From Amphibalanus amphitrite (taxonomy: Eukaryota; Arthropoda; Thecostraca; Balanomorpha; Balanidae): a DNA stretch of 64,000 nucleotides. Below, piece after piece: positions 1-64,000 of this stretch. The number at the start of each line of letters is the position of its first letter. The stretch's first letter is position 1. Below the pieces are notes generated by a model, which was not told where the DNA came from, did no database searches, and worked only from the letters and a program-made list of their open reading frames with translations. The stretch lies in contig NW_024883027.1 in the NCBI RefSeq assembly GCF_019059575.1, forward strand, positions 62,001-126,000, read 5' to 3'. Made by a program: the position numbers and the translations under genes.

Positions 1-202
1 CGGCTGGGCCGATTGAGCTCGAATTTGGCACACCGCTAGAAACCGGCGAATAGAGTGCCGTGCACAAGTCAATTGGGACCCAGCTTGCACGTGCGCACGT
101 GCAGGGTGCCGCTTCGAGATCTCGAAAACGGCCGGGCCGATTGCACTCAAATTTGGCACACCGCTATAGACCGGCGAATAGGGTGCCGTGCACGTCAGTC
201 CG
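1..202 (+). repeat. 3' portion of a HINE-like unit: tandem ~130-bp units with double-E-box palindrome
   Basis: Two consecutive copies of the ~130-bp unit are visible, each with an 'aacGGC(T/C)GGGCCGATTG' segment, a 'cacaccgctag/atag' segment and a 'gggtgccgtgcac' segment. The 16-bp perfect palindrome GCACGTGCGCACGTGC is at 87-102. The array is cut at 202/203, where the left terminus of another unit begins. No protein is expected; open frames here recur only because the DNA repeats. Confidence 0.75.
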
Positions 203-2009
203 TAACCGCAGGTTGTTTGAAAAGACAAACACTATTCGTTAGAATTGTGTTTTTCTATTGAAAAACAACCGGAGCGGTCGTTCTCCGGGCTATGTTTGCA
301 AAGTTGGCCTGAGATTGGGGCAACTTGACCGGGGCCTAAACGTGCATTGCGATTTTCGTAAAAATTTCAGTGTATGGGCTCTCGGGGGCGATCTACCTGA
401 TGGCATTAGTCGCTACTCGCTTAAAATCTCGTGGCACGTGGCACGTGCGATTCCATTTTTCCCATAGTAAGTCAATGGGGTTTTGGTGCACTTTTTGCGC
501 GATCGCGAATAGCGGGAAAACGAGCCAAGGAAGAGGTGGTTTTCTTCCCAGCATTTTATGGGAAACACGTTCCGGTACACGCCAGTGTGCGCTGTATACC
601 CCTCAGAAGTTCGTAACGTGTCTTTGCTCGAGGTCAAAGTTGAACTTTTTTCGCTCCCCATGTTAAGTCAATGGGCGTTTTTGCAGAGACATTTTCATTC
701 GTTCATTGTACAAAATTATATGATACGATTTTGTCCAAACTTTCAACACTTATTCAGAATAGGCCGTAGTACATGCCGTTATGATTCGTTAAGCTGTCAG
801 AATTCGTTTGTTCTTTTTAAGCTCGTTTAAAAATGAAAAATTTTAACATGGAAAGTCAATGGGAGTGTCTTTGCTGCTTAATAACTTTGTACGTTAAACA
901 TATATTTAAGTGAAAATTTGATAGCTTATAAAACTTTTGATGCTCTTTCCAATGATATATAGAGCGTTATTGCACCCTGTGCCGTTTTTGAGGAATTTGG
1001 TAAAAAAGCACGACTTTACCGAGATTTGAGCTCAGACCTATATATGGCCTTGGCTCAGACAGTATACGAATTACGAACAGGTGACGAGGATACCTCCCAT
1101 AGAAGGATGCGACACGAATTTAATGCTAAATATTAGCGGCCGGCTGCCGTGGGGACGTTTTTGTAGGACTTATTTCTCCGCAGCCACTGGACCGATACAC
1201 TTCATGTTTTTTGTGTTGGGTAGCGTATACCCTTCTTAGAAGTGTTTACTATGGATGATGCATGCGGGTGACCCCTACTGCACGTGACACGTATAAAACG
1301 GAGAGGTGTCACTTTTGTTGTGATGACAATAACACGGTAATTGCTGGGTAGATTCTGCTGAAACTACATACACAAGGATGTAGGCACCCGCCGGACCATG
1401 CCTTTCCATGTGCTACGGTTGGGGTGCAACTGCACGTGCGCACGTGCAGAGTGACGCTTCCAGATCTCGAGAACGGCCGGGCCGATTGTGCTCAGATTTG
1501 GCACGCCGCTAGAGACCGCGCAGTAGGGTGCCTTGCACAGGTCAGCTGGGCCCCAAGCTGCACGTGCGCACGTGCAGGGTGACGCTTCCAGATCTCAGGA
1601 ACGGCTGGGCCGATTGCATTCAAGTTCGGCACACCTTTAGAGACCGGTTAGTAGGGTGCTGTGCACAAGTCAGTTAGTATGTATATTCATGTGTCACGGT
1701 TGGGGTGCAACTGCACGTGCGCACGTGTAGGGGTCGCTTCCAGATCTTGAAAACGGCAGGGCCGATTTAGCTCAAATTCGGTACACCGCTAGAAACCGTC
1801 AACTAGGGTGCCGTGCACAACACCATTGGGACCCAACTTGCACGTGCGCACGTGAAGGGTTCCGCTTCAAGATCTCGAAAACGGCCGGGCCGATTGCACT
1901 CAAATTTTGCACACCGCTAGAGTGGTTAGTAGAGTGTCATGTTCGTCAGTTCGTAGCACACCCACTCCGGTCTGCACGTGCCAGGCTCATCCTCTCGTTT
2001 GGCGGCGGG
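203..2009 (+). repeat. HINE-like composite repeat unit, copy 1, right end interrupted
   Basis: Starts TAACCGCAGGTTGTTTG at 203 and follows the same order as the units at 35902 and 48353: left module, 'gctatgttt', 'cgctactcgctta', 'gtcaatggg' blocks, then 'atggccttggctcagac' at about 1045, then tandem E-box palindrome units (palindromes or near-palindromes at 1432, 1560, 1713 and 1840). It stops inside the 'ggcggcggg' block at 2009, where another left terminus begins. Near 1360-1390 it keeps the uninterrupted sequence that was split by the gypsy element in its paralog. Non-coding. Confidence 0.7.
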
Positions 2010-2150
2010 TAACCGCAGGTTGTTTCTTCATTAGACAAACACTATTCGTTAGAATTGTGTTTTTCTATTGAAAAACAACGGGAGCAGTCCTTCACCGGGC
2101 TATGTTTTGCATGGTTGACGGCGAATCGAAATGTGTTTGTGATTGCAGTA
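2010..2150 (+). repeat. Diverged left terminus of the HINE/Helentron-like family
   Basis: TAACCGCAGGTTGTTT at 2010 is followed by the family's next ~130 bp ('gacaaacactattcgttagaattg', 'gggctatgttttgca') and then by sequence unlike the other copies. This is the only left end in the window that does not continue into the standard ~800-bp left module, so it may be the left end of a different, possibly larger, family member. Confidence 0.55.
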
Positions 2151-3879
2151 GAAGACAATCGGTGAGTTTGCTACCAAAACACTTTAACCTCCGCCTGAGT
2201 GGGGTGGGGGCGTTTTTAGCCACACCTATCAGTTTTCTTGCGTTTGTACTTTGTTAAGAAAATTACTACGCGCATTGTTATAAAGCTCTGTATGATAGAT
2301 CAATTTCAGCGGCATGGTTGGACCTCTATGTAGGCACACACCGGCGAGAACGGCTGCGCCAATTGCGCTTAAATCTTCATCCATGCGGCTACATACGGAA
2401 GAGGTGGCACTGCGGCGCAACATGCTTTCAGGCGTTTGACACTTCTGCGTCATCTAGCGAGTAAAACGGAATCTATATTACTATTTGTGGTGACGTAGTT
2501 TCTGTCTGTTACCGAGGTCGCGACATGGTGCTACGTAGCGCGGGTTACAGGTCAGACCGTTGCACCCAGCGCGCTGAAGTTTGCGCAACTCACAGAACAA
2601 GGATGGGCAACGTGCCTTTGAGGGGTCTCAGCTCGATCGGGTCGATAGCGAGCGCGTGGCGCGGGCCCAAAAAGTGCAAATTCGCGTCATAGACTTTACA
2701 TGTATAAATCGGCTTGCAAAATCGGGCAAAAATGGCTAAATTTGCCCGACACGGGTCCGGTTCCCGTGCAATATCTCGGTAACCGTGCGCCCGATCGTCA
2801 CGGGGAAAACAGCATCGTGAAGAGAATCGAACGGGCTATCGAATGGTGTGCGATGCAGGGGATGGCACGCGCCACGTTCACCCGTGAGGGCACTTTTGTT
2901 TGAAAAATTGACGTTTCGGACGGATTTTAGATTTTATTTTATTTTCACGTAACCGTCAGACTGAGAGAGTTAAAACAATGCCTATTGGTAAGGGAAATGT
3001 ACCGCCTCTCATAGAAAAATTGTGAAAAGCTAATTGATCAAAAACAATGTGGAAAAAATCGCTGGAGAAAATAATATTTGTCAATAATGTGCCACTAAAT
3101 AATTACACGGGATTTGCTGCTTAACCTGATACGTTTGACAATTGAAAATGCTATCATTAGAAAGAGCATTCGATTCTCTCCAAGATCCAATCATCACGTT
3201 TGCATGACAAGCAACAGTATTCTTAAAAATATAAATGTTTCAAACCTCCGTAAAACGATTTTTAGCGAAAATTATCTACGCCTTTCATTTGCCATAAAAC
3301 TACGCACCTGAATTATAAAACACATTTGACAGATTCTGAAGTGGAAAGCATGCTTATCAGACACGGGCACCTCGATGCGGTGGATATTTTTTCCAAACCA
3401 AAACGTTTAGCCATCAAAAAGCAATCGACCGAAATGGATAGATAACCCAACCGACACAAGAACAACCAAACACCCGCCGATCGTTAATACCCCCTTTTCG
3501 CGTTGCGGAGCACGCGGGTCACCCTAGTGTTTGGCTAAAATGCCAAACGCATTTACCACACTCGGTAATCGTCCTCAAAAGCTTCAGTTTCGTGCGAGTC
3601 ATCAGTTCTAAAGAGATAGTGGTTTTCCCGGATCCCTCATTACTCCGCCATTCATTTAGGCGGTTATATACAATAAAGCCGGCATTGCGGCACAGCATAC
3701 ATTCAGGCGTTTGTCGCTTCTGCCATCTAGCGAGTAAAAAGGAATCTAAGATGTTTTCGGCTGATATACAGATCCGTTGAAGCATCAATATTAAACTTGA
3801 TATTCGGCACAAGTCAATGACTCTGATTCGAATGGTGACGTCGACGGCGACCGTGACGTCACCATTGCGTCAATATTGA
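2151..3879. other. Unassigned intergenic DNA with a duplicated ~70-bp segment
   Basis: No gene is recognised. A segment containing 'ttcaggcgtttg', 'catctagcgagtaaaa' and 'ggaatct' occurs at about 2405-2475 and again, diverged, at about 3683-3752, so both flanks hold pieces of one unidentified repeat. A short GC-rich stretch lies around 2570-2830 and A/T-rich DNA around 2900-3330. A hairpin with CRE-like arms is listed separately at 3832-3865. Confidence 0.4.
3832..3865. repeat. 11-bp-arm hairpin containing TGACGTC
   Basis: ATGGTGACGTC (3832-3842) and GACGTCACCAT (3855-3865) are perfect inverted arms around a 12-nt spacer. Each arm contains a TGACGTC/GACGTCA CRE-like core. It lies just outside the left end of the TTAA-flanked element at 3884. 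Confidence 0.6.
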
Positions 3880-3883
3880 TTAA

Positions 3884-4640
3884 CCCTCGCCGGCAGAGGG
3901 GCAGCACCCGCCTCTTCCCATAGGGTTTTTCGTGATAGCTCGGGACACGCCTGCGACAAAGTGCTGAAACTTCGCATACCTGACCTATGATTCAAGCCGG
4001 ATCTTATGACACCGACCAAATTTTCTGGTTAGGTAAGGTCACTGACCTATGACGTCATAAGTGAACCTCTGCACTGTCCTCAGAGGTCGCAACTTCGCAC
4101 CGCCCTCAGTACCAGAAGAACTTTCACAGAAAGATGAAACTTACAGGACGTAGTAGCCTGAGCCTCCCAGGATGTCCAACTTGTATAACTGGTATTTTTT
4201 AAAAGTCACATTAGGTCAGGTCGGTCATGTGACCTCACTATTATAAGTTAATGGGGAAATATGGAAAATGGTATTTTGGCGCTGGAAATGATCTAAAAAT
4301 ATCTCAAGCGCATGAAATCGTGATTTCATGCATTCCTTACAAGGTCCAATGTTCTATTTTTTAATTGTTGACATTGCGTAACGTCATTTATGACGTCACT
4401 ATAGTCATATGAGTTTTCTGTCAATAACTCCTGCTAAAATTGAGCTAGAGAGTCGAAAAAAGCTACAAATGGACTCTGAAAGACCTGCCGAATCAAATGA
4501 TATGCGATATGACCTCCTTCGACCAACATCATGACCTGAGGGGCTCTCACCTGCCCTTGACCCGAGGTCAATACCTTAGGTTGACCTAACCCAAACAAAA
4601 AGTATATCATTCGACGCGCCTTAGCAAGGTAAGCACGATG
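3884..4640 (+). mobile_element. Non-coding TTAA-flanked element, left end present, right end lost
   Basis: TTAA at 3880-3883 is followed by CCCTCGCCGGCAGAGGGG, the same terminus as the element at 7198. The interior (about 4370-4600, 'gacgtcatttatgacgtcact', 'atgatatgcgatatgacctcc') is clearly homologous to about 57000-57180. AGGTCA/TGACCT hexamers recur. The sequence passes into E-box palindrome units near 4640 without a recognisable right terminus. TTAA duplication is typical of piggyBac and Kolobok; with no transposase the superfamily is open. Confidence 0.5.
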
Positions 4641-5180
4641 ATAGCGGTTAGTAGAGTGTCGTGCACGTTGGTTCGTGGCACACCCACTCCGGTCTGCACC
4701 AGATCTCGAGAAAGGCCGGGCCGATTGTGCTGAGATTTGGCACACCGCTAGAGACCGCTTAGTAGGGTGCCCTGCACAGGTCAGCTGGACCCCAGTTTGC
4801 ACGTGCGCACGTGCAGGGTGACGCTTTCAGATCTCAGGAACGGCTCAGCCAGTTGCACTGAAATTCGGCACATTTCTTGATATTGATCAGTAGACAGTAA
4901 GGCACCGTGCACAAGTCAGTTAGTATGTATTTTCATGCGTCACGATTGGGTTGCAACTGCACGTGCGCACGTGTAGGGGTTGCTTCTTGATCTTGAAAAC
5001 GGCAGGGCCGATTTAGCTCAAATTCGGTACACCGCTGGAGACCGGCGAATAGGGTGCCGTGCACAAGTCAATTGGGACCCAGCTTACACGTGCGCACGTG
5101 AAGGGTGCCGCTTCAAGATCTCGAAAACGGCCAGGCCGATTGCACTCAAATTTTGCACACCGCTAGAGAGTGGTTAGTGG
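4641..5180 (+). repeat. Fragment of E-box palindrome tandem array
   Basis: Four ~130-bp units of the HINE-like core, with palindromes or one-base variants around 4800, 4962 and 5090, each preceded by 'gtgc(c)gtgcacaagtc' and followed by 'cttc(c/a)agatct..aa(a)acggc..ggccgatt'. There is no left or right terminus of the composite unit here, so this is an isolated array fragment. Confidence 0.7.
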
Positions 5181-7193
5181 GGTGCTGTGTACAACTCAAA
5201 TGGAAGTATCATATCCCAAAGCTCATGCGCATGGCTCACTCTCCGCTCCTTCCTTTGTCGCCCTAAAAGGCGCGTTGCTGATATCAACCCTCACCGGCCG
5301 AGGGGGGGGGGGGGGCAGGTGCCGCTCCTCCTAGTTTTTTTTTTTCACGATAGCTCGGGACACCCCGGAGATAGAGAGCTGAAACTTTGCATACCTGACC
5401 TTTGATTTAAGCTGGATCTTTTGACACCAACTGAATTTCCAGGTCAGGTCAGGTCACTGACCTACATATGACGTCATTAGTGAGCCTTTACACGGTCCTC
5501 AGACATCGCAACTTCGCACCGCCCTCAGAGCCAAAAGAACTTTCACAGGAAGATGAAACTTACAGGACGTAGTATCCTCCTGTTAGTAGAAAGTGACTTA
5601 CCGTGACCTTTCGTGACCTGACCTGGACCCAGCCGCATCATGCAGAAACCCCAGAATTTGATCTTTGACCCGACCTCGACTTGAAAGTTGACATCAACCT
5701 TAAAATCTTAAGGATGCTTTGGGAAGGTTTCGTAGAGACCTTTCGAACACTGCCTCGCGGGGCTCGATACGACCATTGGTTCTGGAGATAGCACAGGGGA
5801 GGGGAGGGGGTCGGTTCCGACCCCTCCCCAGGCTATCGTGGGTACGGAAATAGCCCAGGCGGTGCCGGGTTAGGTCAAATCTGAGAGAATTACTCAGAAA
5901 GAGCGTTAATAGGGCTATCAAATGCGGCTTTCCGCGGCGTTATAGCTACTGGTTCCCGAGTTATGCCTCGGCTTCTTGAAAATTGTTGATATTCGACCTC
6001 AAAATTTGGGGGTAGGTTAGGTTCCGCCGGCCCTATCCCAGCGAAAAACCTGATGGGCATTTGGCCTCCCCTTTTAGATGACCCTGGATCCGCCCTTGCA
6101 ATCGGCCCAGTAGTTTCGGAGCTAGGAGGGATGGGCTATGAATGCTACCCCCCCCCCCCTCAGTAAAGCGCGTAATAACAAGACCCCAGTGGAGCTAGGG
6201 TTAAAAGCATTACAGGTAGGGGCGTGGCGCGGGTCGATCCCCTCTCTCCGCTCATACTGAGATTTTCCTGTTTGACATTGCAAAGACACGCATCGCGATC
6301 GCCCGTAACCAGCCGCATTGCTTTCAACCCCGAAGTGAAGGTGCCCAGTTTCACGAAGTCATGTGCTTTTGGAAAAAAGTGAATATCAATCTCTTGCATC
6401 GCTCAGCATCGCTTCGGGTCCCTTGACGGCTGCGGTTGGGCTGCGGTTGTCATTTGTGATAGAAGTGATAAAATATTATTTAAAAAAAGAATCGTCAGAC
6501 ATTGTTGTTGTCTAATTTCATAGAATCTTGTGAGGTTTATGAGCTTGGTTTTGCTAGAAGAAGACACGTGAAAGAACAGACACGGTGAGTTTGACGCTGC
6601 TACGCTTGACCATCTCCGTCGGCTCAGCTAACTTGTTTAGCGTCTGTTTCCTTTTTTTCGAAAGGTAGACAATAAACATGAATTTCGCAAAAATCGTCCT
6701 TGTTGCTAGTCAAATGGTCATTCTGTTTTGCAACATTCATTATGAGGCCCAGTTTAACAGATTCTGGTTAGATGCTACGAAAACTGCGCTTCTGAGACAA
6801 ACGAGAGTTGTTTACAGTTTTGTTTCACGTTGCTAGGTGGTTGCTATGGAACTATGGATACTTCCTTTCATAGTGATTTGCATTTATATTATGTGATATC
6901 GACATATGCCACCTCTTATACCTGAATTTATGCTGATATTATTGTTGATTTGTTGAAGAGAATACTGAAATGTATGAATAGAGGCAGCATGTATGAATAT
7001 AGGCGGCGGAACGATTTGAGACAGGGGGGGGGGGGCACCAGCTCAAGGAGCCAAACCTAGGGTACCCCCAAATCCTGTTTTCTCATCGGATTTAGGCCAC
7101 TTATTTTTCGTCACAGCCCTGACACGATGATTTTTTTTTTACAAAACGAAAATGGCTGTTCACCCCCGTATGTGTGGTTAACTTTAACCCTCG
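5181..7193. other. Degenerate TTAA-type element pieces; otherwise unassigned
   Basis: At about 5285 the sequence 'caaccctcaccggccga' followed by a G run resembles the left terminus of the 3884/7198 elements, and the following ~400 bp ('gatagctcgggacac', 'gcatacctgacct', 'ggacgtagta') is homologous to 3940-4170. TGACCT/AGGTCA hexamers are frequent up to 5880. A poly-C tract lies near 6148-6160 and a poly-G tract near 7024. From about 6420 to 7190 I recognise nothing. Confidence 0.4.
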
Positions 7194-7197
7194 CCGG

Positions 7198-8078
7198 CAC
7201 AGGGGGGGGGGGGGGTTGATGCACCCCCCTAAGGTTTTTCGCGAATAACTCGCGTAAAAAGCGGCCAATCGCGACGAAACTTTCAGTACCCTCGCATTGA
7301 TCAATTTTACACCTACCCTGAAAATATCATGACCCTGACCCAAATGACTTTTGACCTGTGACCTCTTTTATGAGACCATGTTTGGCCGGAATCGCGATTC
7401 GGCGTATGTCGGCTCGCATTAGCCGCGCGTTTGCCAGCTTTTCGTGGTTTCAAACGTTCAAACATAAGATTTGATGTTGCTCCCATGCATTAGGGTGGAT
7501 GTCAAGGTCACCAGAAGGTCAGGTCAGGTCATTGACCTTTGGTGACCTCGGCTCACTTTTTCGAGTTTTACATGTTTCTAGGCTAGTTTTTGGAGCTGAA
7601 TTCGAATTTAGCAACCATTGGAACATTTACGAAGTAGTTTTGGTGCCTTCGTAACATGTTACGAAGCTGTCAGAGGCGGATGACAGGTACTACGAATACC
7701 CGTCACGATGCCTACTGGTTGACCTGACCTGACCTGACCCGACCTGGTCTAAACGCTTCACGACATCATCTATGATCAAAACTAACACGATATTCGTGAT
7801 CAGCACCCCGGAAAACCCCTTAGAAGCCACACTTTACGACTTTCTAACAGGTCCCGATATTCCCGATTTATGGGTCATTGACCTGACCTGGAAGGTCAAC
7901 CGATGACCTAGGATCTTAAAATTGGGTATCATTGACTTCCTCTTGTGACGGGCAGCACGCTCGTTTTTTTCCGCGAAGCTCTAGCTCCATCAGGGGCCAA
8001 ACGCGAGGGGGGGTCGTACCAACCCCCCCCCCCTTGTGCCGTCGAAGTACCTACTCAAAATGGCCTGTGCCGGCGAGG
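7198..8078. mobile_element. Non-autonomous TTAA-flanked TIR element, 881 bp
   Basis: Flanked by TTAA at 7194-7197 and 8079-8082. Left end CCCTCGCCGGCACAGG, right end CCTGTGCCGGCGAGG: terminal inverted repeats that pair apart from one extra C. Long G and C homopolymers lie just inside the ends. The interior has no coding frame and is rich in (a)ggtca/tgacct, including the run 'gacctgacctgacctgacc' near 7722-7740. Consistent with a piggyBac- or Kolobok-type MITE. Confidence 0.65.
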
Positions 8079-8592
8079 TTAAGCTGATCCTCAAGTACCT
8101 ATGTGCTTGTCTCTTCCTTATTGTCGTTTGATAAATTCCATTTATCCTACATGTATCAAATTCCCAAGAAGCCATCGCAGTACTAATCAGTGGCGAATCC
8201 CAGGGGGGAGGTCACATGGGTCATGACTTAGGGCTTGGGGTCACCACATGCCTGCCAGGACTACCCAGGCAAAATGAATACTTCAAATGACTGAGCTCTC
8301 CCAATTCCGCTGGCTGGCTTGGCTTTGGAGCCGCAGCAGACAGCGTAAGTCAATGGCAATGACCCAAATGACTCTGACAGATCTTGTAGCGAGCTATATA
8401 CTGCTGTTATCTCTAGCTTGCATTCTTTCCGAGATAATCTGGTGTGGCCAAAAAGGCCCCCCCCCAGCATGACAAAGTTGGATGAGAGGCCCAAACGGGT
8501 GCGGGTTAAAGCATATCTCGATGTTGTGAGAACCCAAACCGGTAATTGTGAGCCAGGGACCCCAATTAGGCTATCTCAACTAAAAATATATG
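8079..8592. other. No gene recognised
   Basis: About 0.5 kb between two TTAA-flanked elements. A poly-C run sits at about 8457-8466. No terminal repeat, RNA gene or credible coding frame is visible. Confidence 0.3.
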
Positions 8593-8596
8593 TTAA

Positions 8597-9316
8597 CCCA
8601 CGCCCCGTTGGGCTCTGCCGAGCAACGCGCCCCGTTAAAGATCTCGAGAACCACGCAATCTAGCGACAAGCGGCAAACGGTGTTGGATAGCCCTATCAGG
8701 GAACTACCTTGTGACCCAATTTTATTGACCTAGGTCAAACCGATGACGTCACAGGTCAGGTCAAAGGTCGAATTTTCACCGTTTTTTCGTTAGTTTTTTT
8801 TTTCAATTACAACAGTTTTTTCGCTATAACTTAGCCAAAAAACGAGATATCGATCTGAAATTTGGTATGTATATAAAAGAGCACAGGGACTATCATATAT
8901 ATTCCGTTTTTTTTCGAAATTCCGATTTTTTTTTGGATTTTTGAGTTTTTCTAAAAAATCAATTTTTTGAAAATTTTGGGGTCATTAACCCAAAATTTTG
9001 AAAATCCGAGATAATAGTTTTGTAGCGACGCTTTTTGTCTCCTAGACCATATAAAGAACTTTGAAATTGCTTGGTAACTGTAGATTTGGTGAACGTTTCA
9101 AGATTGCATGTTTTTTGCTCATTTTTGCTCGAACATGACCTCAGTTTGACCTCAATAACTCCTTACCTAAGGTGACCTTAGACTTGAAATTCGGTGTGAA
9201 GGTGTCAAATTGATGCCTGGGAAGGTACTGAAAATTTGGCCCGCCGTTTTCTTGCTATTCAAGAAAAACCACAGGGGGGGCCAAATTGCCCCCCCCCCCC
9301 CTCAACGGGGCGAGGG
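8597..9316. mobile_element. TTAA-flanked TIR element A, ~720 bp
   Basis: TTAA at 8593-8596, left terminus CCCACGCCCCGTTGGG, right terminus CAACGGGGCGAGGG followed by TTTTAA at 9317-9322. The termini pair as CCC(A/T)CGCCCCGTTG. The right half (from about 8849) is nearly the same as the right half of the next element. Confidence 0.6.
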
Positions 9317-9322
9317 TTTTAA

Positions 9323-10290
9323 CCCGCGCCCCACTGGGGTCTGCGTATAACACGCCCTACTGGGGGGGGGGCCTTCATAGCCCCACTCCTAACTCCGAAA
9401 CTACTGGGCCGATCGTCAAAATTCAAACGGCGTCTGATAGCCCCGGAAAAACTGTCCAGCGAAACCTATTTACATTGACCTCGAGGTCACTAATGAGGTC
9501 ACAGGTCAGGTCAAAGTAAAAATTATTAGCGTTTTGGCTTGTTCACATTTTGGGCTCTGGCCGCCGTCTTAGAAGTCAGATCAGGCTCATTTTTGGTTTA
9601 AACACTCGTGAACAGATGTTTTAGATACCCTGAGGGTACCAAACTTGTACTTTGATTTTCAGGTCAGGGTCAGATCATCACAGGTCACGGAAATATTATA
9701 TCATGCGTCGGTCAAGTGACACATGTTTTATGGTCCATTTAGGCCATATATTTCGAATTTCATGTCGTCTGTGTCATTCGAGGTCATTTTGAGTCGAATT
9801 TAGCTTAGGTCAGGTCACTTTCAAGTCTATCGATCTGAAATTTGGTATGTATATAAAAGAGCACAGGGACTATCATATATATTCAGGTTTTTTTTCGAAA
9901 TTTCGATTTTTTTTGGATTTTTTGAGTTTTTCTAAAAAAATCAATTTTTTGAAAATTTAGGGGTCATAAACCCAAAATTTTGAAAATCCGAGATAACAGT
10001 TTTGTAGCGACGCTTTTTGCCTCCTAGACCATATAAAGAACTTTGAAATTGCTTGGTAACTGTAGATTTGGTGAGCGTTTCAAGATTGCATGTTTTTTGC
10101 TCATTTTTGCTCGAACATGACCTCAGTTTGACCTCAATAACTCCTGACCTACGGTGACCTAAGACTTGAAATTCGGTGTGAAGGTGTCAAACTGATGCCC
10201 GGGAAGGTACTGAAAACTTGGTCCGCCGTTTTCTTGCTATTTAGGAAAAACCACAGGGGGCAAATTGCCCCCCCCCCAACGGGGCGAGGG
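9323..10290. mobile_element. TTAA-flanked TIR element B, 968 bp, chimeric duplicate
   Basis: Begins CCCGCGCCCCACTGGGG directly after the TTAA at 9319-9322 and ends CAACGGGGCGAGGG at 10290 before TTAA at 10291-10294. Its left half matches the start of element C (10295 on) and its right half matches the end of element A. That is the pattern left by unequal crossing-over or tandem duplication of a ~980-bp segment. Confidence 0.6.
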
Positions 10291-10294
10291 TTAA

Positions 10295-10920
10295 CCCGCG
10301 CCCCACTGGGGTCTGCGTATAACACGCCCTACTGGGGGGGGGGGGCCTTCATAGCCCCGCCTCTTAAATCCGAAACTACTGGGCCGATCGTCAAAATTCA
10401 AACGGCGTCTGATAGCCCCGGAAAAACTGTCCAGCGAAACCTATTTACATTGACCTCGAGGTCACTGTTGAGGTCACAGGTCAGGTCCAAGTAAAAATTA
10501 TTAGCATTTTGGCTTGTTCACATTTTGGGCTCTGACCGCCGTCTTAGAAGTCAGATCAGGCTCATTTTTGTTTAATCACTCGTGAACAGTTGCCTTAGAT
10601 ACCCTGAGGGTACCAAACTTGTACTTCGATTTTCAGGTCAGGGTCAGGTCATCACAGGTCACGGAAATATTATATCATGCGTCGGTCACGTGACACATGT
10701 TTTATGGTCCATTTAGGCCATATATTTCGAATTTGATGTCGTCTGTGTCATTCGAGGTCATTTTGAGTCGAATTTAGCTTAGGTCAGGTCACTTTCAGGT
10801 CAAAAAGGTCAAATTTTGAAGTTTAAATTTTTCAGCAATCAAAGCATGGGCTTCAATGCACCGCCCGCAAAGGGGAATTCCAAACACTGAAAATAAGCGC
10901 CTACCAGTAAACAGCACATG
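10295..10920. mobile_element. TTAA-flanked element C, left end only
   Basis: Starts CCCGCGCCCCACTGGGG after TTAA (10291-10294) and is nearly identical to element B for about 510 bp (to about 10803). It then continues with different sequence containing further ggtca repeats and meets an E-box palindrome array at about 10925. No right terminus was found. Confidence 0.5.
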
Positions 10921-11246
10921 ATTGTACTAGGAATAACTCAGCTGCTACTGGGCCGATTGCGCTGAAACTTGGACTGTGGGTGGAGGGGGCACTCACCTGG
11001 CGATTCATGGTCATTTGTCACAGGTAGGGTGGATCGATTGCACGTGCGCACGTGAGGGGTCCACTTATACATCTCAAGAACGGCTGGGCCGATTTCGCTC
11101 AAATTTTGTTCACTGTTGGGGACAATTTGGAAAGGTGGCTGGCACAAGTCATCTGGAGTCTCAGCTAGCGCGTGCGCACGTGCAGTGGGCCAGTTTTATA
11201 TCTCAAGAACGGCTGGGCCGATTGCGCTCAAATTTGGTACGTTACT
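10921..11246 (+). repeat. E-box palindrome array fragment
   Basis: Two diverged ~130-bp units, with CACGTGCGCACGTG cores near 11041 and 11172 and the linked 'aagaacggctgggccgatt' motif after each. This is the same core repeat as in the HINE-like units, lying between two TTAA-flanked elements. Confidence 0.65.
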
Positions 11247-11250
11247 TTAA

Positions 11251-12426
11251 CCCGCGCCCCAGTGGCGGTCTCAGCCAACTTCGCCCTAGTGAGGGGGGGC
11301 ATATGTTACCACCCACCTCTAACTCAAAAACTAAGAGGGCTAGAAAGACGCGGTAAAAAGCAGTCGATAGCTCTTAATGCGTACGTTTGAAAGTATTTCA
11401 GTCATTTTTCACCTTAGAGCAATATTGGGGTCACCAGAGGTCATCAAAGGTCAAAATTTGCCAATTGTCATTATATTTTTCAGAAAACATGCCGCTATCT
11501 CAGGAACTATGGTAGCTAGAATAACGCAGGGAAGAGCAATCGATAGCTTTTATACTCTTCTTTTGAAAAGGTCATTATCAATATTGACCTCAGGTCAACG
11601 GTTTGGCCTCTAGAGGGCAAAAAGTCCAAAAATAGCTGTTTTTACGAAAAGTGTTTTTCGACAATAACTTTCGACTACAAAAAGCCACGACATTTCTATT
11701 GCCAGAATCGTGTTCCTCTCGCCGAGACGCGTCGAATGAACTATAATTTGACCTTGAAAGGTCAAGTTAAAAATTTGACCTCAGGTCAAGGTCATGACCT
11801 TACCGGAAAAGGTCATGTTGCATATCAGTCGATGCGTCTCAACAAGGCAAACACAATGAGACCATCCCCAGCGTTCTATCTCTTTCCAATCGCGAGTTAT
11901 TGGCAAAAAACTATTTGTAGCCTCAAGTGACCTCGGATGACCTGTCTAGAGGCTATCAGCAAAAATGACACCTTAGTCATCACGAGTGGACTAAATCATC
12001 AGGATTCTGAAATATTTGGACTGTTCCGATGCGTACACACGGATCTAGAGGCATTTTCATTTTTCTCCATTGACTTGTAATGGAAAGGTTTCGCCACTGA
12101 CCTGACCTTAGGTCACGGATATAAAAAATCCGAGATATACAAATTGTAGGCGCCCATAACAGCATGCAACCCACCAAGTTTGAAACCTTTCTGACAAACA
12201 CTGCAGGCTGGACATGATTGCAAACTTTTTTTCAGGCTTGGTCAGGTAACTTGACCTGGTGACCTGACCTGACATGACCTGGGGTCAAAAATTTCACACA
12301 TTGTCCAAAATTGATGTACCAAAAGCTACCCCAAGCGGCGCGGCGCTACGCGCCGCGGTTTTTTATTCACACGCAAAAAACGCGACAGGGTGGTAACATA
12401 TGCCCCCCCCCCCACTGGGGCGAAGG
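11251..12426. mobile_element. TTAA-flanked TIR element D, 1,176 bp
   Basis: TTAA at 11247-11250 and 12427-12430. Near both ends the sequence pairs over a stretch that includes CTTCGCCC(T/C)AGTG, a G run and GGCATATGTTACCACC. The interior contains many (a)ggtca/tgacct copies and no coding frame. An 8-bp-arm GC hairpin (12339-12357, CGCGGCGC/GCGCCGCG, 3-nt loop) followed by a T run lies near the right end. Confidence 0.6.
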
Positions 12427-12430
12427 TTAA

Positions 12431-13066
12431 TCGAGAATGAGAAGGGTAACTATGTGTAGGTTATGAGTAAGGTAGGGTATGGGTAGGTTAGGGTAGGGTA
12501 GGGTGGGTTTGAGTTTGATAAAGGCAAACCATGAGAAAGGCTCTAACAGCCCGCAACCAGCACCAGCATACCATGCCGTTCAAACAAATATCCAACTCCG
12601 ACAAAATAAGACAAATGAAAATCATAAATTCCCACATCCAAACTAATGGCCCCTCAAACGCATCTTTCAAAACGCACAGTTATAGCGCAAAACATGCCAT
12701 CTAGTAATAATATAATATATAATATCAAATGAATATGATATTAACCGTTGCGCGGGTACGGCATGTGGTAAATCTCTTCCCAACCTTGGGCTGTGAAAAT
12801 GCAGTTTTATTCACCTCGGTTTTTTGCTACGGACCTCGACTCGGCATTTTTTCGCATTTTCCCAGCCCCGGTCGGGAATATATAGACCTGCTTCACAGCC
12901 ACGTTATTTTTGGTGACTTTTCTTTGCTCGCTATTTGCAGATATACTGCATTGTCTTGGTACATTGTGGCTCAGCTCTGGTCACGGCTGTGTCTGTGCTG
13001 AGGTAAGGCCTTGGGTGCAATCAGCCTACATCTATTGAGACCTCCCAGGGATAGGATATTTTCGCC
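12431..13066 (+). promoter_or_regulatory. 5' flank of the Helitron gene with a TATA-like box and a G-rich tract
   Basis: The sequence from the end of element D to the start codon has no gene. Two things stand out. A G-rich tract (12473-12507) has five or more GGG runs in telomere-like 'gggtagggta' spacing and could fold as a G-quadruplex. AATATATAG at 12878-12886 is a plausible TATA box about 185 bp before the ATG at 13067. Promoter function is inferred only. Confidence 0.3.
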
Positions 13067-16000
13067 ATGCAAAAAACAAGTTACGCCAAAATAGCGGAGG
13101 GCGTAAAGCCATCGTTCGTGGAGGTGCTGACGGGGATGTCCCGTGAGGCCAGGTCTGGAAGGATTTATTATCATGATTGGCAATCCACTCCAATGGTCAG
13201 CAGGCAGGACCCCGTTTACACTGACTACGGTGCTAACATCATTGGCATACATGGCGACGGCAACTGTCTGTTCCGGGCGCTCGCCTATGCTGTCGGTGAT
13301 CCCTCGCTAGATCACGTGGCCCTTCGGCAAAAGATATGTGAAGAGGAGCGCAAAGATGAACTGCTTAGGGCAGTGTTCCCTGACCTGGACGGCTACATCA
13401 ATTCCATGCGCAAGGGAGGTGAGTTCGGTGGTGAGCCAGAGATAAGAGTAGCAGCACGTGTGCTTCACCGTCTCATCTATGTGTGGGAAAACGGTCATCA
13501 GCTGGCTGCTCATGGAGCACCAAACCAGTCTCCTATTCACTTATGCTATTATAGTCGGGGGCAGCACTATGACCTGCACATGGTCGCTCCATCTCCCCCA
13601 ACACCACCAACACCCCAGGAGGAACAAACTGCCCAGACTTCACCGGCCATCACTGAGCAGAGCACCGACAATGATGGTGCTTGGACTATTGTTAAGGGAC
13701 GAGGCGGTCGCCAGGCAAAGTGCCTAGATACTGTGACAAAACCAGCGAGTAAGGAGGGCTCCGCAGCTGCCACGAACCTCAACACTTCAGTCTGTGGCAA
13801 TGCAGCAAAACGGGCAGTTGGCCGTCCCAAAAAACAGAAACGTATTTTCCCGCATCTCTTCGGACGTTCAATCAACGTCGAGGATGTCTGTGTGGAAGCG
13901 CAACCAGCCTCTGAGGGTGCAGACGCGCCAGTGATCGTCTCCGACACCATTCCGGTCGTTCCACTGGGTACAGATCATGGAGAAAATGAGGACGCAGCAA
14001 AAAGCTGTGAGGAGTCTGACACCGTAGTCAGCGCTACTGCCAAAAAGCTACGCGCTGGGCGTCCTAAGAAACGGCCCCCACCACCGCCATCATCAAAACG
14101 TACGGCCCCTATGGAACTTGATGTAGCAGAGACCAAAGAATTAGCTCCTCAAAACACCGTTCAGTCGGTTGCAGCACTTGAAGCTGACTCGTCAAAGATA
14201 GCACAGTCGGAGTCTAGTGCTACGGGAGGAAACGTTCAGCGTCGTGCCGGTCGCCCGAGGAAAGGTAAGGCTGTCTTCCCACGCCGGAAAAAGGATATCA
14301 CCACGGACGTTGGCGTGTCTCAGGCTATCGAGACAGTTGGTGAGGAATCTGATCAATTATTTACTGAACCAGCAGAGAGTATTTGCAATGAATCAGAACT
14401 TCAGTCGCCATTGGCTGTTCCTGTGAACGGCCATAACCCCCAAGGACGCATGTCATCTACGGCTGGCTACATTCAGTCAGATTTAGACCTCGAGATGGTT
14501 TCCACACTAACTCGTGCCATGCTGGATGACTTTGTGGATAAGTCTTCGCATAGTGTTGTCATAGACAGTGTGTCGACTGATCTCAGCTCACCAGCAGACA
14601 ACAATTTAACTGGTCCTTGGCCGTACCGAGACAGCAATAAAGTTGCTGTGACGTACCTTATTGGTGACAATGGGGAAAAACGTCAGATTTACCTAAACAA
14701 TCTGAAGCGACGTGGGTTTTGCGCTCCATCACGAAGCGGTCAACTGCGGTACACCTCTTACTCGTGGCTCCGATTCAAGGACTTGTTAAAAAAGTCTGGT
14801 CAAACAGTGGCCGCCGTTCTAGAGGACGAGGACCTGTTTCACGAGACACTCCGCCTTGTAGATCGCTTCTACTCAAAACATCCACGTCGGGCGGAGGAGG
14901 AGGGCCTGCAGCCTCACCGGGGTCCGCAGACTTGGGAGGATCGGCATAATCTCCTCCAGCTGCACTACTACGGTAAGGGCTGGTACAAATTTTACCGTTT
15001 CTCTACCCTCCGTGAGATATTCATATCCAGACATGGAGCTGATCGCTGGGCCGCGTTTCAAGCTGACCCCTGGTCGGAGACACTTTCAGACGAGCATTTC
15101 GAGCAGCTGCTATTGGATATCCATAATAAGTTGCGCGACAACCACTCAAGGTACACTCATCTGCTGGACCGCTACGCCGGACCTCAGTGTCACGAAGATC
15201 GCGGCAACGCCACTCGCGTTCAGTACAACGTTATGTTCGTCACTCGTTCCGCCACGTCTGGTAGGCGTCAACAGCGCAGGCCGGTGGCGCAGGCGCCGCC
15301 TCAACGCACTGCAGCCCCTGCCGCCGATGACACCAGTGCTCTTACGTCGTTCTTCCTCCGATCATGCACTGAGTGCGGCACGCTGCGCGTTCTTGATGCC
15401 AGAGCTGCGTCCAAGTATCCACTAGGTCATTACACCTATGCCGGCGATCAGCGCAGAGTTCGTTTCACTTGTGACCGGCTGGTCGGCATCACGTGTGACA
15501 CTCCTCCAGACTTTGTCACCTGCACGGCGGAAGAGAAGCCGTCCACCTGGGTGGCCATGGGCGCTCGGACGGCGGGAGACGCGTTACCGCCACCGGCAAT
15601 GCAGCTTCGCTCATTACGTGTGCTGGACGCGTCTGATCATACAGAGGAGACTGAGGTTCTGGCTAGCTATCATTACCGTGGTGATGACAGAGCTGCTGAA
15701 TGGACTGGTCGTCGTGCCGTACTGACCCGAACGTCAAACAGTGGCGTCGTCACACTGGGCACGCAGGCGAAGCGCAGACGCTTCCGTCCTATTTCCAGCA
15801 GTCAGTTCACAGCCGGCCGTTTCACCGTGGACAGTCCGCGCGAGGCAAAATGCTGCCAGGCGTGGCACGATCCGCTCGACACCGATTCTGAAGATCCGTC
15901 GTTCGAGCTTGAGTTCTCCAACTTACAGGTACTACGTGACATCCATGCCTTGTACAATTCGCTTCGCCGTGTGCGTTGCGTCAAGTGCAACCAGCAGACG

Positions 16001-19000
16001 CCCGGATTGCCGTATCCAGGCTATCAGATTCAGGTGCCTGAGCATGGCCGTTTGGTTAATTTGCCGCCGGACAGCGTTGTTTCTGGCGCCATATCGCGCT
16101 CGTCGCTGCTGCGTGCGGGCGGGCGTTGTACGGTGACGCTAGACCCCGAATTCAGGGGTGCCAACGGCACAGTTTTCACTGACCGAGACGTCACGGGCGT
16201 TTGTACAGCATGTTCATCAGCATATGAGGTTGACGCCAACAACAACATTGTACCTCGGCCGCTGGTGTCGGACATAAATCAATTACGTCCCGATCCGAAT
16301 GACGTTGGCGACTTTGTCGGCGGCGCCGAGCGGCCCGTCGCCTCCCAGCCAGCGCTGAGCGCATCGGCTGCAAACAACGGTGCTCCAGAGGACGACAGTG
16401 ACGAGCCAGAGCCGACGGACATCAGCCTGTTCTCGGCAGAAAATCTGGTAGCCACTGATGTCTACTCAGACGAGGCGTATCATCAGTTTGTGAAGTCATG
16501 GACACCCGCCGAGACAATGGTGCTGCGGCCAGTGCATCTGGTTGTCAGCGTGCTGCGTTTGCGTGCCAACCAGGTTCCGTTCTGCAAGCACGGCACCATT
16601 TCCTATCCGCTGAAGGATGCCTGCCGGGCGCGGAATTTACCGTGGTATGATTTTGAAAGGCTGCCATTCGTTGTGCTGGTGCAGAGCAGACGAGACGGCA
16701 CGTCTGCCGAGGCCATGGTAAACATGCAGACCATACTGAGGGCCAAACACTTTATGGAACGCACCATGGAGTGTAAATACAACCCACGGCAGACGCGTCC
16801 ATTCTATCGCTTTGTCGGCGAACAATGGATGCCATTTTCAAACGAAAACCTTGCAGCTCTGCAGCAGCGGCTGTCCGAGCCGGACCGGCCGAGCACGCCT
16901 GCCGGTCTTCGTGTCGTACTGGCCAGCGACATTCACGCCCGTGCAGACAAGGTGTTGCGGTTCAACGAGTTCTGCAATTGGCTAGAGTCTGGCTTCACCA
17001 TGGCCGACGAGCTGTGGAAAAGCTTCCGGCTGTCGCGCAGCGGTGAGGGTGCCGACACCACAGAGGCTGGCCAGGATGACTTATGGGAGGTCATTGAGAA
17101 CTTTGTGGTAGGTCAAGCTGTCGACGCGGCTGCCGACCGCCACAACGGAGGGCAGCACGAGCGACGCACAGATGACGACGACGAATCGGACGCCGATGAA
17201 ATCGACGTCACCATGCGTCACGTTCTCAACTGTGCCGTTGCTAACGGCTGGCTGCTGCCCGCCCCCGTCGACGGAGACAATGTTGATTCGACCGGCGAGC
17301 CGAGTAGCGTGCTGTTACGCTGTTGTGAAGAGCTGGAGATGCTTGGCCGCGAGTTCGGCAACGATGAGGGCGTCCGCGCTGGCGGCATTTCTGCCGGTGC
17401 CGTCTGCGGGCAACAGAGTGAACGTCCCGAAGACATTCGCCGGCAGGGTATCGCGCGTTCTGCGCTCCTTCACATACCGATGCCGGGAGTCGACCGGGAA
17501 AATCCGCTGCCCGAGTCGACACCCGGCTACATGCAGATGGCTTTCCCAGAGGTGTTCCGCTCGGGTGACGCCGATCCGTACCAGGACCGTAAGGTCAGCA
17601 TTCGTCAGCCAGTCACCACGTGGCGACAGAACTGGCTTCACTGGATGTCGCGTCAGCCCGAGGCGGAAGGCAACGTTGACCTTCAGTTCGTTGTCAGCAA
17701 CCAGCTGAGTCGTGATAAGACCGGCCAGGAGGCCAATGTTGCCATCAGAATGACCGATTTTCCAGACGGGTTGCCAACCAAGGAGCAACTGGAAAACGAC
17801 CCGGCGCTGTGCAAAAGGCTTGCTCAGTCGCTGCTTTGTCTACGCTCAAAATTGGAGGATTCTGACGCTTACTGGCGAGTGCAAAAGCAGGACGCCATCG
17901 GCATCGCTCGCTACCTTGAGAGCCCGCCGCCGTGGCGGTCTAATGCAATCCCCATGGAGGTGTACCTGTGGCAGACACGAGCCGTTCCCTACAATCATCA
18001 TCCGGCTATTCATCGGCTGTGTGACAACGCTGCCGTGAATGAGGCGCTCAGTGACGAGCGCTATCTCCATGCACGGCTAGCCAACACGCTGCGGCATCCC
18101 GGCATCGTGGCGTGGGTGTCGGCGCTGATTGGTGAGCTGGACACCTTGGCACTATCTGTCGCACGACACTCTGCAACATACTTCCTGGTGCGCTCTGAGT
18201 GGGGTGCTAACGCCAACCCACACATTCACCGTCACGTGATCAGTGAATCGTTCTCACGATTCCTACACCAGCTTCAGACCTCGCTGAAGCACAAGGTGGC
18301 AGAGATCGAAAGAGATTTGCGGGTGGAAGACCCCACTTTGGAGAGCGATGATTCTCGCATCACTCTTGAGACGCGCGTCAGCGCGGCCTGGCGTGACTGT
18401 CAACAAAAGTATGTCAGGCACATCGGTCGCTGCTACACCAACTGGAATGCCGGCTTCACAAAAGACGGCGAGCGCACCTTTGACTTTGCCTACGATCGCA
18501 AAACAACCGTTTGCCGTGCTAGCATGGCCGTCCAGCTGGACGACGCGCTGTCAACTGGCGACTTTGCCGCCATTGACGAGCTCTATGTGCGCGTCATCAA
18601 CGGCACGCTGCGACACACGGGCCACAGCGGACGCGGAGACGCGCCGTCTGCCAAAGACGGGTGTGCCGTGCGGCGACCGGTCGTGGACAAGGCGGCAACC
18701 GAGGCGGCCCGTTCGGCAGATAGACGTGCCAAGCAGGTCAAGAAGGAGGTAATTGTGTGCAAGAGACGCATGCCTCGGTGTCTCCGCACCGAGCCGGCTG
18801 TGGTGAAAGATGCACACGATCCTCGTATCTATCAGTTCGAGACGGCCTCAAACGACAAATGGCTAGGTAGTCATGATCCGTTCACCATCCTGCACGTCCT
18901 CAACAACGTCGACGACAAGGCAGTGGTGCCCGCTTGGCTCACCCGTACGCCGCGTGTCGAATGGAAAAGCTCGCCCACGGACAGCGGTGGCTACACATTT

Positions 19001-22000
19001 AACGTGCTGCTCGCTCAGTCCCGCGGCGACGGTAGCGTCGAGTACGCGCTCAAGTATGCCATGAAGCCGGTGGCTCCGATCAGGACCACCGGCGACATGC
19101 TGTTGTCGGCAATGGAACGCCGTGAGGCGAGCGACAACGTGGATATCGGCGTCGTGCAGAAAATGTACAACCAGGCGGCGGCATCCATGTGTCAGTCCAT
19201 CTTTCAGGCAGTGCACAAAAACTGGCAGCTGCCGCTGCTGCAGAAGAATTTGGACGTGAAGCGATTCAGTATGAGCGGCTGCCGCGTGGTGAAACCGGCC
19301 AATGCCGCTGACAATCCGGTGTACGTGTATGCTGACTCGGTGGAGCGCTTCAACGCTCGGCTGGGCGACAACATTCGTCATGGCAATATTCCTCTGGCCG
19401 ATATTCAGCGCAAAATGTCAATCTACGAGTTTTGCGACACGTTCACGTGCACTGAGAAAACTATAGATGGTCAGCGCGTATTCCAGATAAGTCGTCGCCA
19501 GTCTTCATGGTGTGGTGTGCTGAAAACAGTCATGTTGGCACCACATCATGGCATATCAAAGGCAAATCCGGCCAGAGTCAATTTCTGGAAGTATGCTCGC
19601 GACATCGTGCTGTGGTGTCAGCCGTGCCTGACATCGCAGGAGCTGATGCCGCCACTAGATTGTCTCACTGACTGCGCCATAGCCGCTCACTGGAGAGCCA
19701 TGTACGAGCAGCTGATGGCATCTGACGTACACAAGCCTGTGTGGGTCACTCGGTATTACGAAGACCACAAACGCCGAGCGACGGCAGCCACAGGCGAGGA
19801 CGTGTCTGACGAATCGGACAGCGACGATGACGACGACGGCGACAACGCTGACGATGCTGCTGATGTTGTCGAGCCGCCTGAGGTAGAGGAAGAGCGTGAG
19901 CTGATGGCTCAGCGTGTGCGTGATCGCTTCTACCAGACGGCTCTGGACGCCATGCTGGCGTGTCCTGCAGAGGACATTGACGACGCAGTGCAGCGAGCTG
20001 ACAGAGCGGCGGCGAGCGTCGCAAACCCGGCCGGCTACGACTTCCAGGCGCAGTGGCTCGGCGATCGCATAGTCAATCCAGAACATGTGCGTCGCAACTA
20101 TGGCCGACTGGCTAGTCTGAGCGCCGGAGACGCTGCGCATTCTGCTCCGGTGACGCCGAGTGGACGTCAGCTGGTGCTGCCGCGTCTGGTCACAGGCTAT
20201 CTGAAAGAACAGCGCGAGTGGCGACGCTCCTGTCGTGAATGGAATGCCTACGATCAGGCGGTGGCCAAATGGCGCCGTAATCGGTCTTCACGCATCGCCG
20301 AGCCGGTCGCGCCCCTGGTCCCCGATATTAGGGACAAACGGCCCAAGGCACTGCGTGCATTCCTGCTGGGTGATCCTGGCGCGGGCAAATCGACTACGCT
20401 GCGCTCTGCCGTGCACGAGTTGAACGAGCTGCTCGTCTCTGATGAGGCCGACTGGACTGACGTAGTCAAACTTTCGGCGCCAACGGGCTGCGCATCGTTC
20501 CACATGGCACACGGTGCGACCACCATCCACCGTCTCTTTGCTATAAGAGTCGGTCAAGTAGGCGATGACCCGTTGCCGGCCGAGAGCCGACAGTTCGCAT
20601 CACTGTGTGAAAGGCTCGGTCCTGAGCTGGGTCTTCTCATATTCGACGAGTTCTCAATGATCCAGCGCAGGATGATGCGCTGGATAGTAAAGCGACTCGA
20701 GGAGGCCGGCATCAATTTGGACGACATCGGCGTCGTGCTTGTCGGTGACCCGGCACAGATACTGCCGATCGGCGACAGTCCTGTGTGGAGTCTCCGCCAG
20801 CGAATGGACGACGGCAAAGACTGCTGCGAGGCATCGCGGCTGGGCATGCTCGCTTTCCGTGAGGTGTTTCGTATGCCGGCGCTGGAAACTGTGGACGGCT
20901 TCGCGGCGTGGAGTCACGCCGCTTCACGGGAGCCGAACACGCTCAATGATGATGAGCGCCGTGCGGTGGCTCGTTTCCGTGCGGCAGCACTGGACGGCGA
21001 TTACGAGACCGTCTACTTAAATGAAGTGCGGCGCACTGTCCAGAACGACGAGCTAGCCGACCATTTCACAAAGGTGATCATTCCATCGTTCCGCTACGGC
21101 AGGGCGACACACGCCAGTCTGCAGTGGCTCCGCGACAACACGGCCACCGCCGAGCACATGGCTGCTGATCCACTTTGGGCCGGCGCTGTCACACTGCACG
21201 GTAACCATTGGTTCAGCGAGCTGGCCGTGAATCGTGCTACCGTCGAGTCGGACAACGCCAGGGCGCTCGTTCGCTTCGCCAACGAGCGTGACACGCCGGT
21301 AATGGCCGTGAACGCACAGCATTTACCGACGAAAAAAGCAGCCCGACTGCAAAAGGTGTCACCCAGAGAGTTCCGCAGCATACCGGCAGTGTTCTTTGCG
21401 TGCAGTGGTCTGCCGCTTATGCTGTTGGAAAACGTGGCACCCAGTGTCGGTCTGTTCAATGGCGCTCACGTCGAGTTCGTCGGACCGCTGTACTTGGAGG
21501 ATGACTGGCAGGTAACACTGTCCAGCTGTGAGTACAGAGAAAGGGTGCGAACCAGTGGCGTCACGCTGACCACTCCGCTGGACACGCCGGCCTCGGACCG
21601 TGAGCGTATGTACCAGGTTCCCGTGGGCAGTGTCATTGTGAAGGTCAACGGTCACACGGTCGACGGCGATGAGCATCGTCTCGACGAGCTGGTTGCGGCG
21701 TCTAGCACCGTCCAGCTGGTATTTCACACGCCAAAGCACCCGCCTCATCTGCCCGAGTTCATTGTGGTGCGTGTTCCAAACTACACCGAGAATCGTGGCC
21801 CAAATATCCTCGGCATCGAAGATGCCGACGATCTGGTGCCAATACGGATGGTAAAGCGCGCCCGTGACAAGGGCAAAAACAATCGGGCGATAGGCGGCGG
21901 TGAAGAGAGTCGGACCGAGTTTCGTGTTGGACCGCCGCTGGAGGGCGGCAGCGCATTCACCGGCTTTAAAGGCCAGGGCGCCACGCTGGATCGAGTGGTG

Positions 22001-22570
22001 GCCAAAGTGAAAGCGTGGGTAGAGACGCCCGGCTTCTGGACGGTGGTGGTGTCGCGTGTCAGACACCCACATCACCTGCACATTCCCACTGACCAGTGGC
22101 CAACTGTCGAGGAGATTCAGGTTCAGCGTCTGAATCCAGACGTGCTGGAGGCCGAGATTTTCGAGCGCCAGATGAAAATAAATGCCGCAAAGACGTGGCG
22201 TCACTTTGTGGCTGCCGAGAATGACGGCGAGTGGAGTAGCGCCGATAATGTCATCGGAGACGCTGTCCACGTGGCTTGGAGGCGGCTGCACACACGCGAC
22301 GTGGCCTCTATTGTGTGCGACGAGCTGCATGCCAAGGGAGTGGACGTGTCTGTAAGTGACGTACAGCACGTCGTCCAGAAAATGTCGCACACCGACGAGG
22401 CACTGATCCTTGCCGATCATATATATCTCACCTCACGGCAGCACTGCTGTCTTGTGCGGAGTAAAATACAGCGTGGACGACGACGACCCACAACCACCAA
22501 ACCGTCTAAGCGGCCAGCCTCCACGTCTGCTGGTCGGGGCCGGCGTGGTAAGGGTCGCCGCATCTCGTAA
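13067..22570 (+). CDS. Helitron/Helentron transposase: OTU protease - AT-hooks - Rep (HUH) - Pif1-like helicase, 3,167 aa
   Basis: An uninterrupted 9.5-kb frame. Residues ~55-175 form an OTU cysteine protease: the GDGNC loop has Asp64 and Cys67, and GQHYDL has His167. Three AT-hooks (GRPKK/GRPRK) lie at ~252, 331 and 395. Cys pairs at 767/770, 971/974 and 1046/1049 suggest zinc binding. The Rep domain has the two-His motif PHIH (His1719, His1721) and YALKYAMK with the two candidate nicking tyrosines Tyr1993 and Tyr1997. A Pif1/RecD-like helicase follows: Walker A GDPGAGKST (Lys2441), Walker B FDEF (Asp2527-Glu2528), GDPAQILPIGD, GFKGQGATLD (~2963) and VVVSR (~2993). The tail is strongly basic. 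Domain order and the paired tyrosines identify a rolling-circle transposase; OTU domains are known in some Helitron-group proteins. All catalytic residues I can name are present, so it is potentially active. The start is the first Met of the frame, 60 codons before the OTU core. Confidence 0.93.
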   Translation: MQKTSYAKIAEGVKPSFVEVLTGMSREARSGRIYYHDWQSTPMVSRQDPVYTDYGANIIGIHGDGNCLFRALAYAVGDPSLDHVALRQKICEEERKDELLRAVFPDLDGYINSMRKGGEFGGEPEIRVAARVLHRLIYVWENGHQLAAHGAPNQSPIHLCYYSRGQHYDLHMVAPSPPTPPTPQEEQTAQTSPAITEQSTDNDGAWTIVKGRGGRQAKCLDTVTKPASKEGSAAATNLNTSVCGNAAKRAVGRPKKQKRIFPHLFGRSINVEDVCVEAQPASEGADAPVIVSDTIPVVPLGTDHGENEDAAKSCEESDTVVSATAKKLRAGRPKKRPPPPPSSKRTAPMELDVAETKELAPQNTVQSVAALEADSSKIAQSESSATGGNVQRRAGRPRKGKAVFPRRKKDITTDVGVSQAIETVGEESDQLFTEPAESICNESELQSPLAVPVNGHNPQGRMSSTAGYIQSDLDLEMVSTLTRAMLDDFVDKSSHSVVIDSVSTDLSSPADNNLTGPWPYRDSNKVAVTYLIGDNGEKRQIYLNNLKRRGFCAPSRSGQLRYTSYSWLRFKDLLKKSGQTVAAVLEDEDLFHETLRLVDRFYSKHPRRAEEEGLQPHRGPQTWEDRHNLLQLHYYGKGWYKFYRFSTLREIFISRHGADRWAAFQADPWSETLSDEHFEQLLLDIHNKLRDNHSRYTHLLDRYAGPQCHEDRGNATRVQYNVMFVTRSATSGRRQQRRPVAQAPPQRTAAPAADDTSALTSFFLRSCTECGTLRVLDARAASKYPLGHYTYAGDQRRVRFTCDRLVGITCDTPPDFVTCTAEEKPSTWVAMGARTAGDALPPPAMQLRSLRVLDASDHTEETEVLASYHYRGDDRAAEWTGRRAVLTRTSNSGVVTLGTQAKRRRFRPISSSQFTAGRFTVDSPREAKCCQAWHDPLDTDSEDPSFELEFSNLQVLRDIHALYNSLRRVRCVKCNQQTPGLPYPGYQIQVPEHGRLVNLPPDSVVSGAISRSSLLRAGGRCTVTLDPEFRGANGTVFTDRDVTGVCTACSSAYEVDANNNIVPRPLVSDINQLRPDPNDVGDFVGGAERPVASQPALSASAANNGAPEDDSDEPEPTDISLFSAENLVATDVYSDEAYHQFVKSWTPAETMVLRPVHLVVSVLRLRANQVPFCKHGTISYPLKDACRARNLPWYDFERLPFVVLVQSRRDGTSAEAMVNMQTILRAKHFMERTMECKYNPRQTRPFYRFVGEQWMPFSNENLAALQQRLSEPDRPSTPAGLRVVLASDIHARADKVLRFNEFCNWLESGFTMADELWKSFRLSRSGEGADTTEAGQDDLWEVIENFVVGQAVDAAADRHNGGQHERRTDDDDESDADEIDVTMRHVLNCAVANGWLLPAPVDGDNVDSTGEPSSVLLRCCEELEMLGREFGNDEGVRAGGISAGAVCGQQSERPEDIRRQGIARSALLHIPMPGVDRENPLPESTPGYMQMAFPEVFRSGDADPYQDRKVSIRQPVTTWRQNWLHWMSRQPEAEGNVDLQFVVSNQLSRDKTGQEANVAIRMTDFPDGLPTKEQLENDPALCKRLAQSLLCLRSKLEDSDAYWRVQKQDAIGIARYLESPPPWRSNAIPMEVYLWQTRAVPYNHHPAIHRLCDNAAVNEALSDERYLHARLANTLRHPGIVAWVSALIGELDTLALSVARHSATYFLVRSEWGANANPHIHRHVISESFSRFLHQLQTSLKHKVAEIERDLRVEDPTLESDDSRITLETRVSAAWRDCQQKYVRHIGRCYTNWNAGFTKDGERTFDFAYDRKTTVCRASMAVQLDDALSTGDFAAIDELYVRVINGTLRHTGHSGRGDAPSAKDGCAVRRPVVDKAATEAARSADRRAKQVKKEVIVCKRRMPRCLRTEPAVVKDAHDPRIYQFETASNDKWLGSHDPFTILHVLNNVDDKAVVPAWLTRTPRVEWKSSPTDSGGYTFNVLLAQSRGDGSVEYALKYAMKPVAPIRTTGDMLLSAMERREASDNVDIGVVQKMYNQAAASMCQSIFQAVHKNWQLPLLQKNLDVKRFSMSGCRVVKPANAADNPVYVYADSVERFNARLGDNIRHGNIPLADIQRKMSIYEFCDTFTCTEKTIDGQRVFQISRRQSSWCGVLKTVMLAPHHGISKANPARVNFWKYARDIVLWCQPCLTSQELMPPLDCLTDCAIAAHWRAMYEQLMASDVHKPVWVTRYYEDHKRRATAATGEDVSDESDSDDDDDGDNADDAADVVEPPEVEEERELMAQRVRDRFYQTALDAMLACPAEDIDDAVQRADRAAASVANPAGYDFQAQWLGDRIVNPEHVRRNYGRLASLSAGDAAHSAPVTPSGRQLVLPRLVTGYLKEQREWRRSCREWNAYDQAVAKWRRNRSSRIAEPVAPLVPDIRDKRPKALRAFLLGDPGAGKSTTLRSAVHELNELLVSDEADWTDVVKLSAPTGCASFHMAHGATTIHRLFAIRVGQVGDDPLPAESRQFASLCERLGPELGLLIFDEFSMIQRRMMRWIVKRLEEAGINLDDIGVVLVGDPAQILPIGDSPVWSLRQRMDDGKDCCEASRLGMLAFREVFRMPALETVDGFAAWSHAASREPNTLNDDERRAVARFRAAALDGDYETVYLNEVRRTVQNDELADHFTKVIIPSFRYGRATHASLQWLRDNTATAEHMAADPLWAGAVTLHGNHWFSELAVNRATVESDNARALVRFANERDTPVMAVNAQHLPTKKAARLQKVSPREFRSIPAVFFACSGLPLMLLENVAPSVGLFNGAHVEFVGPLYLEDDWQVTLSSCEYRERVRTSGVTLTTPLDTPASDRERMYQVPVGSVIVKVNGHTVDGDEHRLDELVAASSTVQLVFHTPKHPPHLPEFIVVRVPNYTENRGPNILGIEDADDLVPIRMVKRARDKGKNNRAIGGGEESRTEFRVGPPLEGGSAFTGFKGQGATLDRVVAKVKAWVETPGFWTVVVSRVRHPHHLHIPTDQWPTVEEIQVQRLNPDVLEAEIFERQMKINAAKTWRHFVAAENDGEWSSADNVIGDAVHVAWRRLHTRDVASIVCDELHAKGVDVSVSDVQHVVQKMSHTDEALILADHIYLTSRQHCCLVRSKIQRGRRRPTTTKPSKRPASTSAGRGRRGKGRRIS

Positions 22571-23460
22571 AAGTGGACACTACGCATCGCTCATGGATTT
22601 TCCGTGTGTTTAACTGGCGCCAAAGCAAGCTGTTTCAAAAACATCAAGTTAGGTGAGGTTGAATACAGTTGTGTACTGTTGCTTCGTATTTTTGGTCCTT
22701 GCAGACACATAATATTCAAAGTAACTCAAAATGTTTGTTTAACAGCAGCGGGGAGTGGTGTGACCCAGTGGGCAGTAATTAAACTGGTATTAACGTAATC
22801 GGGTCACATGGGCTTGGAAGGGCACTCCTGCATGCCTGCTCGCCATGCACAGTTGACTGGTTTGGCTATTTTTGGCCATTGCTTATCAGTTTTAGTGGCG
22901 GGTTTTCGAAGGCATGGGACAAAATTATAAGCATGGATTTTTTTTTATTCGCCGCATCGTTTCACCTTGAAACAAGTGCACTAATTGTGGCCCAATTTTC
23001 CCCAAGATTACATAGATTTGTACTTTGTAGTGTTTACTCAAATTGCGTTCATTTCATCAATTCAATAAGTGGGTTATTCTAAGCAAATATAAACTACTAA
23101 AAGTGCGCCTTTACACGCCACTCCGTCAGATTTTCAAAACATTTTGATAAACAGTATGCGCGACAGGCCAGATGTTGTATCATGTGGAATGACCCAAGTC
23201 TATATCGCATCACGGACATGCAAAATATACATAAATTTATCTAAAATGAAATAAACATATTTGTGACTTTCCACGGTTGATGCTCTCTAAAATACGATGG
23301 TAATTTCAATTTATAATTTATTCAGGGTACTTCTTGGAAGCATCCCGTACATTTCTGACTTAGATAACACGGAAAATCTAGAGTGATGTCACATTGTCCA
23401 ACGCAACATGCTTCACTGGCCGTCAGCAAAGAGAGTCCAGCTCGCTGTGGTAACGGTAAG
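22571..23460 (+). other. 3' flank of the Helitron gene; possible polyadenylation signal
   Basis: No gene recognised. AATAAA at 23250-23255 is the clearest polyadenylation-like hexamer downstream of the stop codon, about 680 bp away. I did not find a convincing canonical Helitron 3' end (hairpin plus CTRR) here, nor the CAAACAACCTGCGG right-end motif of the HINE-like family. Confidence 0.3.
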
Positions 23461-24190
23461 GCACCAGGCTGCCAACCGTACCGGCAATCTCTCCAATTGG
23501 TAGATTGTCCGCCATTAACATCAACGAGACTCTTCGAGACTGGGCGCCGGGACGACGTGGTACGGAATGGGCACCATGCTGTCCGCCGTACCGGCAATCT
23601 CTCCAATCGGTAGATTGTCCGCCATCAACATCAACGAGACTCTTCGAGACTAGACCTGGGCCCCCGACGTGGTACGGAATGGGCACCATGCTGTCCGCCG
23701 TACCGGCAATCGGTAGATTGTCCGCCATCAACATCAACGAGATTATTCGAGACATGGGCCGTCGACGTGGTACGGAATGGGCACCATGCTGTCCGCCGTA
23801 CCGGCAATCTCTCCAATCGGTAGATTGTCCGCCATCAACATCAACGAGACTCTTCGAGACCGGACCTGGGCCCCAAGGCGACGTGGTACGGAATGGGCAC
23901 CATGCTGTCCGCCGTACCGGCAATCGGTAGATTGTCCGCCATCGACATCAGCGAGATTATTCGAGACATGGGCCGTCGACGTGGTACGGAATGGGCACCA
24001 TGCTGTCCGCCGTACCGGCAATCTCTCCAATTGGTAGATTGTCCGCCATCAACACCAACGAGATTCTTCGAGACTTCGAGACCTTCGAGACCAAGGGCTT
24101 GCTAAAAATCCCAGCATATCTACTTTGGTACGGTGTGGGCACCTGGCTGTCCGCCGTACCGGCAATCTCCCCGATTGCCCGCCCTTGCTG
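23461..24190 (+). repeat. Minisatellite, about seven ~98-144-bp units
   Basis: The segment 'g(g)tacgg.atgggcaccatgctgtccgccgtaccgg' recurs with the gcacc start at 23461, 23571, 23683, 23781, 23897, 23995 and 24139, giving spacings of 110, 112, 98, 116, 98 and 144 bp. In the middle of the array, longer units that keep 'ctctccaat' alternate with ~98-bp units that lack it. Most units can form a short hairpin from GGTACGG and CCGTACC. Long open frames on both strands reflect periodicity, not a gene. Confidence 0.85.
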
Positions 24191-24413
24191 CATAGTAAAT
24201 CCCTGTTGCTGGGGAGTGTGGTGGCGTGCACACACCACACATTGCAAAGAAGATCTGCCCGTGGTTGCTTAGTCTTGCGCCTGTGCTTGTACGGCTCCAC
24301 AGCTGGGCATCATCGCCGTGGTTGTGGACCGAGCTCCCACGCTAACCACGAAGGCAGGCTGGCTGGGTCGTTCGTGCGGCGACATGCGTCACCTCTTGAT
24401 TCAAATAACAAAT
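24191..24413. other. No feature recognised
   Basis: A short transition between the minisatellite and the first TTAA element. No terminal repeat, RNA gene or coding frame of note. Confidence 0.3.
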
Positions 24414-24417
24414 TTAA

Positions 24418-25437
24418 AGGGACCCTCTCACCTCTAAAAGTTAAAAGTTAAAGTCTCACCTCTAACCTAAAAGTTAACGAATTGGCATGAAAGAGATGTA
24501 TCTTGGTTCAGAAAGAACAAACATGAATATCCACCAAATTTCACTTAAAATATTGCTCGTTTTTTTTTGGGGGGGGGGCCATAAGCAGACTGGTTATTGA
24601 TTCATCTTTTTTGGATCGATTCAATCATTGATTCATTTGTTTTTTGTTTGATTCAATCACTGTTCGATTCCTTCCAAAAATTTGGTGAATCGATTCCTTT
24701 TGATTGAGAGAATAAAAAAGGAATGATTCACGTTTGATTCAGCCAAAAAGTTATTGAACGATTCTTTTTTGATTCGATTTAAAAATAAAGATAAATATCA
24801 GGGATAGTATTGTATTTGTTGTGTTCTTTTTGTTGGTATGCAACTATCAGCACATGGCAGTAGTGTTAACATTTGTTGATGAACTATGTTCGCTTCATTT
24901 TTTTTAAGGTTCATGAATCGTTAATTTGTTTGATTCAATCAACCCTGATTCCCAATGCGTTTGATTCAATCATGGCTTGTGAATCAAACCATCCGGACGG
25001 TGAATCAAACCTTTTTGATTCAACAAATTTTGTTTGATTCAATCCAATCGATTCAATCACGGTGAATCAAACACCAGTCTGGACATAAGACTTTAACTTT
25101 TTTCCCTTTCCGGGGCCTTACCTGTTCCTATGACGTCATTTGGAAGCAATAATGTGGTATCTTGAAAGCGCGGGAAATGTCACGCGCAATTTAGTATCTA
25201 TAAAACCATGGCAAAAATTGTCTTACCAAAGTTTAAGTAAATCGGTGATGTCAACATTAAGAGGGGGCATCCAAATGCATTAGCCCCTCTGAATCCAAAG
25301 TGCTGCAACTTTGAATCTAAATATTTTCGATCTAAGGCATTTCTCGATGTTGCGAGTGTCGAAACCGGTGATTTCCAGCCAAGGACCCCAATTTGGGTAT
25401 CTCAACTCAAAACTAATGTTAACGTGAGAGGGTCCCT
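24418..25437. mobile_element. TTAA-flanked MITE-like element E1 (1,020 bp including a nested hAT element)
   Basis: TTAA at 24414-24417 and 25438-25441. Termini AGGGACCCTCTCAC and GTGAGAGGGTCCCT are perfect inverts. Subterminal sequence ('gaattggcatgaaag', 'tttcagaaagaac'-like) matches the neighbouring element in opposite orientation. A hAT-like insertion at 24586-25081 accounts for about half its length. No transposase frame; piggyBac- or Kolobok-type by target duplication. Confidence 0.75.
24586..25081. mobile_element. hAT-type non-autonomous element, 496 bp, nested in E1
   Basis: Left end CAGACTGGTTATTGATTCA and right end (reverse complement) CAGACTGGTGTTTGATTCA differ at two positions. 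Flanks are GCCATAAG (24578-24585) and GACATAAG (25082-25089), an 8-bp duplication with one mismatch, as expected for hAT. The interior holds many TTGATTCAATC-like subterminal repeats in both orientations. Non-coding. Confidence 0.75.
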
Positions 25438-25441
25438 TTAA

Positions 25442-25909
25442 AGGGACCCTCCCACCTTAACATTAGATTTGAGTTGAGATAGCCAAAATGGGGTCCCTGG
25501 CTCACAATTACCAGTTTCGGCACTCACAACATCGAGAAATGCCTCAAATCGGAAATATTGAATTTCAAAATTGCAGCAGTTTGATTCCGAGGGGCTAATG
25601 CATAGGAATACCCCTCTGAATGTGTGACGTCATCGCAGATATCTAACGAATTTTAAATGTTTGACTAAAACGTTTTGTAGCACGTGGTGGTATATGTTGC
25701 TTTGAGCTGCCGAACTATTGCTTCCAAATAAAGTCGCTAGGAACAGCGGAGATCCCAAAAAGTAAAAACAAAAGTAAAAGTCCAATATCTTGAAAACCGG
25801 TGAATATTTTTCGGTGAAATTTGGTAGATATTCGTTTTCGCTCTTTCTGAACCGAGCGACATCACTTTCATGCCAATTCATAAACTTTTTTGAAGGTGGG
25901 AGGGTCCCT
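25442..25909. mobile_element. TTAA-flanked MITE-like element E2 (468 bp), inverted relative to E1
   Basis: Begins AGGGACCCTCCCACCTT right after the TTAA at 25438-25441 and ends AAGGTGGGAGGGTCCCT before TTAA at 25910-25913. The junction with E1 makes a 22-bp perfect palindrome centred near 25440. Homologous to E1 in reverse orientation; the shared TTAA means one element inserted exactly at the target site of the other. Confidence 0.78.
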
Positions 25910-25913
25910 TTAA

Positions 25914-28900
25914 TCGTATTTGTGTTAATTAACGTATTCTGTCAAATACCGGCGTCCTACTTTGGTGCCGTCCATTCTTAAAATCATCAGTTCACTTGCA
26001 GACGATGATTAGAAGCTTTGCTTCCAATGAAATGCACGAAGCAATGACTGCATAATGCATTCTTTGTTTTAAAAACAAAACTGTGCAATAAAAATTGCAC
26101 AAAACTTGTTCGATATCTAATCTACCTTTGGTGGCTTCAGCTTACCTGACAGTTCATTTATGTATCCACATTGCTAGGAAGCATATCATCCGTCTAATCC
26201 AAACATAAACTATTCTCGTTGTTGAAACTGGTGACGCACAAGCTGACGTAACGTTAGTGGAGACTTCATCTCAAAAAACAGCCTGCATGGGCTAAAATCC
26301 CGGGGGGCGCGTATGGCTCGTATCATTTGCGAGGCACGCGACGGGAGCCTTGAGGAGCTTTCCATGCTAGAGCGCCTCTAAACCCAGGTCTCACTTGGAG
26401 ATCGATCTCACTCGGAGATCATGAGTCTGTTGTAGAGTGGCGTCATTTTACGTCCAGTCCACCGAACCAGTGTGCACAATTGCTGGCGGTGGATACCAGA
26501 CTCCCCCCACGGGTCGTCATGTGCGAGGCAAGGTCGGGGATAAGATATCACGGCAGCAATTGAAGATAAAATTGAGTTTATTCATGTAAATGCTATTAGG
26601 CTGCTACATTTGCACAATGAGTGAGTGCAAAGCTTCTCTTTAATTGATATTTATCATTATCCAAGCAGACTATTGCCTGATACGTCTGAGTCTACATTCA
26701 CTTCATCCAGGAAAATGCTTCAAAATCGCGTTTTTCGTCGGTAAATAGCATTGCAACCTTGCGTCAGTTGACACAAGCTTTCACTGCCGCATCCGGAATC
26801 TCAGTGCATAGGTGTCTATGCATCATGAGCTTAGGTATTGTTTCCTTTTTCGTTAGATCATGCTTCAACTTATAGCGCTTAATCGTTCATGCCAAACAAA
26901 GTTTGCGGACTTGTGATATATTTCCTTCAACAAATGTCCGTCAAATGAGGCTACAAATGAGCTGCTTTCTTCTGCCAATTATGTTACTATAGCACGTTGC
27001 TAATGGAAGGTGGTTATGAATAAGACTATTTGCAGTTGTGCCTCATCATCACTTATTTGCCAAATGCAATTTCAATTGCTGCTGTTATCCCCGGCTATAG
27101 TGTCTACGGTGGCGAGCTTTCTCCGCGGACCTTCAACTTCAAGACCTTCTACTTCAAGACCTTCAATTTCTAGACAACTAAAGGGATATTCTCGTCATAC
27201 TGTACTCTCGATGACCTGCATGTCGGGCGTGCCATGTCCTGAGGAGCGTTGTTTTCAATACCCTCAGTGCACATACTGCACCAGACTATATTTACGGACG
27301 TTGACTGTTTGCTTTAGGCACTGTTTCAAGCATTGTACGATGGCCGAAAACAATAGTATTTGGTAACGTTTTCAAGTGCCATTTGGAGTATCCGAAACTA
27401 CGACGCAATGTTAGTCGGAAATAACGTATCTAGTTAATCATGTTATCGCATGATGTTCTTGTTCATTGGCAAACATTATTTCAGCAGTCGATACGTCCTC
27501 CAAACTTCAGTAACCGTTACTATATAGTCCCCGTTCGTCACAAACAACCGTTGACATTTCGTCAACCTCAAATTCGAATATATTAACCGTTTACACGCAC
27601 GAGAATATCCCTTTATCCAAACTAGCAAGTGTGTCTACTGTTTTCTTACTAGGCAAACAAAAGTTTGTCACAGCATGTGCGCAGTTCACTTTACCTATGT
27701 GCATTCATACTAAAAGCCATTCGTCCACAAGCAAGTTATTTGCGCAATTGACGTAAGCTTTCATGAAGGCCAAACCAATGCTGATTCGTCAATGCTGATT
27801 GTCAGCTTGAAAGTAAAGATGAGCAAAGTGGTTCAACTGAATCTTATGGTTGCAGTAGGGCATATTAGAAGTAAGTAAGTGACAAGTATGTGTCAGCAAT
27901 TGCTTATGCTTCTTAACCCTAGATACTTTTGATTCAATCCTTTTGGTGATGACGTAATGTGGCAGAAAACAGTAGACACGCTTCATCTTATCGGAAACCC
28001 TGAATGATTGGTATTTGTGAGCATGTGTGCCTGTGAGTGTGTAAGGGTGGATGTGGGTGTGTGGGTATGTATGTGCGTATGTGAGGGTGTGCGTGTCATC
28101 TTACAAGTAATTTAGTGAATGAGTGCATAGGTACTAGTTTTCAAGTAAATACGTGCATGAGTGCATGTAGTCAGTGGTGTATGGAACTCGCATTGTGCCT
28201 GCCTGCTGCCAACGAAATATGCAAGCCCACACAGAGAAAACAGTTTTGTTGTGCGAAACTTCATGCTGCTGGCAGGGTTTACATGCAAGTCACATATTGC
28301 AGGTCTACCATAAGCAGAGCAATGTGACATCTGATAAGTAACTCACAGCAACACATACTCTGCATGTCCAGGGAAAGTGAGTTGTGCTCGGAACACATTG
28401 GCCAGACAGTTTTGTCCTATCAAATTCAGAATTGTTTTATCCTCCTCACAGTTGTCATTAACACTTCATGAGCACACATTATTGCTAGATCTGAATGCCA
28501 GCTGCCTATTGCACTGCTGGCACGTAGTTGGAGACAAAGGTGCCGCCAGTTTTCCACCTCGCTGCTGATACAATGCAATACTGCTACAAAATGTCCGTGT
28601 TCTGTGTTTTTAGTGTTGTATGTTTGTATATGTGTCTTGCGTCGTATGCGCATTACCTACATAAGTTTTAAGTGTTCCCGCGAAAGTAGGTACTGAATTA
28701 GCTCAAGCCAGGATTGCGTTGCGGAGATATTTGTAGCCCATACAATGTTTTATGGCGTCATTTACGACACTTTCTGTTTTTTCTTGTCATTGTATGCACG
28801 TGAGTTGTGCCGCATGTTGCGCTTGCAAATCATGTTCTCAATGCCATTTTCTTTTGATACAATTGGTCACCACTACACATCACTCGCATACACTCGCCCA

Positions 28901-28929
28901 AGCAAGTCGGATATCAATCACTGTCCAGA
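25914..28929. other. Unassigned A/T-rich DNA, possibly host intergenic or intronic
   Basis: No gene is recognised. Around 27128-27175 there is a short tandem repeat of 'ccttcaacttcaagacctt' type. A TG-rich low-complexity tract runs about 28015-28098. A 118-codon frame at 27010-27366 covers the short repeat and resembles no family I know, so it is not called as a gene. Confidence 0.35.
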
Positions 28930-28942
28930 AGTGCATGATGCA

Positions 28943-29641
28943 TTCAACCACGCATAGAACACTGGCACACCAAGAACATGAACTCACGCAAAAACGAGAG
29001 GACTATTACACGACTTCGCATTGGACACACCGCTATCACACACAACTACATCATCACAAGAAGCCCGAGACCGAAATGCAACACCTGCAACACTTTCATC
29101 ACTGTCAAACATCTGCTACTCACATGCCCACAATACCAACACCACAGGACAAACATACAAACATACTGCAGAGACGCCAACATCCCACTAACACTCACAA
29201 CACTGCTCGGGGACTTACACCCCGAGCTAACAACACTACTCATCCACTAAAGACACAACACTGGGCTGATAAATGACCTGTAAATCTCCTCCCCTAGAGC
29301 CAAGGACAAAAAAGCCAAAAAAAAAAGCCAAAAAAGAAGCCAAAAAGAAAAAAACAACATTCAAAACAATAAGAATCAAAATAAAAGACCCCAGAATGGC
29401 AAAATGGCAAAAAAAAAAACAAAAAACGAAAAAAAAAAACAATAGAAGGGGCAATCCGGCTAACCGGGAGGAGATAGCTAGGAACCCTGACCCACCTCTC
29501 AGCCCACCCTTACGAGCCAAGAAGACGACGGACACTTCAAGACAATGGACGGACCAACAACGAAGACGGACGACAGAACCGGGCCCAAATACAGAACGCT
29601 GTGGTGGCCCGTAAGCCACAAATACCATACCATACCATACC
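28943..29641 (+). mobile_element. 5'-truncated non-LTR retrotransposon (LINE), ORF2 C-terminus and 3' tail
   Basis: The frame at 28978-29250 encodes the C-terminal part of a LINE ORF2: 'RLRIGHTAITH' followed by a Cys-His cluster C-x2-C-x8-H-x4-C and 'LLLTCP', the region after the reverse transcriptase/RNase H in I/Jockey-type elements. An A-rich untranslated stretch follows, with a terminal run of ATACC repeats (about 29623-29640). Flanks AGTGCATGATGCA (28930-28942) and AGTGCATCATGCA (29642-29654) are a 13-bp target duplication with one mismatch. The reverse transcriptase and endonuclease are missing, so this copy is dead on arrival. Confidence 0.75.
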
Positions 29642-29867
29642 AGTGCATCATGCAGCAGAAGAAGCTTCATTGAACACACTCGTCATCATGAACGGCATCT
29701 TAGGAGCTTCATGAGTTTGGATCTGTGACCAGTAAGTGGAATGGGAGCATAATGGTACACGCTACCCAACCAGATTTTGTTATAAACAAAAACATTACGT
29801 TTATTACCGTTTGGAGGTGATTTGTTTTATTTGGTCATTGTGTCAATGTCATGTTTGATCATATAGG

Positions 29868-30570
29868 TAACGAAAAGCGTACCTATTCAAAACGTTTATT
29901 CCTTGTCATGATGTGCCTGCAGGTTGTTTTCGCAGTATCCAATAGCAACCGTGTATGACCAGGCGCCGCTTGGACGCCTTGTCCAGCCACGTCTTCCGGG
30001 ACTGTGTGATGACTGCCTCTGCAATCTCAAGTGCCAGTTTCTGCCTCCGGCCTATTTCTTTATCAAAGGATGTTGGTAACTGAACGACCAGCTCTGCTCC
30101 AAGATTCCAAATCGTTTTACGGTATTTTATCCCTACAAAACGTTAATATTTGCTGGACGCGTTGATGCCCGAATAGGATGACCTTTATTCCTAGATACAG
30201 GCATTCAACGTTGAATCAATTACGCTTCTAGCCTTCTGTTTATTGGCTTTACATACTTTTTATTAATATTTATCATGTGTCTAGCCTGCAATTCATTTTA
30301 CTCACCACCATCGGACGTCACAACTATAAGCTTATAACTACTATATACAACTATAAGCTATAAGCAGCTATTCGCTGACTTGACATATGATATTTTCGCG
30401 ACGACTCGTTTCGCCCTTCCGCCATGTTAACTAATCATCCGTTACATCTTTATGTCAACAGGTATAGTACAAGTCATCCTTACCGTCGATACCGTAGAAG
30501 AATTTGCCGTCGACCACGGAACACATATTGTGCTTCCCGTTGCTGGTAATTTTTTATTTGTCACTTAGGT
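29868..30570 (+). pseudogene. Exon-like segments, copy 1 of a diverged tandem duplication
   Basis: Two short blocks are conserved with copy 2 at 30986-31650. Block 1 follows an acceptor-like 'gtgcctgcag' at about 29922 and keeps a frame containing VYDQAPLGRLVQ, LCDDCLC and LKCQFLPPAYF ending in a stop. Block 2 follows 'tgtcaacag' at about 30461 and keeps TVDTVE.F.VD.G and FLFVT. I do not recognise the protein. An antisense frame of block 2 is also fairly open, so the coding strand is uncertain. Could be an old gene fragment or a repeat. Confidence 0.4.
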
Positions 30571-30598
30571 GACAGTTACTATAGTTCGTTTTCTTTTT

Positions 30599-30935
30599 AA
30601 AGTTCGGCCCTGACTGTAAACATCTTTTTGAACACAGCACGAGAATTACTGAGAAAATTGGTTAGCGCCCATTGATACCGTTGTGTTAAACGCGGTGCGA
30701 TTTATTAATTAGTTCAGTTATCACTCCTGACAAATCGTCTATCCCTGTGGGGTTGTAAATATGAGCAAATACGAGCTGAGGGGTCTGGGAAATAGGAGCC
30801 AGAAAGAAATAACTTTGATAAAGTTTTTCATCAGTGAAATTCAACGTGCGACAACCATTTTCCTCTTCTTAGTAATTCAGCTAGCAATTCTCGTGCTGTG
30901 TTCGAAGAGACGTTTACAGTGAGGGTCGAACTTAG
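30599..30935. mobile_element. MITE-like element with ~45-bp imperfect terminal inverted repeats
   Basis: Left arm 'aagttcggccctgactgta' ... 'gaacacagcacgagaatt' and right arm reading, in reverse complement, 'aagttcgaccctcactgta' ... 'gaacacagcacgagaatt'. Length about 337 bp, no coding frame. The target duplication is unclear, so the superfamily is not assigned. It lies between the two copies of the exon-like duplication. Confidence 0.6.
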
Positions 30936-30985
30936 GACGAACTATGGCACCTATCAGCAGATATACGTTCATAATGCAACAAGGG

Positions 30986-31650
30986 AACGAAAAGCGTGTT
31001 CAAAACTTTAACTCATTGTCCTTATGTGCCTGCAGGCTGATTTCGCAGTATCCAATGGCAACCGTGTATGACCAGGCGCCGCTTGGACGCCTTGTCCAGT
31101 CACGTCTTCTGGGACTGTGTGATGACTGCCTCTGCACTCTCAAGTGCCAGTTTCTGCCTCCGGCCTATTTCATTATCAAAGGATGCTGTTAGCTGAACGA
31201 ACAGCTCTGCTCCAAGATTCCAAACGTTTTTACGGTATTGTATGCCTACAAAACGTTAGTATTTTTTGAAGGCGGTAATACTCGGATGAACTGACCTATA
31301 TGGGTGGGTATTCAACGTTGAATCAAGTAGGCTTGTAGCCCTCTGCCTATTGACTTCTAAGGGTTTTAGTAAAATTTATATAATATCTCATCTGATCAGC
31401 ATTTTCACTCTCAGTCGTCGAAATTGAAAAATCATAAGCTTAGAAATCCGCGGACTTGACATATTATATTTTCTCGACGATTCGTTTCGACTTGCCGTCA
31501 TGTCAGCTAATCATCCGCTGCTTCTCCTATTTTCACAGGTGAATTACCAGTCGTCTTTACCGTCGATACCGTTGAAGATTTTACCGTCGATCAGGGAGCA
31601 CCCATTGCGCTGGCCGTTGCTGGCACTTTTTTATTTGTCACTAGCTATTA
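30986..31650 (+). pseudogene. Exon-like segments, copy 2 of the tandem duplication
   Basis: Same two blocks as at 29868-30570, offset about 1.08-1.11 kb. Block 1 after 'gtgcctgcag' (~31036) has only a few amino-acid differences and stops at the corresponding codon. Block 2 follows a better acceptor, with the pyrimidine-rich 'gcttctcctattttcacag' ending at about 31540. Function unknown. Confidence 0.4.
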
Positions 31651-34600
31651 GTTATCTGCAGATATACATTAGCCACCTGTGCACCCGCTTACACAAGCTC
31701 TCAGCATCTAGTTCTACGTATGTGTGTGTTTGTTTTAATTGAATTGCCAATGAATTCGGTAGACATGCTCCGCCCGCAAACATGTACCACATGATGCAGT
31801 CCACTGAATGTAGCAGTTAATCTCTCGTAAAAAGCAGTCATGTTTTCGTATAGTGTAGGTTTGCATCTATGTAAGCATGTGTTCACACTCATGAGCGATC
31901 CACACATGATATTGCATTTCCTGTTCAGTTACATTTTTTAACACGATGCTCATACACTGCGTTGTTATCTTTCTTTTTTTTCGCCTGCTCCTTCCTCCAA
32001 CTTGTGTCTTTGAGTATTTCAGTCACATGCTCAAACGTTCTTAAATGCTCTCGCCATCGGTTTACGCATGCGTTGAAAACGGACACGTGTTGACCAAATT
32101 TAACAATATGCGGACAATGGATCGACTTCTTGAAGCCTGTGGACGTGATAAACCTTCTCCATCACCATCAAGAGATCAACATTTTCGAAGACACTTGCGT
32201 ACGGCTGGTATGTGTTCATATTTGAATGTCCATTGTCAACACGTTGCAGAATGCTTTACATTTTGTGTGATCATTTACTGTCCTCATTCCTACACAATGC
32301 CAACCTTGCCTATATTGCCTTGGCAAGTTCTTTGAGCACTTAATACTGGACTTGGGCTGCGAAAGCTAATGACAATTTGGGGAGCTTGATATTGCAATGG
32401 CTATGATGTGAATGTCCAATATGGCGAACAGCTCGACTATTCACCATTGTCAACGCTTATGATAGCTAAATATCATTTTGCTTGGTGTACATTCACGTCT
32501 CGTTTCCTTGCTCCATTTGTACCTCACCGGTCTTCCGTCCCCACAGGCTTCGGCTGCAGCACAAGCCACATTCATCGGCCCAATCATCAGTTATTCATCC
32601 TGCAAGTTTTAAGTCACTTCGTTGTGACCCGGACATCGTCATCTTTCAACGACTTCAAATGACTATTTCATTCATCATCGTCGATCAGACTCATCATGTA
32701 AAGACACTTCCATAATGCTATCTGCCATCTACGTTTGTGCAGGAAGCAAATATCAGGTTGTTATTAGCTGCAGGCTACTCAGTACCGACTGAACTACTGG
32801 CAGTAGTGTGCGAGCACCTAATACTTGTATTGTGATACCAAAGTAAAACGGATGATAGCTTAGCGCATAGCGCCCTACCGCTTTCCACACACACATAAAC
32901 AAAACTTGACTTTGGGCATTAGCACGATGGCAAGATTAACAGGCAGTTTCGCTGTTTTTCACTGCTTTCATTGGCAGGTGTTACTGCTCATTCCCGTTTC
33001 ATGTGATGTTAGAACAGCCTTCACCATAGTCCTGTTTTCTCCTTTGCCGTTTTCCATAGACATCCGATGCGACATGCACTCCAACGATCGGTCAGGCGCA
33101 TCACCGTCAATCCGGTCGCCTGTTAATCAGTTCGTAATCACCGTCAGTCTTCGACATCTGTCAACACACTTGTTCACATTATCGCCTTACTTTTGATCTT
33201 ATCAATATGCAAGAATGAGTGCAAAATGCATTGCAATATTGCATCAGTTGATGTTGTATCGCAATGACACCGCGTCCTCACCTCACATCTGTTGTGCATA
33301 CTTGATCACGAATGCCAGTTATACGCAGATTCACATGGTGAAGTTTTACTCCGTTGACGTTTTCTTTCCATTCTTGTAGTCTATCAAGAGTGGTTACAGT
33401 TGCATATGCGGCCTTACACATGCGTCCTTACATGCTAGCTGATTGATATGTTGGACACATTGGTTCCTGTAACTCCAAGTAGTTCTGCATTGGTATTGCT
33501 TCACTTTATATGTTCTACCCAAAGATCGTTTCTAGTTTTGTCTTAGCTTGCAGCTGTATGCCATGAACATACAGGGTACTGCGCATCTTTATCGTGACAT
33601 TCCTGTAGTTTCGTCGCTTTCGCGGATGATTAGGACCATGAGCTCAGTTGCAGATGCGTCCAGCAGCCACCGACATTTCTACACTTTAAATTCCTAGTCT
33701 CGGTTCTTATCCACATACCAACATGATTTGAACATTTCACACGATTAGTGATGAAATGAACAGGTATCATCTACTACATTATATTTTCATGTAAAGCACA
33801 CTCCAGTCTGTGAAAAAAGAAAACCATTAGGAGCAACAATCATGCCTTAGACAGTATAGTTGCCATAGATATTATATTACGTTGTGTAGCGGGCAGGCCG
33901 GTGCACGAAATGGCGAGTGTGAATGCAGGAATGCGTGTGAAAAACTGCCTAGGTGTGGAGTGGCTGGTTTGTCTTCCGTTACATCGTAACGGGCTCTTGA
34001 CGTAGTCTTTTTAGTAACACCAATCATCTTTCGAACTTGAATTAACGTAATTGAAAGTTGGCTATCACATTTGGAGCCAACTTATTTGCTAATTGCGTCA
34101 AGGGCGGGCAGCGCGGTGCGTGGATGCCTTTTGGTAAAGCTCACGTCCTAATATACTATCCTGCCCTTACCAAGCGTGCATCCATGTTTCCTCCATCCGG
34201 CTCCTCGTGCCGCTGCCTGGAATATTAGCCTACGGCTAATATACCAAGAGATGGAAAACTTTTCGTTGGTATGGAATATGGATGCCTCGTGGTTCAACTG
34301 GTGATGTTCAAAACAACTGTCCCGTGTGTCAGGTAGGTCTTACTTACTCACTTCCCGCTTCATTTTTTTTCGGCCGCGTCCAGTGTCGTAGAAATCTATT
34401 TACCGTGATTCACAGTACACGTATTTATCGAGAACATTATGAACAGTGGCTTATTACTAGTGTCGGAGCGCCGGGAGACGCGAGCAATGACGTCATCGAT
34501 GACTGACGTCAGCCAAAGGTGATTAAATACAAAATAATACAATCCATTTTCGACTGCTGTGCTCCGTGACGCCATTTTCAGGCTGGTGGAGTACATAAAT

Positions 34601-35284
34601 CGGAAACCATAGATAGACGCACGAGACACATTACTTACATTACAGGCTTTCCAGGTGTGTAATGTGTATGCACATGGAGACATATGTGGTCACCTTGCAT
34701 ACCTGGGGGGAGTTTTTTTAATGCTTCATGGCTGCTGCTGGACTTGTAATGATGAATACCCCAATATAATTATTCTTAGATTGTATGCCTCCAAATGTAT
34801 GCATGTAGCTACTACTTACAACTGCATGTGAACGCTAAGGAGTTGTGCCACGTGTTGAAATCAGACACGAACTCAAAATGTCGGCAAAACAACCTCTACC
34901 TGGCACACCACTGCTGCGCTACTTTTTATCTGATGCATAATAAATCTATCTTACCTCTTGCTCAAAAGAAAATAATTACCTACAGGACTTGTCAATGTTA
35001 AAGCTGCTCGGATGTGAGTATATGACACGCAACCGTGCGGCGAGACTGGCGTAAAAATAGGTACGTCCATTCCGTTCAATAAACGCTCGATCATGACCCT
35101 GACCGTGTCCAGTGCAACAACATTTGCGGCTACTAGCACTCCGTTTTCATGGTTACTGATTAGCAGGTTCGGGAGTGTCGACTTGCGAACTGCGCTAGCA
35201 GACACACACGCCTTCCATCGAATAGGATCCAGAATATCGTTAAATAGGAAATATGATTTGACGGTAATATGATTTCGTGTAGTT
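31651..35284. other. Unassigned DNA, no gene recognised
   Basis: A/T-rich, non-repetitive sequence. Several 60-100-codon frames exist on both strands but none shows a known motif or conserved context. Around 34100-34260 a G/C-richer patch includes the palindromic 'attagcctacggctaat'. It could be intergenic DNA or introns of a gene not otherwise visible here. Confidence 0.3.
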
Positions 35285-35871
35285 AGTTTGCCACATTGAT
35301 TTGTGCCGTGCACAAATCAGATGGGACTCATTTTGCACGTGCGCACGTGCAGGACGACGCTTCCAGATCTCGAGAACGGCCGGGCCGATTGCACTCAAAT
35401 TCGGTACACTTCTAGAGACCGATCAGAAGGGTGCCGTGCACAAGTCAGTTAGTATGTATTTGCATGTGTCACGGTTTGATTGCAACTGCACGTGCGCACG
35501 TGCAGGGGTCGCTCCCAGATCTTAATATTGACTGGGCCTATTGAGTTCAAATTTGGTACACCGCTAGAGACCGGCGAATAGGGTCCCAACTCCCATGCAC
35601 AAGTCAATTGGACACAGCTTGCACGTGCGCACGTGCAGGATGACGCTTCCAGATCTCAAAAACGGCCGGGTCGATTGCACTCAAATTTGGCACACCGCTA
35701 GAGACCGGTTAGTAGAGTGCAGTGCACGTCAGTTCGTAGCACACCCACTCCGGTCTGCACGTGCAAGGCTCATCCTCTCGTTTGGCGGCGGGCGTTTTTG
35801 CGGCGTTACAGAGGTGCTTGCTCAAACAACCTGCGGTCCCGCGATGCGGAGCCCAGCATCGCAGATGCTGG
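35285..35871 (+). repeat. Right end of a HINE/Helentron-like element (E-box array, subterminal repeat, terminal hairpin)
   Basis: Three E-box palindrome units (near 35337, 35488, 35621) are followed by the 'ggcggcgggcgtttttgcggcg' block, CAAACAACCTGCGG at 35823-35836 (exact inverse of the left-end CCGCAGGTTGTTTG), a 7-bp-arm stem (GCGATGC/GCATCGC), and the terminal hairpin CCAGCATCGCAGATGCTGG at 35853-35871. A 30-bp unrelated spacer separates it from the next left end at 35902. No matching left end lies immediately upstream, so its left partner may be the diverged terminus at 2010. Confidence 0.65.
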
Positions 35872-35901
35872 TTTACAAATGTGATGGGTAACGGCGCAGC
35901 G

Positions 35902-37064
35902 TAACCGCAGGTTGTTTGAAAAGACAAACACTATTCGTTAGAATTGTGTTTTTCTATTGAAAAACAACCGGAGCGGTCCTTCTCCGGGCTATGTTTGGCA
36001 TGGTTGGCAGCGAATTGGGGCAACTTGATTGGGGCCTAAACGCGTCGCTCAATCTTCGTAAAAATTTCAGGGTACGGGCTCCCGGCGGTGATCTACCTGA
36101 TGGCACCGGTCGCTACTCGCTCAGAAATCTTTTGCGCGTGGCACGTGCAATTCCATTTTTCCCATAGTAAGTCAATGGGGCTTTGAGACACTTTTTGCGC
36201 GATCGCGAATGGCGGAAAAAATAGCCGTAGAAGGGGTGGTTTGGTTCCCACCGTCTCGTAGCCCACACGTTCAGGTGCACGCCCGTGTGCGCGGTGTACC
36301 CGTCAGAACTCATTAACTTGAGCTGCACGACTTTGAAGTTGAACTTTTTTCGCTCCCCATGTAAAGTCAATGGGCGTTTTTGCAGAGACATTTTCATTCG
36401 CTCATTGTACAAAATTATATGATACGATTTTGTTTAAACTTGCAGGACTTGTTGAGAACAGGTCGCAGAACATGTTGTGATGCTTCTTTAAGCTGTGCAA
36501 ATTCGTTTCTTCTTTTTAACCTCGTTTAAAAAAGAAAAAATTTAACATGGAAAGTCAATGGGAGCGTCTTTGTTGCTTAATAACTTTTTACAGTTGAGAT
36601 ATATTTAAGTGAAAAGTTGATAGGTTATACAAATTTTGATGCTCTTTCCAGTGATATATAGAACGTCATTGCACGTTGTGCCGTTTTCGAGAAATTTAGT
36701 AAAAAAGCACGACATTACCGAGATTTGAGCTCACACCTATTATGGCCTTGGCTCAGACAGTATACGAACAGGTGACAGGGATACCTCCCATAGAAGGATG
36801 CGACACGAATTTAATGCTAAATATTAGCGGCCGGCCGCCGTGGGGACGTTTTTGCACGACTTATATCTCCGCAGCCACTGGACCGATACACTTGCGGTTT
36901 TTTGTGTGGGGTAGGGTATACCCTTCTTACAAGTATTTTACTATGCACGATGCATGCGGGTGACCCCTACTGCACGTGACACGTGTACAGCGGAGAGGTG
37001 TCACTTTTGTTGTAATGACAATACCACGGTAATTCCTGAGGAGATTCTGCTGAAACTACACAAG
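35902..37064 (+). repeat. HINE-like unit, left part, split by the gypsy insertion
   Basis: Left terminus TAACCGCAGG at 35902, full left module, then 'atggccttggctcagac' at 36741. There is no 798-bp insert between these blocks, as in copy 1. The unit stops at CAAG (37061-37064), the target duplication of the retrotransposon, and resumes at 47502. Confidence 0.75.
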
Positions 37065-37714
37065 TGTAGGCGTCTATCCCCGGCCGCTGGCGTCAGAGGC
37101 AAACGCCGAACTCGGAGCCAACCAAGCGTGTATCCAGCACAAGCAGACAACAAACAAATTGAAACGCCCTAGAAAGAAAAGACAAACAACTGTCACAATC
37201 CCGACACATACAAAGCCGGCACGAAATATCAAAACCCGTTATTAGAGAATGTGAAATAAAATAAACAGTAATTATCACGAAAGTTGAAACCCACCGTTCA
37301 AGCAGGCGCAATCCAAGCACATCTCGATCCTCGCCATGTCGCGGCGCACCGAATTCCCGCTCTGGACGCGACGGGGGCTCAACGGAAATTCGGCTGCTCT
37401 CTCATTGGTCAGAATAAGCGGTTACCTGATTGGCTCTCGCGTGGCGCGCAGCTACATCATTGGACGAAATCATTACAGGAAGTCTAAAACTCTTCGGATA
37501 AGAAATATGACACATAACTAAAGAAACATTGGTACCGATCAATATCAAATAATAAAATAGTCATTACAAATCAGTATCATAACTAAATAGCACTAAACAC
37601 GCGACAACAAACCAAGGACATTATTGCAGCGCAGGACGAATTTAGAGTTGCCACTTTCACTTCTGGTAGGCCCAGTATCCGCTCGCATAACATGTAAGCG
37701 GAAATCCGCTTACA
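37065..37714 (-). repeat. 3' LTR of the gypsy element
   Basis: 650 bp, TG...CA ends. On the sense (minus) strand it begins with the palindrome TGTAAGCGGATTTCCGCTTA. Three CCAAT boxes in sense orientation (plus-strand ATTGG at 37404, 37429 and 37459) are spaced 25-30 bp apart and are plausible promoter elements. Confidence 0.93.
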
Positions 37715-37726
37715 CCCTTCCTCCCT
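37715..37726 (-). other. Polypurine tract
   Basis: AGGGAGGAAGGG on the sense strand, directly adjoining the 3' LTR. This is the expected primer for plus-strand DNA synthesis. Confidence 0.88.
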
Positions 37727-38066
37727 AACGCGAAGAAACTTCTCGATTATTTACACATACAAAACGCATCGACCTACGAACAAAGGAACTTTTTTTTTTT
37801 TTTTTTACTGGACGGCTAAACATGTTCGGTCTCAACTGAATAACTCCGTATTGCAGCTCAGCTCGTGCGCTTCTCCATTCGCTAGAGAACTACCTAGGTG
37901 CCCATTGTACAGAGGTAACACTAAGGCTCGCTTGCAGCTGTTCTTACTACGATAGGAATCTCAAGTCAAGTTATCGCCCAATGTCATTGCCTTTCACCCA
38001 GTATTAAACATTAAAAACGACAGCAGCACACAGCAGCTCTGTGTGATAGGTACCCACAACGGAAAA

Positions 38067-38337
38067 TCACGGCGAATACCTGTCGGGAGGAATGACTACT
38101 CGTGTTGACCTACGCAATTCGGGACTGCGCATATCTGCGGTAACCTGAGTGTTCGCCACGTCGGGCGGCACCTCTGCTGCTCCAGTCGGAGCTGAACCTG
38201 CTATCGGTTCTGCGACTCCCTCTGGCGTCTCACGTGTCTCACGCGCTGTCTCTGTCTGAACTGGGAGTGTCTGCGGGGCGAAAGATATGGCGAACGGATT
38301 CAGCAGGGACAGGGCCGGCGGTCCTGAGTCGTCAAGA
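38067..38337 (-). CDS. pol: C-terminal end of gypsy pol, separated by the hAT insertion
   Basis: A minus-strand frame ending near 38067 with a Pro/Glu/Ala-rich stretch and a final 'RRSTR...PPDRY' motif, typical of gypsy Pol C-termini. Reading across the insertion, the codon phase on the two sides matches once the hAT element and one copy of its 8-bp duplication are discounted, so pol was open here before the insertion. Confidence 0.8.
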
Positions 38338-39865
38338 CATAGACCCGGGAACAGGGGGGGCAGCGGGGGCGCTTGCCCCCCCAACTTGAGAGCCGAGGGG
38401 GCGGCGCCCCCTCAACATTGAGGCAGCGTGAAAGGATCTTTCCTCCCTTTTCCGGGCTTCTTTCCTTCTTATTTCCTTTATACATCTAAACATCAACACA
38501 CGGCATTTTCCTAGCCATCTGAATGGTTTCTGCTGATACAGTATCGATTTGACAACATCTACTAATTGCTATTGCCATCCCGCTTAGGTTTGGGCCTGGC
38601 CTTGGCCATAAGTTCGGCAGGCCAGATTTTATACTGGACCATTTTGAGTCAACTTTGAGAAATACATAACGTGCAACGGTGGTAAAATCGTTGTTATTAT
38701 AGGTATAACACAGTTTACCCGCTCCGGGTGTGAGGGAGGGGTGTGGGGCAATGAGTGCACTGACGTGGCGCCCTCGGAAGTCCGGTATGGGATTAAAGCT
38801 CAGCGACACTAAGGGCTTGGTGTGGTGCCTTCGGCTATCGGTAGCACCCTCAGAATCACCGGCGTAGGGCCCACAGAGCCGCCGGTAAGGGGCCTTAAGA
38901 GGCACTGGTGTGGGGCCGCCATGCAGGTGCCGGTGTGGTCGCTCAGAGGTGCTAGTGTGATTCTCTCAGAGTCGCCGGTGAGGGTCCTTACAGGCGTTGC
39001 TGTGGGCCCTTATAGACGCTGGTGTGGAGCCGTTACAGACGGATGGGGTCTTTATAGCTGATGATGCGAAGTTGCGAACCCTCTGGCCTCTACACGCCGG
39101 CAGCCGGCAGGGGGTTCTCAGTGACCGGCAAGGGGCCCTTAGGTCGGCATAAGAAGTCTTGTGGGGTCCTTTAGGACCAGCATGGTACTGTTAGACGCCA
39201 GTGGGGCCCTCAGGGCTCAGAGTCACCGGTGTGGGGCCCTCAAAATTCACCAGTGGGTGGCCTTTAGATGCGCAGGTGGTTGACTGTTGGGTCCTCAGAG
39301 CCACCGATATAGGACTTTAAAAGGCACTGGTGTAGACACTCAGAGTTGGGGGTGTGAAACGGTCAGAGATACCGGTGTGGGCCCTCATAGGCGCCGATGA
39401 GGGCCCCCACAATTGCCGTTATGGGACCCTCAGAAAAATAGGTAAGTGTTTGACAATCACAGGCGGGAAATTTCCCTAGAACTGGCCCCTCACTACCGGC
39501 CCCTCAGGCCGGTAAGAACTCTCAGAGACCAGTAACGGGCCTTTGGAGACCACCGAGGGGCCCTTAAAATCGGCAAGAGGCCCTCAGAAGCCGGCGTTGG
39601 GCCCTTATGGAGATCTAAGTGTGGTTATTTAGGGCCCATGAGGTGCTCTAACGAGCCCCATGGGGCTAGTCGAAATATGGCCATCGTTAACCCTCAGCGG
39701 TCAAATGGCGCCGCAGGGCCTCTCGGACCCGAAGGTCCCTTTGAACCCGATGGGGGGGGGGGGTACGTGTCCCCTTAGACCCCTAGCTACGCCACTGCTT
39801 CATATGCATCATGTCAGGTATTTTAGTCTCGCCCCCCCAACTTGAAAATCGTTCCCGGGCCCCTG
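38338..39865. mobile_element. hAT-type non-autonomous element, 1,528 bp, inside gypsy pol
   Basis: Flanked by the exact 8-bp duplication CGTCAAGA (38330-38337 and 39866-39873). Ends CATAGACCCGGGAAC and, in reverse complement, CAGGGGCCCGGGAAC (12 of 15 match). The interior carries no transposase. From about 38800 to 39700 it consists of degenerate ~30-bp GC-rich repeats ('ccggtgtggggccct(c/t)agag' type). Its insertion splits pol. Confidence 0.85.
38800..39700. repeat. Degenerate ~30-bp GC-rich minisatellite inside the hAT element
   Basis: Repeated phrases such as 'gccggtgtgg', 'ggggccctcagag', 'gggcccttatag' recur about every 28-32 bp with many substitutions and indels. Non-coding. Confidence 0.65.
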
Positions 39866-42800
39866 CGTCAAGACTAGCGGCGTCAGCTGGTTGGCAACTA
39901 GGCCTACCTTCACACTGCGCACCACTTACCCGCTGATTGTCACTGACACCATCCATCCTCCTTCGGCCTGTCGGAAAGGTCACGCCTGCTGCTGTCCCGA
40001 CAGCCGGCTGTGGTCTCGCGGCGGGGTCCGCCCGTGAGACGGACGCTGTCGGTGCGGTCACCGGTGACTCACCTTCTCCGGTATCCACTCGAGGCTTCAA
40101 CCTGTTGTGGTGTACGATGAGCGTAGACCTAGCTCCTTCTAGTCTGATCCTATAGTTCAGAGGACCGACCTGATCTACTACTACTGCTCTCTTCCAAGGA
40201 CGCAAAAACTTGTAATACTGACCGCGCGGAACGATTCCCTTATGCAGATACACTTTGTCTCCGGGTAGGTAACTATTCTCATTTAGCTTTCTATCATAAA
40301 TCTCCTTGTTCTTCTGATGACTTCTGTTCGAGTTCTCTAGTGCTACTTTGTGCAGAGCACGCAGATTGGTCTGCAGCCTCTCTAGATACTCCGTGATGGG
40401 TCGGGTCCTGCACCGAGTAGGACCGGCGTACTCGGCATCGGCGGGCAGCCTTGGCTCCCTGCCAAAAAGTACGCAGTACGGTGACACGCCGAGGGAGCGG
40501 TGCACCTGACTGCGGAGCCCGAGCATCAAAAGGGGCAGGTGGATGTCCCAGTCTGAGTGCTCGTGATCCTCAAGGAATTTAGACAGCATACCAAGCACAG
40601 TACGATTGATTCTTTCACAGATTGAATTACCCATCGGATGGAATGCCGTGGTATGTGACTGCTCTATCCCCAGTAACTGGCACGTGAGCTTCATAACTTC
40701 CCCGGTGAAGCAGCCACCCAAATCCGAATGGATCGTCTTTGGCACCCCATACCGAGACACAAACTCTCTGACAAACGCCTGAGCTACCTCAGTCGCCTCT
40801 TGTGTCTTCAACGGAATACACTCTACAAATCGCGAAAAATGATCGATAACTACGAGCAAGTGTCTGTGCCCCTGCGACGTCACTGGCAGGCCAGACAAAA
40901 TGTCGAGCGCTACTACCTCCATGGGCGATGAGGCTGGCAGCTGGCCCAGGGACGCTCGCGGGGCGGGAACCGGCTTGTTCCGCTCGCCGCAGCGGTGACA
41001 CGACTTACAGAACTTTTCTATATCTACAGCCATGCCGGGCCACCAGAACCTTAACCTAGCTTGAGCTAACAACTTATCACTAGCGAAATGACCTCCCGTG
41101 GGTCCGGCGTGCAGAGAAGTCAGCGCCCCTGAGATCAGACTCTTGGGCAGCACTACCTGTAGCTGATCAGAATCGCCAGGCCTTCTTCTGTACACGCGGA
41201 ACAGAACTCCGCCTACCAGTCGCAATCTGGACCACTGCGACAAGTATTTGCGACACGACTGGGGTAGATCCTTAGCTTTAGGCTTGGTTCCCGCGGAGAC
41301 GCACTTCGATATTTCCGCGATATCCTCATCCTTGTCTTGCTCCGAGCGAATGTAGCTGGTCGACCAATCGTCTGACCTTACCTGAAAGCAGTATTCAGTC
41401 TCTGGGTCCGTCTGACATGACTGATCAGTCTGCTCGTCTGGTCTGCGGGAGAGAGCGTCTGGCACTGTGTGGAGGGCGCCTGGGCGATACTCGATGGTGA
41501 AGTGGAACTGAGACAAGATCTGGAACCAGCGGGCAAACATGCCAGTCGGGTTGCGGAAATTGAGCAGCCATCGGAGACTCGCGTGATCACTCCGTACTTT
41601 AAATTCCTTACCTTCCAGGTACGCAGAAAACTTTTGCACGAAGATCACTACCGCTAGCAGTTCTTTCTGAGTGGTACCGTAATTCATCTGCGATTTTGAC
41701 AGCTTCTGACTCCCATACGCGATCACTTTCTCCACGCCACCCTGAACCTGTAGCAGCACGGCGCCCGCCTGGGTGTCAGAACTATCACAATCAAGAATAA
41801 AAGGACCTGCGTCTCGGCTGAAATCGGGCAGCGTCAGCACTGGGGCTTCACTGAGGGCTTTGCGAAGCTGGTCGAACGAGAACTGCGCCTCCTCTGACCA
41901 CTGGAACTTCACGTCTTTCTGCAACAGCTTGAAGAGCGGTGCAGAGATGCTCGCAAAATTTTTGACAAATTTGCGCATGTAACCAGCCAGCCCTAGGAAT
42001 GAGGAGAGCTGCTTGGCTGTCCGCGGAATCGGCCAGTCGCGCACTTTGCTCACACGGTCGGGGTCGAGAGACAAGCCACTCTCATCCACCACATGTCCCA
42101 AGAATTTGACACTCGAACGGAACAGGGAGCACTTTTCCAGATTGATCGTGAGACCGGCTCGGTGGAGCCTGTCTAGAACTAGCTCGAGCTTCTCAAGTGT
42201 CTCCTCGAACGTCTTACCACCCAAACAAACATCATCAAAGTAGGAATGACACGTGCCCTTGGGAAGATCGCGCAAAACAATATCGAGCATGCGGGCGCAG
42301 CTAGCCGCGGCACCATTGAGTCCCATCGGGAGCCGAAGGTGCTGCCAAGCGCCGAACGGGGTGACGATAGTCGTTTTAGGACGATCCTCTTCTCTCACAC
42401 CGATTTGAAAATAACACATGCGAAGATCAAGCACACAGAACATTGAATTTCCACCCAGGGAATCTAGAATCGTATCTATTCTGGGGACAGGATAAGCAGG
42501 CATCTTAGTCACAGCGTTAACCTTTCGGAGGTCAGCACAGATCCGGACTCGTCCATCTTTCTTTGCGACAAAGCATGCAGGACTACTCCAATATCCATTC
42601 GACTCTTCCAGAACCCCTAGATCCACCAAGCGTTGTATCTCGGCCCTTACCTTATCCTCCAGGAATGGTGGGACGCGATGGGGTGCTGAACGTATCGGCG
42701 GACTGTCACCTGTGTCGATGTGATGCTCCACCGCGGATGTGAAGCCCAACCGACCATCAAACATGTCACTATATTTGGTCAGCAGCTCGGTCACCTTCTC

Positions 42801-43829
42801 CTTCTGCTCCTTACTGAGGTCTGTGTCTGACAGGTCTATCTTTTCACGCCAATTGGGATCTGCGTCACCTGAAGGGACTGGAAACTCAGCCACGCCCACT
42901 TCCAGTCTACCGATCTCCGCACGCTTTGGGATCGTGACCGGCTCAGTTGTAATGTTTCTCACAAGGCACGGAACACTCTGACCGTTTACCTGCACCATGG
43001 AAGGAACCAACTCGAGTCCCGGGACTTCAAGCAATGGCTCGCACAGTGCTGGCCCTCTGAAGTCGACGTTTGGAACAAAACCTGGAAAGAAAACCTCGTG
43101 TCCGGCCGGAACCGCGATGTCTCTCTGACAAATCACCTTACCCACCGAGAAGACTGAAGCGGAGATGGTTCTGACCATTTTCGCAGAGCTGAGGATCAGC
43201 TGACTCTTGGTGAGATCCAGAACACACGGGCACACGCCAAAGAACTCCAATCCCAACAAAACAGTGCAGTCAATCTGATCCGAAACATAGAATGGAACCA
43301 CCACTACTTCTCCAGCAATTTTAACGGCAATCTGTGTACGACCGATCAGTGGTAGGGGGTCCCTGCTAACCGTGTGTGCCACTGTGGCCGTAGTGAAAAG
43401 GGGAGGGGCCTTGGGGAGCACATCAAAAACGGATTTGTGAATGATATTAATGCTGCTGCCGGTGTCCAGCGTCACTGAACACGTCACGCCTCCCACATCA
43501 GCGTCAAATGTCATGTCAGCATTCAAGTGGACTGTCCTCTCATCTGCTCGGGCTGCAACGACTGGGCCATCCGGGGCGGCTGCAACGGCTGCGGCCGCTG
43601 GTCCTGTGGTCTGGCATCCCACTGATGTGGACCTGGTCCCCGCTGGAACCCTGAGACTGGGGTCCGCTGCTGCTCGGGTCTGGGGTCGGGGCCGGGCCCA
43701 GCCCGCTGGGGGTTTACCTGCTGCGTGCACATCCGGGCCAAGTGTCCTTTGGTCCCACACACATGACACGGCAGGTGCCTTTGCCGACACCGCGCCTGGT
43801 TGTGACCGGGCCTCCCACAACAGAAGCAA
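39866..43829 (-). CDS. pol: Gypsy pol: protease, reverse transcriptase, RNase H, integrase
   Basis: A long open frame. Domains in order: aspartic protease with DTGSS (Asp ~122 counting from 43829), reverse transcriptase with YFDDV (~530), RNase H beginning FILDCDSS, integrase zinc finger H-x-H-x-C-x2-C (HAGPTGGH...CKSCHRC), the D,D(35)E catalytic core (LDILSG, HSDLGG with Asp ~1036, then Glu 36 residues later), and a GPY/F-like module (VGPLNYRI). No chromodomain is seen. The frame lacks its own start codon and is expected to be reached by -1 frameshifting from the nucleocapsid frame. It runs into the hAT element and meets a stop at 39783, which truncates the product; the missing C-terminus is at 38067-38337. 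Confidence 0.93.
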
Positions 43830-44502
43830 GTACGGCCGCTGCTGGACACTGGGGAGAACGAGCGCTTACCTGCGGACGCTCCAGTCGCGAGAGTTTCAAC
43901 TCCAGCTCCTGAACTTTCCGACGAAGTAGGTCTGTCTCGTCTGTGGCCGCTACCTGCCGAACCGTCTGGCTCGCTGCCACCTTCGCGGCGCACGAGAGGT
44001 TTCTCACCTTTGCCACCGCACTGTCGAACGTCTGGATGCCCTCGCCTATTAGCGCTTGTTGATATGTCGGTGGCAGTGATTGGAGGAAGTAATTGTACAG
44101 CAAGGGGTCATGATCGGTATGTCGGGTGTCGGGAAATGCGCGACTGACTAGCCCTCGAAGCTTCACCACAAAAGCATCAAGGCTGTCATCTGTTGTGAGT
44201 CTCAAAGACCGGAGCTGGACCTGTGCCTCGACTTTGTCGCCGGAGGGGAAAGCCAGTTCCAATCTCTTGCACGCGTCGCCTACCTTCTTCTTGCACTCGG
44301 TCGGGAAGGCATCGTAGGCGTCCCTCGCAATTCCGGACAAGCACAGAGGCAGCAGAGCTACTTTTTTATCGTCATCCCATCCTTGTAGGACTGCAAACGT
44401 GTCAAAGTCCGCGATGAAACGAGAGACACTGCCCTTACCGGCGAAAGACGGCAGACCGACCGATAGTGACTGCGTCGCCATGCTGAATGTCAAATTTGGC
44501 AC
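43523..44502 (-). pseudogene. gag: Gypsy gag with an internal net -1 frame change
   Basis: From Met at 44502 the frame encodes a retrotransposon Gag capsid region and a short Leu-rich heptad stretch ('LLRRKVQELELKLSRLE'). The nucleocapsid, with two CCHC knuckles (CFCCGRPGHNQARC and CHVCGTKGHLARMC), is in a different frame (43523-43993). The switch falls at about 43870-43885, and no typical slippery heptamer is there, so a one-base deletion is the simplest explanation. The nucleocapsid frame then overlaps pol by a second -1 step, where GTA-AAC-CCC at about 43711 is a candidate shift site. Confidence 0.8.
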
Positions 44503-45230
44503 ACTTCCAACGGAAAAAAAAAATCGGTGATGTAAGGGGAACCGCAGAGTCGTTAATACGGAGAGTAATTCAACAAGTTACGCTAAAATTAAATGCTCAA
44601 ATTACTGCGAGAAAGGCGATGGAAAGGACGTTTTACAATGGAAAAAGAAATCGTAGAGCCAGCATTACCTCGTTACAGTGAGACCGCAACACTTTACCAG
44701 CAACCAACATCACACCTTCCCAAACCAAGCACATACATGACACACAGTATCAATGAAACACCCTTGTCACCACTCATATCCCCAACCACCAAATGTTTAT
44801 GTCCACGTCAGCCCAGTTTGGCACACCTCAGCTTCAAATGTCCACGTGCGTCTTCATAAGGGGGGGGGGGGGAAGGGTAGTGCGCGCATTGTCACCGGAG
44901 AATACCACGCACGGCGTCCTCGGCAGGGGGGGGGGAGCACCTGAGTCTCCGGGGGGTCAGAAGGTGCTCGTGTCCGCAACAGGGGGGAGTGCACTCGTCC
45001 CAGTCTCCATCGGGAGTGGCCGGTAGTCCTCGGACCGCGAGGCAGGATTACCCGCTCCAACAATGGTCAAAGGGCGATCGCTTAGATCGGGTGACACAAA
45101 CGTTCAGGCACATCCCGCTATCGGATTCAGGCACATCCCGCTATCGGATAAGTCCGAACTGGATAGGTCTCACCGGCGTGTAGACGCTGAGCAGTCAGCT
45201 GTCGCGCTCGGAGAATCTTATACTGACGCC
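44503..45230 (-). other. Leader (5' untranslated) region of the gypsy element, gag-proximal part
   Basis: Between the gag start and the nested TIR element. It contains G runs near 44858 and 44926 and sequence such as 'gctcggagaatc' and 'gacgccagat' that is repeated on the far side of the nested element (46768-46795). No coding frame of note. Confidence 0.5.
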
Positions 45231-45234
45231 AGAT

Positions 45235-46753
45235 CAGTAGGCGGAACTATGGTCATGAGTACCCAAATATAGGAACGTTCCCATTTTTGGGAACGGAGTT
45301 CCCAAATATGGGAACGGGCGTTCCCATTTATGAGAACGGAAGGCAATTTTTCGGCCGTTCGCCCACTAAAACTCAAAAGTGCATCACGTCTCAAAAAAGT
45401 GCACGCTGATTTAAGTATCTACTAAATCTCCATAAAGTTATCTTTAATCTGACCGTGGAACAAGGAAATTGACCGTGGAATGATATTTTTAATGATTTTT
45501 TAAAGATGACAGAATGGTGGAAATATGGGTTATACGACATTTAACATGCAATTTTAAGGAAAATGAAGCATTTTTTAGTTTGAGGTAAAGTATAATAATT
45601 TTCGCCTGGTTATGAACTTTCATACTATCGACACCAGATGCTGACATATGCAAGCGAACACGCGGACAGTCCCGAGGTAATATTGTTGACATTTGGTGTC
45701 GAGGCGGACGACCGCGTAGAACGTGCGTGATTTTACCGAACTACTGTTGTAAACTCAGTTTAAGTGGTCGAAAATTATTCAGCTGTATTTTATCAGCCCG
45801 GAAAGACATATTTTATTTGGATGCTAGCTGTTTAGCATTATTTTATAAGGAGCGTCATGAGCGTGGTTTTTGTCTTCCGTGTTTCTAAGCATGATCGTTT
45901 TGGGGGAATTTCTCTTATATAGGTCGCTCTGGGTGGCTTATTTATAATTTCTATGCTGATTTCGATCATTCCTCGTGCCCATCCTACCAGGCCTTTTGTC
46001 ACTTACACTCATTAAGAAATGAAAAACTAGACTTTCATTGGGACTAGGTGTTTTGAGGGTGTAACATATTCAGCGTTCCCATTTTTGGATACTTTCTTGT
46101 ACTCGTCAACTATCGGTGATAAACAGACAGGTGCTTGACATGTCTCCACCCTCGGCACGGACGGTGGATATAGGTATGGAAGACCTTGTTGAACATCGCT
46201 GAGCGTTGTGAATTACGTAAACCTGCAGAGGGGGGCGTGCCCGCTGCGAGATCGACGGGAATAAAAGCGCAGAAGACCGGGCGAAACATGCGACGGTCTT
46301 GCCGGAAAGGTCATCTGATGATTGTTGCGTTAACAATAATTTGCGGCGTTGGACGTGATGCTTGTTAATGAAAAGAGCCCCTGAAAGGCGTCGGTGAAAT
46401 CGTTCCCAATTATGGGTACGCCGTTCCCATAATAAGGAACGCTTGCAGCGCCAGTGTACGAGAGCGTTCCCAAATTTGGGCTGGCGGCCCGGATGATGGA
46501 CTGCTTTAGAAATAGGGGAACGATTTGAAACTACGATGGGCCTTACAATATCAAACTCTTTCCCAACAATATTGCGACAAATATCAGGCGGTTCACGATC
46601 GTTTTCTATTTTTTGGACGTCATTTAACGGTTCTTTTTCTTGTTTTAAATAATGCCTACATGGCGTTCCCATATTTGGGTTTATCGTTCCCAAACATGGG
46701 AACGAAAATGCGTTCCCGAAAATGGGTACGCTTGACCATAGTTCCGCCTACTG
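45235..46753. mobile_element. Unclassified TIR element, 1,519 bp, with arrays of GTTCCC...GGGAAC palindromes
   Basis: Both ends begin CAGTAGGCGGAACTATGG and pair over 31 bp with two mismatches. Flanks are AGAT (45231-45234 and 46754-46757), a 4-bp duplication. About ten copies of the inverted motif GTTCCC-n6-GGGAAC, many ~24 bp apart, cluster just inside both ends (45274-45335, 46395-46480, 46660-46730). The ~1-kb A/T-rich middle has no transposase. Superfamily not recognised. It sits in the gypsy leader. Confidence 0.82.
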
Positions 46754-46831
46754 AGATGTAGGCCGTCGCGCTCGGAGAATCCTACTGACGCCAGATGCAG
46801 GCCGTCAAGCTTAGGCCGTCGAGCTCAGAGC

Positions 46832-46849
46832 ATCCCACCGCTGCCACCA
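46832..46849 (-). other. Primer-binding site, tRNA-Leu type
   Basis: The plus strand reads ATCCCACCGCTGCCACCA, identical to the 3' end of an animal tRNA-Leu including CCA. The sense strand is therefore complementary to that tRNA. It starts 2 nt inside the 5' LTR, the normal position. Confidence 0.9.
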
Positions 46850-46851
46850 GA

Positions 46852-47501
46852 TGTAGGCGTCTATCCCCGGCCGCTGGCGTCAGAGGCAAACGCCGAACTC
46901 GGAGCCAACCAAGCGTGTATCCAGCACAAGCAGACAACAAACAAATTGAAACGCCCTAGAAAGAAAAGACAAACAACTGTCACAATCCCGACACATACAA
47001 AGCCGGCACGAAATATCAAAACCCGTTATTAGAGAATGTGAAATAAAATAAACAGTAATTATCACGAAAGTTGAAACCCACCGTTCAAGCAGGCGCAATC
47101 CAAGCACATCTCGATCCTCGCCATGTCGCGGCGCACCGAATTCCCGCTCTGGACGCGACGGGGGCTCAACGGAAATTCGGCTGCTCTCTCATTGGTCAGA
47201 ATAAGCGGTTACCTGATTGGCTCTCGCGTGGCGCGCAGCTACATCATTGGACGAAATCATTACAGGAAGTCTAAAACTCTTCGGATAAGAAATATGACAC
47301 ATAACTAAAGAAACATTGGTACCGATCAATATCAAATAATAAAATAGTCATTACAAATCAGTATCATAACTAAATAGCACTAAACACGCGACAACAAACC
47401 AAGGACATTATTGCAGCGCAGGACGAATTTAGAGTTGCCACTTTCACTTCTGGTAGGCCCAGTATCCGCTCGCATAACATGTAAGCGGAAATCCGCTTAC
47501 A
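46852..47501 (-). repeat. 5' LTR of the gypsy element
   Basis: 650 bp and identical to 37065-37714 at every position I compared by eye. TG...CA termini. It adjoins the primer-binding site on one side and the CAAG target duplication on the other. Confidence 0.93.
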
Positions 47502-48352
47502 CAAGGATGTAGGCACACACTGGGCCATGCCTTTCCATGTGCTACGGCTGGGGTGCAACTGCACGTGCGCGCGTGCAGGGCGACGCTTCCAGATCTCGAG
47601 AACGGCCTGGCCGATTGAGTTCAAATTTGGTACACCGCTAGAGACCGGTTAGTAGGGTGCCGTGCACAAGTCAGATGGATCCATTTTGCACGTGCGCACG
47701 TGCAGGCTGACGCTTCCATAGCTAAAGACTGGCTGGACCGACTGTGCTCAAATTTGGCATACCACTAGAGACTGGGTAGTAGGGTGCTGTGAACAAGTCA
47801 GTTAGTATGTATTTTCATGTGCCACGGATGGGGTGCAGCTGCACGTGCGCACGTGTAGGGGTCGCTTCCATATCTTGAAAACGGCTTGGCCGATTGAGCT
47901 CAAATTTGGTACACCGCTAGAGACCGGCGGATAGGGTGCCGTGCACAACTCAATAGGGACCCAGCTTGCACGTGCGCACGTGCAGAGTGGAGCTTCCAGA
48001 TCTCGAAAACGGCTGCCGATTGCACTCAAATTTGGCACACCGCTATAGACCGGCAAATAGGGTGCCGTGCACGTCAGTTTGTAGCACACCCACTCCGGTC
48101 TGCACGTGCAATGCTCGTCCTCTCGTTTGGCGGCGGGCGTTTTTGCTGCGCTTACAAAGGTGCTTGCTCAAACAACCTGCGGTCCCGCGATGCGGAGCCC
48201 AGCATCGCAGATGCTGGTAGCACACCGACTCCCGTCTGCACGTGCAAGGCTCATCCTCTCGTTTGGCGGCGGGCGTTTTTGCGGCGTTGCACAGGTGCTT
48301 GCTCAAACAACCTGCGGTCCCGCGATGCGGAGCCCAGCATCGCAGATGCTGG
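47502..48352 (+). repeat. HINE-like unit, right part, with duplicated right end
   Basis: Continues the unit split at 37064: 'ggatgtaggcac', E-box palindrome units (about 47561, 47690, 47842, 47970), then the right-end block. CAAACAACCTGCGG and the terminal hairpin occur twice, at 48169-48217 and 48304-48352. A 135-bp right-end segment starting 'tagcacaccgactcc' is therefore repeated. The second hairpin is followed at once by the next left terminus. Confidence 0.75.
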
Positions 48353-49139
48353 TAACCGCAGGTTGTTTGAAAAGACAAACACTATTCGTTAGAATTGTGT
48401 TTTTCTATTGAAAAACAACCGGAGCGGTCCGTCTCCGGGCTATGTTTAGCAAGTCTGGCCGCGAATTGGGGCAAGTTGAGCCTCTCCTAAACGAATCCCT
48501 CAATCTTCGTAAAAATTTCAGGGTATGGGCTCCCGCAGGCGATCTACCTTATGGCACCGGTCGCTACTCGCTTAAAACCTCGTGGCACGTGGCACGTGCG
48601 ATTCCATTTTGCCCATGTTAAGTCAACGGGGTTTTGGACACTTTTTGCGCGATCGCCAATAGCGGAAAAACGAGCCAAGAAGGAGGTGGTTTTCTTCCCA
48701 GCATTTTATGGCAAACACGTTCAGGTACACGCTAGTGTGCGCCGTATACCCCTCAGAACTTCGTAACGTGTCTTTGCACGAGGTCAAAGTTGAACTTTTT
48801 TCGCTCCCCATGTTAAGTCAATGGGCGTTTTTGCAGAGGCATTTTCATTCGCTCATTGTACAAAATTATATGATACGATTTTGTTTAAACTTTCAGGACT
48901 TGTTGAGAAAAGACCATAGAACATGTTGTTATGCTTCGTTAAGCTGTGCAAATTCGTTTGTTCTTTTTAGGCTCGTTTAAATATGAAAAATTTTAACATG
49001 GAAAGTGAATGGGAGCGTCTTTGCTGCTTAATAACTTTTTACAGTTGAGATATATTTAAGTGAAAAGTTGATAGGTTATACAACTTTTGATGCTCTTTCC
49101 AATGATATATAGAACGTTATTGCACGTTGTGCCGTTTTC
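48353..49139 (+). repeat. HINE-like unit, left module only
   Basis: Starts TAACCGCAGG directly after the preceding hairpin (head-to-tail junction) and follows the family to 'cgttgtgccgtttt', where it departs into unrelated sequence at about 49139. Confidence 0.7.
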
Positions 49140-51588
49140 CAGGTGTTGTCCATCTGAACTTGTCAGTCACGTGACCTATTTGACCTTCGGATCCAATTCT
49201 GGTAGTCAATTCTGGCGCTTTTGTTACCATAGCGAAATATGTAACGCCGTGTTCACAGTTTCACTGACGACGAAGGTCCTGCTTAATCTGGCCAATGGCG
49301 TTCGAGAACTGCGGCCAAGCCCCGCTGATCTTGAACGTGATTGGTCGGTGGGCGTAAAGAATCTCCGTCGTCAGGGAGACTGCGAACACGGGGTAAACCA
49401 AGGGGTAAACAATCTGTGCGTGGAATGGGGAGTGGTGAATGTGGAACGGCGATGATAGGTGCTGATGTCGTCGATTTTTATTTATACTGTTATCCTTATT
49501 ATACATTCTGATCATTTTTTATGTTCAGGAGTTTTCTCTGTTGATTTAAGATAAAAACGGTGTGTTTTACTGTTATTGCCAAGTGCCATATTGATATTGA
49601 AATTGGGGTACAATTCAACATTCACTGGTTTTCTATGGCCTGTTGTGCATCATATTATTGGTAATGTGAACGTAGGTGCTCCATACACTGCTATTTTTGG
49701 GTATATATTAATGTTTGACCTGATTTTACTTCACTTCACCTTATATTTTTTGCAGGAACAGTTATCACAGCATTATTGTGCAAAAATAAGGGTGGTGTAT
49801 CACGGCACTCTGCCAGCCGCTTATGGCTTCCATAGAGACATCAACAAGCCTATACCTCCAACACTACCGGAGGTTGACGCTAGCTCACGCGGAATGAGCT
49901 GGCAGCGGCTGGCAGCGCGCCCATGAAACACAGCCAGGGGTTTCCTCTGTAAAGTCATTGTTGTCTAGGTACATGGGCCTTTACCAATTGTTAACAGCTA
50001 TAAAAATTGGAATTAAAAATGTTCAGGTATTATGAGCATCAGCTTAACAGGGAAGAGGATTCGGCTTCAGCCCATCTTGCAACACCTCAATGAAATTTAA
50101 CGAGAAACTTAAATTGAGGGAGCAGCTACTTAACTGAGGTAAAGCCCATAAATCCTTGTGGATTTACCTACATACCTGAGGTAAATCCACAAGGCACCTT
50201 GAGTTCAAAATATTCACCTTATATTTTTTGCAGGAAAAGTTATCACAACATTATTGTGCAAAAATAAGGGTGGTGTATCACAGCACTCTGCCAGCCGCTT
50301 TTGGCTTCCATAGAGACATCAACAAGCCTATGCCTACAACACTACCGGAGGTTGACGCTAGCTCACGCGGAATGCGCTGGCAGCGGCTGGCAGTGCGCCC
50401 ATGAAACACAGCCTGGGGTTTCCTCTGTAAAGTCATTGTTGTCTAGGTACATACTACATGGGCCTTTACCAATTGTTAACAGCTACAAAAATTGGAATAA
50501 AAAATGTTCAGGTATTATGAGCATCAGCTTAACAGGGAAGAGAATTCGGCTACAGCCCATCTTGCAACGCCTCAATGAAATTTAACGAGAAACTTAAATT
50601 GAGGGAGCAGCTACATAACTGAGATAAAGCCCATAAATCCTTGTGGATTTACCTACATACCTGAGGTAAATCCACAAGGCACCTTGAGTTCAAACTATGA
50701 AGTGACTCCAAGCGAAATATAGCAGAAATTGGGACTTAAAGGAGCTTAGAAATAATCTGCTTAGTGCTGGATGAATGCTTTCACTTTAAATGAACACCAT
50801 CATATTTGAGTCATGAAAAAAGTGTTGAGTAAGCATAAGCTTGTAGCATAAAAAATGTTTGTGATAAGTCACTAGATTTTAAAGTGTTAGTCTCTGCACA
50901 TTGATTCTCTGATTGTTTGAATGATGAAGTCTCTGCACAGTCTCTGATTGACTGAATGAGCTCACTGACAATAATGAATTTCATGGGAAGATTTTATTTT
51001 GAATAAAAGAAGGTAATATTTTGAGTTGATTTTACCTATTCTGTGAAGATCATAGCATGTTTAACAGCATTCCAAACAGGGCATGTCAAATGTTGGATGG
51101 ATCTTGGGATTTCCTTGAAGTGTTTACCATATGTTTTTTTTTTATTCAAAGTTATTGTATTGTTCATTATTGTAAAAGCCAATCAACTTTTGCAACATTG
51201 AGGATCATACTTTAGCTTTGGATACAAGACATATGTAGTTATGCTGATCTTTTTTTCCAGAGTTTATCACTTAACTTCATTCACTTTTGATGTAGTGAAA
51301 TTCATGATCATTTTTTTGACAAGCTACATTTGAAGTGAATTGTTGCCCCCTTTTTTACCATGCATATTTTTGTGTCTTGTGAGGTCTCATATAGCAATAA
51401 CAAGAGCAGTGACATGCATAGTTTGCTTGTGTTGTCACAACTTTGTACAATATTTCCAGCTTTATAATATGCACTATGCAGTTATCAGTCACATTGGGCA
51501 TCACACATATATTTTTTTCCTGCAGGAGGGAAGACACAGGAGGGAACTAGTGACTCATGTTTTTGCTTCTATCGCTTCGCCCCTGGGG
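49140..51588. other. Non-HINE segment with a ~478-bp tandem duplication and a fold-back
   Basis: About 49246-49393 has inverted arms ('gtgttcacagtttcactgacgacg' type against its diverged complement), a probable small MITE. 49739-50216 and 50217-50690 are tandem copies, described separately. From 50700 to 51588 the DNA is A/T-rich and nothing is recognised. Confidence 0.45.
49739..50690 (+). repeat. Two tandem ~478-bp copies, each with an acceptor-like site, a 56-57-codon frame and a strong hairpin
   Basis: Each copy has 'ttatattttttgcag' then an open frame (LSQHYCAKIRVVYH, FHRDINKP, LPEVDASSRGM motifs) ending at the same stop. Further on is the hairpin CCTTGTGGATTTAC / GTAAATCCACAAGG. The seven or so amino-acid differences between the copies show no excess of silent change. 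I do not recognise the peptide. It could be a duplicated exon or a repeat monomer. Confidence 0.6.
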
Positions 51589-52386
51589 TAACCGCAGGTT
51601 GTTTGAAAAGACAAACACTATTCGTTAGAATTGTGTTTTTCTATTGAAAAACAACCGGAGCGGTCCGTCTCCGGGCTATGTTTTGCAAGTCTGGCCGCGA
51701 ATCGAGACATCTTGGTCGCAGCCTAGACGAATCGCTCAATCTTCGTAAAAATTTCAGGATATGGGCTCCCGGGGGCGATCTACCTGATGGCACCGGTCGC
51801 TACTCGCTTAAAACCTCGTGGCACGTGGCACGTGCGATTCCATTTTCCCCATGTTAAGTCAACGGGGTTTTGGACACTTTTTGCGCGATCGCCAATGGCG
51901 GGAAAACGAGCCAAGGAAGAGGTGGTTTTCTTCCCAGCATTTTATGGCAAACACGTTTGGGTACACGCTAGTGTGCGCCGTATACCCCTCAAAACTTCGT
52001 AACGTGTCTTTGCACGAGGTCAAAGTTGAACTTTTTTCGCTCCCCATGTTAAGTCAATGGGCGTTTTTGCAGAGACTTTTTCATTCGCTCATTGTACAAA
52101 ATTATATGATACGATTTTGCTTAAACTTTCAGGACTTGTTGAGAAAAGACCATAGAACATGTTGTTATGCTTCTTTAAGCTGTGCAAATTCGTTTGTTGT
52201 CTTTAGGCTTCTTTAAAAATGAAAAATTTTAACATGGAAAGTCAATGGGAGCGTCTTTGGTGCTTAATAACTTTGTACCTTGAAGACATATTCAAGTGAA
52301 AAGTTTATAGGTTATACAACTTTTGATGCTCTTTCCAATGATATACAGAGCGTTATTGCACGTTGTGCCGTTTTTGAGAAATTTAG
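51589..52386 (+). repeat. HINE-like unit, left module, interrupted by the next unit
   Basis: Left terminus TAACCGCAGG at 51589 after non-family sequence. The module runs to 'gagaaatttag' and is then broken by another TAACCGCAGG at 52387. Intact copies read 'aaatttagtaaaaaagcac' at this point, so the second unit was inserted next to a T without target duplication. Confidence 0.75.
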
Positions 52387-55063
52387 TAACCGCAGGTTGT
52401 TTGAAAAGACAAACACTATTCGTTAGAATTGTGTTTTTCTATTGAAAAACAACCGGAGCGGTCCGTCTCCGGGCTATGTTTTGCAAGTCTGGCCGCGAAT
52501 TGGGGCAACTTGGGTCAGGCCTAAACTTGTGGCTCGATTTTCTTAAAAATTTCAGTGTATGGGCTCCCGCAGGCGATCTACCTGTTGGCACCGGTCGCTA
52601 CTCGCTTAAAACCTCGTGGCACGTGGCACGTGCGATTCCATTTTCCCCATGTTAAGTCAACGGGGTTTTGGACACTTTTTGCGCAATCGCGAATAGCGGG
52701 AAAACGAGCCAAGGAAGAGGTGGTTTTCTTCCCAGCATTTTATGGCAAACACGTTCAGGTACACGCTAGTGTGCGCCGTATACCCCTCAGAACTTCGTAA
52801 CGTGTCTTTGCACGAGGTCAAAGTTGAACTTTTTTCGCTCCCCATGTTAAGTCAATGGGCGTTTTTGCAGAGACTTTTTCATTCGCTCATTGTACAAAAT
52901 TATATGATACGATTTTGTTTAAACTTTCAGGACTTGTTGAGAAAAGACCATAGAACATGTTGTTATGCTTCTTTAAGCTGTGCAAATTCGTTTGTTGTCT
53001 TTAGGCTTCTTTAAAAATGAAAAATTTTAACATGGAAAGTCAATGGGAGCGTCTTTGGTGCTTAATAACTTTGTACCTTGAAGACATATTCAAGTGAAAA
53101 GTTGATATTTTATACAACTTTTGATGCTCTTTCCAATGATATATACAACTTTATTGCACGTGGTGCCGTTTTTGAGAAATATAGTAAAAAAGCACGACAT
53201 TACCGAGATTTGAGCTCAGACCTATATCGTTACGGTGTCAGGCGGACACGAGGACAGGTGGCGCCGCCGCCGCCCGCATAGCGGCGGGAATGTGAACTAA
53301 CCTGTTTACCATCTATGGTATGGTACCATCGGGGGACCGGCCGCCGTCGGCACCATTTCGGGACTTTGCATCGCAATAAAAGGCTTATTTACAATTGAAA
53401 ATGGACTAGCGAGAGTCGTTATGGAATCAGAATTTGATGCTGTACAAAACTAGGCGCCTATTTTCATTGTGATGGCATCACAGACTACACCGCTAACCCC
53501 AATAAAGCAGATTTATGTCGCGTCATCGATGATTACATATAATGTTTCTTTGATATATATGTAGTCGGGTCTTTCAGCTGCGTTCCTCCCCTCCCTCGCC
53601 GCGCCGGCGGGTCGGCCATCCGCGCCCTGCCGCCCGCCGGCTGCTGGCCGGTCAGCTGGCCGGTCAGCTGGTCGCCCGCGGCTGTCGGTGCAGTGCGGGA
53701 TGCCTACTTGCGGGGGGCCGTCGTGGCGGCGGCCCGGGTGGACTGGGCGAGCAGTGAGTTGGGGAGCGCTGCGCTGTCGGTGCTCTAGTTTGCATTGCGT
53801 TCGCATGATACGGCTTGAGCCAATACAGAGTGAACTGATTGAGCTGAGCAAGTCTTTATATACATTGAAAAGTAAAGCACTTTTTACTGCATCTACGGTG
53901 AGATGCTAGATAAAATTTATGGTCTACCTAATGGTACCCATTACTTAACAATTAAGTGAATCATTTCGTCGCTAAACTCTCGTAAATTCGTATGTCCGCC
54001 TCACTATGGAGTTTGGACCGTAACGTATGGTCTTTGCTCAGACAGTATACGAACAGGTGACGGGGATACCTCCCATAGAAGGATGCGACACGATTTTACT
54101 GCTAAATAGCGGCCGGCCGCCGTGGGGACGTTTTTGTACGACTTATATCTCGGCAACCACTGGGCTGATACACGTGCGGTTTTTTGTGTTGGGTAGCTTT
54201 TTTCCTTCTTTCACATAGTGTGCTACTCTCGATGCATATGGGTGACCCCTAACGCACGTTCCACGTGCAAAGCCAAGAGGTGCCTGTTTTGTAATAAGTG
54301 CAATAGCTCGCGGTAATTACTGGGCCGATTGCGCTAAAACTTGGCATGGAGGTAGACACATTCCAGGCGATGCATTTCCACGTGTCTTGGTAGGGGTGCA
54401 ACTGCACGTGCGCACGGGCAGGGTGACGCTTCCAGATGTCGAGAACGGCTGGGCCGATTGTGATCAAACTTGGCACACCGCTAGAGGCTGGTAAGTAGGG
54501 TGCCGTGCACAAGTCAGATGGGACCCGCTATGCACGTGCGCACGTGCAGGCTGACGCTTCCAGATCTCAAGAACGGCTGGGCCGACTCTGCTGAAATTTG
54601 GCATACCGCTAGAGACTGGTTAGTAGGGTGCCGTGCACAAGTCAGTTAGTATGTATTTTCATGTGCCACGGTTGGGGTGCAGTTGCACCAGCGCACGTGT
54701 AGGGGTCGCTTCCAGATCTTGAAATTGACGGGGCTGATTGAGCTCCAATTTGGTACACCGCTAGAAACCGGCGAATAGAGTGCCGTGCACAAGTCAATTG
54801 GGGCCTAGGCTGCACGTGCGCACGTGCAGGGTGTCGCTTCCAGATCTCGAAAACGACCGGGTCGATTGCACTCAAATTTGGCACACCGCTATAGACCGGC
54901 GAATAGGGTGCAGTGCACGTCAGTCCGTAGCACACCGACTCCGGTCTGCACGTGCAAGGCTCATTCTCTCGTTTGGTGGCGGGCGTTTTTGCTGCGTTTA
55001 CAAAGGTGCTTGCTCAAACAACCTGCGGTCCCGCGATGCGGAGCCCGGCATCGCAGATGCCGG
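52387..55063 (+). repeat. Complete HINE-like unit carrying a 798-bp insert
   Basis: Left terminus at 52387, left module, 798-bp TIR insert (53228-54025), 'ctttgctcagacag' block, E-box palindrome units (about 54403-54815), CAAACAACCTGCGG at 55015-55028 and terminal hairpin CCGGCATCGCAGATGCCGG at 55045-55063. Without the insert the unit is about 1.9 kb. The next unit starts at 55064. Confidence 0.78.
53228..54025. mobile_element. 798-bp TIR insertion in a HINE-like unit, copy 1
   Basis: Begins CGTTACGGTGTCAGGCGGAC and ends '...ccgcctcactatggagtttggACCGTAACG'. The ends pair as CGTTACGGT, with a second pairing block G(A)GGCGGACA. Units at about 1045 and 36740 lack it, which defines the insertion site ('acctat...tatggcc'). 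The target is TA-rich and duplicates at most 1-3 bp. No coding frame. Related copies: 55906-58727 and 61167-63348, each with further insertions. Confidence 0.7.
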
Positions 55064-55987
55064 TAACCGCAGGTTGTTTGAAAAGACAAACACTATTCGT
55101 TAGAATTGTGTTTTTCTATTGAAAAACAACCGGAGCGGTCCTTCTCCGGGCTATGTTTTGCATGTCTGGCCGCGAATTGGGGCAACTTGGGTCAGGCCTA
55201 AACTTGTGGCTCGATTTTCTTAAAAATTTCAGTGTATGGGCTCCCGGAGGCGATCTACCTGATGGCACCGGTCGCTACTCGCTTAAAACCTCGTGGCACG
55301 TGGCACGTGCGATTCCATTTTTCCCATAGTAAGTCAATGGGGGTTTGGGACACTTTTTGCGCAATCGCGAATAGCGGGAAAACGAGCCAAGGAAGGGGTG
55401 GTTTTCATCCCAGCATTTTATGGCAAACACGTTTGGGTACACGCTAGTGTGCGCCGTATACCCCTCAGAACTTCGTAACGTGTCTTTGCACGAGGTCAAA
55501 GTTGAACTTTTTTCGCTCCCCATGTTAAGTCAATGGGCGTTTTTGCAGAGACTTTTTCATTCGCTCATTGTACAAAATTATATGATACGATTTTGTTTAA
55601 ACTTTCAGGACTTGTTGAGAAAAGACCATAGAACATGTTGTTATGCTTCTTTAAGCTGTGCAAATTCGTTTGTTCTTTTTAGGCTCGTTTAAAAATGAAA
55701 AATTTTAACATGGAAAGTGAATGGGAGCGTCTTTGCTGCTTAATAACTTTTTACAGTTGAGATATATTTAAGTGAAAAGTTGATAGGTTATACAACTTTT
55801 GATGCTCTTTCCAATGATATATACAACTTTATTGCACGTGGTGCCGTTTTTGAGAAATATAGTAAAAAAGCACGACATTACCGAGATTTGAGCTCAGACC
55901 TATATCGTTACGGTGTCAGGCGGACACGAGGACAGGTGGCGCCGCCGCCGCCCGCATAGCGGCGGGAATGTGAACTAACCTGTTTAC

Positions 55988-56241
55988 CAGAGGGGTGTTC
56001 ACGGGCACCGCACACTGCTGCGTGCGCTGTGTGCGGTGCGTCCAGCAGGCGTGGGGGTAGGGGATGGGTAGGCGGTTCTGACGTCACGGCTGCGTGCGGT
56101 GGACGGTCCGCTGTGGCCAGTCCCGACCGGCCACAGCGATCGCTGTGTGCGGTGACGGAAGGCTGACGTAGGGACGCAGTGGGCGGAGCTTGGAGGCTAT
56201 GTGCGGTCCGACCGCACACAGGGCCCGTGAACAGCCCTCTG
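55988..56241. mobile_element. GC-rich TIR insertion, 254 bp, without target duplication
   Basis: Ends CAGAGGGGTGTTCACGGGC and, in reverse complement, CAGAGGGCTGTTCACGGGC (one mismatch in 19). The uninterrupted paralogs read 'cctgtttaccatctatgg'; here the flanks are 'cctgtttac' and 'atctatgg', so no bases are duplicated and one may be lost. Internal hairpins include GCTGTGGCC/GGCCACAGC and TGTGCGGTC/GACCGCACA. The ends look hAT-like but the missing 8-bp duplication does not fit. Confidence 0.75.
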
Positions 56242-56670
56242 ATCTATGGTATGGTACCATCGGGGGACCGGCCGCCGTCGGCACCATTTCGGGACTTTGC
56301 ATCGCAATAAAAGGCTTATTTACAATTGAAAATGGACTAGCGAGAGTCGTTATGGAATCAGAATGTGATGCTCTACAAAACTAGGCTATTTTCATTGTGA
56401 TGGCATCACAGACTACACCGCTAAACCCAATAAAGCAGATTTATGTCGCGTCATCGATGATTACATATAATGTATCATTCTTTGATATATATGTAGTCGG
56501 GTCTTTCAGCTGCGTCCCTCCCCTCCCTCGCCGCGCCGGCGGGTCGGCCATCCGTGGCTTGCCGCCCGCCGGCTGCTGGCCGGTCAGCTGGCCGGTCAGC
56601 TGGTCGCCCGCGGCTGTCGGTGCAGTGCGGGATGCCTACTTGCGGGGGGGGGGGGGCCGTCGTGGCGGCG

Positions 56671-58428
56671 CACACTGGTCGGAAACGCTCCAGCGAGAGG
56701 CCAGCGGCCTTTCCGCAAACGTTTTTTGCTTGTTATTCCACAACTAGTGAAGCAAACTTCATAAAACTTTGCATACCTTCTCTGTCATATGTAAGCTATC
56801 ATTTGGATGTCAAGCACTAAATATATGACGTGAATCTGTTAAGTTATGACGTCATAATTGAGTATAATACAGGATCTAGCACCACTTTAAGTCAACAAGG
56901 GAAATTGGGAGCTGCTATTCGGGCACCGGGAATGGTTTCATGCACTCCTTGCAAGGTCCAGTGCTTCACTTTAGCATTGTTGACTTTGCGTGACGTCATT
57001 TATGACGTCACTAAGGCCATATAAGTTTTTCGTCAATAACTCCTGATCAAATGGAGCTAGAGAGTCGGGAAAGCCACCATTGGACTCAGGAAGACCTGCC
57101 GAATCGAATGATATGCGATATGACCTCCTTCAACCATTTTCATGACCTGAGGGGCTCCGACCTGACCTTGACCCGAGGTTAACACCTAAGTTGACTTCAC
57201 CCGAACACCAAGTATAGCATTCAACGCGCCTGAGCTAGAAAAACACGATGATGCCAAAATCGCGGCAGTGCGACCATTTTTGGCAAAGTAATTAACCTAA
57301 AACTGAGCCCGTCCCTTGTGGCACTTACCTGACCTAAGAGGCCACTGGCTGACCTAAGACCTTAAAATCGGGTAGTACCTAATTGTTGCGTCTTATAACG
57401 GCACACAAGCTCGTTTTTTCCGCGAGGCTCTAGCTCAATTATAAGAGGCGAAACGGCGAGGAAGTTGTACCAACCCTCCCCGGTCAATATAGAAAACCAA
57501 TCGGTCCGGCCAGGGTTAAATACCGGAATTGTGATCTAATGTAAAAAGACGGCCCAAGGTAACCCGACGTCAGTGACAGGTGTCCTATATTTGCAGCGTC
57601 TTATATTCACGAAGGTTTCAATTTCCAATTTCTTCAGCCGAGTGATGGCTGTCAATAGCAAGGCTCTTTAAATGCAAGCCGAAATCGCCACGCAACATGT
57701 GGAAGGCTTTTGATGTCAATGCATACATAAATGCATACATAAAACGCGCTTTTCACAAAATTCATAAACTCAAGCGCATCTGTTTTTAATGACCAGTCAA
57801 CTACGCATGGATGCGTGCAGGCCACACAGGTCAGCGTAAGCCGGGCGCGGCGGCCGAGCCGAAACTGGGGCGGGGCGGGCGGTACTTGGGTAGGAAGAGC
57901 GGCTCCTGCAAATTTTGCGCAAATATGCGCAGTTAGCTTTTATGTTGCCCTGGTGTAAATTTAAATCCTGCTTCATCTCACAAAAAATCAGAGTGGAACT
58001 AGATGGGACTACCTGTTGTTTCCTTACCTAAACTTTGCAGTTATATTCCAAAATCACTGTAGGAGAGCCGTCATAAAAAAGCTACAGTAAATCTTAGTTA
58101 GGGGAAAAGTATACCAAAAATTTTGCACTGACCAGTCGGCAACTTCATAACGAACATTTTGATGCATAATATGTGGGATTTCAATTTGGTGTCTATCAGC
58201 AATAAGACTCTGAATATCCGGCTCAAGAAACCTCTTGCTCCGCGTCAGTTTCCGAGTTCTGGGATACCCCATCTTCGGGGGCTGATTACAGTTATTTTTG
58301 GTCACCCGGATTAGTTTTTTTGGCCTAAGTATAATAATTTGATCAATTTCAAATCGATCTATATAAAAAATAATCCGAAACTCCGGAATCGCCCGTGGCC
58401 TCTCGTGAGGGCGTTTCCGACCAGTGTG
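56671..58428. mobile_element. Transib-like non-autonomous element, 1,758 bp, 5-bp GC target duplication
   Basis: Both ends begin CACACTGGTCGGAAACGC and pair, with gaps, through CGAGAGGCCA. Flanks are CGGCG (56666-56670 and 58429-58433); the uninterrupted paralog at about 53707 has a single copy. A 5-bp GC-rich duplication and an end resembling the RSS/Transib heptamer (CACWRTG type) suggest the Transib/RAG superfamily. EnSpm (CACTA) is less likely, since it duplicates 3 bp. No transposase frame. The interior includes a TTAA-type segment (to about 57515) homologous to 3900-4640 and 7940-8030. Confidence 0.72.
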
Positions 58429-59911
58429 CGGCGGCCCGGGTGGACTGGGCGAGCAGTGAGTTGGGGAGCGCTGCGCTGTCGGTGCTCTAGTTTGTATTGC
58501 GTTCGCATGATACGGCTTGAGCCAATACAGAGTGAACTGATTGAGCTGAGCAAGTCTTTACATACATTGAAAAGTAAAGCACTTTTTACTGCATCTACGG
58601 TGAGATGCTAGATAAAATTTATGGTCTACCTAATGGTACCCATTACTTAACAATTAAGTGAATCATTTCGTCGCTAAACTCTCGTAAATTCGTATGTCCG
58701 CCTCACTATGGAGTTTGGACCGTAACGTATGGCCTTTGCTCAGACAGTATACGAACAGGTGACGGGGATACCTCTAATAGAAGGATGCGACACGATTTTA
58801 CTGCTAAATAGCGGCCGGCCGCCGTGGGGACGTTTTTGTACGACTTATATCTCGGCAACCACTGGGCTGATACACGTGCGGTTTTTTTTGTGTGGGGTAG
58901 CTTTTTCCCTTCTTTCACATAGTGTGCTACTCTCGATGCATATGGGTGACCCCTAACGCACGTTCCACGTGCAAAGCCAAGAGGTGCCTGTTTTGTAATA
59001 AGCGCAATAGCTCGCGGTAATTACTGGGCCGATTGCGCTAAAACTTGGCATGGAGGTAGACACTTTCCAGGCGATGCATTTCCATGTGTCTTGGTAGGGG
59101 TGCAACTGCACGTGCGCACGTGCAGGGTGACGCTTCCAGATCTCGAGAACGGCTGGACCGATTGTGTTCAAATTTGGCATAACGCTTGATACCGATCAGT
59201 AGGTTGCAGTCATTTAGTATGTATTTCCATGTGCCACGATTGGGGTGCAACTGCACGTGCGCACGTGCAGGGTGACGCTTCCAGATCTCGAGAACGGCCG
59301 GGCCGATTGAGTTCAAATTTGGTACACCGCTAGAGACCGATTAGTAGGGTGCCGTGCGCAAGTCAGTTTGGACCCATCTTGCACGTGCGCACGTGCAGGG
59401 TGACGCTTCCAGATCTCAAGAACGGCTGGACCGATTGCACTCAAATTCGGCAAACAGCTAGAGATCGATCAGTAGGGTGCCGTGCACAAGTCAGTTAGTA
59501 TGTATTTCCATGTGTCACGGTTGAGATGCAACTGCACGTGCGCACGTGGAGGGGTCGTTTCAAGATCTTGAAAACGGCTGGGCCGATTGAGCTCGAATTT
59601 GGTACACCGCTAGGGACCGGCGAATAGGGTCCCATGCACAATGCAATTGGACACAGCTTGCACGTGCGCACGTGCAGGGTGTCGCTTCCAGATATCGAAA
59701 ACGGTCGGGTCGATTGCACTCAAATTTGGCACACCGCTATAGACCGGCGAATAGGGTGCCGTGCACGTCAGTCCGTAGCACACCGACTCCGGTCTGCACG
59801 TGCAAGGCTCATCCTCTCGTTTGGCGGCGGGCGTTTTTGCTGCGTTTACAAAGGTGCTTGCTCAAACAACCTGCGGTCCCGCGATGCGCAGCCCAGCATC
59901 GCAGATGCTGG

Positions 59912-60325
59912 TAACCGCAGGTTGTTTGAAAAGACAAACACTATTCGTTAGAATTGTGTTTTTCTATTGAAAAACAACCGGAGCGGTCGTTCTCCGGGCT
60001 ATGTTTTGCAAGTCTGGCAGCGAATCGAGACATCTTGATTGGGGCCTAGACGAAATGTACAATCTTCGTAAAAAGTTCAGTGTATAGGCTCCCGGAGGCG
60101 ATCTACCTTATGGCATCGGTCGCTACTCGCTTAAAACCTCGTGGCACGTGGCACGTGCGATTCCATTTTCCCCGTGTTAAGTGAACGGGGTTTTGGACAC
60201 TTTTTGCGCGATCGCCAATAGCGGGAAAACGAGCCAAGGAAGAGGTGGTTTTCTTCCCAGCATTTTATGGCAAACACGTTTGGGTACACGCTAGTGTGCG
60301 CTGTATACCCCTCAGAATCTCGGAA
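59912..60325 (+). repeat. HINE-like unit, truncated left module
   Basis: Left terminus directly after the hairpin at 59911. The module breaks off after 'cccctcagaatctcggaa' at 60325, where another left terminus begins. Confidence 0.7.
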
Positions 60326-63300
60326 TAACCGCAGGTTGTTTGAAAAGACAAACACTATTCGTTAGAATTGTGTTTTTCTATTGAAAAACAACCGGAGCGG
60401 TCCTTCTCCGGGCTATGTTTTGCAAGTCTGGCCGCGAATTGGGGCAACTTGGGTCAGGCCTAAACGAATCGCTCAATCTTCGTAAAAATTTCAGGGTATG
60501 GGCTCCCGGAGGCGATCTACCTGATGGCACCGGTCGCTACTCGCTTAAAACCTCGTGGCACGTGGCACGTGCGATTCCATTTTCCCCATGTTAAGTCAAC
60601 GGGGTTTTGGACACTTTTTGCGCGATCGCCAATAGCGGGAAAACGAGCCAAGAAAGAGGTGGTTTTCTTCCACGCATGTTATGGCAAACACGTTTGGGTA
60701 CACGCTAGTGTGCGCCGTATAGCCCTCAGAACTTCGTAACGTGTCTTTGCACGAGGTCAAAGTTGAACTTTTTTCGCTCCCCATGTTAAGTCAATGGGCG
60801 TTTTTGCAGAGAGTTTTTCATTCGCTCATTGTACAAAATTATATGATACGATTTTGTTTAAACTTTCAGGACTTGTTGAGAAAAGACCATAGAACATGTT
60901 GTTATGCTTCGTTAAGCTGTCAGAATTCGTTTGTTCTTTTTGAGCTCGTTTAAAGAAGATTTTTTTTAACATGCAAAGTCAATGGGAGCGTCTTTGCTGC
61001 TTTATAACTTTTTACGTTATAGATATATTTCAGTGAAAAGTTGATAGGTTATACAACTTTTGATGCTCTTTCCAATGATACATACAACTTTATTGCACGT
61101 GGTGCCGTTTTTGAGAAATATAGTAAAAAAGCACGACATTACCGAGATTTGAGCTCAGACCTATATCGTTACGGTGTCAGGCGGACACGAGGACAGGTGG
61201 CGCCGCCGCCGCCCGCATAGCGGCGGGAATGTGAACTAACCTGTTTACCATCTATGGTATGGTATGGTACCATCGGGGGACCGGCCGCCGTCGGCACCAT
61301 TTCGGGACTTTGCATCGCAATAAAAGGCTTATTTACAATTGAAAATGGACTAGCGAGAGTCGTTATGGAATCAGAATTTGATGCTCTACAAAACTTGGCT
61401 ATTTTCATTGTGATGGCATCACAGACTACACCGCTAACCCCAATAAAGCAGATTTATGTCGCGTCATCGATGATTACATATAATGTTTCTTTGATATATA
61501 TGTAGTCGGGTCTTTCAGCTGCGTCCCTCCCCTCCCTCGCCGCGCCGGCGGGTCGGCCATCCGCGGCTTGCCGCCCGCCGGCTGCTGGCCGGTCAAGTGG
61601 CCGGTCAGCTGGTCGCCCGCGGCTGTCGGTGCAGTGCGGGATGCCTACTTGCGGGGGGCCGTCGTGGCGGCGGCCCGGGTGGACTGGGCGAGCAGTGAGT
61701 TGGGGAGCGCTGCGCTGTCGGTGCTCTAGTTTGTATTGCGTTCGCATGATACGGCTTGAGCCAATACAGAGTGAACTGATTGAGCTGAGCAAGTCTTTAT
61801 ATATGTTACAGGCCGTATGAAAACTCAGTCCGTTTGCAAAAGGCCTGGCCCGATTCAGGCCGTTTGCAAACGGCCTGGACAGCCCAGTCAGTATGCAAAC
61901 GGTCTGAAAAGTCAGGCCGTTTGAATACGGGCTGAAATTCCAGGCTGTATGCAAACCACCTGAAATTTCAGGCCGTTTGGAAACCGTCTAGACCGTATGA
62001 CAACTTTCCAGACACCAGGCCGTTTGCAAACGGTCTAGGCATTTTGAAAACAATCTGGTCTGCATGAAGCTATAGCTGGACAATGTTGAGTTTGTTGAAG
62101 CACGACCGTTAATGATATTACATGGCACCATGAAATCCTGAGGTGCATTCGGCATCCCGAAAAATATTGTCACTAGGATATTATCCGTCGGAAAATTATT
62201 GGTGAGCGCCTATCTTCAGCATGTCTCGTTATCGCGATACCGTTCGTGATCCCCGATAATTCTCGCTAGTCCCGGATAATTCTCCGTGATTTTTCCGGAT
62301 GCCGAATGCAGGCCTGGTCAGTAAGAGATAAGCAGAACTGAGGCCCGGCCCGTACAGCGCCCGGGCCCTGTTTCACCGTCACGACGCTGCGCGCGCTGGA
62401 AGCTACGGTATACCAGCGGCGTGTTAGGTTTCCGTGGAAATATAACAATCTCGGACGCCTCGCAATGCTGAAGCGTCGAGCCGAATTCGTCTCGAACGCC
62501 CACGAACGCCGCACCAGCGCGCGCGCCGTCCGGGTGGTGAAACAGGGCCCCGGTCGACCCGGGCTTCCCCCGGACTTAAAGTTTCGCCTTCCACCGCAAT
62601 GGTCAAGTATTGCCGGCGTACGCCACCGGCCAGCCGCCGGCGGTCGACCGGGCGCGGTGAGGACTCTAATGTGAACTCTGATGTCCATTGTGCGTTCCTG
62701 CGTTTTATGCCGCAAAATAATCGGTGAGTCTTGTAGTGATACGTTTCACCAGACTTCACCAGTAGCGGCTTCACCAGGCTCCATGAACTGGATGGCCGTA
62801 AGCAGGCGGACCGTGAACTTGTATAATTAGTAATATTGTCGGAAAACGGCCGGGTCGAGCATCTGCACAGTAAGAAAATGTTCGACGTAGACGAGTCATT
62901 CGGCATGGAATGCGCAAGCATTGACATGGATGCAACCTGATCATCGACCAACCTGGATCCATTAAGTTATCTTCAGAGGCTGTTGTACTTCGCCAGACCG
63001 TTTGAAAACTGACTAGGCCGTTTTCAAACTGTCTAGGCCGTTTCAAACTGCCTAGGCCGTTTTCATACGGCCTGATATTTCAGGCGGTTTGCAAACGGCC
63101 GGCTTTTTCAGGCCGTTTTCAAACGGCCTAACTGGGCCAGGCCGTTTGCAAACGGACTGGGTTTTCATACGGTCTGTAACATATACATTGAAAAGTAAAG
63201 CACTTTTTACTGCATCTACGGTGAGATGCTAGATAAAATTTATGGTCTACCTAATGGTACCCATTACTTAACAATTAAGTGAATCATTTCGTCGCTAAAC

Positions 63301-64000
63301 TCTAGTAAATTCGTTTGTCCGCCTCACTATGGAGTTTGGACCGTAACGTATGGCCTTTGCTCAGACAGTATACGAACAGGTGACGGGGATACCTCCCATA
63401 GAAGGATGCGACACGATTTTACTGCCAAATAGCGGCCGGCCGCCGTGGGGACGTTTTTGTACGACTTATATCTCGGCAACCACTGGGCTGATACACGTGC
63501 GGTTTTTTGTGTGGGGTAGCTTTTTCCCTTCTTTCACATAGTGTGCTACTCTCGATGCATATGGGTGACCCCTAACGCACGTTCCACGTGCAAAGCCAAG
63601 AGGTGCCTGTTTTGTAATAAGCGCAATAGCTCGCGGTAATTACTGGGCCGATTGCGCTAAAACTTGGCATGGAGGTAGACACTTTCCAGGCGATGCATTT
63701 CCATGTGTCTTGGTAGGGGTGCAACTGCACGTGCGCACGTGCAGGGTGACGCTTCCAGATCTCGAGAACGGCTGGACCGATCGTGTTCAAATTTGGCATA
63801 ACGCTTGATACCGATCAGTAGGTTGCAGTCATTTAGTATGTATTTCCATGTGCCACGATTGGGGTGCAACTGCACGTGCGCACGTGCAGGGTGACGCTTC
63901 CAGATCTCGAGAACGGCCGGGCCAATTGTGCTCAGATTTGGCACACCGCTAGAGATCGCGTAGTAGGGTGTGTTGCACAGGTCTGCTGGGCCCCAGGTTG
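60326..64000 (+). repeat. HINE-like unit with nested insertions, running off the window
   Basis: Left terminus TAACCGCAGG at 60326, left module, the 798-bp-type element (61167-63348) split by a 1,378-bp TIR element, then 'cctttgctcagacag' and E-box palindrome units at about 63728 and 63868. The right end lies beyond the window. Confidence 0.72.
61804..63181. mobile_element. Unclassified TIR element, 1,378 bp, with arrays of AGGCCGTTTGCAAACGGCCT palindromes
   Basis: Ends TGTTACAGGCCGTATGAAAA and, in reverse complement, TGTTACAGACCGTATGAAAA pair well over ~45 bp. The flanks are TATA (61800-61803 and 63182-63185); the uninterrupted paralogs read 'ctttatatacattg', supporting a 4-bp duplication. 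Copies of the 20-bp palindrome AGGCCGTTTGCAAACGGCCT and its variants fill about 61805-62050 and 62995-63175. The middle has GC-rich frames but no recognisable transposase. Its architecture is like that of the element at 45235-46753. Confidence 0.8.

What the first reader, a model, noticed from the sequence alone, without database searches (positions are those of the whole stretch)
35823..60342. HINE/Helentron-like composite unit with defined ends
Nine left termini TAACCGCAGGTTGTTT(G) (203, 2010, 35902, 48353, 51589, 52387, 55064, 59912, 60326) follow varied flanks, and five right ends carry the exact inverse CAAACAACCTGCGG plus a terminal hairpin. Three right ends are followed immediately by a left end. 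Subterminal inverted repeats, internal tandem repeats, a 3' hairpin, no target duplication and head-to-tail copies are hallmarks of Helentron-associated HINE elements (DINE-1 and bivalve Pearl types).
Basis: partly seen in the sequence, partly recalled or inferred. Interest (0 to 1): 0.75.

Follow-up and report, generated by a model that had tools for sequence, protein, structure and literature searches.

The report
Self-piling rolling-circle transposon arrays
The window holds a family of rolling-circle DNA transposons, one very large gene-carrying copy and many short gene-less ones, stacked head to tail on one strand, apparently because new copies tend to join at or near the ends of older ones.

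Summary
The genome holds 3417 exact LE 17-mers, 1790 exact RE 18-mers and 904 exact RE|LE joins. Subterminal inverted repeats, end hairpins, central repeats and no visible target duplication fit a HINE-like element of the Helitron2/Helentron group. The likely autonomous partner is 2010-35871 (33.9 kb; a 3167-aa OTU + PIF1-helicase frame). Its RE tail follows the same 3' block on 19 other contigs, three of which also carry the frame; its LE link rests on three close copies. Two textbook features failed: no endonuclease domain found, and insertion before a T, often G|TA, rather than inside TT. LEs outnumber REs 1.9:1. Of listed neighbours under 20 kb apart, 162 of 164 pairs share strand. Neighbours are hardly more alike than other copies. 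Truncation points are enriched near resident ends. This fits repeated top-strand joining of incoming LEs to resident ends better than single concatemers; the mechanism is inferred. Tandem Helitrons with many 5' and single 3' ends are published for plants.

The parts
1..202 (+). 3' part of an older copy, broken off at GTCAGTCCG|; its remainder is probably 48218-48352
203..2009 (+). Copy with intact LE, ending at GGCGGCGGG| about 80 bp before its RE would end
2010..35871 (+). Likely autonomous element, 33,862 bp, with other repeats nested inside; LE subtype ..GTTTCTTCAT; RE as in the short copies
13067..22570 (+). Open frame of 3167 aa: OTU protease (aa 63-168), PIF1-like helicase (aa 2431-2569); HUH-like PHIHRH (aa 1718) and YALKY (aa 1993) read by eye
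35823..35871 (+). RE: subterminal inverted repeat, 35 bp, terminal hairpin; followed by TTTACAAATG
35902..48217 (+). Copy from LE to RE, interrupted by an LTR retrotransposon (37065-47502)
48218..48352 (+). 135-bp RE piece right after an RE: remainder of the copy at 1-202, or a local duplication of the RE end
48353..49138 (+). LE piece joined directly to an RE, then unrelated DNA to 51588
51589..52386 (+). LE piece of 798 bp ending TTTAG|, followed by the next LE (uninterrupted copies read TTTAG|TAAA, 33 of 33)
52387..55063 (+). Complete short (HINE-like) copy, 2677 bp, RE with the G-C hairpin variant
55064..59911 (+). Complete copy joined directly to the previous RE, carrying two nested repeats with inverted ends (about 55988-56241 and 56669-58430)
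59912..60325 (+). LE piece of 414 bp joined directly to an RE and followed by the next LE
60326..64000 (+). Copy with intact LE, running past the window to C1530:126082 where the next LE begins; nested repeat at 61804-63180

Best explanation
A Helitron2/Helentron-group rolling-circle family: a large autonomous element (2010-35871 here) and many short HINE-like copies with the same ends. Shown: precise LE, terminal RE hairpin, no target duplication beyond one ambiguous T at four nested sites, shared RE, one-strand arrays, excess of LEs. Inferred: the element's Rep protein nicks the top strand of resident copies at or near their ends, and an incoming LE is joined to that 3'-OH. If copying reaches the RE a whole unit is added; if it stops early an LE-only piece is left. 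Repetition builds same-strand head-to-tail stacks. Identity about 0.9; this array mechanism about 0.45.
For: Anatomy. Shared RE. RE|LE joins: 904 genome-wide; 38 of 56 REs in fetched stretches followed by an LE within 0-1 base. One strand: 162 of 164 listed neighbour pairs under 20 kb; each fetched array stretch has LEs on one strand only. Incoming copies are not copies of the neighbour: adjacent pairs 0.914 alike versus 0.907 in the same cluster and 0.892 between clusters. Cut points: base before is G in 29 of 49, TA follows in 12 of 49 against 4% expected. Near-end enrichment in five regions not picked for close LEs: 7 of 32 within 200 bp of an LE (2.4 expected), 8 of 32 within 150 bp of an RE (1.8 expected). 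Top-strand-only cleavage is reported for the Helraiser Helitron transposase (PMC5876387, passages).
Against: The Rep domain is by eye only; Pfam and PDB sequence searches do not confirm it. In 25 of 49 cut points the next base is not T. A test for linkage of 5' and 3' types was negative both within units and across joins. Some local amplification is present (identical pair C7:1989368/1989552; duplicated LE flanks on C9, C7, C6). No transposition or nick was observed; no empty allele in host DNA was found. Two of the eight near-RE points (window 2010 and C6:2308950) are almost the same junction.
Confidence: 0.45

Rival explanations
1. Circles of the transposon, complete or ended early, enter resident copies by homologous recombination; homology fixes the orientation and the circle brings the RE|LE join.
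For: Same strand, RE|LE joins, shuffled 5' and 3' types; circles with joined ends are reported for Helraiser and for a Fusarium Helitron2-type element (PMC5876387, PMC5148889, passages).
Against: LE pieces of 18-58 bp would need very small circles; it does not by itself give REs followed by the matching remainder.
Confidence: 0.3
2. One-event rolling-circle concatemers, or later unequal crossing-over, made the arrays.
For: Many 5' ends per 3' end, as described for plant Helitrons (PMC12628747 passages on Xiong et al. 2016); regular 2055-bp RE spacing on C9; duplicated LE flanks.
Against: Neighbours are hardly more alike than others and joins unite different LE subtypes (0.78 alike, C6:2305300 and 2307162); cut points differ from unit to unit.
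Confidence: 0.15
3. Plain nested insertion at preferred G|T(A) sites on either strand, followed by loss of the remainders.
For: Four nested sites fit exactly; TA preference.
Against: Orientation is not random; few REs are followed by a remainder while LE-only joins are many; cut points lie close to the RE, where little remains to recombine away.
Confidence: 0.1

Closest known systems
HINE / DINE-1 elements (PMC4067079, passages read)
   Same: Subterminal inverted repeats near both ends, 5' inverted repeat, 3' stem-loop, central repeats, no coding capacity, no target duplication, clusters
   Different: TT or T-rich targets there; here N|T, often G|TA. Hairpin lies at the very end here, 8-35 bp inside in the mite HINEs
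Helentrons and Helitron2 (PMC4067079, PMC5148889, PMC6431247, passages read)
   Same: Large protein with helicase, OTU domain known in animal Helentrons, asymmetric inverted repeats, hairpins at both ends
   Different: No AP-endonuclease domain found; element of 33.9 kb with nested repeats; LE link to the frame seen in three close copies only
Crassostrea gigas Cg_HINE (PMC7492417, passages read)
   Same: Satellite-like central repeats, no target duplication; the paper notes inner tandem copies are often 3'-truncated
   Different: TT preference there, and no autonomous partner could be linked there
Plant centromeric Helitron arrays (Xiong et al. 2016, not read; seen through PMC12628747 passages)
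   Same: Many 5' ends and a single 3' end per array
   Different: Explained there by rolling-circle copying of templates that lost the 3' end; here cut points differ from unit to unit and neighbours are not closest kin
Drosophila TE dimers (McGurk and Barbash, not read; seen through PMC12628747 passages)
   Same: Tandem copies attributed mainly to insertion site preference
   Different: Here strand is fixed and the family is of rolling-circle type

Membership tests
HINE | 12-15 bp subterminal inverted repeats, 2-4 nt from the 5' end and 38-60 nt from the 3' end | tested here: met
   14 bp, 3 nt from the 5' end and 35 nt from the 3' end, slightly outside the published range
HINE | Palindrome near the 3' end | tested here: met
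   8-bp stem ending at the last base; third pair A-T 39, G-C 13, G-T 5 of 57; outermost pair lost in 9 of 57
HINE | No target duplication | tested here: met
   Four nested sites fit with at most one ambiguous T; no empty allele in host DNA found
HINE | Insertion inside TT / T-rich DNA | tested here: not met
   RE followed by T in 14 of 16 (10 directly, 4 after one G), TT in 3; base before the cut is G in 29 of 49
HINE | Ends shared with an autonomous Rep/helicase element | tested here: met
   RE tail with the 3' block on 19 other contigs, 3 with the frame; LE in window and twice on C764; no LE within 8.3 kb upstream of the frame on C482 and C264
Helentron (strict) | AP endonuclease fused to Rep/helicase | tested here: not met
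   No such Pfam hit up to E 10, though HMMER filters drop most weak hits
Helitron / Helentron | HUH Rep nuclease with two tyrosines | tested here: inconclusive
   Motifs by eye; no Pfam or PDB sequence support; structure job unfinished
Helitron / Helentron | PIF1-like helicase | tested here: met
   PIF1 7.7e-6, AAA_19 4.5e-11
Helitron2 / Helentron | Hairpins at both ends | tested here: met
   LE z -4.1 and -6.4, RE z about -2.3 against shuffles
Helitron2 / Helentron | Phylogenetic placement of Rep/helicase | not tested
   No reference Rep/helicase sequences were at hand

The most novel reading that the evidence does not exclude
The transposase uses nicked ends of resident family members as its preferred landing site, on one strand only, so the family seeds and extends its own satellite-like arrays and leaves LE-only scars whenever copying aborts.
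Probability: 0.35. Interest if true: 0.65.

Novelty: new variant of a known kind. Interest (0 to 1): 0.45.

Why it matters
The genome keeps a large record of rolling-circle transposition: thousands of precise 5' ends, variable stops and a fixed strand, next to dozens of near-identical uninterrupted copies of the enzyme gene. How Helitron-type elements form head-to-tail arrays, and how satellites arise from them, becomes testable on natural data.

Tried and rejected
Rejected: a TA target duplication (the REs at window 35871 and C1:84347 are followed by TT). Rejected for LE pieces of 180 bp or more: copying of the neighbour's own 5' end, because neighbours are rarely closest kin. Led nowhere: phage and viral collections; empty-site searches for C1:1529146-1537184 (the left flank is a many-copy repeat, the right flank does not continue it) and C5:738596-741629 (single copy); linkage test. 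A first script timed out. The structure prediction was unfinished at the last look. Caveats: stretches L029-L048 were chosen partly because LEs lay close together, so (15 of 47 within 200 bp of an LE, 10 of 47 within 150 bp of an RE) is biased; one search leaves them out. Dropped before counts: 3 LEs on C6 (2320019, 2349354, 2357823) that the script cut to one base (117 of 120 LEs kept); 26 distinct flanks that did not map and 12; one poor RE hit (C1:1626905). Replicate stretches on C29 and C19 were chosen later from the RE list: 8 LEs, 2 of them RE|LE joins, 1 unmapped, 4 of the 5 mapped cut points near an end.

Full report
What is there. The window is C1530:62001-126000 of an unnamed assembly of 807,550,619 bases. 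A solo copy at C1:81663-84347 sits in TTAGG repeats, which I recall as the arthropod telomere motif; the species was not identified.

Anatomy. A 14-bp subterminal repeat lies 3 bp from the 5' end and 35 bp from the 3' end. The RE ends in a hairpin with an 8-bp stem. Over 57 REs its third pair is A-T 39, G-C 13, G-T 5; the outermost pair is lost in 9. The LE folds into a long imperfect hairpin in the two copies tested (z -4.1 and -6.4). Repeats of about 128 bp fill the 3' half.

The partner. The frame 13067-22570 has OTU and PIF1-like helicase domains and motifs that I read as HUH and two-tyrosine; Pfam and PDB sequence searches do not confirm a Rep domain and show no endonuclease. For a 1000-aa part, 46 genome matches were scored of 201 candidates, 96-100% identical, none with a stop in the matched part. 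DNA 3' of the frame is colinear in other copies. The RE tail follows the same 3' block on 19 other contigs, 18 to the last base; three of them (C78, C282, C482) also carry the frame on the same strand upstream. Four further rows stop inside the tail (C264, C2079, C1175, a second C282 copy). Eight of eight fetched tails end at the same base, five followed by an LE and three by other DNA starting with T. The LE of 2010 lies upstream of the frame in the window and twice on C764; on C482 and C264 the 8.3 kb upstream of the frame held no recognisable LE. The RE is well supported, the LE moderately.

Arrangement. Exact LE 17-mers number 3417, RE 18-mers 1790, RE|LE joins 904. Of 56 REs in fetched stretches, 38 are followed by an LE within 0-1 base and 2 after 12-13 bases. 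Of the other 16, 10 are followed by T, 4 by G then T (all GCCGC-type ends), and 2, with one shared flank, by GCTT. In five regions bases 21-70 occur in 79 copies, the LE in 77, the RE tail in 43; probes in between vary with divergence. So 5' ends stay and 3' ends are lost.

Nested sites. Four blocks fit exactly into a resident copy: window 203/48217 (48 kb, itself an array; the 135-bp remainder could also be a duplication), C6 2295044/2311235, C6 2333351/2336027 (remainder only 12 bases before another LE), and C19 1636415/1639989. Two more (window 2010/35871, C1 1531785/1534723) lack roughly 10-13 bp on the left by my reading. Host-flank empty sites were not found.

Orientation. Of consecutive places within 20 kb, LEs share strand in 85 of 85 pairs and REs in 77 of 79 (first 100 places of each list, and the two lists overlap in loci).

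Relatedness. Over 93 units of at least 180 bp, 46 adjacent pairs are 0.914 alike on average, 658 other pairs in the same cluster 0.907, and 3574 pairs between stretches 0.892. One adjacent pair is identical. Single-event concatemers are thus disfavoured for the bulk, while local amplification exists. Neither within units nor across joins are 5' and 3' types linked, so copies recombine.

Where copies are cut. For 49 distinct LE flanks with uninterrupted homologues, T follows in 24 (31% expected, p 0.005), TA in 12 (4% expected, p 4e-7), and G precedes in 29; 25 of 49 do not obey N|T. In five regions not picked for close LEs (77 LEs, 29 RE|LE joins, 32 mapped distinct cut points, 12 unmapped) 7 cut points lie within 200 bp of an LE (p 0.008) and 8 within 150 bp of an RE (p 0.0003); two of the 8 are nearly one junction.

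Reading. A precise LE, a variable stop, one strand and enrichment at resident ends fit top-strand joining of incoming LEs to nicked resident ends. Recombination of circles explains much of this, less well the LE pieces of 18-58 bp. Both are inference.

Known or new. HINE and Helentron anatomy, OTU domains, and tandem 3'-truncated Helitrons are in print (PMC4067079, PMC5148889, PMC6431247, PMC7492417, PMC12628747, PMC5876387; passages only). My searches listed nothing on one-strand, end-directed piling in this group; most subscription papers are not in that library, and I read only passages of six papers.

Noticed in passing
37065-47502: LTR retrotransposon on the minus strand with two identical 651-bp LTRs, nested in the copy 35902-48217; its pol frame gives reverse transcriptase, RNase H and integrase hits.
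   Followed up: partly
56669-58430; 55988-56241; 61804-63180: Three nested repeats with inverted ends (20 of 20 and 18 of 20 matching end bases for the first two; TGTTACAG ends for the third), inside copies of the family.
   Followed up: partly
8848-10801, 23460-24074, 49735-50698: Tandem repeats of about 980, 107 and 485 bp, of unknown origin.
   Followed up: no
L036 (C9:68501-69500), L029 (C7:1980301-1984200), C6:2344450-2344610: Stuttered LEs in which the short flank before the LE is repeated together with it, as if flank and LE were copied again.
   Followed up: partly
L026 (C1:78001-88000): A solo copy inserted in TTAGG repeats without visible duplication.
   Followed up: no
window 2010; C6:2305300; C6:2308950: The same truncation join (GGCGG[CT]GGG before the ..CTTCAT LE) at three places, and a similar order of blocks on C295, C95, C526, C165, C104, C444, C1512, C553 and C764, so a composite seems to have spread.
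   Followed up: partly
C16:250164-265858: Pairs of REs 120 bp apart, three times.
   Followed up: no
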